Shown here: piece by piece, positions 1 to 37,534 of the stretch | How the letters are laid out: each line of letters starts with the position of its first letter | Position numbering within the stretch: position 1 is the stretch's first letter | From: a virus | Virus record (IMG/VR): IMGVR_UViG_3300007345_000103 | Span: 1-37,534 of that record | Strand: one strand, 5' to 3' | Length of the DNA stretch: 37,534 nt | Notes under the pieces: model-generated | Databases searched by the model: none | The model's input: the letters and a program-made list of their open reading frames with translations, nothing else | What the model was told of the DNA's origin: nothing | Translations under genes and position numbers: made by a program

Positions 1-2
1 GT

Positions 3-566
3 TGTCTTCAGGCAAACGTTACTAAGAACGGTATCTTTAACCTTTCTTCGGACGCTGATGGTCGTTGGTCTGCTGAGAAGTTCAAGGGTCTGGTTGTACA
101 ACTTGACCGCGAAGCGAACGTAATCGCAAAAGAAACTCGTCGCGGTAAGGGTAACGTAATCATCTGTTCTTCAGATGTTGCGACTGCTCTGTCTGCTTCT
201 GGTATGTTGGATTACACTCCTGCAATGTCTACTCAACTTCAGGTTGATGACACAGGTAACACCTTCGCTGGTACATTGAACGGACGCATCAAGGTCTACA
301 TCGATCCTTATGCACAAACCGACTATGTAACTGTTGGATATAAGGGTACTAACCCTTATGACTCTGGTGTTTTCTATTGTCCTTACGTTCCTCTGACTAT
401 GGTCAAGGCCGTTGGGGAAGACACTTTCCAACCGAAGATCGGTTTCAAGACTCGTTACGGCATGGCTTCGAATCCTTTCGTGGGTGCAACACCTGCTGAC
501 GGTCTCGCTGCGGCTAAGAGTAACCAGTACTACCGTATCTTCCGTGTGGACAACATCCTCACATAA
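3..566 (+). CDS. 23: Major capsid protein, C-terminal part (gp23)
   Basis: This is the 3' end of the major head protein gene; the 5' part lies outside the window. The reading frame is open from base 3 to TAA at 564-566 (187 codons). The family builds the hexamers of the T4-type head. Recognisable C-terminal segments include ADGRWSAEKFKGL, an RGKGNVIICSSDVA stretch, a GRIKVYIDPYA segment and the closing YYRIFRVDNIL, all typical of gp23 of T4-like marine phages. A strong terminator follows at 605-632, which fits the end of the head operon. Identification is by recall of the family pattern and is secure at family level. Confidence 0.95.
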   Translation, partial: CLQANVTKNGIFNLSSDADGRWSAEKFKGLVVQLDREANVIAKETRRGKGNVIICSSDVATALSASGMLDYTPAMSTQLQVDDTGNTFAGTLNGRIKVYIDPYAQTDYVTVGYKGTNPYDSGVFYCPYVPLTMVKAVGEDTFQPKIGFKTRYGMASNPFVGATPADGLAAAKSNQYYRIFRVDNILT

Positions 567-604
567 GATAAAAAATAAAAAGAAACTCGAAAGAGTCATT
601 TTTT

Positions 605-632
605 GGGGGGACGCTGCAGTCCCCCCTTTTTT
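605..632 (+). terminator. Rho-independent terminator after gp23
   Basis: A perfect GGGGGGAC / GTCCCCCC stem of 8 bp with a 6-base loop (GCTGCA) is followed directly by six T residues. It lies 39 bases after the gp23 stop and should end the capsid transcript. Confidence 0.93.
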
Positions 633-704
633 ATGCATATATAATAATGGTACGACATGGTAGTCTCCTAGTGAAAGGAAGCATAACTTAAAGGAGCATG
701 TAGT

Positions 705-1079
705 ATAAAATGGTTAATACTAGCGCTAGTGTTGATTCCGTTTTCTGCCCATTCTGAAACGGTAATCAATTATGATGATGGATCGACATACACTCTATCC
801 GAAGGCGAGAAAATTTACATCGCCAAACGTAAGTTGTTCACACAGAAAAACTACAATAACGGTAATGTGTATTTTACACTTCAGAAAGAACATACCAAGA
901 GAGATTATGTTCCCGATCCAGACGGAACCGATGATATGGTAGTGGGTTCTCATGAATGGTGCAAAGCATATGTACCGTGGCATGAAGGTCTAACTTTTGA
1001 TATGATTGCGTGGCAACGTTTCTGTGACACCGATAATGATGGTGACTATGACGAAGACGATGATCGTTGGAATGAGTAA
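705..1079 (+). CDS. Small secreted protein with EF-hand-like loop
   Basis: An unrecognised small protein. The first standard start in this frame is GTG at 729, giving 116 aa. However, the frame stays open back to a stop at 684, and the codons from 705 read (I)KWLILALVLIPFSAHSE, a textbook signal peptide. A good Shine-Dalgarno (AAAGGAG, 690-696) is 8 bases before 705 but over 30 bases before 729. I therefore place the start at the ATA codon 705 (124 aa), either as a non-standard start or as an ATG mutated to ATA. The mature part has two cysteines and ends in DTDNDGDYDEDD, which matches the acidic positions of an EF-hand or dockerin calcium loop. It stands alone between two terminators. Function unknown; a periplasmic or virion-surface role is inferred. 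Confidence 0.7.
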   Translation: MKWLILALVLIPFSAHSETVINYDDGSTYTLSEGEKIYIAKRKLFTQKNYNNGNVYFTLQKEHTKRDYVPDPDGTDDMVVGSHEWCKAYVPWHEGLTFDMIAWQRFCDTDNDGDYDEDDDRWNE

Positions 1080-1080
1080 T

Positions 1081-1110
1081 AAAAAGGGGACTTAACGTCC
1101 CCTCTTTTTT
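1081..1110. terminator. Bidirectional terminator between convergent genes
   Basis: A GGGGAC / GTCCCC stem with a TTAAC loop is flanked by five A residues on the left and a T-rich run on the right. It can therefore act on both strands, serving the secreted protein gene (plus) and the GIY-YIG gene (minus). Confidence 0.88.
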
Positions 1111-1142
1111 AACCAACTGTTGGTTAAATTTAACCAACTGTT
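1108..1142. repeat. 14-bp direct repeat with internal palindrome
   Basis: TTTAACCAACTGTT occurs at 1108-1121 and again at 1129-1142, with 7 bases between. The first copy also forms the palindrome AACCAAC-T-GTTGGTT (1111-1125). The second copy encodes the last residues of the GIY-YIG protein, whose stop codon lies at 1130-1132. Two copies only, so this is not an array. Confidence 0.8.
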
Positions 1143-2368
1143 AATTGTTGTTTCTGATCTTGTAACAGTTTCAAACCAACTTCTTTGAATTCGAAACCAG
1201 ACTTTTCAAAGAAGAACTCTATCATGTTACGGTCTGCAATATACTTTGGCGAACCGATCCATTGATCATGGTCAGAGATTTTTGGGTGATAGACGATACA
1301 CACTGCCTTCGTGTATCCGTGTTCTTGGTGTGCCTCGAAAAAGTTAGACATGAAGGTCTGAAGCGAACCACCAGAACCACTTGTGATAACTTCAACAAAT
1401 GTCTTGCCGTCTTGGTAAGATGGAATGATCTCTTCGTAAAGTTTTTTCTTGTTGGCACCCTCTCTCCACTTGATGTGCTTCTGGCCTAGCAAACTCAGTT
1501 CTTCGTTCTCGATTGCTTTCTTCGCCTTGTTGATAGCAGAGTTGATTTGACGTTTGGTGATATTGAACTTCTCAAGTGCAAGGATCATTGCATCCGAATC
1601 AAGATCGATGTTGTGGTTATAGTAGAGACTCTGTGCAATCTTGGAGAAATCGTCAGATTGGTTTACCTTTGGTTGAATCTTACCTTCCTGAACATTCAAC
1701 ATCATGCCCAAATATTCGATCTCTGAATCTGTCAGACCTTCCCACATTGACAGGGGAACACGAACTACCTCAAGAGTAACACCGTGTTTTGAGTCGTTGG
1801 TCGCACGGGTAGAGTGGTTACCACCAATACCAGCAGAACCATCAACACCAAAGTCTCGATCACCTTCTTCAAAATATCCTTCTAAAAGAACCGCCTGAAG
1901 TTTTAACTTCTCTGTGTTCCCGTGTTCCTCATCGATAGCGTTCTGGATATTCTGTTTGTGCGTCCAGTCATCTTCTGCACGTACTTGAATGAAGGTTGTC
2001 TTGACAACCTCAGACGCCATCTCCTGTTCACCCTTCATGTTCTTGATCTCTTCTGCGAGAGTCAGAACACGATCCATATCGAACTTCTTACTGGCGGGTG
2101 ACCCGTTAGACTTATTAAAAAACATCACATTGGATTTTGCATTTGCTTCACTTAACACTCTATATTCCTCATTTTGCATTGCACCCCAACTACCAGTACG
2201 TAGTATCTCGTAGTCAAAGTCATTATAACTCTCTCTCAAGAGTTGGTTAAATTCTTCACATTTGGAAGAATGGTTATACCCATCTGAGATCAGACCCTTA
2301 TGGATGCCAACATACATACGTCCGGTTGGACGGTGCGTATATTGGTATAGGTATGCTTCGTATTTCAT
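1130..2368 (-). CDS. GIY-YIG nuclease with ParB-like region
   Basis: A 412-residue protein. Residues about 5-25 carry a GIY-YIG nuclease signature (YLYQY, then GRMYVGIHKG), followed by a short domain ending near residue 90. A middle region around residues 150-230 contains GIGGNHSTRA followed by an LGMMLN segment, which resembles the substrate loop of ParB/sulfiredoxin-like domains. The C-terminal 180 residues are not recognised. In T4-like phages GIY-YIG proteins are often homing endonucleases, but the ParB-like part and great length are unlike a plain homing enzyme. Its ATG lies exactly 6 bases after a sigma70 -10 box (2375-2403), so the mRNA is predicted to be leaderless. It is downstream of the glycosyltransferase and DUF4338-like genes on the same strand. 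Confidence 0.72.
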   Translation of the reverse strand: MKYEAYLYQYTHRPTGRMYVGIHKGLISDGYNHSSKCEEFNQLLRESYNDFDYEILRTGSWGAMQNEEYRVLSEANAKSNVMFFNKSNGSPASKKFDMDRVLTLAEEIKNMKGEQEMASEVVKTTFIQVRAEDDWTHKQNIQNAIDEEHGNTEKLKLQAVLLEGYFEEGDRDFGVDGSAGIGGNHSTRATNDSKHGVTLEVVRVPLSMWEGLTDSEIEYLGMMLNVQEGKIQPKVNQSDDFSKIAQSLYYNHNIDLDSDAMILALEKFNITKRQINSAINKAKKAIENEELSLLGQKHIKWREGANKKKLYEEIIPSYQDGKTFVEVITSGSGGSLQTFMSNFFEAHQEHGYTKAVCIVYHPKISDHDQWIGSPKYIADRNMIEFFFEKSGFEFKEVGLKLLQDQKQQLTVG

Positions 2369-2374
2369 GTTTTA

Positions 2375-2403
2375 ATAATAACAAACTGGACACTATTTGT
2401 CAA
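2375..2403 (-). promoter_or_regulatory. Sigma70 promoter for GIY-YIG gene, leaderless
   Basis: On the minus strand TTGACA (2403-2398), a 17-base spacer and TATTAT (2380-2375). The ATG starts 6 bases later, at the expected transcription start. The -35 overlaps the last codons of the upstream glycosyltransferase gene. Confidence 0.8.
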
Positions 2404-3376
2404 GGGCTTTATCCATCTTTTTTGCGAATTCCTCGAAATACTGGTCTTCACTCAGAAGAACCTTGGAGTAGTTGTTGCGGTACTCTTCCAACTTGTTATC
2501 AAAGAAAGTAGGGTCTCGTAACTCTAGGATCTTTTCCTCAAGTTCCTCAAACGTCTGGACTCTCTGCCAAGGGTCTATGTTATACGTGTTGTCTATGTCA
2601 TAGTCCTGCCACACAAAGGGGACGATACCAATAGACAACGCCTCTGGATATCGTGACGTAGTGGCGTGTGGGTCTAACCAGTTGAAACATAGAGTAGACC
2701 GTGCGGGTTCTAGTAGAGGATAGAGTTTTCTCCAGTCCTTGATCCACTTGGATTGTCTCTGCACACCCGAAGGGAATCCGCCGATCATGACGGTAGACAA
2801 CTGAGACCTATAGATTTTACGGATGGTCTTCTCTCTATCGTTTCCATGTTTCATCCTACCCCAATACCCAAAGTCCACAGACTTACCTTCGAACATCAAA
2901 TCGGAGATGGGGTTCTTCAACCTCTGAATGAAGTGATACTTCATACCGTGAATATTTCCACTGAAGTCTATCTCATCTATGGTCACAAACTTCTTGATGT
3001 TTGGCAGGAAACTGCGGTACAGTTCTTCGGTGTCTCCCCTGTCACTACGGAACATCACTACAGTCTTGCCTTCGAAGTAGGGTGCAATCTTATCAATGTG
3101 AGACTGACTCTTCGCCAAGTCTTTGGGGTTCATCTGTAACTCACCGTGATACCGAAACTCACTGTCACTTGGTATGACAATAACATCTGCGGACTCAATG
3201 GTTTCGGGTGTACGTTTAGGGCGTGTCCCATCAAAGGAACAATTGTACGTATCGTAGTTGTGTTCGGGGTGCGCCTTCATCCACTTGACGTAGTTCTCGA
3301 AGAAACTGTCCAGTACGGTTTCGAGTGGTCCTTCATACTTAACAAAGGATCTCAGTCTTGCGATGGTAATGTTCAT
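2393..3376 (-). CDS. Putative glycosyltransferase
   Basis: A 327-residue protein with features of the GT-B glycosyltransferase fold. Near residue 235 is a segment SRYPEALSIGIVPFVW followed by a WQRVQTFEELEEKI stretch, the usual pattern of the C-terminal nucleotide-sugar-binding domain (a conserved E-A-L, G, P-V sequence, then a helix over a 'range' of positions). The N-terminal half has a Rossmann-like strand KTVVMFRSDRGD. Start ATG overlaps the stop of the DUF4338-like gene by 4 bases, so the two are translationally linked. Substrate is unknown; DNA-base or surface-glycan glycosylation are both possible. Family assignment is inference from pattern. Confidence 0.6.
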   Translation of the reverse strand: MNITIARLRSFVKYEGPLETVLDSFFENYVKWMKAHPEHNYDTYNCSFDGTRPKRTPETIESADVIVIPSDSEFRYHGELQMNPKDLAKSQSHIDKIAPYFEGKTVVMFRSDRGDTEELYRSFLPNIKKFVTIDEIDFSGNIHGMKYHFIQRLKNPISDLMFEGKSVDFGYWGRMKHGNDREKTIRKIYRSQLSTVMIGGFPSGVQRQSKWIKDWRKLYPLLEPARSTLCFNWLDPHATTSRYPEALSIGIVPFVWQDYDIDNTYNIDPWQRVQTFEELEEKILELRDPTFFDNKLEEYRNNYSKVLLSEDQYFEEFAKKMDKALDK

Positions 3377-4485
3377 CGTATAATATCAATCTCGTTCATG
3401 GTGTCCTGATTCCAGACCTCTAGTTCTGTACGGACACGATTTTCATTTTTCAACTTGTCGTAACGTTTACTGGCGAGTTTCTTCCACCACGCGATCACGT
3501 TATCTAGTTCAAACCTATCAAAGTTTTCTGCCTTGATCAGGTTATCGGTCCTACCCAATAGAACGTCCCGCACATTAGAGTAACCATACTCACCCATATA
3601 AAAACGTTTCTGTGTAGTCACATCACCCGCAGTCGATATCTTATCAACAAATTTGTTGTACGCCTCCGTGTCATGATGTTTCAGTGATGCCTTGACGATA
3701 CTCACCATCTTGGTTTGCATCTTTAGTTTACGGGATGACGCACCCTTGTGCACTAACTCCTCACCACCGTTCTTCTCAGTAAACCAATCCCTCATCTCTG
3801 GATAGAAGTCATCCCCTAGAGTCAACAGGAACTTAGATTGTGTGTCGCCCTTGTACCGTAGATAAGGACGCATACCATCATACATCGATGCGCCCTTGAG
3901 GTTACCATACAACGAGGTGGTTTCAAAGAGACAGAACTCTGTATCATATTTGTCATTCAACATTCTGCGACTATCATGGGAACAACAGATGGCGGCAAGT
4001 AACTTACCACCAAGATAGTTAAACCCAAAGGGTTGGGCGGGTACGATGTTGAACCCCATGATTGCACGTTTGTTGAATATGTCAAGATCCGGTACACCCC
4101 CAAGATACTCGTTCCGTGGTTTGGAATTGATTAGAGGAGATCCAAACCGAATGAACCCACATATGGTGTTGGTGGTTGTTTCTCTGACTACCATCTTTAA
4201 TGTCTTGCCAGGCGACTCATCCGGAGAGAACGAGGCAGTCTTTTCAAGTAGGGTGTCAAACAACTCGTGTGGGATTTGTTGGATACGGAAGTCCATATCT
4301 TGGGGGTGCAAATCAAACTGTTGGAACAGGTCATCCTCAACGGACATGCCTGGCAACGGTGCGGGGATGTTCCTCACACGTTCGATCTTACGTGCACGGA
4401 AATAGTCATCGATACGTTCGAAGTCATCGAAGTAATCCATGAGTTTCCACGCTGCGTGAAATGCGTCTTTCTTTGATAAAATCAT
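3373..4485 (-). CDS. DUF4338 (DruA)-like protein
   Basis: A 370-residue protein. The segment from about residue 110 to 225 reads like the DUF4338 domain: CGFIRFGSP, a basic RNEYLGG segment, IVPAQPFGFNYLGGKLLA, then FETTSLYGNLKGASMYDG and a YKGDT motif. These align by eye with the GFSS..RD.WIGW, RFLILPWVRVPNLASHLL and ETFVD..GT.Y.AANW..vG.T motifs I recall for DUF4338, the hallmark domain of Druantia DruA proteins. Biochemical function of that domain is not known to me. It is the first gene of the leftward operon, preceded by a perfect sigma70 promoter (4508-4536) and an AGAGG ribosome site. Homology is distant and should be treated as a hypothesis. Confidence 0.55.
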   Translation of the reverse strand: MILSKKDAFHAAWKLMDYFDDFERIDDYFRARKIERVRNIPAPLPGMSVEDDLFQQFDLHPQDMDFRIQQIPHELFDTLLEKTASFSPDESPGKTLKMVVRETTTNTICGFIRFGSPLINSKPRNEYLGGVPDLDIFNKRAIMGFNIVPAQPFGFNYLGGKLLAAICCSHDSRRMLNDKYDTEFCLFETTSLYGNLKGASMYDGMRPYLRYKGDTQSKFLLTLGDDFYPEMRDWFTEKNGGEELVHKGASSRKLKMQTKMVSIVKASLKHHDTEAYNKFVDKISTAGDVTTQKRFYMGEYGYSNVRDVLLGRTDNLIKAENFDRFELDNVIAWWKKLASKRYDKLKNENRVRTELEVWNQDTMNEIDIIR

Positions 4486-4507
4486 ATTGAACCTCTAATC
4501 ATGTACC

Positions 4508-4536
4508 ATTATATAGCATCCAGACAAGTTTGTCAA
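4508..4536 (-). promoter_or_regulatory. Perfect sigma70 promoter, leftward operon
   Basis: On the minus strand TTGACA (4536-4531), 17-base spacer, TATAAT (4513-4508). Predicted start near 4501, leaving a short leader with AGAGG before the ATG at 4485. It is back to back with the late promoter at 4540-4547. Confidence 0.9.
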
Positions 4537-4539
4537 GTG

Positions 4540-4547
4540 TATAAATA
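4540..4547 (+). promoter_or_regulatory. T4-type late promoter TATAAATA
   Basis: An exact TATAAATA, the T4 late promoter consensus recognised by gp55 with RNA polymerase. It lies 22 bases before the ATG of the tail tube gene, and only 3 bases separate it from the -35 box of the divergent early promoter. Confidence 0.88.
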
Positions 4548-4569
4548 GAGGTGTACATAGGAGTGACTC

Positions 4570-5091
4570 ATGGCGAAATCTACCTTAACCGCAAACAAAA
4601 ACTTTTTACAACCCACAGGGTTTAGAGTAAGCATCGACAACACGTTGTTCGGTAACGTGCAGTTCTTTGCACAATCCATATCACATCCGGGCGCTTCCAC
4701 GAACGCAGTCGAGGTTGGTATACCTAGAGTTACTGGAATCCCATTTTCAGGATCTAAGATAACATATTCTGACCTTACTGTCAACCTTATTCTTGACGAA
4801 GACATGCAGTCCTACACAGAACTACAGAAGTGGATGGAGCGTCTGGTCAACGAGAAAGAGGTTAGGCCAGGCGATAGGTACAGAGGACAGGTCGAGAAGG
4901 ATGAAACATATTCCGACATCACGGTTACCATCTTGACCAGTCAGAACAACTCAAACTTGCGAATCAGATACAACGATGCGATCATCACTAATCTGGGCAG
5001 TTTTGAGTTGAACGCAAACGCAAACGATATTACTTACATTCAATTCCCCGCAACCTTCCGGTTCAGGGACTTCGAGATCGTCAAACTATAA
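4570..5091 (+). CDS. Tail tube protein, T4 gp19 family
   Basis: A 173-residue protein of the T4 gp19 tail-tube family, whose members stack as hexameric rings inside the contractile sheath. Visible family features are FLQPTGFRVSID near the N-terminus, an FFAQSISHPG segment, a G.KITYSDLTVNL strand and LDEDMQSYTELQKWM, which matches the family's 'DE...Y.E...W' motif. ATG follows an AGGAG ribosome site, and the perfect late promoter upstream supports a structural role. In T4-like genomes the main gp19 gene lies upstream of gp20-gp23, so this copy after gp23 could be a second tube-like protein (for example a tube-initiator or terminator role). The main copy is outside the window, so that cannot be checked here. 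Confidence 0.82.
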   Translation: MAKSTLTANKNFLQPTGFRVSIDNTLFGNVQFFAQSISHPGASTNAVEVGIPRVTGIPFSGSKITYSDLTVNLILDEDMQSYTELQKWMERLVNEKEVRPGDRYRGQVEKDETYSDITVTILTSQNNSNLRIRYNDAIITNLGSFELNANANDITYIQFPATFRFRDFEIVKL

Positions 5092-5092
5092 C

Positions 5093-5121
5093 TTGACACA
5101 ACACGACAAAACGGGTATAAT
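5093..5121 (+). promoter_or_regulatory. Perfect sigma70 promoter before uvsY operon
   Basis: TTGACA (5093-5098), 17-base spacer, TATAAT (5116-5121). It begins 2 bases after the tail tube stop codon. The next ATG (5125) is only 3 bases after the -10 box, so transcription should begin at or just inside that codon. Confidence 0.92.
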
Positions 5122-5124
5122 AAT

Positions 5125-5316
5125 ATGGAAATAAACCCAATAGAACCAGCGTCTATGCCAATGAAGTCATGGTGGAACGAGGTACAGACACAAAAGGTTC
5201 AAAAGAAATTGGTAGAGGGTGGTACTGCAATGCAATACACCATCTATACATATAACCGATATGGACAACTGATAGAGTCTGAGGTGAGGGTTCAACAACT
5301 TGATATGAGGGCATAG
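5125..5316 (+). CDS. Small protein upstream of uvsY
   Basis: A 63-residue protein not recognised, rich in Gln, Tyr and charged residues, without a signal peptide or membrane segment. Its stop codon TAG (5314-5316) directly abuts the ATG of uvsY, so the two are co-translated. The annotated ATG at 5125 lies only 3 bases after a perfect -10 box, so the real start may be one of the two later in-frame ATGs (5155 or 5161), giving 53 or 51 residues. Function unknown; the context suggests a recombination or replication accessory role, which is only an inference from location. Confidence 0.65.
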   Translation: MEINPIEPASMPMKSWWNEVQTQKVQKKLVEGGTAMQYTIYTYNRYGQLIESEVRVQQLDMRA

Positions 5317-5763
5317 ATGCTAGACCTTGATAATATTTTGAAAGAGTGGGCAGAAGACTGTAAGATCCCCCAACACCAACTAGATGAAACATCCCGTAAC
5401 ACACCTAGTCTACACGCAAAGTACTTGCAGTACCTATCTTTGACTAAATTGAACCTGAAGAGGGCAGAACACTCTCAGAAGGATCTACTCAAAGACAAGT
5501 GGTTGTACTACAACGGTAAGATGGATGAGGAAACTCTTCAGTCTAAGAACTGGCATCCGGACCCCTTTGACGGATTGAAGATTATGAAAGGTGACATGAA
5601 CTATTACTATGACTCCGATCCTGAGATTCAGAAGTCCGAAGAAAAAATCGTTTACCTTAAAACGATTATAGATACTCTGGTCGAGATAGTCGATAGTCTG
5701 AAGTGGAGACACCAGACCGTGAAGAACATTATTGAGTGGAGAAAGTTCGATGCCGGAGGTTAA
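5317..5763 (+). CDS. uvsY: UvsY recombination mediator
   Basis: A 148-residue match to UvsY, the mediator that helps load UvsX recombinase on single-stranded DNA covered by gp32. Family traits visible are the N-terminal acidic WAEDCKI segment, the conserved PSLHAKY motif, a central YYNGKM segment with a YYDSD stretch, and the C-terminal helix ending KNIIEWRKFDAGG. T4 UvsY is 137 residues, so the length fits. ATG is preceded by GAGGG with 5-base spacing. It is followed by a small basic protein and uvsW, the same order as in T4-like marine phages. Confidence 0.93.
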   Translation: MLDLDNILKEWAEDCKIPQHQLDETSRNTPSLHAKYLQYLSLTKLNLKRAEHSQKDLLKDKWLYYNGKMDEETLQSKNWHPDPFDGLKIMKGDMNYYYDSDPEIQKSEEKIVYLKTIIDTLVEIVDSLKWRHQTVKNIIEWRKFDAGG

Positions 5764-5765
5764 TC

Positions 5766-5915
5766 GTGGCGAAGAATTCTAACGTCATTACCAAGAAGGT
5801 TATTAATGACGTACACCGCAAGGGTACGTCTATTGGTAATGGTAAAGTCAAGCGCAGTTCCATGAACAAGGATAAGAAACGTTCCTTCAAGAAGTATCGC
5901 GGTCAAGGACGATAG
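5766..5915 (+). CDS. Small basic conserved protein between uvsY and uvsW
   Basis: A 49-residue, very basic protein (MAKNSNVITKKV..., ending FKKYRGQGR) starting at GTG 5766. It lies in the gap between uvsY and uvsW, 2 bases after the uvsY stop and 3 bases before the uvsW start. I recall closely similar small proteins, with the same SSMNK-KKRS-KKYRGQGR ending, at this place in T4-like cyanophages. The high Lys/Arg content suggests nucleic-acid binding. Function is unknown. Confidence 0.85.
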   Translation: MAKNSNVITKKVINDVHRKGTSIGNGKVKRSSMNKDKKRSFKKYRGQGR

Positions 5916-5918
5916 TTC

Positions 5919-7397
5919 ATGGAAAGTACCATTCGTATTCGGATGTTAGATCATTCGAGAATGGCGGTTGAGTCTAACCCCGCACAACAACAGGAACTAA
6001 GAGATTACTTCTCTTTCTTCGTTCCGGGCTATCGGTTCATGCCTGCATTTAAACGCAAGGTGTGGGACGGTAAGGTGCGTCTATATAATCAAGTAAAACG
6101 AGAGATACATGTTGGTCTGTATCACCAACTCCGCAAATTTTGTGCAGACCGCATGTACCCTCTCCAGATCGTAGAGAATAAAAAATACGGCATTCCCAAT
6201 GCCAAGAATAAGATTGATCATCAAGGACTAGTCAAGTTTCTTGGGTCATTACAAACCCCGTTCGAGCCCCGTGACTATCAGTACGATGCGATAACACACG
6301 CCATCGAAAACAAGCGGGCCATTCTTCTATCCCCCACAGGTTCGGGTAAGTCGTTCATCATCTATAATACGATGAGGTGGTTCCTTGACAATCACGAAGG
6401 CAAGGTTCTTATTGTTGTACCAACAACGTCTCTGGTAGAACAGATGCATCAGGACTTTGCGGACTATGGTTATGAGTCAGATTTGATTCATAAAATATAC
6501 AGTGGTAAAGATAAAGAAACAAATAAACGTATTATCATCTCAACATGGCAGTCTATCTACAAGTTGGGTTCAGAATGGTTCGAACAGTTTCCTTGTATAT
6601 TCGGAGATGAAGTCCATTTATTCAAGGCAAAATCCTTATCCACTCTCATGGACAAGTGCAGAAATGCGGAGTATCGTTTTGGGACAACAGGTACACTGGA
6701 TGGTACTGAGACTAATAAGTTGGTACTAGAAGGATTGTTTGGTCCGGTCTTCAAGGTCACCACTACAGTACAGTTACAGGAAGACAACACACTTGCAGAC
6801 CTAGACATCAAGGTCATACTCATGCGTTATCACAACGATGAGTGCCATAAGATGAAGGGTAAAACCTATCAGGAAGAAATTGAATATATAGTAACGAACG
6901 AGAAAAGAAATAAGTTCATCACGAAGTTGTCCCTTGATCAAGAGGGGAACACTCTGGTACTATTTCAATTCGTTGAAAAACATGGAAAGGTTTTGTATGA
7001 CCTTATCCGTGACTCTGCCGACGAGAACCGAAAAGTATTCTATGTGTCCGGTGAAGTGGCAGCCAATGACCGTGAACAGATCCGTGGGATCGTCGAGAAA
7101 CAGAAAGATGCAATCATCGTGGCAAGCCTTGGAACTTTTTCTACTGGGATTAATATTCGGAATCTGCATAATATTGTATTCGCTTCTCCAAGTAAATCTC
7201 AGATTAAGGTTCTTCAATCTATCGGAAGAGGGTTACGAAAAAGTGACAATGGGGTTGCTACTAAGCTTTATGATCTATCAGATGATCTACATTGTAGAGG
7301 CTACAAGAACTTTACTCTAAAACATTCCGCCGAAAGAATAAAGATATATACTAGAGAAGGGTTTAAATACAAAGTGTACCCGATTAGTTTGAGATGA
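5919..7397 (+). CDS. uvsW: UvsW helicase
   Basis: A 492-residue superfamily 2 RNA-DNA/DNA helicase. UvsW remodels branched DNA and R-loops and switches T4 from origin- to recombination-dependent replication. Motifs in order: an N-terminal domain (residues 1-110) with WDGKVRLYN, Q-motif region YQYDAI, Walker A SPTGSGKS near 138-145, DEVH at about 230-233, GTTGTL near 255, and motif VI QSIGRGLRK near 432-440. T4 UvsW is 503 residues long (587 in some reports with extensions), so the size fits. ATG follows AAGGA. It overlaps the next gene by 4 bases. Confidence 0.95.
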   Translation: MESTIRIRMLDHSRMAVESNPAQQQELRDYFSFFVPGYRFMPAFKRKVWDGKVRLYNQVKREIHVGLYHQLRKFCADRMYPLQIVENKKYGIPNAKNKIDHQGLVKFLGSLQTPFEPRDYQYDAITHAIENKRAILLSPTGSGKSFIIYNTMRWFLDNHEGKVLIVVPTTSLVEQMHQDFADYGYESDLIHKIYSGKDKETNKRIIISTWQSIYKLGSEWFEQFPCIFGDEVHLFKAKSLSTLMDKCRNAEYRFGTTGTLDGTETNKLVLEGLFGPVFKVTTTVQLQEDNTLADLDIKVILMRYHNDECHKMKGKTYQEEIEYIVTNEKRNKFITKLSLDQEGNTLVLFQFVEKHGKVLYDLIRDSADENRKVFYVSGEVAANDREQIRGIVEKQKDAIIVASLGTFSTGINIRNLHNIVFASPSKSQIKVLQSIGRGLRKSDNGVATKLYDLSDDLHCRGYKNFTLKHSAERIKIYTREGFKYKVYPISLR

Positions 7398-7771
7398 GAA
7401 CAATGATAAGACAAGTAAAGTTGGTTTCTGGAGAGGAACTTGTTTGCGAGGTACTTCATGATTCGGTGGATGAACAGTCCGACGAAATTATAATTCGTCA
7501 CGCCTTAAAAATCGTGTCTAAAATTCATAATGGTTACAAGTATTACACCTTCAAACCATTCATGGTTTTTTCCGATACTAAGGACTCTCTGACTATGTTG
7601 CGAGACGGTGCGATCATCTCGTACACAATTCCTCATGATACCCTTATCGCGGAATACAGAGAAGCCTTGTCTCAGATTAACGACGAGGTAGAAGAGGATC
7701 TTTCGATGCCGAAGTTTTCGGGAGACTCAGACTCTAATGTTGTCGCATTCAAAAAACCTACCCATCACTAG
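7394..7771 (+). CDS. Conserved phage protein, possible Sm-like fold
   Basis: A 125-residue protein. The N-terminus (IRQVKLVSGEELVCEVLHD) has the pattern of short LSm-like beta-barrel proteins found in T4-like marine phages, where a 'G.E.i..V' strand pair opens the fold. The C-terminal 30 residues are acidic and probably disordered. It overlaps uvsW by 4 bases; an alternative start is the ATG at 7403. Function unknown. Sm-like proteins bind RNA in cells, but nothing here shows that directly. Confidence 0.75.
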   Translation: MRTMIRQVKLVSGEELVCEVLHDSVDEQSDEIIIRHALKIVSKIHNGYKYYTFKPFMVFSDTKDSLTMLRDGAIISYTIPHDTLIAEYREALSQINDEVEEDLSMPKFSGDSDSNVVAFKKPTHH

Positions 7772-7823
7772 GGTATATTCCCCCCCGCACTTAGTGGCTT
7801 TAGTTTAACATGAGATACGTGAT

Positions 7824-8288
7824 TTGTCAAGAAGAATTATCAGAAATTTTATAAAAGAGGAAGACCTACCCGAAGTACTCGACTTCGCAAACTCTCTCCC
7901 TTACTATAGAGATCGTGATCTGCCTGGCGAAGCGGGTGAGGCGGTGCGTCAAGGTGTTTTTAAGTTTACGGGAAAGCGGACAGAAAGCGTCCATACAATA
8001 TGTGACATAGGAACGGACATATATAACGCAACGGGATTAAGACCAACACGTCTCTACTTCCACTGGCATGATGCGGATCCTGAGTGGACACCGAAAATCC
8101 ACGCAGACCTGTCAATGAGTGGAGTGATCTACCTTATAGGTGGTGAAGGATGTGGTACGGAAATCGATGGTGTGGTTGAAGAGTTCGAAGTTGGAAAGTT
8201 GGTTATGTACGATGGCAGAACCCCACATAGACCTCAAGGGTTTCCCGTCGATAGGTTGGTAATTACATTTTTTATAGGTGAAGAATAA
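7824..8288 (+). CDS. 2OG-Fe(II) dioxygenase-like protein
   Basis: A 154-residue protein with the facial triad of 2-oxoglutarate/Fe(II) oxygenases: H93-A-D95, distal H135 in a TPHRP context, and R144 ten residues on that could bind 2-oxoglutarate. The strand between them (VIYLIGGEGCGTEIDG) fits the double-stranded beta-helix core. Such proteins in phages are usually called prolyl-hydroxylase-like, with unknown substrates. The only start in frame is TTG at 7824, with no clear ribosome site. The 52 bases before it hold a C-run but no recognisable promoter. It overlaps the next gene by one base. Confidence 0.8.
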   Translation: MSRRIIRNFIKEEDLPEVLDFANSLPYYRDRDLPGEAGEAVRQGVFKFTGKRTESVHTICDIGTDIYNATGLRPTRLYFHWHDADPEWTPKIHADLSMSGVIYLIGGEGCGTEIDGVVEEFEVGKLVMYDGRTPHRPQGFPVDRLVITFFIGEE

Positions 8289-8731
8289 TGACAGTTGGAT
8301 TTACTGCATCGACATTTGATCTCTTACATGCGGGTCACGTCTCCATGTTGAGAGAGGCGAAGGAACAGTGTGACTACTTGATCTGTGGTCTACAGGTTGA
8401 TCCCTCTTTGGATAGACCTGAGAAGAACAAACCCGTTCAGACCTTGGTCGAGAGGTACACGCAACTGGCGGGTATCAAGTACGTCGATGAGATCATTCCC
8501 TACCAGACCGAAGAAGACCTTGAAGACATTCTTAAGATGGTCAACATCGATCTCCGCATCATAGGATCGGAGTACAAAGACAAGACCTTCACAGGAAGAG
8601 CCACGTGCGCCGCGCGAGGGATTGAAATCTATTTTAACAAGAGGGACCATAGGTTCTCCACTAGTGACTTAAGAAGAAGAGTCAGTGCGAGCGAATATGG
8701 TCTTGACAACCCACCCCTTGATGTAATATAA
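8288..8731 (+). CDS. Cytidylyltransferase, TagD/GCT family
   Basis: A 147-residue nucleotidyltransferase of the HxGH superfamily. H14-A-G-H17 follows TFDLLHAGH, the family's phosphate-binding motif, and RFSTSDLRRR near residue 122 corresponds to the second signature (ISTT.I..R). Family members join CTP to glycerol-3-phosphate (TagD) or a related phosphate ester, or activate heptose-1-phosphate (HldE C-terminal domain). The sequence resembles TagD most, but substrate cannot be fixed. The gene ends inside the promoter for gp55. It may supply a CDP-activated building block for the sugar-related genes in this phage. Confidence 0.85.
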   Translation: MTVGFTASTFDLLHAGHVSMLREAKEQCDYLICGLQVDPSLDRPEKNKPVQTLVERYTQLAGIKYVDEIIPYQTEEDLEDILKMVNIDLRIIGSEYKDKTFTGRATCAARGIEIYFNKRDHRFSTSDLRRRVSASEYGLDNPPLDVI

Positions 8732-8732
8732 T
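8703..8732 (+). promoter_or_regulatory. Sigma70 promoter for gp55
   Basis: TTGACA (8703-8708), 18-base spacer, TATAAT (8727-8732). It overlaps the end of the cytidylyltransferase gene, whose TAA stop (8729-8731) lies in the -10 box. Leader of about 20 bases to gp55, with TAGGAG before the ATG. Confidence 0.88.
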
Positions 8733-8758
8733 ACGTTAAATTGAATTAGGAGTATTTA

Positions 8759-9361
8759 ATGGCAACCGCAAAAGTGAAACCCAAGGAAAGACCGCATTAC
8801 GTGAACAACAAAGAGTTCTCTGCGGCAGTAGTCGAGTACTGTAAGGAGGTTGGAGTATGTAGGGAGAAGGGAGAAAAAGTTCCAATCGTTCCCAACTACA
8901 TCGCTTCTTGTTTCCTGAAGATTGCGGAGGGGTTGTCACATAAGTCTAACTTCGTCCGTTACACCTATCGGGAAGAGATGGTTATGGACGCTGTGGAGAA
9001 CTGTCTCAAGGCGATTGAGAACTACAACATTGAGACCGCAACTCGTACAGGTAACCCGAACGCATTCGCATACTTCACACAGATTTCTTGGTATGCGTTT
9101 CTTCGTCGTATTGCACGTGAGAAGAAACAACAGGACATCAAACTAAAGTACATCTCCGAAGCGGGTGTCGAACAGTTCCTTGATCAACAGGAAGGTGACC
9201 CCGAATGGCAACACGTTGTACCTTTTATCGATGTGTTGCGTAATCGAATCGACGCCGTGAAGGAATCGGATGCGGAGTTCAAAGAGTACGTTGAAGAAGA
9301 GAAGAAACGTAAGAGACGTACTGTCAAGGTCGATTCAGACCTGTCGGATTTCCTTGTATAA
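8759..9361 (+). CDS. 55: gp55, sigma factor for late transcription
   Basis: A 200-residue match to gp55, the small sigma-like protein that directs host RNA polymerase to TATAAATA late promoters with help from the gp45 clamp. Typical parts are the N-terminal YVNNKEFSAAVVEYC, a region-2-like helix RYTYREEMVMDAVENC followed by AYFTQISWYAFLRRI, and an acidic C-terminal tail ending in SDLSDFLV, which probably contacts the sliding clamp. T4 gp55 is 185 residues. It has its own sigma70 promoter and AGGAG ribosome site, which fits early expression. Confidence 0.93.
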   Translation: MATAKVKPKERPHYVNNKEFSAAVVEYCKEVGVCREKGEKVPIVPNYIASCFLKIAEGLSHKSNFVRYTYREEMVMDAVENCLKAIENYNIETATRTGNPNAFAYFTQISWYAFLRRIAREKKQQDIKLKYISEAGVEQFLDQQEGDPEWQHVVPFIDVLRNRIDAVKESDAEFKEYVEEEKKRKRRTVKVDSDLSDFLV

Positions 9362-9366
9362 AACAC

Positions 9367-9395
9367 TTGACATCCTTTGCATATTCTGGTAATAT
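9367..9395 (+). promoter_or_regulatory. Sigma70 promoter for gp47 operon
   Basis: TTGACA (9367-9372), 17-base spacer, TAATAT (9390-9395). It starts 5 bases after the gp55 stop. The ATG at 9405 is 9 bases past the -10 box, so the leader would be only a few bases. Confidence 0.82.
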
Positions 9396-9404
9396 AGGTT
9401 AATT

Positions 9405-9524
9405 ATGTGGACATATGAATGTAGCGCAGGGACATACAGAGAAGAGTCCCTGCACAAATTACTGTGGATAATTTTTAAACATCGTCTTCATCATCTAGTG
9501 GAAGACGGGAGGTTCTCTGATTAG
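9405..9524 (+). CDS. Small conserved protein before gp47
   Basis: A 39-residue open frame (MWTYECSAGTYREES..., ending HHLVEDGRFSD). Its TAG overlaps the GTG of gp47 by one base, so it is translationally coupled to it. A promoter lies just upstream. The aromatic and histidine-rich sequence is similar to small proteins I recall at this position in T4-like marine phages, where the same DGRF ending appears. Function unknown. Short length limits certainty, but position, coupling and promoter support it. Confidence 0.75.
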   Translation: MWTYECSAGTYREESLHKLLWIIFKHRLHHLVEDGRFSD

Positions 9525-10582
9525 TGAAGGTTGCCATCTTAAACGATACCCATGCGGGTATTCGTAACTCATCTGATATTTTTATGTCGTACCAAGAACG
9601 CTTCTACTCAGAAGTGTTCTTTCCATATCTGCTAGAAAATGACATCAAACAGATCCTACACCTTGGAGACTACTACGATAACCGTAAGACAGTCAACTTC
9701 AAGGCGTTGAACCATAACCGCAAAATCTTTCTAGAGAAATTGCGGGAGTATGGTATCACTATGGATATCATTCCGGGCAACCATGACACCTACTACAAGA
9801 ACACCAACGATCTGAATTCGTTGAAAGAGTTGTTGGGTCACTACATGAATGAAGTCAACGTTATCATGGAACCTACCGTGGTTAAATACGACACTTTAGA
9901 TGTCGCATTAATCCCTTGGATTAACCCTGAGAATGAGGAAGCAACACTCAAGTTTCTTTCGAAGTGCAAGGCGCCTGTCGTAGGTGCACACCTAGAACTG
10001 GTCGGGTTCGATATGCAACGTGGTATGCCCTGTCACGATGGTATGTCACCTAAACACTTCGAGAACTTTGAGATGGTGTTGTCTGGTCACTTCCATGCAA
10101 AATCGTCACAGGGAAATGTTCACTATCTGGGTTCTCAGATGGAGTTCTTTTGGAACGATTGCAATGACAAGAAGTACTTCCACATTCTTGATACTGAAAC
10201 AAGAGAACTTACTCCGGTACACAATCCTATCACCATCTACGAGAAGGTGTATTACGATGCCGACAAGATGCGTAAGTTCCAAGACCTACGATATCTTGAT
10301 AATAAATTCGTTAAGTTGATCGTAGTGAAGAAGGGCGACACCTATGATTTCGAACGGTTCGTAGACCGCATCCAGAATCAGAAGATACACGAACTCAAGA
10401 TCGTTGAGGACTTCAAAGAGTTCATTGGTGAGAATGTGGGTGACCACAACATCACTATTGACGATACCGAAACTTTGGTGTATAATTATATCGACAACGT
10501 GCAGACCGATCTGGACAAGTCGAGAATCAAAAGAGAGATATCTGTGTTGATGACAGAGGCACAATCAATGGAGGTAGTATAG
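9524..10582 (+). CDS. 47: gp47, recombination nuclease subunit (Mre11/SbcD family)
   Basis: A 352-residue metallophosphoesterase that works with gp46 to resect DNA ends for recombination-dependent replication. Motifs: ND8TH10 near the N-terminus, GDYYDN (48-53), GNHD (85-88) and the late GHFHA motif near 187-192 that completes the two-metal site. T4 gp47 is 339 residues. GTG start overlaps the preceding gene by one base, with GGAGG about 10 bases upstream. A promoter is buried near its 3' end (10458-10486). Confidence 0.95.
   Translation: MKVAILNDTHAGIRNSSDIFMSYQERFYSEVFFPYLLENDIKQILHLGDYYDNRKTVNFKALNHNRKIFLEKLREYGITMDIIPGNHDTYYKNTNDLNSLKELLGHYMNEVNVIMEPTVVKYDTLDVALIPWINPENEEATLKFLSKCKAPVVGAHLELVGFDMQRGMPCHDGMSPKHFENFEMVLSGHFHAKSSQGNVHYLGSQMEFFWNDCNDKKYFHILDTETRELTPVHNPITIYEKVYYDADKMRKFQDLRYLDNKFVKLIVVKKGDTYDFERFVDRIQNQKIHELKIVEDFKEFIGENVGDHNITIDDTETLVYNYIDNVQTDLDKSRIKREISVLMTEAQSMEVV
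10458..10486 (+). promoter_or_regulatory. Internal sigma70-like promoter in gp47
   Basis: TTGACG (10458-10463), 17-base spacer, TATAAT (10481-10486), inside gp47 coding sequence. In frame it encodes I-D-x5-V-Y-N. Downstream is the small gene at 10582, about 90 bases after the expected start. Confidence 0.6.
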
Positions 10583-10731
10583 TGGGTAAGGGATCCAAAC
10601 CAAGACCTATCAAAGATCGGAAACAGTTCAATGATAACTGGGACCGCATATTCAAAGGACAGACGCAACAACCCAAAGGCGTCGATCAAGAAAAACTCAA
10701 AGAACAGGCGCAAGATCCAAAAAACGGTTGA
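10582..10731 (+). CDS. Small conserved protein MGKGSKPRP between gp47 and gp46
   Basis: A 49-residue protein starting at GTG 10582, overlapping the gp47 stop by one base. The opening GKGSKPRPI and the FNDNWDRIFKG segment match a small protein I recall as widely conserved in T4-like marine phages. It is strongly charged and has no membrane segment. Its TGA stop lies within the -35 box of the gp46 promoter. Function unknown; a link to the gp46/gp47 nuclease is suggested only by position. Confidence 0.88.
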   Translation: MGKGSKPRPIKDRKQFNDNWDRIFKGQTQQPKGVDQEKLKEQAQDPKNG

Positions 10732-10756
10732 CAAGACCTGTTTGGGATAGTATAAT
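10728..10756 (+). promoter_or_regulatory. Perfect sigma70 promoter for gp46, leaderless
   Basis: TTGACA (10728-10733), 17-base spacer, TATAAT (10751-10756). The upstream stop TGA is inside TTGACA. The gp46 ATG begins 6 bases after the -10 box, so transcription is predicted to start at the ATG. Confidence 0.92.
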
Positions 10757-10762
10757 TGACCT

Positions 10763-12487
10763 ATGATTAAATTCGAAAAGATCCGGTGGAAAAATTTCCT
10801 TTCCACTGGGAATAACTTTACGGAAATAGATTTCCAATCTACCCCTACCACTCTAGTGGTGGGTCACAACGGCGCGGGTAAGTCAACACTACTCGACGCT
10901 CTCAGTTTTGGATTGTTCGGTAAACCACACCGTAAGATATCCAAGCCTCAACTTATCAATTCCATCAACGGAAAGGGTACACTAGTTGAGGTCTTTTTCT
11001 CAGTCGGCTCTGTTAGGTATAAGGTACTCCGTGGTATCAAACCCAACAAGTTTGAGATATGGTGCAACGATAACATGTTGAACCAGAGTTCTCACGCCAA
11101 GGAATACCAACAGATCCTTGAGACGAATATCCTTAAACTGAACCACAAGTCGTTCCACCAGATCGTTGTACTGGGTTCGTCTTCGTTCGTACCGTTTATG
11201 CAACTTCCGGCAAACTCTCGTAGAGATGTAATCGAAGACCTACTTGACATCAACATGTTCTCCAAGATGAACACAATTCTGAAAGAGAAGATGTCTATAC
11301 TCAAGGAAAACATCCGTGAGAATGGACACGCCATTGAGGTGGTCAAGACTAAGATCAACGCACAGAAGAAGTATCTGCGAGATTTGTCGGCGCTAAACAC
11401 CGCACACCGTAAGGAGAAAGAAGAATCAATCTCAACCCTTCTTAAGGAGATTAGTGAACTCCAAGACTTTAACGATAAGAACATGCAAGATGCAATGGAT
11501 CGTTCTATGTCAGTGGCTTCCAAATTGCAGAAGGTTCAGACATCACGTGAGAAGTTACTTGAGTATCAATCGACGTTCAAGTCTCAGATCAAGTCCGTAG
11601 TGAAGGAGGCGAAGTTCTTTGAAGACAACTCTGTCTGTCCTACGTGTGATCAAGATATTGCGGATGATCTGCGTGAGACTAAAAAGAATGATGCGAACAA
11701 ACGTGCAAAGGATCTCAGTGAGGCGATGGGTAAGTCTGACTCTCAGATGAAAGAGTTTGATGATCAACTCGTTGAACTGCAAAAGGAGTTGGAGTCTGCC
11801 CGTGTACTACAGAATGAGGTTAACAATAACAACCAGACCATCACCAGACTTAACCAACAGATAGAACGCATCCGTGCAGAGATCGATAACTTGGGAGATA
11901 ACACTGGTGACCTCAAGGATGCAAACGATGAACTCCAAACTCTGAACAAGGACTTAGAGTCAAAACAAGATGAGAAGTATCGTATGCACGAGGACTACTC
12001 GTATCAACAGATCAACGCTGAACTTCTTAAGGATACGGGGATCAAAACCAAGATCATCAAACAGTACCTTCCGGTCATTAACCAACTGACCAACCAGTAC
12101 TTACAAATCTTAGACTTCTTTGTTCACTTCGATCTGGACGAGAGTTTCAACGAGACTATCCGTTCGCGTTTTCGTGACAGTTTCTCTTATGACTCTTTCT
12201 CTGAGGGGGAGAAACAACGTATAGACTTGTCCCTACTATTTACGTGGAGACAAGTGGCGAAGATGAAAAACAGTGTTGCGACTAACCTACTCATCCTTGA
12301 CGAGACTTTCGATTCTTCTTTGGACGATGATGGTGTAGACAACCTAATGAAGATCATACACACTCTGGGTGAAGAGACCAACGTGTTTGTTATCTCACAC
12401 AAGGCGGAACTGGAAGACGCTGCGTTTCAACGCAGGATTGAATTCGTCAAAGAGAAGAACTTCAGTAAGATGAAAGAAGCCGCATGA
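10763..12487 (+). CDS. 46: gp46, recombination nuclease subunit (Rad50/SbcC family)
   Basis: A 574-residue SMC-type ATPase, partner of gp47. Walker A GHNGAGKST at 34-42; a long coiled coil from about 180 to 430 interrupted by a zinc hook CPTC near 293-296; the ABC signature SFSEGEKQR near 477-485; and Walker B LLILDETFD near 508-516. T4 gp46 is 560 residues. There is no ribosome site of note because the ATG sits at the predicted transcription start. The stop overlaps the next gene as ATGA. Confidence 0.96.
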   Translation: MIKFEKIRWKNFLSTGNNFTEIDFQSTPTTLVVGHNGAGKSTLLDALSFGLFGKPHRKISKPQLINSINGKGTLVEVFFSVGSVRYKVLRGIKPNKFEIWCNDNMLNQSSHAKEYQQILETNILKLNHKSFHQIVVLGSSSFVPFMQLPANSRRDVIEDLLDINMFSKMNTILKEKMSILKENIRENGHAIEVVKTKINAQKKYLRDLSALNTAHRKEKEESISTLLKEISELQDFNDKNMQDAMDRSMSVASKLQKVQTSREKLLEYQSTFKSQIKSVVKEAKFFEDNSVCPTCDQDIADDLRETKKNDANKRAKDLSEAMGKSDSQMKEFDDQLVELQKELESARVLQNEVNNNNQTITRLNQQIERIRAEIDNLGDNTGDLKDANDELQTLNKDLESKQDEKYRMHEDYSYQQINAELLKDTGIKTKIIKQYLPVINQLTNQYLQILDFFVHFDLDESFNETIRSRFRDSFSYDSFSEGEKQRIDLSLLFTWRQVAKMKNSVATNLLILDETFDSSLDDDGVDNLMKIIHTLGEETNVFVISHKAELEDAAFQRRIEFVKEKNFSKMKEAA

Positions 12488-13086
12488 GTGTTAACATAAT
12501 CGATGACTTCTATGATCCGGAAACTCTGAACGAGATTTCCAGTTACCTCAATGGGATCCTGTATTCAAAACAGGATGAAGTCCATCTGTTCTCGTGTAAC
12601 ATGGTTTTATGGGATGATGGACTATACAGACACCAGAACGGTAGTGATCTTGAAGCGCCTCCTTTAGTACTCATTCACTACCCCCAAGCACATGGTGAAA
12701 GAGGTAAAATAATCCATGACCTCATAAAAGAAAAGACTAATGAAAGGGTCAAAGAGTTTGGGTTGAGGTGTCAAGACGTAACAGGTCCAATGTTTCATAT
12801 CTGGACCCCACAGTCTTACATCAACTGGCATAACGACTTTAGGCCTGGGGTTGAATCAGAACAGAGACATGGGGCGGCAACAATTTATTTAAATCGTGAA
12901 TGGGCCCTTGACAAAGGGGGTGAGTTTTTGTATAATGATGATGCAGCTGACTTGAATAACGTTAAACGTGTCACGCCCGCAGAAAATCGTGCAGTTGTAT
13001 TGGACGGTTGGGCGAGACACAAAACAACTCCGGTTGCACCGGAAAACATTAGGAAGTCATTACAAATTTGGTTAACCAAAATCTAA
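12484..13086 (+). CDS. 2OG-Fe(II) dioxygenase-like protein
   Basis: A 200-residue protein with a clear prolyl-hydroxylase-type triad: H116-N-D118 in the YINWHNDF context, H179 in ARHKTTPV, and R190 eleven residues later for 2-oxoglutarate. The intervening AATIYLNREW and GGEFLYND segments match the core strands of the PKHD/P4H group. It overlaps gp46 by 4 bases and ends 12 bases before gp45. A perfect sigma70 promoter (12908-12936) lies inside its coding sequence. Substrate unknown. Confidence 0.87.
   Translation: MSVNIIDDFYDPETLNEISSYLNGILYSKQDEVHLFSCNMVLWDDGLYRHQNGSDLEAPPLVLIHYPQAHGERGKIIHDLIKEKTNERVKEFGLRCQDVTGPMFHIWTPQSYINWHNDFRPGVESEQRHGAATIYLNREWALDKGGEFLYNDDAADLNNVKRVTPAENRAVVLDGWARHKTTPVAPENIRKSLQIWLTKI
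12908..12936 (+). promoter_or_regulatory. Perfect internal sigma70 promoter upstream of gp45
   Basis: TTGACA (12908-12913), 17-base spacer, TATAAT (12931-12936), within the dioxygenase gene. In frame it encodes L-D-x5-L-Y-N. It could give gp45 its own transcript with a leader of about 155 bases. Confidence 0.75.
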
Positions 13087-13098
13087 GCGGAGTATATA

Positions 13099-13776
13099 AT
13101 GGAACTAACTGATCGTACTATGCAAGTACTTAAAAATTATGCAAACATCAACCCGAACATTGTGATCAGTGCGGGTAAACAATTGAAGACTGTTTCTATT
13201 GCAAGGAACGTCTTCTCTAAGACTACCCTTGAGGAAGAGTTTCCCCAAGAGTTTGGTATCTACGATTTGAATGAGTTTCTTGGTGTTCTCTCTCTGGTAG
13301 AGAAACCCAACATCAAGTTCGAGAAGGATTACCTTGTCGTGGGCGATCACACTGGTCGTTCTCGTATCAAGTATTTTCTTTCCGATCCGGATCTATTGAC
13401 TACTCCTTCCAAGGACATCATTATGCCCGAAGCGGAAGTTAAGTTTTCACTAGATAATGACACGTTGAATCGAATCAAACGTGCTGCTGCGACATTGGGT
13501 CACAATGAGATTTCTATCACACCACAGAGTGGTTCAGTACAAATCTCTGTTGTTGATTCTAAGGACGCAACCTCGAATGCGTTTTCGATTGACGTGGAAG
13601 GTTCGTATCAAGAAGGAGTTGATTTCAACTTTATTCTGAATGTGAACAACCTCAAGATTGTTAGTGAGGACTATGATGTCAGTATCTCTTCGAAACTGAT
13701 CTCACGGTTCGCATCAAAACAGTCAGAGATTGAGTACTATATTGCACTTGAAAAATCATCTAACTACGGAGCTTAA
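13099..13776 (+). CDS. 45: gp45, sliding clamp
   Basis: A 225-residue processivity clamp. The trimer rings DNA, tethers gp43 polymerase, and in T4 also activates late transcription together with gp55. Family features are the N-terminal LKNYANINPNIVI segment, the FGIYDLNEFLGVLSL strand-helix unit, and the repeated beta-alpha-beta layout; T4 gp45 is 228 residues. Ribosome site CGGAG before the ATG. Linked with the small gene at 13780 and then the tRNA. Confidence 0.95.
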   Translation: MELTDRTMQVLKNYANINPNIVISAGKQLKTVSIARNVFSKTTLEEEFPQEFGIYDLNEFLGVLSLVEKPNIKFEKDYLVVGDHTGRSRIKYFLSDPDLLTTPSKDIIMPEAEVKFSLDNDTLNRIKRAAATLGHNEISITPQSGSVQISVVDSKDATSNAFSIDVEGSYQEGVDFNFILNVNNLKIVSEDYDVSISSKLISRFASKQSEIEYYIALEKSSNYGA

Positions 13777-13779
13777 AAG

Positions 13780-14004
13780 ATGGCAAAGACAGAGACCGCC
13801 GCACCGGCACAAGACCACTCTCAGGTCTATGAATTGAGTAATCGGGTCGCACGATCCACTATCGCAGTGATTGATACTGTGGTTCAACGTGGGGGTTTTA
13901 AGGGTGAAGAACTCTCAACCATTGGTCAGTTGCGTGACCAAGCGGTTCAGGTTATTCAACTTGCAGAGGCGTTTCAGTCAGAAGAGACTGGTGAAACGAA
14001 GTAA
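13780..14004 (+). CDS. Small protein downstream of gp45
   Basis: A 74-residue, mainly helical protein (Ala-, Gln- and Glu-rich) starting with ATG 3 bases after the gp45 stop and preceded by GGAG. No family recognised. The pattern VARSTIAVIDTVVQRGGFKG followed by a helix suggests a compact helical bundle. Small proteins of this kind occur after gp45 in related phages, but I cannot assign a role. Confidence 0.75.
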   Translation: MAKTETAAPAQDHSQVYELSNRVARSTIAVIDTVVQRGGFKGEELSTIGQLRDQAVQVIQLAEAFQSEETGETK

Positions 14005-14010
14005 CCCTCT

Positions 14011-14087
14011 GGGATCGTAGCTCAACTGGATAGAGCGACGGCCTTCTAAGCCGTAGGTTAAAGGTTCGAGTCCTTTCGGTCCCGCCA
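14011..14087 (+). tRNA. tRNA-Arg (anticodon UCU)
   Basis: A full 77-base cloverleaf with encoded CCA. Acceptor GGGATCG pairs with CGGTCCC; D-stem GCTC/GAGC; anticodon stem ACGGC/GCCGT with loop CTTCTAA (anticodon TCT at 14045-14047); T-arm AAAGG-TTCGAGT-CCTTT. It reads AGA and AGG, codons used often in the neighbouring genes and rare in many proteobacterial hosts. It is co-directional with gp45 and kdsB, and no separate promoter is seen. Confidence 0.96.
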
Positions 14088-14100
14088 ATTTGAAAGGAAG

Positions 14101-14790
14101 ATGATGGACACGGTGATCTTTATTCCTGCAAGGCTGGGGAGTAAAAGACTCATCCATAAACCACTTACCAAATTGGGGGGTGTACCTCTGGTAAGACGTG
14201 TTGCGGAGGCTTGCGAAAAGTCTGGATATCCGGTTGTGGTATTGACAGACAGTAAAAGAGTCGCGGATTGTGTAAAGGGTTTTGAGGTTGTAATTGATAG
14301 TCAACACTATCATAACGGTACGGAAAGATGTGCCTCCGCTTCATACTTTCCTATGTTGGAACCCTACAAGTACATCATCAATGTCCAAGGAGACATGCCT
14401 GATGTTACCACTAACATGATTGAGACTCTGGCGCATGGTCTTCGTAACGATGAGTGGGATGTCTGTACTCTTTACACCAAGATGACAGAAGAGGAACAGT
14501 CGAACCGTAACAATGTGAAGATGGTACATAACCAAGAACTCGCACACTGGTTCGCTCGTGACATAACTTACGGTGTACGTCACCTTGGTGTATATGGATA
14601 CTCTCAACCAACCTTAAGAGAGTATGGAAACTGGGATGTTAGTCTGTATGAAGAAATTGAGAGTTTGGAACAACTTCGATGGATTGAAAATGAAGTTGAG
14701 ATTGGTGTATACGAAACTCAGTTTGATGGTATGGAGATTAACACAGTGGGTGACGTACATTCTTGGCATATGAGGAATAAGTTGGTATGA
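14101..14790 (+). CDS. kdsB: CMP-Kdo synthetase (KdsB)
   Basis: A 229-residue 3-deoxy-manno-octulosonate cytidylyltransferase, which couples Kdo to CTP to give CMP-Kdo. Nucleotide-binding motif ARLGSKRLIHKPL (10-22), the HNGTERCASA segment (71-80), NVQGD (94-98) with the metal-binding aspartate, and late HLGVYGYSQ and IESLEQLRWIE segments all line up with bacterial KdsB. Bacterial enzymes are about 250 residues, so this is slightly short but complete. ATG follows AAAGGA; an alternative start is the next ATG at 14104. It overlaps kdsA by 4 bases. Confidence 0.94.
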   Translation: MMDTVIFIPARLGSKRLIHKPLTKLGGVPLVRRVAEACEKSGYPVVVLTDSKRVADCVKGFEVVIDSQHYHNGTERCASASYFPMLEPYKYIINVQGDMPDVTTNMIETLAHGLRNDEWDVCTLYTKMTEEEQSNRNNVKMVHNQELAHWFARDITYGVRHLGVYGYSQPTLREYGNWDVSLYEEIESLEQLRWIENEVEIGVYETQFDGMEINTVGDVHSWHMRNKLV

Positions 14791-15569
14791 GAATTATTGC
14801 AGGCCCATGCCAGTTCGAGTCGTTCGATATGGCACGTGAAGTTGCAGAACACTGCAAAGGTATCTGTGACGAATATGGTATTGAGTACTACTTCAAGGCG
14901 TCCTTTGACAAAGCGAACCGTAGTAAAGGGACGAGTGCAAGGGGTGTAGGACTGAAACAATGTATGGATCATTTCTGGAGATTGAAGGCAGAAATTCCTG
15001 AGTTGAAGACACTAACCGATGTACATGAGACTCATCAAGTCTATAACATCGCGTCAGAACATGATGAATGTGTGGATGTCCTACAGATCCCTGCCCTCTT
15101 ATCAAGACAGACGGATTTGATCAAAGCCGCATCTCTCAGTGGTAAGATCGTTAATATCAAGAAGGGTCAGTTCATGTCTCCCTATGATTGTCAAGATGTC
15201 TTGGACAAGGCGTCCGGTGCAAGGGAAGTTTGGTTGACAGAACGGGGAACTTCTTTTGGTTACAACAGATTGGTGGTGGACTTCGTGGGTCTCAACTACA
15301 TGATCAATAACTACCCCGATGTGGTGTTTGACGTGACTCACTCTATCCAAAACCCCGCAAAGGTGGAGACTTCGGATAGGTCCGCCATCACCCCTCTCGC
15401 CTGCGCGGCCGCCGCAATGGGGGTCCAGAACTTCTTTTTTGAGGTACATCCGGACCCCGATAACGCAAAATCTGATGGACCCAACTCTCTCCATCTATCT
15501 GATTTTAAACAACTTGTCTGTTCTCTTGAAAAAATTTCAAAAAAACGCTTGACTTTTCTTGCGGAGTAG
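14787..15569 (+). CDS. kdsA: Kdo-8-phosphate synthase (KdsA)
   Basis: A 260-residue aldolase that condenses arabinose-5-phosphate with phosphoenolpyruvate. Signature KASFDKANRS at 37-46, DVHE at 78-81, SRQTDLI near 106-112, ERGTSFGYN near 152-160, and HPDPDNAKSDGPNS near 221-234. Cys8 in IAGPCQFES, His185, Glu219 and Asp230 supply the four ligands of the metal-dependent class known from the Aquifex enzyme; the E. coli type has Asn in place of the cysteine. Coupled to kdsB by an ATGA overlap. The phosphatase (KdsC) and the isomerase (KdsD) are not in this window. Confidence 0.95.
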   Translation: MRIIAGPCQFESFDMAREVAEHCKGICDEYGIEYYFKASFDKANRSKGTSARGVGLKQCMDHFWRLKAEIPELKTLTDVHETHQVYNIASEHDECVDVLQIPALLSRQTDLIKAASLSGKIVNIKKGQFMSPYDCQDVLDKASGAREVWLTERGTSFGYNRLVVDFVGLNYMINNYPDVVFDVTHSIQNPAKVETSDRSAITPLACAAAAMGVQNFFFEVHPDPDNAKSDGPNSLHLSDFKQLVCSLEKISKKRLTFLAE

Positions 15570-15577
15570 GTTATAGT
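15549..15577 (+). promoter_or_regulatory. Sigma70 promoter after kdsA
   Basis: TTGACT (15549-15554), 17-base spacer, TATAGT (15572-15577), overlapping the last codons of kdsA. Predicted start near 15584; the next gene begins at 15609 after GAGAGG. Confidence 0.8.
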
Positions 15578-15608
15578 GTATATGTAATTTGGTGAGAGAG
15601 GACTGGTT

Positions 15609-15776
15609 ATGAAACCGATGCACATGGTGAAGTCAATATCTGAGAAGGAGCTCGCGATGCTCCAACGGATCTGGACTCAGAATGAGAAGAAGATCAACGA
15701 ACTTCTTAATCATCAACAAGAGATCGATAAGTTGTTTGACAAGATCGATCAAGGTAAAGTGTTAATCGGAGGCTAA
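15609..15776 (+). CDS. Small coiled-coil protein
   Basis: A 55-residue open frame with its own promoter and a GAGAGG ribosome site. Residues 11-50 (SEKELAMLQRIW, then NELLNHQQEIDKLFDK) have a heptad-like spacing of Leu, Ile and charged residues, suggesting a short coiled coil. No family recognised. It ends 2 bases before the next gene. Function unknown. Confidence 0.72.
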   Translation: MKPMHMVKSISEKELAMLQRIWTQNEKKINELLNHQQEIDKLFDKIDQGKVLIGG

Positions 15777-15778
15777 TT

Positions 15779-16270
15779 ATGAAACTTGTAATCTTCACCC
15801 AAATCAAAGAGAACTACGGCGCCCATGCATGGGACGGTAAGGGCGAATGCCCGCAGCGCTGGAAGTTCAAGGGTGGTAACACCATTATAGTCCGTGATAT
15901 CACTGTAGATCAGGCGATGAAATTGAGAACGGGTATCCCTACTCTGACGGCTCTCATCGAAGAGAACAATGAGTACTTCGAAGAGTACATCTTGGACTGG
16001 GATATCATGGACGATTGCGTGGGAGATCCAATCGAAGATTGGGATTCACCCATCGAATACTCGTGGGGTGGTGACCGTTGGTTGGCCCAGCGGGTAGTTG
16101 ATAACACCAAAGACGGTGGTTACTATCGTTATGAGATTGCGTCCGCAAAAGAGACGTGGATCCCAATGGAAGGTGGCGAAAAGTCCGACTTCAAGGTCGA
16201 GTACACCATGCGTAATGGTGATGTTCTAAACTACGAGGAGTTGCAACAGTTTTTTAGTGAGGCATCGTGA
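15779..16270 (+). CDS. Hypothetical protein, Trp/Asp-rich
   Basis: A 163-residue protein not recognised. The N-terminus, IFTQIKENYGAHAWDGKGEC, has the look of conserved proteins found in many phages of marine bacteria. The middle is rich in Trp, Asp and Glu (DWDIMDDC, EDWDSPIEYSW). No signal peptide or membrane segment. Two in-frame cysteines lie in the DC and GEC positions. It follows the coiled-coil gene by 2 bases and precedes the SleB gene by 11 bases. Function unknown. Confidence 0.78.
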   Translation: MKLVIFTQIKENYGAHAWDGKGECPQRWKFKGGNTIIVRDITVDQAMKLRTGIPTLTALIEENNEYFEEYILDWDIMDDCVGDPIEDWDSPIEYSWGGDRWLAQRVVDNTKDGGYYRYEIASAKETWIPMEGGEKSDFKVEYTMRNGDVLNYEELQQFFSEAS

Positions 16271-16281
16271 AGGTTTGAAGT

Positions 16282-16905
16282 ATGCGAACTGGTTATCAAG
16301 TAGCTACCGTGGGTGCACTATTTGCATCTATACTGAGTTTTGAATATTATTTAATAGATTCGGTTTCGACTAGACTGGATAGTCTGGAAGAAGTCATCTC
16401 CACTAATGCGGCTTCCGCATCCTCACTCTCTCTCGAAACGGAGGCGATTGGTGGAGATGACATTTATTCTGAACGAGACCTTGAGTGTCTCGCACTCAAC
16501 GCTTACTTTGAGTCGTTGAATGAACCCACCGCTGGTAAGATTGGAGTGACACACGTTGTCTTAAATCGTGTAGAGAGTGCACGGTTCCCCAACACAGTTT
16601 GTGGTGTGATCTATCAAGGTCAGACATATACGACACCGGACGGGAGACGTATGCCTCTCCGCAACAGGTGTCAATTCAGTTGGTATTGTGACGGTAGATC
16701 CGACATACCAAGGGCATGGAAAAGGTACACTGAAATATACCAACTTGTCGCAAAGGTCGCAACAGATCGTGCACAAGGTGTTGGTAACGACATCACGAAG
16801 GGTAGTTTATTCTACCATGCTGATTACGTTGATCCCCACTGGAACAGACGTATGAACCGTGAGGTCCAATTGGGTAGACATATATTCTACACAATGGACA
16901 GTTAA
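16282..16905 (+). CDS. SleB/CwlJ-type cell wall hydrolase, membrane-anchored
   Basis: A 207-residue protein. Residues 6-26 form a hydrophobic N-terminal segment (YQVATVGALFASILSFEYYL), a membrane anchor or uncleaved signal, followed by a Ser/Ala-rich linker. The domain from about 66 to 205 matches Hydrolase_2 (SleB/CwlJ): ECLALNAYFESLNE carries the probable catalytic glutamate, then GVTHVVLNRVES, CQFSWYCDG and LFYHADYV. SleB-family enzymes cleave peptidoglycan glycan strands. In a phage this is a candidate endolysin using the host secretion route. No holin gene is recognised beside it. Confidence 0.88.
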   Translation: MRTGYQVATVGALFASILSFEYYLIDSVSTRLDSLEEVISTNAASASSLSLETEAIGGDDIYSERDLECLALNAYFESLNEPTAGKIGVTHVVLNRVESARFPNTVCGVIYQGQTYTTPDGRRMPLRNRCQFSWYCDGRSDIPRAWKRYTEIYQLVAKVATDRAQGVGNDITKGSLFYHADYVDPHWNRRMNREVQLGRHIFYTMDS

Positions 16906-16944
16906 CCCAAGACTATATACACACACAAACTAAGGAGGTTTGAT

Positions 16945-17208
16945 ATGGAACTAAATGCTCTCGGCATTATCGCAATCGTGTTTGTTGCAGTCGTATTTGT
17001 CCTTGTTACGAAAGCCGCAAATAATGCGGAAGATCGACTTGAAGAGGTAGATGGTGAACCAGCTTTTGATTTACCACCTAAACCCTTAGAAGATATGACG
17101 AAGGCCGAACTTCTGGAGGTTGCAGATGAATGCAACATCGCAGGAGTCAGATCCCGAATGCGAAAAGCAGAAGTATTCGAACTCGTTCGCAAAAATTTTG
17201 GTGTTTAA
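16945..17208 (+). CDS. Single-pass membrane protein with SAP-like domain
   Basis: An 87-residue protein with a hydrophobic helix at residues 5-22 (ALGIIAIVFVAVVFVLVT), a short acidic linker, and a C-terminal segment from about 49 (LEDMTKAELLEVADE..., then RMRKAEVFELVRK) that looks like a SAP or Rho-N helix-turn-helix, usually a nucleic-acid-binding fold. It has an ideal AAGGAGG ribosome site and is followed by a strong terminator. The combination would place a DNA- or RNA-binding domain at the membrane. Function unknown; it could also be a holin-like companion to the SleB enzyme. Confidence 0.78.
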   Translation: MELNALGIIAIVFVAVVFVLVTKAANNAEDRLEEVDGEPAFDLPPKPLEDMTKAELLEVADECNIAGVRSRMRKAEVFELVRKNFGV

Positions 17209-17210
17209 GA

Positions 17211-17236
17211 AAGGGGGCGAATGCCCCCTTCTTTTT
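17211..17236 (+). terminator. Rho-independent terminator before gp44
   Basis: A perfect 8-bp AAGGGGGC / GCCCCCTT stem with a GAAT loop, then CTTTTTC. It directly follows the SAP-like gene and ends just before the gp44 promoter -35 box. Confidence 0.92.
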
Positions 17237-17237
17237 C

Positions 17238-17266
17238 TTGACAGATTGTACCGTATGGTGTACAAT
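17238..17266 (+). promoter_or_regulatory. Sigma70 promoter for gp44
   Basis: TTGACA (17238-17243), 17-base spacer, TACAAT (17261-17266). Predicted start near 17273; leader of about 20 bases with GGAGA before the gp44 ATG. Confidence 0.9.
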
Positions 17267-17292
17267 GTGATTTTTATTATGGAGAAACCTAT

Positions 17293-18231
17293 ATGCGTGA
17301 TGAATTCCTCTGGGTTGAGAAGTATCGTCCTCGAACTGTCTCTGACACGATCCTTCCGTCTGAACTCAAACAAGTATTTACCAAGGTAGTTGCGGGCGGT
17401 GAAATTCCTAACATGTTGTTCTCTGGCACTGCTGGTACTGGTAAGACCACTGTCGCACGTGCAATATGTGATGAACTTGGACTCGATTACATCGTCATCA
17501 ATGGTAGCGAGGAGGGGAACATCGATACCCTTCGTGGGAAGATTAAACAGTTTGCATCTTCCATATCTCTGAGTGGTGGGTACAAGGTTGTCATTCTAGA
17601 CGAGGCAGATTACCTCAATCCTCAATCAACACAACCCGCACTCCGTGGGTTCATCGAAGAGTTCTCTTCTAACTGTCGGTTCATCCTGACCTGTAACTTC
17701 AAGAACCGTGTCATCGAACCCCTACACTCTCGTTGTTCTAATTACGAGTTTAACTTCAACAAGAAGGTTCAGGCGCAACTCTGTTCGGAGTTCATGAGAC
17801 GTGCGGATGATATCCTCAAGACTGAGGGTGTCGCCTATAACAAGGATACTCTCGCACAAGTTATCATGCGTCACTCTCCAGACTGGAGACGTGTACTCAA
17901 TGAGTTGCAACGTCACTCTATCTCTGGTCAACTGGAAACTACAGTTATCATTAATGACGCAAATGAGAACTACAGTCTCTTGTTCCGTTCCCTCAAAGAG
18001 AAGAACTTCAAGACCATGCGGTCATGGGTGGTCAACAACATGGACGTAGAACCCGCCGCAGTGTTTCGTGGGATCTATGACTTGATGAACGAATATGTTG
18101 CACCACAGTCTATTCCACAACTCGTATTGATCCTCGCTGATTATCAATACAAGAATGCGTTCGTGGCAGATCATGAACTTAACCTAGTCGCCTGTATGAC
18201 TGAGATCATGGCAAACGTGGAGATTAAATGA
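17293..18231 (+). CDS. 44: gp44, clamp loader ATPase subunit
   Basis: A 312-residue AAA+ ATPase that, with gp62, opens and loads the gp45 clamp. Walker A SGTAGTGKTT (44-53), DEAD Walker B near 102-105, and the arginine-finger SRC motif near 145-147, followed by the C-terminal collar domain. T4 gp44 is 319 residues. Its own promoter and terminator-insulated start mark it as the first gene of an operon that runs to regA. The stop overlaps the next gene. Confidence 0.96.
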   Translation: MRDEFLWVEKYRPRTVSDTILPSELKQVFTKVVAGGEIPNMLFSGTAGTGKTTVARAICDELGLDYIVINGSEEGNIDTLRGKIKQFASSISLSGGYKVVILDEADYLNPQSTQPALRGFIEEFSSNCRFILTCNFKNRVIEPLHSRCSNYEFNFNKKVQAQLCSEFMRRADDILKTEGVAYNKDTLAQVIMRHSPDWRRVLNELQRHSISGQLETTVIINDANENYSLLFRSLKEKNFKTMRSWVVNNMDVEPAAVFRGIYDLMNEYVAPQSIPQLVLILADYQYKNAFVADHELNLVACMTEIMANVEIK

Positions 18232-18488
18232 TGAGTAAAGATCGATTTGATTTAGAACAATCTATCATGGAATGTTGGAATGTCACCGAAGATATTAATA
18301 TGGTGACCGAACATTTTATGGACAGTCCTAAGTGGGAACATATACCACCTGATGTTGCGGATGCTATGTGTAACAAGTATCTTGGTATCAAGGAACTTTA
18401 TGAGATTCGTTTTCAAAGGTTGTGGGATACCTTTACAGAATGTTTCGATCTAGATAGGAATTCTAGAGGAGAGAATCTACGTGAGTAA
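18228..18488 (+). CDS. Small conserved phage protein after gp44
   Basis: An 86-residue acidic, helical protein (KDRFDLEQSIMECWNVTEDI..., then LGIKELYEIRFQRLW). I recall similar small proteins with the same DLEQ-I--CW and GMKELYE-RF segments in T4-like cyanophages, always of unknown function. It overlaps gp44 by 4 bases and the PsiE-like gene by 8 bases. It is not gp62, which is found at 20794. Confidence 0.82.
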   Translation: MMSKDRFDLEQSIMECWNVTEDINMVTEHFMDSPKWEHIPPDVADAMCNKYLGIKELYEIRFQRLWDTFTECFDLDRNSRGENLRE

Positions 18489-18903
18489 GTTTGATAGAAA
18501 TTTGCACTGGACAACGGAGTGGAGTGAGAAAGTCTTATTGGGTATTATAGGTACACTCACCTTTGGCGCTGCAATACAATACCTGTATGGTATGTACATG
18601 AACCTGTCAATTGAACTGTCAGATCTGTTCATGTTGTTTATCTACGCAGAGGTTCTAGGTATGGTTGGTGCGTTCTATAGTACTACACGTATTCCCGTAA
18701 CCCTACCTATCATTATTGCGATTACCGCACTGTGTCGATTAATCATCCTACATAGTAAGGAGATGCAGGAGATGCAACTACTCGCTGAGGGTGGGGCGAT
18801 TCTAATTCTATCTGCTGCGGCATACTTGATGTCACTAAAGGACAAACTCAGTTTAGAAAAGATGAGGATTCGTGATGGACAAGATGAAGAGAATTTGGTT
18901 TAA
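18481..18903 (+). CDS. PsiE-like membrane protein
   Basis: A 140-residue membrane protein with four hydrophobic helices at about 18-36, 44-66, 70-88 and 99-118. The LFMLFIYAEVLGMVGAFY and PIIIAITALCRLIIL segments match the phosphate-starvation-inducible PsiE family. PsiE's biochemical role is unknown; in bacteria its expression responds to low phosphate. Start is GTG at 18481 after AGAGGAGAG. It overlaps the next small gene. Presence in a phage may relate to phosphate stress of the host, which is inference. Confidence 0.8.
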   Translation: MSKFDRNLHWTTEWSEKVLLGIIGTLTFGAAIQYLYGMYMNLSIELSDLFMLFIYAEVLGMVGAFYSTTRIPVTLPIIIAITALCRLIILHSKEMQEMQLLAEGGAILILSAAAYLMSLKDKLSLEKMRIRDGQDEENLV

Positions 18904-19033
18904 GGCTCTTGGAGAAAAGTCTGGGAGTACAGACGAAGAATCGGATGCAGTCGCTTGGGTGAGAACCATCCTAATACTGCAAGCCGTTGCGACTAACTGT
19001 TTCATTATAAGTGGAGTGTTAAGACATTGGTAG
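18875..19033 (+). CDS. Small membrane protein
   Basis: A 52-residue protein with one hydrophobic helix near residues 29-48 (VRTILILQAVATNCFIISG) and a basic N-terminus (KRIWFKALGEKSG). The FKALGEKSG start and the SGVLRHW end are shared with small proteins I recall in T4-like marine phages. It overlaps the PsiE-like gene and the MazG-like gene at both ends. Function unknown. Confidence 0.8.
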   Translation: MDKMKRIWFKALGEKSGSTDEESDAVAWVRTILILQAVATNCFIISGVLRHW

Positions 19034-19455
19034 AAGATAAGAAAGGGTTTAGTCCCCAAGAAGACGTTGATGTCTTCATGATGGCGGCAGAACAACCCAT
19101 GCGGTATGAGTTACCCCAAAACCCTGAGATGATGTTCGAAGAGGATCAGTCTAGACTCTACATGGATCTGGTTGAAGAAGAGTTCAATGAAATCAAAGAA
19201 GCGTTTGCGAATCAAGACATCGTTGAGGTTGCGGATGGTATCGCAGATACGGTGTGGGTATTGATGGGTTTATCCAGTACTCTGGGTATAGATTTCTATA
19301 AAGTGTGGGAGGCGGTATTCCAATCCAACATGAGTAAAGTGGTCGAAGGTAAGTTGATTAAAAATCCCGAAACTGGTAAAGTCATGAAACCGGATAGTTA
19401 CTTCCCCCCGAAGATAAGGGAGGCGTTGGGTCTTGAAGAAGAGACACCTGACTAA
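19027..19455 (+). CDS. MazG-like nucleotide pyrophosphohydrolase
   Basis: A 142-residue all-helical NTP pyrophosphohydrolase of the MazG/phage type. The metal-binding pattern is EEEFNE (50-55) followed by D70 and D74 in VADGIADTVW. Family members hydrolyse (d)NTPs or (p)ppGpp-related nucleotides to monophosphates; phage MazG has been linked to nucleotide pool control. Start is TTG at 19027, overlapping the preceding gene by 7 bases; later Met codons exist at residues 18 and 19. It ends inside the start of the DUF2061 gene. Confidence 0.85.
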   Translation: MVEDKKGFSPQEDVDVFMMAAEQPMRYELPQNPEMMFEEDQSRLYMDLVEEEFNEIKEAFANQDIVEVADGIADTVWVLMGLSSTLGIDFYKVWEAVFQSNMSKVVEGKLIKNPETGKVMKPDSYFPPKIREALGLEEETPD

Positions 19456-19636
19456 GGCAGTAACTTGGAGGATAATCGCTAGTACTACAACCGCATTGAT
19501 TGCATGGATGTTCGGTCTACCCCCGTCCGCAATCGGAGCGGTATTCTTTGTAGACCTAGTATTAAAATTCGGATTGTACTACGGACACGAACGTGTTTGG
19601 TATAAGTACATAAGATATGGAGTGGAAGAAAAATGA
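19433..19636 (+). CDS. DUF2061 membrane protein
   Basis: A 67-residue protein with the DUF2061 pattern: LTKAVTWRIIAS, two hydrophobic helices (ALIAWMFGL and AVFFVDLVLKFGLYY), and the end HERVWYK. The start is TTG at 19433, inside the MazG-like gene. DUF2061 is a widespread bacterial membrane family without known function. It overlaps the dCMP deaminase start by 4 bases. Confidence 0.85.
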   Translation: MKKRHLTKAVTWRIIASTTTALIAWMFGLPPSAIGAVFFVDLVLKFGLYYGHERVWYKYIRYGVEEK

Positions 19637-20055
19637 ATAAGTGGGATGCTGCTCATATGACCTCTGCGGAAGTCTACGCAAACCTTTCGTCTGCAAGACG
19701 GGCGAAGGTTGGTTGTGTTATTGTGAAGGACAACCGCATCGTGTCTATCGGGTATAATGGTATGCCTAGTGGTTGGGATAATAACTGTGAGTATGGTCTT
19801 GATGCAGAACCGACGATCCTGAGAACCAAACCCGAAGTGTTACATGCAGAGACCAATGCAATTGCAAAGGTCGCCCGTAGTAACGAGTCTTGTGAAAACG
19901 CATCCTTGTATACTACGGTTGCCCCCTGTTTGGACTGTGCAAAACTTATCTACCAGTCTGGAATATCGAAAGTGTTTTGGAGAAACGAGTATCCACGTGG
20001 AGAACTGGGTCTAAAGTTTCTTTCAAAGTGTGATATAGAAGTAACCCAAATATGA
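19633..20055 (+). CDS. dCMP deaminase
   Basis: A 140-residue zinc deaminase that converts dCMP to dUMP, feeding thymidylate synthesis by the ThyX enzyme encoded at 33217. Zinc and catalytic motif H71-A-E73 in VLHAETNAI, and P98-C99-x-x-C102. An insert between residues 45 and 70 is typical of dCMP deaminases. T4 Cd is longer (193 residues) with an extra zinc site that is not obvious here. It overlaps the sulfotransferase gene by 4 bases. Confidence 0.93.
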   Translation: MNKWDAAHMTSAEVYANLSSARRAKVGCVIVKDNRIVSIGYNGMPSGWDNNCEYGLDAEPTILRTKPEVLHAETNAIAKVARSNESCENASLYTTVAPCLDCAKLIYQSGISKVFWRNEYPRGELGLKFLSKCDIEVTQI

Positions 20056-20813
20056 CAACCGCAGATGATTTATATGCAAAAGAACTGAGAAAGGTTCTGC
20101 GGCATCGCCTCAGGGGAACGATGACCCCCATAGAAAATGTCTTGTACTTCCCAAACAACATCGATGTTAGGATATGTCCTAAGAATGGTATGAGTAGTTT
20201 GAAGTGGGCTATGTTGTATGTCTACGGTGTCCCACAAGATCAGTCTGATCGTGTGAGTCTGACTATGGGTACGAAAGTTTGGAGGATGGAAGATATTAAG
20301 AAACATGGACATAAACCAGACTTACCTTTTCGTAAGGACAGTTACAAAACTTGTGTTTCAAGAGATCCCATCAAAAGGTTCATGTCCGCATGTGAGTATA
20401 TCAAGACTGAGTATGCGAGCTCGGCGGAGATGTTGTCAACTTCGAAGTCATTAACTGTCGAACAACTAGAACGTTTGTCGAGACTCTCAGATGTAAACCC
20501 ACTTCCAGATTCTTTGGATGATATTATAGACGGTGTGTGGACTGGTGAAATACATAACTCACACTTCTTTACGCAGACATACTTTCACGGTAACCGTGGT
20601 CAGTATAACAAGATTTGGAGTATGAGTGATTTCAAACGGATGATGGAATGGCTCAGAACCGAAACCAAGTGCAGTAGAAAGATTGATAAGATACATTCGA
20701 ACTATACATCCGGTCAATGGTTTGGAGGCGTTGAACTCTTGACACCAGACCAGAAAAAACGTATAATGCGTATTTACGAAGAGGATTATGATTATGGATG
20801 GACAGAAGATTAG
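20052..20813 (+). CDS. Sulfotransferase-like protein
   Basis: A 253-residue protein with the two PAPS-binding signatures of carbohydrate sulfotransferases: the 5'-phosphosulfate loop PKNGMSSLK (43-51) after a beta strand, and the 3'-phosphate motif SRDPIKRFMSA (103-113). The C-terminal PDQKKRIMRIYEEDYDYGW matches the usual end of the Sulfotransfer_2 group. These enzymes move sulfate from PAPS to sugar hydroxyls. No PAPS synthesis gene lies in this window, so host PAPS is assumed. A perfect promoter for gp62 lies inside its 3' end. Confidence 0.82.
   Translation: MTTADDLYAKELRKVLRHRLRGTMTPIENVLYFPNNIDVRICPKNGMSSLKWAMLYVYGVPQDQSDRVSLTMGTKVWRMEDIKKHGHKPDLPFRKDSYKTCVSRDPIKRFMSACEYIKTEYASSAEMLSTSKSLTVEQLERLSRLSDVNPLPDSLDDIIDGVWTGEIHNSHFFTQTYFHGNRGQYNKIWSMSDFKRMMEWLRTETKCSRKIDKIHSNYTSGQWFGGVELLTPDQKKRIMRIYEEDYDYGWTED
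20739..20767 (+). promoter_or_regulatory. Perfect internal sigma70 promoter for gp62-regA
   Basis: TTGACA (20739-20744), 17-base spacer, TATAAT (20762-20767), inside the sulfotransferase gene. Predicted start near 20774; gp62 starts at 20794 after GAGGA. Confidence 0.85.
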
Positions 20814-21186
20814 TCCGTTTGATTTCTTGAATAGTATCAACACTACCAAGAAAAACCTCATGATAGGAACAGACGAAGAGAAGCAGTACGTACCCTTCGT
20901 AGTAAACCGTACACTGTCGTACTTTCAAGACACGGTTGGTCTTGCGAATGCGATGAACATTCACCATCATATTGACAACCGTCTACAATATGACTTTTTT
21001 ATAAATATCGTTAGGAAACGAAAACGTTTCTCTAAGTGGGTTAAACCAACCACTTACAATGACGTGGAAGTAATCAAAGAGTATTATGGCTACAACGATG
21101 AGAAAGCCCGCCAAGTAATACCCTTACTGTCTTCCCAACAACTAGAGTTTATAAAAAATAAGGTGAATAAAGGTGGAAGAAAATAA
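20794..21186 (+). CDS. 62: gp62, clamp loader small subunit
   Basis: A 130-residue protein matching the short gp62 of T4-like marine phages, the subunit that completes the gp44/gp62 clamp loader. Conserved segments are KISPFDFLNSIN, VVNRTLSYFQDTV, the RKRKRFSKW motif and LLSSQQLEFIKN near the C-terminus. T4 gp62 is 187 residues; the marine forms are near 130. An earlier in-frame ATG (20788) is too close to the ribosome site GAGGA (20781-20785), so I chose 20794. It overlaps regA by 14 bases. Confidence 0.9.
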   Translation: MDGQKISPFDFLNSINTTKKNLMIGTDEEKQYVPFVVNRTLSYFQDTVGLANAMNIHHHIDNRLQYDFFINIVRKRKRFSKWVKPTTYNDVEVIKEYYGYNDEKARQVIPLLSSQQLEFIKNKVNKGGRK

Positions 21187-21583
21187 GTTAGTCGAATGGA
21201 ATCCAACGAAAATGTTGGAAGTCACTCTGAGGGAACCAGATGACTTTTTGAAAGTGAGAGAAACCTTGACCCGCATTGGAGTAGCGTCTCGTAAAGAAAA
21301 GAGGTTGTTTCAGTCCTGCCACATTCTACACAAACAGGGTAGGTACTTTATCGTACATTTCAAGGAACTGTTTATGTTAGACGGTAAGAAGTCTAATCTA
21401 GAGTTGACAGACGTGCAACGAAGAAACACAATCGCAACTCTATTGCAGGACTGGGGACTCGTAGATATTCACAACAGGGAAGTCGCACAAGATTGTGCAC
21501 CAATGAGACAGATCAAAATTATTGGTTTTAAGGATAAGGACGAATGGGAGTTGTGTCCTAAGTACAATATCGGAAACAAGTAA
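21173..21583 (+). CDS. regA: RegA translational repressor
   Basis: A 136-residue match to RegA, which binds the start regions of many early phage mRNAs and blocks translation, including its own. Typical segments are the VRETLTRIGVASRKEKRLFQ stretch, CHILHKQGRYFIVHFKELF and NTIATLLQDWGL. T4 RegA is 122 residues. Start is GTG at 21173, giving a short N-terminal extension; the first strongly conserved residues begin near LEVTL. Last gene of the gp44 to regA operon. Confidence 0.94.
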   Translation: MEENKLVEWNPTKMLEVTLREPDDFLKVRETLTRIGVASRKEKRLFQSCHILHKQGRYFIVHFKELFMLDGKKSNLELTDVQRRNTIATLLQDWGLVDIHNREVAQDCAPMRQIKIIGFKDKDEWELCPKYNIGNK

Positions 21584-21696
21584 TGGGATTAGTTGGCCTG
21601 TTGGCGGTGTTCATGTGTCCTATGGTGTTTGGTGGAATAACCTTCTACTACTCATGGAAGGTCGTACATGAAAGAGAGTATGGTAATGAAAGTTGA
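21583..21696 (+). CDS. Small membrane peptide after regA
   Basis: A 37-residue open frame whose ATG overlaps the regA stop by one base. Residues 2-25 are hydrophobic (GLVGLLAVFMCPMVFGGITF), followed by a short charged tail. It would insert in the membrane as a single helix. Translational coupling to regA supports it; no homologue is recognised. It overlaps the cupin gene by 29 bases or 11 bases depending on that gene's start. Confidence 0.6.
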   Translation: MGLVGLLAVFMCPMVFGGITFYYSWKVVHEREYGNES

Positions 21697-22225
21697 TATA
21701 TTTGAGGGTAAGGATGAGTACATTGCATCTAAAACCCCGTTCTTTGGTAAGTTGGATGAGGGTCTCGCTGAGGCGTATGACTGGAACCAACATATGGATC
21801 TGTTAGACTGGCATCCTCAAGAAATGATAGATTCTAACAGTACGAAGTTCCGTATTGGTCTTAACAGTTTTCATCTGAGACCTTCCGCTCCTGAATTTGC
21901 AAAAGAGATTGTCGATCAGATGACTGAGACTTTCTCTCTGCATGGAGACAAAAGAAAAATCACCAACATTGCGTTTACTGGATTCGGTCAAGAGTCGGAT
22001 AGTTATCCTTGGCATAAGGATTCTATGGACGTGTTTTTAGTACAAGTTATTGGAACCGTGGGACTTCGTGTCGAAGGACACAACAACGATGAGGAGTTCG
22101 ACTTCTCGCCTGGCGATTACGTCTGGTTACCAAGAGGAACCCATCACCAAGTTCTTCCAAGAACAAGTCGTTGTACGTTCTCGTTCGGTGTAGAAGGGGA
22201 TCCGGACCCAGCGATATACTTTTAG
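21668..22225 (+). CDS. Cupin/2OG dioxygenase-like protein
   Basis: A 185-residue protein with a cupin core. H116-K-D118 in the SYPWHKDSMDVF context and H159/H160 in PRGTHHQV supply an HxD...H metal triad, as in the JmjC/cupin branch of 2OG-Fe(II) oxygenases. FDFSPGDYVWLPRG is the typical 'GD..ylP.g..H' cupin motif. The alternative ATG at 21686 has a better-placed GAGAG ribosome site and would remove six residues. It ends opposite the minus-strand virion gene: the two stop codons share bases. Substrate unknown. Confidence 0.78.
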   Translation: MKESMVMKVDIFEGKDEYIASKTPFFGKLDEGLAEAYDWNQHMDLLDWHPQEMIDSNSTKFRIGLNSFHLRPSAPEFAKEIVDQMTETFSLHGDKRKITNIAFTGFGQESDSYPWHKDSMDVFLVQVIGTVGLRVEGHNNDEEFDFSPGDYVWLPRGTHHQVLPRTSRCTFSFGVEGDPDPAIYF

Positions 22226-22791
22226 TAATCCGATCCGTCTGGGTTTATCGTTTTGTGAACAAACGCGATAGACGGTACTACTACCCTATCTAGTACACGA
22301 AGTCTGACTGTATCCGTGTCGGTGTCCGAATCGTTGACGGGAGTTGTTGGTATACTGTGTGTACTATCCGAATCGACTAATGTCAATAAGTGAGGCGCTC
22401 CAACAATAGTGAAGTCCGAATCGGTAGTAGTAATATAAACTGCACCGTCTACTATATTTGTCAAAGAATCATATCCACCACCCTGTAGAGTAAGCGTTCC
22501 ACCATTCTCGTCTTTTGTTCCCGTTATAATGGTTCCTGTCTTACCACTAAAGGTTATTGTATCGGATATCACCTGAACACCATTAATATCGACATTGACC
22601 CAACCCATTTGACGGGGTACTGCAACTTGGATGGGAGGATTTTGCCAAGACATAGTTCCCTTGTCAGAATCCCACATAAGAGACTTACCTTTACCAGTTG
22701 AGCCCGGACTACTGTCTAGTGCGTAAAGGGATGCACCACTATCCACTAGACCATGCATGTTATTGAATGTATATTTTTTCGGTTGGGGCAT
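22222..22791 (-). CDS. Probable virion surface protein, late
   Basis: A 189-residue protein rich in Thr, Ser, Asp and Gly with short repeated strands (TITFSGKTGTIITG, GGTLTLQGGGYD) and a D-S-T-rich stretch (DSDTDTDT). This composition is usual for tail fibre or capsid decoration proteins. No family recognised. The ATG at 22791 follows GAGGA; a TTG at 22797 is an alternative. A late-promoter-like ACTAAATA lies upstream on the minus strand, and the gene is alone on this strand here. A late structural role is inferred from composition and promoter only. Confidence 0.65.
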   Translation of the reverse strand: MPQPKKYTFNNMHGLVDSGASLYALDSSPGSTGKGKSLMWDSDKGTMSWQNPPIQVAVPRQMGWVNVDINGVQVISDTITFSGKTGTIITGTKDENGGTLTLQGGGYDSLTNIVDGAVYITTTDSDFTIVGAPHLLTLVDSDSTHSIPTTPVNDSDTDTDTVRLRVLDRVVVPSIAFVHKTINPDGSDY

Positions 22792-22819
22792 TGACAAAAA
22801 ATCCTCGTTGTGTTATAGT
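22791..22819 (+). promoter_or_regulatory. Sigma70 promoter for hsp20
   Basis: TTGACA (22791-22796), 17-base spacer, TATAGT (22814-22819). The -35 box covers the start codon of the divergent minus-strand gene. Predicted start near 22826, giving a leader of about 78 bases. Confidence 0.85.
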
Positions 22820-22825
22820 TTTGCA

Positions 22826-22839
22826 ATACTATTTAGTAT
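22826..22839. promoter_or_regulatory. Palindrome at hsp20 transcription start
   Basis: A perfect inverted repeat ATACTA-TT-TAGTAT at the predicted hsp20 start point. It contains the minus-strand late promoter element. It could be an operator or simply the promoter element itself. Confidence 0.5.
22830..22837 (-). promoter_or_regulatory. Late promoter-like element ACTAAATA
   Basis: On the minus strand ACTAAATA, close to the T4 late consensus TATAAATA and to the CTAAATA form I recall from T4-like cyanophages. It lies about 38 bases before the ATG of the probable virion gene. Confidence 0.6.
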
Positions 22840-22848
22840 ATATAGCAG

Positions 22849-22874
22849 TGTACATGCGGATAGTCCGGTGTACA
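22849..22874 (+). promoter_or_regulatory. Hairpin in the hsp20 leader
   Basis: TGTACA and its repeat (22849-22854 and 22869-22874) pair fully; inside them CGGA pairs with TCCG around a TAG loop, with one bulged G and one U-G pair. It lies about 15-20 bases before the AAGGAG ribosome site, between promoter and start codon. Confidence 0.6.
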
Positions 22875-22903
22875 TTAGTCTTGCTTAAAAAAGGAGATAC
22901 AAC

Positions 22904-23320
22904 ATGACTAATCTTAAAGCGAATACGCTCTTCCCTCGTGCATCTTTTGTGGGGTTTGACCACCTGTTTCAAGAACTTGATTGGGTTGCCAAACACGCTA
23001 CTGATACGTACCCACCTCACAATATAGTGAAGGTATCTGATGACGATTATCTAATCGAAGTCGCATGTGCAGGGTTTACTTTGGACGATTTGGAGATCGA
23101 ACAGGACGAACGGACATTGACCGTAACTGGTCAACAGGAAGTTCCTGCTGAACGTGAATACCTACATAAAGGTATCTCGCAGAAGAAGTTCAAGAGAGTG
23201 TTTAGACTGTCAGAATACGTCTTTGTTGACGGTGCTTCTTTGACGGACGGAATCCTGTCTATCCAGTTGAAGTTTGAACTTCCCGAAGAGAAGAGACCTC
23301 GTAAGATCGATATTTCATAA
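22904..23320 (+). CDS. hsp20: Hsp20 family small heat shock protein
   Basis: A 138-residue small heat shock protein (IbpA-like) of the kind found beside regA and gp43 in T4-like marine phages. The alpha-crystallin domain runs from about residue 40 to 138: VKVSDDDYLIEVACAGFTLD, then LTVTGQQE, a FKRVFRLSEYV strand and the ADGxLxI-like segment DGILSIQLKFELPEE. Such proteins hold unfolding proteins and may help virion assembly. Strong AAAGGAG ribosome site. Its leader has a stable hairpin. Confidence 0.95.
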   Translation: MTNLKANTLFPRASFVGFDHLFQELDWVAKHATDTYPPHNIVKVSDDDYLIEVACAGFTLDDLEIEQDERTLTVTGQQEVPAEREYLHKGISQKKFKRVFRLSEYVFVDGASLTDGILSIQLKFELPEEKRPRKIDIS

Positions 23321-23339
23321 ATCTAACGAGGAGAAAATT

Positions 23340-23432
23340 ATGAAAACTGACCTAGTAGAACGGGTCGGTGAGGCAGTGATGTGTTTGTGGGTAGTCGCAA
23401 TCATGGTCACGGCTTTCCAGCCCCTAGTATAA
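23340..23432 (+). CDS. Small membrane peptide after hsp20
   Basis: A 30-residue open frame preceded by a good GAGGAG ribosome site. Residues 10-27 (GEAVMCLWVVAIMVTAF) are hydrophobic. The short length leaves doubt, but the ribosome site is as good as those of the larger genes. Function unknown. Confidence 0.5.
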   Translation: MKTDLVERVGEAVMCLWVVAIMVTAFQPLV

Positions 23433-23439
23433 AAAGACA

Positions 23440-23458
23440 GGGGGGTGAAAGTCCCCCC
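23440..23458 (+). promoter_or_regulatory. G/C hairpin before the GT25-like gene
   Basis: GGGGGG and CCCCCC flank a 7-base loop (TGAAAGT). There is no T-run after it, so it is unlikely to be a full terminator; it lies 11 bases before the next ATG and could act on mRNA stability or translation. Confidence 0.45.
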
Positions 23459-23469
23459 ACTCGTGAGGA

Positions 23470-24270
23470 ATGATGAAGGTATACCAAATTGTAATGAAGG
23501 GTGATGAGAGATCGGAGAAGTACGCCGAACTCAGTAAGTTATCTTTTCAGAACCTTATAGATGATGGCACGTTGGACTGGAACGTGTTTGATGCGATCAC
23601 TCCAGAACACCCTGACTTCGAAGAACACGTTGCGAAGTACGATTGGAGACCATCCCTCGCCAGACTGGATGCGGGGAAACAACCTCAAGATCATTCCCCA
23701 ACAGAGAAAGCGGGAATGTGTTCTCACTGGGAGTTGATGCGTCAACAAGGTGCAACCGGAGAACGGTTCCTAGTTATGGAACATGATACGTATCTATGGC
23801 CTCAACATGAAAACGAATTCCGCAACCTACTCACGTACATTCACGCAAAAAATATAATCTACGCAAACATAGGTTTGTTCATGGGGTGTTATACCTTCAA
23901 ACCGTTTTGTGCAGCGTGGCAGTACAGACTACTAACCGAACAAAAGTTCTGGATTAACTGTGGTCCTTATGGTGTACTAGAGAGACTATTCAAGAACTAC
24001 GTTGATCACTTCTTGTCAAAACAAGATAAGAGTCGTATACCTGAGAACTACATCATCCACCCTTGGTCTAACGGAGACACCTTGTATTTTGGTAGAGACA
24101 TACATTTACCATACAATCACCGTGACCCCGATCCAATGCAGTCAGTCAAAAACCCGACAACGCAGATGGTGTCTAAGTCTCTCGCCGTGACTCAGGACCA
24201 TCATGGTTATCCAGACATACACATAGAACAACCTTGGACTCGTTCAGATCAATTTAAAGTTATCCCTTGA
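23470..24270 (+). CDS. Glycosyltransferase, GT25-like
   Basis: A 266-residue protein resembling LPS glycosyltransferase family 25. The pattern EKAGMCSHWELMRQ (79-91) corresponds to the family's 'G...C..SH...w' motif, and RFLVMEHDTYLWP (99-111) to the 'LILEDD' nucleotide-sugar/metal motif, with EHD in place of EDD. The family transfers galactose or glucose to LPS or glycan. Acceptor unknown. ATG follows GAGGA. Its TGA stop is inside the -35 box of the gp43 promoter. Confidence 0.65.
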   Translation: MMKVYQIVMKGDERSEKYAELSKLSFQNLIDDGTLDWNVFDAITPEHPDFEEHVAKYDWRPSLARLDAGKQPQDHSPTEKAGMCSHWELMRQQGATGERFLVMEHDTYLWPQHENEFRNLLTYIHAKNIIYANIGLFMGCYTFKPFCAAWQYRLLTEQKFWINCGPYGVLERLFKNYVDHFLSKQDKSRIPENYIIHPWSNGDTLYFGRDIHLPYNHRDPDPMQSVKNPTTQMVSKSLAVTQDHHGYPDIHIEQPWTRSDQFKVIP

Positions 24271-24296
24271 CAGAAGACGCCCTACTGTTATATAAT
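24267..24296 (+). promoter_or_regulatory. Sigma70 promoter for gp43
   Basis: TTGACA (24267-24272), 18-base spacer, TATAAT (24291-24296). The upstream TGA stop is inside TTGACA. Predicted leader to the gp43 ATG is about 20 bases with AAAAGG. Confidence 0.88.
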
Positions 24297-24322
24297 ACAA
24301 CCCTACTGAAAAAAGGCGCACC

Positions 24323-26806
24323 ATGAATCAACCAATGTTTTACACTTCCGTGGTCCGGTACGGCAGTAACATCCTGTTCCGTGGGTTTGCGGAGAACGGA
24401 AAAAAACTTCAAACCAAAGTCCCCTACAAACCTACCCTGTACGTGCAGTCCGACAAGAGACAATCGGGGTGGAAGGCGATTGACGGTACTTCTGTCGAAC
24501 CCCTCAAGTTTGACTCCATGAAGGAGGCGACTGAGTTCCAGAAACGTTACGAGGACGTACCCAACTTCAAGGTCTACGGGATGAACAACTTCGTGTCTCA
24601 GTTCATTGCAGACATGTTCCCTACCCCTATCGAATTCAACCGTGACTGGATCGATGTGTGCACCATCGACATTGAGGTCGCATCTGACGAAGGGTTCCCC
24701 GAACCCGACAAGGCAGATCATCCGGTCATCGCCATCACTATCAAGAACCCCAACGGTCCCTATCGCGTCTGGGGTCTGTATGACTACAATGCGGGTGAGG
24801 ATGTGATCTACGAGAAGTGCGACTCCGAAGCGCAACTCCTCATGAAGTTCGTCGATCACTGGTTCCGTAACCAACCCGACATCGTGACCGGATGGAACAC
24901 ACGATTCTTCGACATTCCCTATCTGGTCAACCGTATTGGTAAAACCATTGGCGCGGACATGGTGAAGAAACTTTCACCGTGGGGTCTGGTACGTGAAGGT
25001 AACGTAACCATCAACGGAAAGAAACAACAGGAGTACACCCTCGAAGGTATCCAACACCTCGACTATCTAGAAATCTTCAAGAAGTTCACCTACAACACTC
25101 TGGGTCAACAGGAGTCCTATCGACTGGACCACATCGCCCACGTAGTACTGGGTGAGGGTAAACTATCCTACGAAGAACACGGTACACTGTACTCCCTGTA
25201 CAAGACTGACTTCCAGAAGTTCATTGACTACAACATCAAGGACGTGGAACTGGTCGAGAAACTCGACGAGAAACTTGACCTGATCTCTCTGGTCCTGACC
25301 ATGGCGTATCGCGGTGGTGTGAACTACAACGACACGATGGGGACCACAAACATCTGGGACACCATCATCTACCGCATCTTGAACGAACAGAAAGTTGCAG
25401 TACCACCCAAGGTCGAGAAGGTCAAGACATCGTATCCAGGCGGATACGTCAAGGAACCTCAAGTCGGTTCCCATGACTGGGTGACATCGTTCGACTTGAA
25501 CTCACTGTACCCGAACATCATTGTCCAGTACAACATGTCACCTGAGACTGTCCTTGATGGTTTCTACAATGACGTGTCCGTGGACGCATTCCTTTCCGGC
25601 GACATCGATGTGTCCGGTAGTCCTTTCTCTGTCGCACCTACCGGAATTAAGTTTACTCACGAACGTGAGGGTGTGATCCCCAACATCATTAAGAAATACT
25701 ATGACGAACGCCGTGTGGTCAAGAAGGAGATGTTGCGACTACAACAAGAATACCAGAACAATCCCACACGGGAACTGGACAACAAGATCACGTCACTGAA
25801 CAACCAACAGATGGCGATCAAGATTCTGATGAACTCACTCTACGGTGCGTTGGGTAATCGGTGGTTCCGATACTTTGACCAACGTGTTGCGGAGTCGATC
25901 ACCCTTGCGGGACAACTCGCAATCAAGTGGGCGGAACGTGCGGTCAACGATGAGATGCAAAAACTTCTCAAGACGGAAGAAGACTACGTTGTTGCAATTG
26001 ACACCGACTCTGTTTACATTCGGATGGGTGATCTTGTTGACAAGTTCAACCCGAAGGATCCTGTAAAGTTCCTTGACAAGATTTGTTCCGAACACTTCGA
26101 GAAAGTATTGTCTAAATCCTATGCGGAGATGGCGAGAGTCACCAGTGCAATGGTCAACCGTATGGAGATGGGACGCGAGGTAATCGCAGACCGTGGTATC
26201 TGGATGGCGAAGAAACGTTACATCCTCAACGTGCACAACAACGAGGGTGTGCAGTACGCACAACCCAAACTCAAGTTGATGGGTATCGAAGCGGTCAAGT
26301 CATCTACGCCTCAGGTTGTGCGTGACAAGTTTCAAGAAATCTTTCGGGTCATCATAGAAGGTACTGAGTCAGACACACAGTCCTTTATTGGGAACTTTAA
26401 GACCCAATTTGGGACTCTTCCTCCCGAAGACGTGTCGTTCCCTCGTGGGGTTTCGGAGATCACCAAGTGGCAGGATCGACAGACCGTCTACAAGAAGGGT
26501 TGTCCTATCCACGTGCGTGGTGCACTGGTCTACAACGATACGGTTAAGAAGAACGCACTTGACAAGAGGTACGTCTACGTCCAGAACGGAGAGAAGATCA
26601 AGTTCGTCTACCTGAAGATGCCCAACCGTCTGGGTGAGAACGTGGTGTCGTTCCCCTTGAACCTACCCAAGGAGTTCGGGTTGCATGACTTCATCGACTA
26701 TGACATGATGTTCCGGAAGACGTTCCTAGATCCTCTCGAACCAATCCTTGATGCAGTCGGGTGGGCGGCAGAACCACGTGCAACCCTAGAAGACTTTTTC
26801 TCTTGA
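24323..26806 (+). CDS. 43: gp43, DNA polymerase
   Basis: An 827-residue family B replicative polymerase, complete and unsplit. Exonuclease motif Exo I is TIDIEVA with D116 and E118; polymerase motif [11 protein letters not shown] lies near 390-400, motif [17 protein letters not shown] near 500-515 and motif [10 protein letters not shown] near 558-566. T4 gp43 is 898 residues, so this is a compact form like those of marine T4-like phages. Codon use is richer in C-ending codons than neighbours, which may reflect high expression. No intron or intein interrupts the motifs. It has its own promoter. Confidence 0.97.
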
Positions 26807-26832
26807 CAGAAACCGCGAAGATTTGTTATGAT
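26803..26832 (+). promoter_or_regulatory. Sigma70 promoter after gp43, leaderless
   Basis: TTGACA (26803-26808), 18-base spacer, TATGAT (26827-26832). The gp43 TGA stop is inside TTGACA. The next ATG (26839) begins 6 bases after the -10 box. Confidence 0.85.
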
Positions 26833-26838
26833 GTGTCT

Positions 26839-27777
26839 ATGTTTGAACTAACACTATTCCGCAATCAGTTTGATAACAAGACTCACAATCGGGTCCAGTT
26901 CGATTCGTGGGATAAATTTGTTAAGTGGTTGTATCGCATATCACAAGTGAAAGGAGAGAAGGGTGGAAATAATTCTAGTCCTCTTATTAGTCCTGCTGTT
27001 TTCGAAATGGGTTCGAAACGTTCTAATAAATCTACTAGTCATTGGGGTGGTTGGTGCGCTGTTGATGTTGATGATCACAATTTTGGTGTGGATCTTTCAA
27101 CCCTTGAGCGAAGACTGCAAGATCAATTCGGAGGATACGACTATGTTGTGTACAATACTGCGTCAAGTAGATCAGACAACCTCAAGTTTCGGATCGTCTT
27201 CCGACTCGACGAACCCGTCGAAAACGAAAGGATCAAATCCTTCTGGTATGCTCTGAATACAGAACTAGGTGAGATCGGAGATCCTCAGACAAAAGACCTT
27301 GCACGTATGTACTATGTGCCGGCGCAGTATCCTAACGCAACATCTTTCTTCTTTGCGAACTCTGGTTCTGCACTCAACGTATCTGAGTTGATTGCAAAAC
27401 ATCCTTACCACGAGAAGACAGGTAATTCTTTCCTAGATAGATTACCAGAAAGTTTACAGAAGGCAGTGATAGAACATCGTAAGTCCCAACTGGACAACAC
27501 TAACATAGTATGGACATCGTATCACGATTGTCCGTTCTGGCCTAAGTCGTTAGGTGCGGAATATATACAGATCAGTGGTACAGGTTGGTATCACAAAATG
27601 TATCAGATCATGGTCGCTGTTGCGGGCCGCGCAACAGAAAGTAACTATCCCATAACTGCACAACAGATTGCGGATATGTGTAAACAGTTCGACGCTGAAA
27701 CTGGTAACTGGTACGAGAACAGACCTCTCATTGTAGAGGCCGACAGAGCATTGGAGTACATTTACCGAAATGGATAA
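26839..27777 (+). CDS. Possible primase-polymerase (AEP)-like protein
   Basis: A 312-residue protein beside the DNA polymerase. The frame is open 26 codons further upstream, but the promoter -10 box lies in that part, so ATG 26839 is the start. GWCAVDVDDHNFG near residues 70-82 looks like the catalytic 'hhDhD' strand of archaeo-eukaryotic primases, and YDYVVYNTASS... followed by KFRIVFRLDEPV near 97-124 matches the 'T.S....RfR.v..ld.P' core seen in plasmid and phage primase-like replication proteins. The usual histidine of motif II is not seen, so it may be inactive or a different fold. Function is inference. Confidence 0.5.
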   Translation: MFELTLFRNQFDNKTHNRVQFDSWDKFVKWLYRISQVKGEKGGNNSSPLISPAVFEMGSKRSNKSTSHWGGWCAVDVDDHNFGVDLSTLERRLQDQFGGYDYVVYNTASSRSDNLKFRIVFRLDEPVENERIKSFWYALNTELGEIGDPQTKDLARMYYVPAQYPNATSFFFANSGSALNVSELIAKHPYHEKTGNSFLDRLPESLQKAVIEHRKSQLDNTNIVWTSYHDCPFWPKSLGAEYIQISGTGWYHKMYQIMVAVAGRATESNYPITAQQIADMCKQFDAETGNWYENRPLIVEADRALEYIYRNG

Positions 27778-28768
27778 TAAAAGAATATTAGTCACCGGAG
27801 CTGCAGGGTTCATAGGATCTCAGTTGTGTCTAAGACTCACAGGAATGGGTCATGATGTTATTGGATGCGATAACTGGAACAGTCATCTCTATGATCCTTG
27901 GTTGAAAGTTAAAAGACATACTAACTTTGGTATGCAGATCATGGACATGGACATACGTGATGAACTGATGCTGGGTAACCTTTTAAACGATCAACGTTTG
28001 ATACCGGATGTTGTGGGCGAACCCTTTGACTATGTTATACATCTCGCCGCACACGCAGGGGTGCGTGACTCGTTTGGGAAAGAATCAGAGTATCACTCAA
28101 ACAACATTGATGGTACACAGAACCTAATTAATCTGTTCGAAAACTACAGTCCCCAAACAAAATTCATCTATGCATCTACCAGTTCTGTATATGGAGGAAC
28201 TCCTATTTCAGAGAATGGGTGGAAGGAAGACTTTGTTCAGGCGCACCAACTTAACGCCTATGCATATACCAAATACATCAACGAGTGTCAGTTCGGAATT
28301 TCCAAGTTGTTTAGTACAGGACTACGTTTCTTTACCGTGTACGGACCTTGGGGTAGACCAGACATGGCACTCTTCCAATTTACGAAATCAACCCTTGACG
28401 GAACGCCAATAAAGGTGTATAATTATGGGGATATGAAGCGGGACTTCACCTACATCGATGATATCCTTGACGGGATCTGCATCGTTTTGGCGAACGTGGA
28501 ATCTGGAGTCATTCCCAATAATGAGATATTTAATATTGGTAGAGGCGAACAGGTTCAACTGATGGACTTCATCTCAGAGATTGAGAAGAACGTTGGTAAG
28601 GAAGTTACGAAGGAGATGGTTGCGAAACATCCCGCCGATACAAAAGAGACGTGGAGTAACACAGACAAACTTCAAAAACTAGGATATACACCGAAGGTCA
28701 GTATTGCAGAAGGTGTTGCAAAATTCTATGAGTGGTACAAAAATTTTTATGACGTAGAGGAGACATAA
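27770..28768 (+). CDS. NAD-dependent epimerase, UDP-glucuronate 4-epimerase-like
   Basis: A 332-residue short-chain dehydrogenase-type sugar epimerase. NAD-binding GAAGFIG at 10-16, STSSVYG near 137, and catalytic Y164-xxx-K168 in YAYTK. The segment RFFTVYGPWGRPDMALFQF with VYNYGDMKRDFTYIDDI is diagnostic of the LpsL/CapI group that converts UDP-glucuronate to UDP-galacturonate. It overlaps the preceding gene by 8 bases and is 2 bases from the dehydrogenase that could make its substrate. A promoter-like element lies inside (28395-28423). Confidence 0.88.
   Translation: MDNKRILVTGAAGFIGSQLCLRLTGMGHDVIGCDNWNSHLYDPWLKVKRHTNFGMQIMDMDIRDELMLGNLLNDQRLIPDVVGEPFDYVIHLAAHAGVRDSFGKESEYHSNNIDGTQNLINLFENYSPQTKFIYASTSSVYGGTPISENGWKEDFVQAHQLNAYAYTKYINECQFGISKLFSTGLRFFTVYGPWGRPDMALFQFTKSTLDGTPIKVYNYGDMKRDFTYIDDILDGICIVLANVESGVIPNNEIFNIGRGEQVQLMDFISEIEKNVGKEVTKEMVAKHPADTKETWSNTDKLQKLGYTPKVSIAEGVAKFYEWYKNFYDVEET
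28395..28423 (+). promoter_or_regulatory. Internal sigma70-like promoter in the epimerase gene
   Basis: TTGACG (28395-28400), 17-base spacer, TATAAT (28418-28423). In frame it encodes L-D-x5-V-Y-N. The next gene begins about 340 bases after the expected start. Confidence 0.5.
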
Positions 28769-28770
28769 TA

Positions 28771-29802
28771 ATGGCAGATAATTTTGATGACTTTGTTCCG
28801 AAGACTTCGGACGGTCCATCTCAGGCAGACAAACAGAAACCTATTAGTCCGGATAACCCTTTCAAGTTGGGTATTGTCGGTCATGGGTTTGTAGGTAAGG
28901 CAGTAGAGTATGCATTCCTACATCCACTAGTGGACTTGCAGATTGCAGATCCAAAGTATGGTCCAGAGGCATCCATCGATGCGATGGTTGAGTTCGAACC
29001 ACACTGTGTGTTTGTGTGTGCACCCACACCCATGAACCCCGACAGTGGATTTGTTGATGCATCTATCGTAGAGGATGCGGTACTCAAACTGATCGAACAC
29101 ACCGAGTCTCTTGTTGTTGTCAAATCAACAATCACTCCGGACGTTATTGATCGACTCTACAACTCTATGTTTGAGGACGGTATTGATCGTTTCGTGTACA
29201 ACCCTGAGTTCCTTACGGAGAAGTCGGCAGAGGAACAGTTTGTAAATGCAGAGTTCCACGTACTTGGTGGTAGTGAACGTGCAACTGCCGAACTGGTAGA
29301 AATCTATGACGTGTTCAGTCTGTGTAAGTCTAACGAGTACTTCCGCATGGCGGCCGCAGAGGCATCGTTCGTGAAGTATGCAATCAACACTTACCTTGCA
29401 ACTAAGGTTACCTTCTTTAACCAACTGTATGACCTGATCAATGCGTGGGGTTGTTCTTACAACATCGTTACACGTGCGGTTGGCCGAGATCCTCGTGTTG
29501 GTGTTGGACACACCCGTGTGCCGGGTTATGACCGCAAACGTGGGTTTGGTGGTGCATGTTTACCCAAGGATGCAACCGCATTCTTAAAGTTCTCTGAGGC
29601 AGAGGACCAAGAGGGTAACAAGATTAGTTTCGATTTAATCGAAAAAGTCCTTGACATAAACAGCCGATATCGTGCATACTATGAACTAGATGAACGAGAG
29701 AAAGCGAACAATATTACTTTTGGAGATGTGAATAATGAGCGTGATGGACAAACTGAAGAAGAACTCGAAGATCAAGACAACGGAGGTACTGTCGGAGAGT
29801 AA
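28771..29802 (+). CDS. UDP-glucose/UDP-sugar 6-dehydrogenase
   Basis: A 343-residue UDP-sugar dehydrogenase that oxidises C6 of a UDP-hexose to a uronic acid. N-terminal Rossmann motif GIVGHGFVG (34-42), middle segment VVKSTITPDV, NPEFLTEKSA near 148, and the active-site Cys263 in GFGGACLPKD. It lacks most of the C-terminal UDP-binding domain found in the 400-plus-residue bacterial enzymes, a compact form seen in phages. The gene precedes and overlaps uvsX by 68 bases, with a divergent acidic tail. With the epimerase it forms a two-step route to UDP-uronic sugars. Confidence 0.88.
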   Translation: MADNFDDFVPKTSDGPSQADKQKPISPDNPFKLGIVGHGFVGKAVEYAFLHPLVDLQIADPKYGPEASIDAMVEFEPHCVFVCAPTPMNPDSGFVDASIVEDAVLKLIEHTESLVVVKSTITPDVIDRLYNSMFEDGIDRFVYNPEFLTEKSAEEQFVNAEFHVLGGSERATAELVEIYDVFSLCKSNEYFRMAAAEASFVKYAINTYLATKVTFFNQLYDLINAWGCSYNIVTRAVGRDPRVGVGHTRVPGYDRKRGFGGACLPKDATAFLKFSEAEDQEGNKISFDLIEKVLDINSRYRAYYELDEREKANNITFGDVNNERDGQTEEELEDQDNGGTVGE

Positions 29803-30790
29803 GTTCTTCACTGAGAAAGATATGGTCCCAACCAACGTTCCTATGGTGAACGTTGCACTATCCGGATCTGTCAACGGTGGAGTTACGCCAGGCCTTACGG
29901 TACTTGCGGGTCCATCCAAACACTTCAAGACCTCATTCGCCTTGTTGATGGCGGGTGCATATCTGGAGGCAAAGAAAGATGCGGTATTACTATTCTATGA
30001 TAGTGAGTTCGGTTCCCCCCAATCTTATTTCCAACAGTTTGGAATTGACACTGATCGGGTGCTTCACACTCCTATCACGAATGTAGAAGAACTCAAGTTT
30101 GACTTGATCAGTCAACTCGAAGAGTTGGATCGCAACGATGATGTAATCGTAGTGATCGACTCAATCGGTAACCTTGCATCCAAGAAAGAACTTGAGGATG
30201 CAATCAACGAGAAGTCTGTTGCAGACATGTCACGTGCGAAGGCACTGAAGGGTCTGTTCCGTATGTGTACACCATACCTCGCAATGAAGAACATTCCTAT
30301 GTTGGCGGTGAACCATACGTACAAAGAGATCGGTCTCTTCCCCAAAGATATTGTGGGTGGTGGTACTGGTATCTATTACAGTGCAGACAACATCTGGATC
30401 CTTGGACGCCAACAGGATAAAGTTGGTACAGAGATCAAGGGTTACCACTTTGTGATCAATGTGGAGAAGAGTCGATATGTTAAAGAAAAGTCTAAGATTC
30501 CTATTTCTGTGTCTTGGGAAGGTGGTGTACAGCGTTATAGCGGTCTTCTGGATGCTGCTCTTGTTGGTGGTTATGTCACTAAGCCTAGTAATGGTTGGTA
30601 TTGTCGCGTTGATAGAGAAACTGGAGAGTTACTTGACCCGAAGGTTCGTCTGACTCAAACTCTGGAAGAAGAGTTCTGGACTCCGATCTTTGAGTTCACA
30701 GACTTCGCAGACTTCCTAGAGAAACAGTACAAGATTGGACTACCTCAACAGGTTGATATGGATGCGATAGTCGATGCCGAAGAAACTTAA
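29735..30790 (+). CDS. uvsX: UvsX recombinase
   Basis: A 351-residue RecA-type strand-exchange protein. Walker A GPSKHFKTS at 59-67 is the UvsX variant of the P-loop, and Walker B VVIDSIGNL lies near 136-144. T4 UvsX is 391 residues. Start ATG follows GGAG by 9 bases and lies inside the upstream dehydrogenase gene, so the two genes share 68 bases in different frames. It overlaps the next gene by 17 bases. It works with UvsY (5317). Confidence 0.96.
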   Translation: MSVMDKLKKNSKIKTTEVLSESKFFTEKDMVPTNVPMVNVALSGSVNGGVTPGLTVLAGPSKHFKTSFALLMAGAYLEAKKDAVLLFYDSEFGSPQSYFQQFGIDTDRVLHTPITNVEELKFDLISQLEELDRNDDVIVVIDSIGNLASKKELEDAINEKSVADMSRAKALKGLFRMCTPYLAMKNIPMLAVNHTYKEIGLFPKDIVGGGTGIYYSADNIWILGRQQDKVGTEIKGYHFVINVEKSRYVKEKSKIPISVSWEGGVQRYSGLLDAALVGGYVTKPSNGWYCRVDRETGELLDPKVRLTQTLEEEFWTPIFEFTDFADFLEKQYKIGLPQQVDMDAIVDAEET

Positions 30791-31094
30791 TGTAGATAAG
30801 GTCTCTGAGGGGATTGATTATAAGTTGATCCCCGTCGAAGACTCTCCTAATGATCAGGCGTGGGACATACGTATTCTACGTGGTGATTTCACTGAAACCG
30901 TTATTCGTTATGGAAATGTTGCATTCAATGAAATTCAGGATTGCCTTACATTCAATTATAAGGTGGTATTCTCACCTGATCCTTTATTGACATCTGATGA
31001 CATTCAACTTCAGGAATATGCAGCAGACATTCTGGAGGACATTCTAGAAACCGCCTTCAATGAAGGGTGGGCAATCGCACAGCCGAGGACTTGA
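30774..31094 (+). CDS. Conserved protein between uvsX and gp41
   Basis: A 106-residue acidic protein. The segments DQAWDIRILRGDFTETVIRY and VFSPDPLLTSDDIQLQEYAADILEDIL match a small protein I recall at this position in T4-like marine phages. No catalytic motif is seen. It overlaps uvsX by 17 bases and gp41 by one base, so it is probably part of the recombination-replication set. Function unknown. Confidence 0.85.
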   Translation: MPKKLNVDKVSEGIDYKLIPVEDSPNDQAWDIRILRGDFTETVIRYGNVAFNEIQDCLTFNYKVVFSPDPLLTSDDIQLQEYAADILEDILETAFNEGWAIAQPRT

Positions 31095-32485
31095 TGGATA
31101 TAAACCTAGAACAAACTATACTTCGCAACTTAGTAACGAATGATGAGTATGCGAGGAAGGTTGCAGCATTCGTATCACCGGACTATTTCGAAGGGGTCTA
31201 TCGTAATCTCTTCAAAGAGTTCACCAAGTTCATTGCCAAGTACAACAAACTTCCGACTATGGAATCCTTCAAGATTGAGATCGATGAGGGTGACCGACTG
31301 TCGGATGAACAGTACCGACATGCAATGGAGATTTTGCCCAACATCTTTTCTTTTGAAGAGGTAGACGTAAATTGGTTGGTTGACCGTACAGAGAAGTGGT
31401 GTCAAGACCGTGCGGTATTCAATGCAGTCATGGAGTCTATATCCGTAATTGATGGTAAACACAAAACACTAAGTAAGAATGCGATACCGGAGATCCTGAG
31501 TAAGGCGCTCGCAGTTAGTTTCGATACCAATATTGGACACGACTATATTGAAAACGTAGACCAACGATATGAGTTCTACCACCAGAAAGAAGAAAGACTT
31601 CCGTTCGATCTGGAATACTTTAATTCCATCACTAAGGGTGGTCTACCTAATAAGACCCTCAACATTGCACTTGCAGGTACGGGTGTCGGTAAAAGTCTTT
31701 TCATGTGTCATTGTGCTGGAGCTTCCTTGTCTCAGGGAAAAAATGTCCTTTACATCACTATGGAGATGGCTGAAGAACGAATCGCGGAACGTATCGATGC
31801 GAATCTACTCAACGTAGCGATTGACCAGTTAGAGAACATGTCGAAGGATATGTTCCGTGATCGGGTTGGAGAACTCGCACGTAAGACTCAGGGTAAGTTG
31901 ATAATCAAGGAGTACCCTACCGGACAGGCGAACACTTCACACTTCCGTGCTTTGTTGAACGAACTGAAACTGAAGAAGAAGTTTACTCCGGATATTGTCT
32001 TCATCGATTACTTGAACATCTGCGCCTCTTCTCGTATGAAGGGTATGGGTGGTGCAATTAACTCTTACTCTTATATCAAGAGTATTGCAGAAGAGATCCG
32101 TGGACTGGCAGTGGAGTTCAATGTTCCTATCGTCTCTGCAACTCAGACTACACGATCTGGTTACTCAAACGATGATGTGGGTCTCGAAGATACCTCTGAG
32201 TCTTTTGGTCTACCCGCAACCGCAGACTTCATGTTCGCTCTGATCTCTAACACTGAACTAAACTCTCAGGGTAAGATCCTCGTAAAACAGTTGAAGAACC
32301 GTTACAACGATCCCACAGTGAATCAGAAATTTGTTGTAGGGGTTGACAGATCGAAAATGAGACTGTATGATTGTGAACAGTCTTCGGAAGAAGAAGGTGA
32401 AGTAGTAGATGACCGTCCAGCGTTTGACAAGTCATCTGCGGGAGAACGTCTCAGTGCCGAGAGGTTCAATTTATTTAAGGTATAA
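31094..32485 (+). CDS. 41: gp41, replicative helicase (DnaB-type)
   Basis: A 463-residue hexameric helicase that unwinds DNA 5' to 3' ahead of the polymerase and pairs with the primase. Walker A AGTGVGKS lies near 193-200, Walker B region IVFIDYLNI near 302, and an acidic C-terminal tail follows. T4 gp41 is 475 residues. The start at 31094 follows GAGGA and overlaps the preceding stop (TGATG). The partner primase gp61 is not seen in this window. A promoter-like element lies near the 3' end. Confidence 0.95.
   Translation: MDINLEQTILRNLVTNDEYARKVAAFVSPDYFEGVYRNLFKEFTKFIAKYNKLPTMESFKIEIDEGDRLSDEQYRHAMEILPNIFSFEEVDVNWLVDRTEKWCQDRAVFNAVMESISVIDGKHKTLSKNAIPEILSKALAVSFDTNIGHDYIENVDQRYEFYHQKEERLPFDLEYFNSITKGGLPNKTLNIALAGTGVGKSLFMCHCAGASLSQGKNVLYITMEMAEERIAERIDANLLNVAIDQLENMSKDMFRDRVGELARKTQGKLIIKEYPTGQANTSHFRALLNELKLKKKFTPDIVFIDYLNICASSRMKGMGGAINSYSYIKSIAEEIRGLAVEFNVPIVSATQTTRSGYSNDDVGLEDTSESFGLPATADFMFALISNTELNSQGKILVKQLKNRYNDPTVNQKFVVGVDRSKMRLYDCEQSSEEEGEVVDDRPAFDKSSAGERLSAERFNLFKV
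32343..32371 (+). promoter_or_regulatory. Internal sigma70-like promoter in gp41
   Basis: TTGACA (32343-32348), 17-base spacer, TATGAT (32366-32371). In frame it encodes V-D-x5-L-Y-D. It would serve the genes from 32489 on. Confidence 0.55.
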
Positions 32486-32488
32486 ATC

Positions 32489-32668
32489 ATGTTTGACAAT
32501 TGGGAAATTGCAGTGGTCGCCACATTCTTGTTGTGGGCGAGTCACACTATAGGTTACCGATCCGGAATCAAAGCCGGCACTCTCATTGGAATTGAGAACG
32601 CACTACAATGGTTGCACGATAATGACTGTCTCGACAAAGACAAGGTTGACTGGGATGACCTCACTTAG
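32489..32668 (+). CDS. Small membrane protein after gp41
   Basis: A 59-residue protein: residues 6-20 are hydrophobic (EIAVVATFLLWASHT), then GYRSGIKAGTLIGIENALQWL and an acidic tail. The G-x-x-x-G-rich middle followed by a helix is seen in many small phage membrane proteins. No family recognised. It starts 3 bases after gp41 and overlaps the dioxygenase gene by 14 bases. Confidence 0.72.
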   Translation: MFDNWEIAVVATFLLWASHTIGYRSGIKAGTLIGIENALQWLHDNDCLDKDKVDWDDLT

Positions 32669-33206
32669 AGAACTTATCAAGGTATACGATAATGTTCTCA
32701 ATGAAGATGTATGTGCACGTTACGTAAGAATTTTCAAGAACAATAAGAAATCGGTCACGTCTTACAAGACTGGTGGTTACCACTTTGACCAATTGGACCT
32801 GAACGAGAGCGTTCCTTCTGAGTGCCAGTACGTCTACACCAAACTGTTACCCATCTATAGAAGTTATATTCAAGAGTGTGGTGCGGAGAACTATCTAAAG
32901 GTGACAGCGATGGAGGCGTTGCGTATAAAGAAGTACGCAAAGAAATCCACTCAGGAGTTTCAAACCCACGTTGACGTTACGGATTATCCGACAGCTCGTA
33001 GAGCGGCTGTCGCAATCATATACCTTAACAACAACGATGGTTCAACTATGTTCCCCGCATTAGATGTTGACGGGGGTGATTTAGAAATCAGACCAAAGAC
33101 CGGACGTGTCGTTGTCTTCCCACCCATGTGGATGTTTCCCCATGCAGGACTGACACCTAATGATCACGATAAGTACATCATGATGACATGTCTACATTAC
33201 CAATAA
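32655..33206 (+). CDS. 2OG-Fe(II) dioxygenase-like protein
   Basis: A 183-residue prolyl-4-hydroxylase-like protein. H105-V-D107 in the EFQTHVDVTD context and H163 in MFPHAGLTP form the metal triad; K173, ten residues later, takes the place usually held by the 2-oxoglutarate-binding Arg or Lys. The intermediate AAVAIIYLNNNDG and RPKTGRVVVFPPMW strands match the P4H core. The frame is open further upstream, but ATG 32655 fits the gene order best (14-base overlap). Substrate unknown. Confidence 0.83.
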   Translation: MTSLRELIKVYDNVLNEDVCARYVRIFKNNKKSVTSYKTGGYHFDQLDLNESVPSECQYVYTKLLPIYRSYIQECGAENYLKVTAMEALRIKKYAKKSTQEFQTHVDVTDYPTARRAAVAIIYLNNNDGSTMFPALDVDGGDLEIRPKTGRVVVFPPMWMFPHAGLTPNDHDKYIMMTCLHYQ

Positions 33207-33216
33207 GGAGAGTAAA

Positions 33217-33906
33217 ATGAGTGAGGTTAACCTTGTGGGTCTCACTACTCCTAGTGCTAGCACTGGGTGTCACACGGCGGAGGAGTTGGTTGCATACGCC
33301 GCAAGAGTTTCAAACCCGATCAATCAGAACAACGCATTGACCGCACCGAAACTTCTGAAGTATCTGATCAAACATAAACACTGGTCTCCCTTCGAGATGG
33401 TGTCAGTAACGATGGAGATCAAGACAACACGTGACATTTCACGTCAGATTGTTCGACACCGTTCGTTTTCATTCCAAGAGTTCTCTCAACGGTATGCGGA
33501 AAGTGACACCTTTAATCTACGAGAGGCGAGGTTGCAAGATCCTAAGAACCGACAGAACTCTATCGAACTGGATGACATTGATGATTTTGGAAAGGGTGGT
33601 AACAAGACCCCTAATGAACGACTCTACGAACAGTGGAACATGAAACAGTCCGAAGTTATCAACAAGGCGAGACAGGCGTATGAGTGGGCCCTGAACCAAG
33701 GTATTGCAAAGGAACAGGCCCGTGCGGTATTACCGGAGGGTAACACTAAGACAACTTTGTACATGTCCGGTACTCTGAGGTCTTGGATCCATTACTGTGA
33801 TCTACGCATGGCGAATGGTACTCAGAAAGAACACATCGATATTGCGAAAAAGGCATGGGCGGTAATCGGTGCACACTTTCCATCTGTAGTGGAGGCGTTA
33901 GACTAA
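33217..33906 (+). CDS. thyX: ThyX, flavin-dependent thymidylate synthase
   Basis: A 229-residue enzyme that methylates dUMP to dTMP using FAD and methylene-tetrahydrofolate. The ThyX signature RHR-x7-S occupies R80-H81-R82 to S90, within IVRHRSFSFQEFSQRY. The C-terminal LRSWIHYCDLRM segment carries the conserved dUMP-binding residues. GGAGAG ribosome site. It complements the dCMP deaminase at 19633. It overlaps the next small gene by one base. Confidence 0.95.
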   Translation: MSEVNLVGLTTPSASTGCHTAEELVAYAARVSNPINQNNALTAPKLLKYLIKHKHWSPFEMVSVTMEIKTTRDISRQIVRHRSFSFQEFSQRYAESDTFNLREARLQDPKNRQNSIELDDIDDFGKGGNKTPNERLYEQWNMKQSEVINKARQAYEWALNQGIAKEQARAVLPEGNTKTTLYMSGTLRSWIHYCDLRMANGTQKEHIDIAKKAWAVIGAHFPSVVEALD

Positions 33907-34043
33907 TGGAACAATTTGCCGGTTGGATGTTTTTGATTACGTTGGCGATTGTCAATACTGTTGTGTACATGTTGATAGATGGTTATTTCAAAGGTGACAT
34001 CGAAGGAGTTAAGGACGATGATATATACGACGAAAGTATTTGA
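33906..34043 (+). CDS. Small single-pass membrane protein
   Basis: A 45-residue protein with a hydrophobic helix at residues 5-25 (AGWMFLITLAIVNTVVYMLI) and an acidic cytoplasm-type tail. ATG overlaps the thyX stop by one base, and its end overlaps the AbrB-like gene by 26 bases. Function unknown. Confidence 0.72.
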   Translation: MEQFAGWMFLITLAIVNTVVYMLIDGYFKGDIEGVKDDDIYDESI

Positions 34044-34194
34044 AGACAGCGATGGATATCAATGTTTGGAATTTTCTGATGAGATGATGGAAGCGCTCGA
34101 TTTGAAAGTTGGTGACCAGATCGTTTGGGAACAAAATAAGATTACTGGTCAGTGGAGTTTTAGGAAACAAGATGGAAGTTCAGATACGGAATAA
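34018..34194 (+). CDS. AbrB/MazE-like DNA-binding protein
   Basis: A 58-residue protein with the SpoVT/AbrB swapped-hairpin pattern: a strand DGYQCLEFSDEMMEALDLKVGDQIVWE followed by a second hairpin ending WSFRK. Members are antitoxins or transition-state regulators. The better start is ATG 34018, preceded by AAGGAG; a longer frame from 33979 exists. No toxin is recognised beside it. It overlaps both neighbours. Confidence 0.7.
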   Translation: MIYTTKVFEDSDGYQCLEFSDEMMEALDLKVGDQIVWEQNKITGQWSFRKQDGSSDTE

Positions 34195-34837
34195 AGACTT
34201 TCTCGCAACCCTCAACCATTTCAAAGATGAGTTCTTTAAGGTTGACGGGTACGAGGATCCAAAGTACTTCATGTACTCTTCTGAAGAGGACAGACAAAAC
34301 GGACAGTACCTTACAAGCGAAGAGTTCTTGAGAGAGGTTTCTCTTAAGGGTGATCCTGTAGGTCCGCCAGATAGACACTATGCACAACCGATTGCGTCTA
34401 TGGTACGAAGGGATCCGGAAGTCTGGAGTTCGTACATGAATATGGTCAAGTACGAGTTCGCATCTGAGATAGGGGCGCACACCAGTGCACTGTTGTCGTA
34501 TTACCCGCCAGGCGGTTTCGTAGGTTGGCATACCAACTGGGACGCTACCGCATATCAAGTTCTGTTCACTTGGTCTGAGGGTGATGGTTACTTCACTTAT
34601 TATGATATCAAGAAAGATGAAGTGGTGACCATACCAGACGTACCAGGCTGGCAGTGCAGACACTATTACTTTGGACCCAAAGAGGAACCTGATAATTTGT
34701 GTTGGCACGCCGCATATGCAGGGGGTAAACGGATTACCCTCGCATATAAATTCTGTGGGTATGGTGAAAATGATCCTCGTGATGAGAAGGCGAGACAGTT
34801 ACGTGACATGTTAATTGAGGAGATTGAGAGTGATTAA
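34172..34837 (+). CDS. 2OG-Fe(II) dioxygenase-like protein, variant triad
   Basis: A 221-residue protein with a dioxygenase core near residues 105-195. YYPPGGFVGWH120TNWD leads to the distal H179 in LCWHAAY and R187 in GGKRITLAYKF. The proximal acidic position of the HxD motif is N122, and D124 is two residues further, so the metal site is unusual. ATG 34172 is the first codon after the AbrB-like overlap; an extension to 34109 is possible. It overlaps the next gene by 8 bases. Substrate unknown. Confidence 0.72.
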   Translation: MEVQIRNKDFLATLNHFKDEFFKVDGYEDPKYFMYSSEEDRQNGQYLTSEEFLREVSLKGDPVGPPDRHYAQPIASMVRRDPEVWSSYMNMVKYEFASEIGAHTSALLSYYPPGGFVGWHTNWDATAYQVLFTWSEGDGYFTYYDIKKDEVVTIPDVPGWQCRHYYFGPKEEPDNLCWHAAYAGGKRITLAYKFCGYGENDPRDEKARQLRDMLIEEIESD

Positions 34838-36284
34838 TCGGAGTTTACTTCGAGAACAACTTCTGGTTAGAAACGTCCATAGGGGACGTGCTAGTGAACA
34901 CAACAAAGAAGAGTTTGTCGAACTAATTGATAAGTGGAAGTGCTATCTCCATAACGAGGTGGGTATCCAGAAGGGTGACATATGTGCGATTGGTTGTGTC
35001 ACCAACAAAACAAATTTTCACGCCTTTGTTTTTGCACTTGCAGAACTGGGTGTTGTTATGTTTCCGGGCCACCTGCCTTGGAACAGAGACATCCTAGTTG
35101 ATGGTGCAATCCCTCTTCTCAAACCTGAACTACTTGTGATAGATGAAGAGGCTTCTCGCATGTGTGAGGGTATCATACCTGACTACCTTGTACATGAAAT
35201 GGAGAGTTACGGTAACACTGGGTGTCTGATTAACATCGATGATGTTGACCTAGACTCTTATGAAGGGGGTGAAGTGCCTGGCATCTTATCCGGACCCCAT
35301 GATCTTCTATACATCTCGTATGATGACGGACTGGAAGATGACAGTTTCAATTTCAGGTACTACACACATAAAGAGGTCGCCGCACTCTCTGCACGTAACG
35401 GTGCAATATTTAATCTAAAAGACACTCGTGCAATCCACACCTTCAATTTCATTCACGCAGAATCTTTCATGACGTATTTCCTACCGGCTTACATCTACTG
35501 TACGGAACATCTGTTAATGAATTTCTGGGACAGGTTGTCCATGTGGAACCCCGTGTTCACAAACTTTGTTGTGTCTGTCATGGAGGAAGAGGGTAAGAAA
35601 CAAGTCATGATCAAGAACGAGGAGACCCTTGAAAACATGGTCGCTCGTATGTCTAAAAAATCTAGGAGAGATGTGACATTCATTTACCCCTATGGTGAGT
35701 TCACGGAGAACCTACACCGTATTATAAAGAAGTGGGATCTAAGAGTTGCGATCCTAAGTGGAGAAAAGAGGGCGCAGGCGTTTAATCTGTTCTGCAAGGT
35801 GGTTGACAAAAAGACACCGTTCGAAGAGGGTAACGTAGGAAAACCCCTTGACAACTTCTATAATATTTTGTATAATGAAAGGGAAAAGGTCGCACTGGTT
35901 CGTGCAAAACCGTGTAGAGAATTCGTGCAACTTTCTCATTTTTATGACAAGAACGAGGCGGGTGAGTACATTCGGTTACATAGAGTGTTCAAGAACCCGT
36001 ACTCAAGACCAGTGAAGGAGATTCTGGGTCATGAGAACTTCGACATACTATCCAAGTACGGTAGAAACTACTTGGTTGTATACGAAGACTTTACCGCCGA
36101 AGAGAACGAGAAACTCTCTGACCTTCGGTATTTTAAGGATATCGTACACCAGTCTAGGGAAGCGTTTTGTCTCGACAATCTAAGATGTCGATACTGGCAC
36201 AACCTGAAGAGTCAACTGGAGTATGGTTTCGATGATTATGAAACTGATAGATTGAGGTATAGAGATGTCGAAAAAGAAGGATAG
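34830..36284 (+). CDS. Degenerate adenylate-forming (ANL)-like protein
   Basis: A 484-residue protein with the general layout of acyl-CoA or amino-acid adenylating enzymes. Residues near 45-75 (GDICAIGCVTNKTNFHAFVFALAELGVVMFPG) match their N-terminal strand-helix unit. Around 158-185, DLLYISYDDGLEDDSFNFRYYTHKEV stands where the family's TSGTTGxPK phosphate loop and H-x-x-V segment should be, but the Ser/Thr/Gly/Lys core is lost. It may bind rather than activate substrates. The start chosen is GTG 34830, 8 bases after GAGGA. A perfect promoter lies inside it. Confidence 0.55.
   Translation: MINRSLLREQLLVRNVHRGRASEHNKEEFVELIDKWKCYLHNEVGIQKGDICAIGCVTNKTNFHAFVFALAELGVVMFPGHLPWNRDILVDGAIPLLKPELLVIDEEASRMCEGIIPDYLVHEMESYGNTGCLINIDDVDLDSYEGGEVPGILSGPHDLLYISYDDGLEDDSFNFRYYTHKEVAALSARNGAIFNLKDTRAIHTFNFIHAESFMTYFLPAYIYCTEHLLMNFWDRLSMWNPVFTNFVVSVMEEEGKKQVMIKNEETLENMVARMSKKSRRDVTFIYPYGEFTENLHRIIKKWDLRVAILSGEKRAQAFNLFCKVVDKKTPFEEGNVGKPLDNFYNILYNEREKVALVRAKPCREFVQLSHFYDKNEAGEYIRLHRVFKNPYSRPVKEILGHENFDILSKYGRNYLVVYEDFTAEENEKLSDLRYFKDIVHQSREAFCLDNLRCRYWHNLKSQLEYGFDDYETDRLRYRDVEKEG
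35848..35876 (+). promoter_or_regulatory. Perfect internal sigma70 promoter in the ANL-like gene
   Basis: TTGACA (35848-35853), 17-base spacer, TATAAT (35871-35876). In frame it encodes L-D-x5-L-Y-N. It could serve the DUF3310 and SGNH-like genes 390 and 920 bases downstream. Confidence 0.7.
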
Positions 36285-36798
36285 AAGTGGTAGGGGTAGT
36301 ATTGATGACATCACTCCAGAAGAGTGGAACGAGATGGCCCGTAAACATAGGGAAGAGAAGTTTGGAAAGAAGGAGGACACTATTAAAGTAGATGGTATAA
36401 CTGTTGATACTGTGCCCCTAGACTTTACAACTAGTATCGGAAATCCCTACACACTTGACTATGGGGACGCCACTACAGTAACCCTGACTGTTACTGATGA
36501 TGACTATGGCAGCGTTGAACATCGTCCGGACTATAAGTTCCGTGAGGATGAGTTGATCAAGGAATTTAAAGAGTACATCGATAGTACGTACAGCGCCCAC
36601 TATTGTCAGTCCGGTATCCAGTCAAGTGAGGTTATCATTGACAGGGGAAGAGGTATGGGTTTCTTTCTAGGTAACGTGGATAAATACAACAGTCGCTACG
36701 GTAATAAGGGTGATGTATCTGATCACCGCAAAGACCTAATGAAAGTATTGCACTACGCACTACTGGCGTTGTATGTTCACGATCTAGAAAATGGATAA
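36265..36798 (+). CDS. DUF3310-containing protein
   Basis: A 177-residue protein. The N-terminal 100 residues are acidic and low in predicted structure. Residues about 112-175 carry the DUF3310 pattern common in phage proteins: HYCQSGIQSSEVI, then GFFLGNVDKYNSRYGNKG and DLMKVLHYALLAL. The role of DUF3310 is not established; it often sits in nucleotide-metabolism or replication clusters. It overlaps the upstream gene by 20 bases. Confidence 0.85.
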   Translation: MSKKKDRSGRGSIDDITPEEWNEMARKHREEKFGKKEDTIKVDGITVDTVPLDFTTSIGNPYTLDYGDATTVTLTVTDDDYGSVEHRPDYKFREDELIKEFKEYIDSTYSAHYCQSGIQSSEVIIDRGRGMGFFLGNVDKYNSRYGNKGDVSDHRKDLMKVLHYALLALYVHDLENG

Positions 36799-36801
36799 TT
36801 T

Positions 36802-37534
36802 ATGTTACTAGTCAATGGTTGCAGTTTTACATATGGGGATGAGTTGGAGGGTTGTAATGATGACCCCCCTACTCACTGGCCTAGAAACTGGGCAAGTAAG
36901 TTAAGTAATCATCTTGGTTTTGAGGAACCACCAGTAAATCTTGCAACCTGTGGCGGAGGTAACGAAAAGATTTTCCGTGATCTCACAGTGTACCTTGCGG
37001 ATGCACAGGCGGGAAAGAGAACCATGCCCACTCACATTGTGGTTATGTGGTCTGGGTTTACTCGACATGAGGTCGCTGAGTCCAGAGAGGTTCACAACGA
37101 AAAGTGGTTGAACATAAAACGATATGATGACATGACCCAATATTCTCCGGAGAGAATCGATATTCTTGACGAGAGTAAGTGGGGTGCGATGTACATGTAT
37201 ATCCATAAGGGTCATGAACCAAGAACCGATATTCTACACACCCTTACTTTCATGTTAAGTCTACAAAACACATGTGATACTCTTGGTATTAAATTGATTC
37301 AAGGCGCTTTCCATAAGATGATGTATGATATGATGATCTACATGACTCAGGAAAATGGACGAGATAAAATTTTTCGCAATTGGCAGAAACAGTGTAATGA
37401 ACATCTGGGTAGACTAAAGAAAGAGTCTAGGATTGGAATGGGACATTGGAAAGACCTCTACACTCTCGCCAAAGAGAACTATACGATCCACGAACACAAT
37501 CATCCAGACGAAGACGCACATACAGAGTATTCGA
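36802..37534 (+). CDS. SGNH hydrolase-like protein, partial
   Basis: The gene is cut by the window end; 244 codons are present with no stop. NGCSFTYGDEL at residues 5-15 matches the SGNH block I (G-x-S with the catalytic Ser), NLATCGGGNEKI near 49-60 resembles block II, and HNHPDEDAHTEY near 232-243 has the final 'D..H' of block V. SGNH enzymes are esterases or acetyltransferase-like proteins that act on acyl groups, often on glycans. In phages such proteins are common, with unknown substrate. ATG follows the DUF3310 stop by 3 bases. Confidence 0.72.
   Translation, partial: MLLVNGCSFTYGDELEGCNDDPPTHWPRNWASKLSNHLGFEEPPVNLATCGGGNEKIFRDLTVYLADAQAGKRTMPTHIVVMWSGFTRHEVAESREVHNEKWLNIKRYDDMTQYSPERIDILDESKWGAMYMYIHKGHEPRTDILHTLTFMLSLQNTCDTLGIKLIQGAFHKMMYDMMIYMTQENGRDKIFRNWQKQCNEHLGRLKKESRIGMGHWKDLYTLAKENYTIHEHNHPDEDAHTEYS

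Follow-up and report, generated by a model that had tools for sequence, protein, structure and literature searches.

Cassettes and other promoters in the window

The window analysed here is the whole 37,534-nucleotide stretch of the viral record IMGVR_UViG_3300007345_000103. Three of its genes, starting at 2368 (minus strand), 10763 and 26839, are each preceded by a near-consensus sigma70 promoter with a 17- or 18-nt spacer and exactly 6 nt between the -10 box and the ATG, an arrangement that was noted in the preliminary description and that can be read directly from the DNA (Table 1). The names given there to gp46 and the primase hold, while that of the GIY-YIG gene is weak, its homing-endonuclease match being accompanied by no Pfam match at 0.001. 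No leader with a ribosome site lies between promoter and gene in any of the three cassettes. The primase-like promoter shares the TGA at 26804-26806 of its TTGACA with the stop codon of the DNA polymerase gene, the GIY-YIG-like promoter reaches into the 3' end of the gene upstream (2393-3376, minus), and the primase-like protein is conserved among relatives from the ATG onward.

Table 1. Promoters and genes discussed in the text, in window coordinates.
Feature	Position	Strand	Remarks
GIY-YIG / homing-endonuclease-like gene, 412 aa, predicted leaderless	1130..2368	-	PHROG 314 homing endonuclease, E 2e-4
GIY-YIG-like gene promoter	2375..2403	-	TTGACA-17-TATTAT, 6 nt to ATG
Promoter before ORF 5125	5093..5121	+	3 nt to ATG; misfits leaderless geometry
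Promoter (10/12) before 39-aa ORF 9405-9524	9367..9395	+	9 nt gap; no clear fit
gp46 promoter	10728..10756	+	TTGACA-17-TATAAT (12/12), 6 nt to ATG
gp46-like (SbcC-like) recombination endonuclease subunit, predicted leaderless	10763..12487	+	PHROG 77, E 2e-171
DNA polymerase promoter (leadered contrast)	24267..24296	+	ATG 26 nt downstream
DNA polymerase, gp43-like; leadered here, predicted leaderless in many relatives	24323..26806	+	PHROG 262
Primase-like promoter	26803..26832	+	TTGACA-18-TATGAT, ATG 6 nt downstream
Primase-like gene, 312 aa, predicted leaderless	26839..27777	+	PHROG 9765 DNA primase, E 2e-41

Other promoters in the window leave ordinary leaders, as had been described: six (at least 10/12) lie 20-31 nt before the ATG, which corresponds to leaders of about 14-25 nt (before 8759, 17293, 20788, 24323, 4485 and 15609), several with an SD-like sequence, and a leader with a ribosome site is present for 8759 and 17293, among others. 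A 104-aa ORF (37215, minus) has a 10/12 site at 15 nt, and a further promoter site lies 54 nt before 29735. The gaps originally given for 5125 and 9405 are correct (with the weaker -10 box TAATAT at 9405), yet neither fits as a further leaderless case. At 5125, transcription starting 7 nt past the -10 box would begin inside the ORF (5128); at 9405 the gap is 9 nt, the -10 box is weak, and the relative of the 39-aa ORF at locus L028 (64% identical) has no such promoter upstream.

Spacing between the -10 box and the start codon

Among the 93 ATG-started ORFs of at least 60 aa in the window, three have a promoter (at least 11/12) at a -10-to-ATG distance (d) of 6, while of 1000 dinucleotide shuffles 997 had no promoter at d=6 and 3 had one, and three promoters at any single distance of 0-30 were obtained in 0/1000. 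The promoter pattern itself is strongly directional: TTGACA-N17-TATAAT with at most one mismatch has 12 matches in the window and none when read backwards, and in seven long records TTGACA/TATAAT pairs with 16-18 nt spacers number 235, against 24 for the reversed pattern. Over 1915 non-redundant starts (3291 before removal of near-identical contexts and of starts with <110 nt upstream), promoters peak at d=6, 7 and 8 with 33, 12 and 7 cases, compared to 1, 0 and 0 in the reversed upstreams. In the seven long records d=6 is found nine times, three of them in the window's own species (G001), with a second mode near 25-30; of the other distances, d=13 holds five starts and d=0 four. One d=8 start (L019 19555, the same as the L192 site in G003) is counted in the start, seven-record and SD sets although it is probably a false leaderless start, since an SD and a later ATG are present.

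A similar pattern is seen in relatives of five gene families, where 199 distinct upstreams remained after merging those at least 88% identical (primase 167 to 60, polymerase 172 to 63, gp46 82 to 37, GIY-YIG 23 to 6, methylase 96 to 33); this set covers matches beginning by query residue 15 with an in-frame ATG and at least 90 nt upstream, and lies outside loci 173-218. The distances are not flat but bimodal, mostly 6-9 or 20-43 nt, and none falls at d=11-19. Gaps of 6-9 nt characterise the primase-like gene (51/60, with no promoter in 7/60) and are common in the Dam-like methylase (18/33) and the DNA polymerase (29/63, with 30/63 leadered). For gp46, 6 of 37 orthologs have a 6-8 nt gap, and among the six distinct orthologs of the GIY-YIG-like gene, L307 has the same arrangement and four others have the promoter 29-37 nt away. 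Exceptions to both modes are four rows at d=-2 and one each at 0, 1 and 10; a further in-frame ATG at d=7 exists in two polymerase rows (L238 and L296, d=-2) and one methylase row (L327, d=10), which were nevertheless scored at the distances given here.

On a polymerase tree limited to proteins of at least 600 aa (56 of 63), at least six changes between leaderless and leadered states are needed, against 19.0 in shuffles, and one clade of 19 rows is entirely leaderless-type; here the d=-2 rows were labelled leaderless, as was, by hand, L254, whose ATG is preceded at 6 nt by another 10/12 promoter. Because the rows are related, shuffle comparisons and Fisher values overstate independence; the Fisher value for the ends of upstream ORFs likewise takes no account of kinship. 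Still, the layout recurs in many distant relatives and thus looks selected, as first proposed, in line with the bimodal distances, the polymerase tree and the window shuffles.

The start codon and its surroundings

The position of the -10 box follows the start codon and not the conserved protein motif. For rows selected solely by the distance from -10 box to motif (motif within 26 nt), the slope per codon of N-terminal extension, which is 3 when the -10 box follows the ATG and 0 when it follows the motif, is 2.74 for the polymerase (n=29), 2.34 for the primase (n=47) and 2.86 for the methylase (n=15), and the standard deviations of the distance to the ATG (0.84, 0.65 and 1.08, respectively) are smaller than those to the motif (1.99, 1.28 and 1.67). 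When the cut is relaxed to a motif within 30 nt, leadered polymerase rows enter the set and the polymerase no longer shows tracking (slope 0.74). Conserved N-termini, together with a -10 box that moves along, point to the cassette ATG as the true start codon. The cassette also bears on gene calling; for example, the methylase start of C48C1 appears to be annotated two codons too early.

The bases just before the ATG are consistent with initiation at its A. At d=7 a purine is found at +7 in 0/40 cases and at d=8 positions +6 to +8 are all pyrimidines in 5/5, so that with a gap of 7 or 8 nt transcription likely begins at the A of the ATG; at d=6 a pyrimidine precedes the ATG in 94% of 48, but leadered starts often have one as well (72%). 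In one survey, a dipyrimidine before starts is described as general in Cyanobacteria and Proteobacteria (PMC3160421). An SD is present in 0/52 leaderless-type starts as opposed to 98/155 leadered ones, and in 2/93 as opposed to 18/37 in another set, an absence that is partly forced because the -10 box occupies the SD position. Weak folding at the 5' end was considered as a further mark: in leaderless-type genes folding over the first 40 nt is weaker than in windows inside the gene (-2.94 against -5.48; true of 75/93), but leadered genes behave likewise (-3.94 vs -5.59), and it was discarded.

Interpretation and alternatives

Bimodal spacing, start-codon tracking, preceding pyrimidines and the lack of SD sites together support well the idea that transcription from the three promoters is leaderless, and leaderless mRNAs from the window cassettes are, judging from sequence, very likely. 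More broadly, we consider it probable that a group of marine T4-like phages uses a compact promoter/start cassette to produce leaderless mRNAs for certain genes. Such a cassette would consist of a -35 box TTGACA, 16-18 nt, a -10 box TATAAT, 6-8 nt and the ATG, and could be carried by the primase, DNA polymerase, Dam-like methylase, gp46 and GIY-YIG-like genes. Host sigma70 RNA polymerase would initiate at the A of the ATG, and the resulting mRNA would begin with 5'-AUG and lack a Shine-Dalgarno site. Translation of leaderless mRNAs through recognition of the 5' AUG is established elsewhere, and ribosomes may use this route here. The cassette genes are presumably expressed early, and the benefit may lie in expression that needs neither a leader nor translational coupling to the neighbouring gene.

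The unit is so tight that the stop codon upstream is often the TGA within TTGACA. In rows with at least 250 nt upstream, this is the case in 47/88 leaderless-type cassettes, and the upstream ORF most commonly ends 31-33 nt before the ATG; in the seven records a stop lies inside 32/164 promoter TTGACA, against 11/671 other TTGACA. These same observations speak for pure compaction, where the promoter is pushed as near to the gene as possible, 6-7 nt being the limit for transcription of the whole ORF, and leaderlessness is a by-product. We regard this as a serious contender, if somewhat below an even chance; it competes over the purpose of the cassette and not over leaderlessness, and its probability overlaps with that of the leaderless cassette proposed above. 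However, compaction alone would permit intermediate leaders, yet d=11-19 is empty in the 199 upstreams, and leadered polymerase promoters also carry the fused stop (18/23), so that packing is tight there despite a leader.

The preliminary description had suggested that leaderless early mRNA would escape RegA and might serve translation under different host conditions. More speaks for a role in economy or uncoupling. Evasion of RegA, or of another translational repressor that binds near the ribosome sites of replication genes, would agree with the fact that leaderless-type genes are largely replication genes, with a 'translation repressor' annotated beside gp62 in C48C1, and with the annotation of T4 RegA as a regulator of replication mRNAs; but neighbouring replication genes keep farther promoters (in C48C1, 29 nt for gp45 and 36 nt for gp44) and the GIY-YIG-like gene carries the cassette too. 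We regard such evasion as improbable. We give equally little credence to the idea that the promoters serve other transcripts and that translation from the ATG relies mostly on read-through mRNA begun upstream. The genes do sit in co-directional clusters, and in 11/92 leaderless-type starts (again with at least 250 nt upstream) the end of the upstream ORF falls between -12 and +30 relative to the ATG, but the other 81/92 are uncoupled in that sense, read-through RNA would likewise lack an SD, and the -10 box tracks the ATG. Chance combined with shared descent of a single ancestral arrangement is very improbable, for although rows within a family are related and the polymerase needs just about six state changes, the cassette is found in five families and in upstreams <88% identical, the shuffles never gave three promoters at one distance, and the spacing is retained while the start codon shifts.

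For gp46, the cassette is found only where an insertion separates the gene from gp47 (6/13, against 0/24 where there is no insert; leaderless labels entered by hand from the five-family spacing set). The primase, too, shows a relation between cassette and coupling. A tentative extension of the leaderless cassette is that T[TGA]CA-N17-TATAAT-N6-8-[ATG] may be a portable unit some 38-40 nt long, which ends one gene and both promotes and starts the next; it could take over when inserted genes break the coupling of core genes, and might place replisome and recombination genes on separate leaderless mRNAs, outside SD-based control.

Relation to known systems

The best-known leaderless mRNAs come from a small number of phage repressor genes and from some bacterial phyla. 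The same is stated in PMC3160421, where lambda is named as the first leaderless case. Among the papers listed by our search of the open-access literature, judged by titles and the beginnings of abstracts, none concerns leaderless mRNAs of T4-like or marine phages, and C48C1 yielded no match by name or accession; in the available portion of a study of a marine T4-like phage, the word leaderless is found only within a reference title (PMC9004378). A scan of genome contigs matched 11 stretches, one of which is a relative that sits on a contig assigned to a Sphingobacteriales MAG. We discarded Sphingobacteriales as host, as the promoters presumably do not resemble those of that phylum.

The lambda cI mRNA is made from PRM, a sigma70 promoter, and begins at the AUG, as predicted for the mRNAs here; cI, however, is one repressor gene of a temperate phage, while the cassettes described here belong to replication and other genes of five families. 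In Deinococcus-Thermus, a -10 motif some 6-7 bp ahead of the ORF yields leaderless mRNA, and a gap that is too short reportedly causes aberrant expression (PMC12340547). The geometry is thus the same, but there the -10 motif can act as the promoter and is strengthened by a -35 box, and nearly a third of genes are involved (PMC12340547), whereas in the phages a near-consensus TTGACA is present and few genes per genome carry the cassette. The TA-led class, in which a TATAAT-like signal about 10 bp before the start marks a leaderless gene, was counted over bacterial genomes, a phage (lambda) being named once in the text accessible (PMC3160421); the genes considered here are phage genes.

T4, Syn9 and S-SSM4 share host sigma70-type promoters and a related gene order with the phages studied here, but in the stretches tested from these three and from HTVC008M no promoter of at least 11/12 lies 6-8 nt before an ATG, and one does at 10/12; in Syn9 and S-SSM4 the polymerase gene overlaps the preceding gene. 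A single case is known in HTVC008M, a cultivable Pelagibacter phage, where the gene at 76476 has the layout TTGCCA-17-TATAAT-6-ATG. A leaderless set that recurs on core replication genes would open the question of when a phage dispenses with its ribosome leader, and for what reason; the polymerase, which occurs in both leadered and predicted leaderless forms, would provide natural switches for such comparisons.

Promoter spacing in the window

The window, a 37,534-base virus record of a T4-like phage, matches one record by megablast in the phages collection, that of C48C1 (filed under Kyanoviridae), at 75–78% identity over 2% and 11% of its two searched parts (25,000 bases each, overlapping). 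With one mismatch allowed, TTGACA-N17-TATAAT is found 12 times in it and the reversed pattern never, so the strong sigma70 sites are genuine features of its sequence. With d as the number of bases between -10 box and ATG, the three d=6 promoters reported in the preliminary description are present as described when the sequence is read directly, and are the three with at least 11/12 consensus matches at that distance among 93 ATG-started ORFs (≥60 aa). The comparison with shuffled upstreams proposed there places their clustering beyond chance: when the 60 nt upstream were dinucleotide-shuffled 1000 times, no single d of 0–30 ever collected three promoters. Three window promoters likewise lie at d=26, these belonging to leadered genes.

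Promoters and associated features in the window and in other records
Feature	Record	Position	Observation
GIY-YIG-like gene	window	2368 (-)	d=6
gp46	window	10763 (+)	d=6
Primase-like gene	window	26839 (+)	d=6
Primase -35 box	window	26803-26808	contains polymerase stop, 26804-26806
ORF preceding gp47	window	9405-9524	39 aa; 64% identical counterpart in relative locus L028
Perfect consensus promoter	window	12908-12936	within long ORF; no ORF start (≥40 aa) within 80 nt
Perfect consensus promoter	window	35848-35876	within long ORF; only one ORF start (≥40 aa) within 80 nt (46 aa, overlapping promoter)
Methylase	C48C1 (L001)	33451-33488	annotated start 33480 directly abuts -10 box (d=0); second ATG, 33486, has 6-nt gap and agrees with homologs
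Tandemly duplicated promoter-plus-ATG unit upstream of DNA polymerase	L254		first ATG opens short ORF, stop after seven codons
Same duplicated unit	G004	31643-31717	
Endonuclease gene	HTVC008M (L401), cultured Pelagibacter phage	76441-76478	TTGCCA-17-TATAAT-6-ATG at annotated gene

Distances and gene families in relatives

The arrangement recurs in relatives, more widely than had been claimed. Loci collected by gp46 (best 80 of 250) and primase (best 80 of at least 599) yielded 1915 non-redundant gene starts. Promoters of at least 10/12 precede 33 of them at d=6, 12 at d=7 and 7 at d=8, against 1, 0 and 0 with reversed upstreams; there is a broad second mode at d=22–31 and a peak at d=-2 (22 versus 5 in the control), where the ATG is part of TATAATG itself. 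Seven long records holding such loci (C48C1 and six contigs), scanned whole, contain 235 promoters of at least 11/12 versus 24 in reversed sequence. An ORF start lies within 60 nt of 97 of the 235, with a mode at 25–30 and with four cases at d=0, nine at d=6 (three being the window's own; gp46 of G001, a record of the same species, is identical), one at d=7, two at d=8 (one, in G003, probably false) and five at d=13.

A first count by family (first-ATG rule, d=5–9) gave 22/46 for primase, 14/42 for polymerase, 6/12 for Dam-like methylase, 4/39 for gp46 and 2/3 for GIY-YIG-like genes, with nine further cases scattered over other genes, some probably spurious. We then took the single best promoter (≥9/12) per upstream in enlarged ortholog sets (best 80 of at least 599, all 19, best 80 of 159). 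Primase (60 upstreams) has 27 at d=6, 22 at d=7 and one each at d=8 and d=9; polymerase (63) has 10 at d=6, 16 at d=7 and three at d=9, the remainder being 30 at d=21–43, two at d=-2 and two without promoter. Methylase follows with 18/33 (d=6–9), gp46 with 6/37 (d=6–8) and GIY-YIG-like genes with 2/6, and d=11–19 is empty in the 199 upstream regions of the five families. In C48C1, polymerase, methylase (from its second ATG) and primase are consecutive at d=7, 6 and 6; UvsY, gp55, gp47, gp45 and gp44 have promoters at d=27–36, and one gene annotated as baseplate hub at d=5. A 142-kb contig (L396) assigned to a Sphingobacteriales MAG, probably through faulty binning, also carries a primase cassette, at d=7.

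A quick-search tree of 56 polymerase rows implies at least 6 gains or losses of the leaderless state, compared to 19.0 in shuffles, and starred branches force at least 4 of them. One starred 19-row clade is leaderless throughout; the window's polymerase is leadered within a leadered clade of seven. The state is therefore passed on over long periods, and it also switches.

Start codon and first transcribed base

Among relatives, the start codon shifts relative to the conserved N-terminal motif. In rows picked solely by a -10-to-motif distance of at most 26 nt, this distance grows per codon of N-terminal extension by 2.74 nt in polymerase (n=29), 2.34 nt in primase (n=47) and 2.86 nt in methylase (n=15), where a slope of 3 would show the promoter moving with the ATG and 0 with the motif; a cut-off of 30 nt admits leadered polymerase rows, and the polymerase slope drops to 0.74.

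RNA polymerase favours a purine start about 7 nt past the -10 box. At d=6 this base is the A of the ATG, and 94% of 48 such starts have a pyrimidine immediately before it; at d=7 position +7 is a pyrimidine in 40/40, and at d=8 (n=5) positions +6 to +8 are pyrimidines throughout. Of 37 promoters 18–45 nt from the ATG, 38% show a purine at +7. A pyrimidine just before the ATG occurs in 49/52 leaderless, 72% of 155 leadered and 45% of 1562 promoterless starts; the bias is partly not special to leaderless starts, since leadered ones share it. Shine-Dalgarno motifs precede 0/52 leaderless versus 98/155 leadered starts. The cassettes very likely give leaderless mRNAs.

Translational coupling and economy of space

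The gp46 cassette occurs in 6/13 genomes with an insert between gp47 and gp46 and in 0/24 where the two overlap. When the starts of gp46, primase, polymerase and methylase are pooled, the end of an upstream ORF falls between -12 and +30 relative to the ATG for 11/92 leaderless starts versus 41/58 without a promoter of at least 10/12. This contrast rests on promoterless gp46 (27/29) and primase (10/11), promoterless polymerase (0/5) and methylase (4/13) being mostly uncoupled as well, which suggests that the cassette replaces translational coupling for the former two genes. The main rival, economy of space, may be the driving force; it and coupling replacement alike predict leaderless mRNAs. 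Evasion of RegA, proposed earlier, finds no support here.

Comparison with other phages and bacteria

Promoters of at least 11/12 at d=6–8 are absent from the stretches of T4 (98.9 kb), Syn9 and S-SSM4 (42 kb each) and HTVC008M (50 kb); lowering the threshold to ≥10/12 adds a single one, in S-SSM4. In Syn9 and S-SSM4 the polymerase gene overlaps the preceding gene, and Shine-Dalgarno-like leaders precede T4 gene 43 and two Vibrio phage primases. Searching nine named phage records and the MAG for the cassette with at most 2 mismatches gave, in named records except C48C1, 12 matches ending in ATG over five phages: one at an annotated gene start (the HTVC008M endonuclease gene, 76476) and 11 elsewhere, one of these where S-T4 lacks annotation.

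Published work describes a -10 motif about 6–7 bp ahead of ORFs as driving leaderless genes in Deinococcus (PMC12340547). PMC3160421 takes a TATAAT-like signal some 10 bp before the start to mark a leaderless gene, describes a dipyrimidine preceding starts in Cyanobacteria and Proteobacteria and names lambda as the first leaderless case, and PMC5312081 remarks that phage transcripts are frequently leaderless. Our search of open-access literature found no report of leaderless mRNAs in T4-like or marine phages.

Stop codons within the -35 box

In 47/88 leaderless cassettes, the TGA within TTGA(CA) is the stop of an upstream ORF (≥60 codons). Across the seven records, such a TGA occurs in 32/164 TTGACA promoters versus 11/671 other TTGACA. 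The fused stop extends beyond leaderless genes, since 18/23 leadered polymerase promoters have it too.
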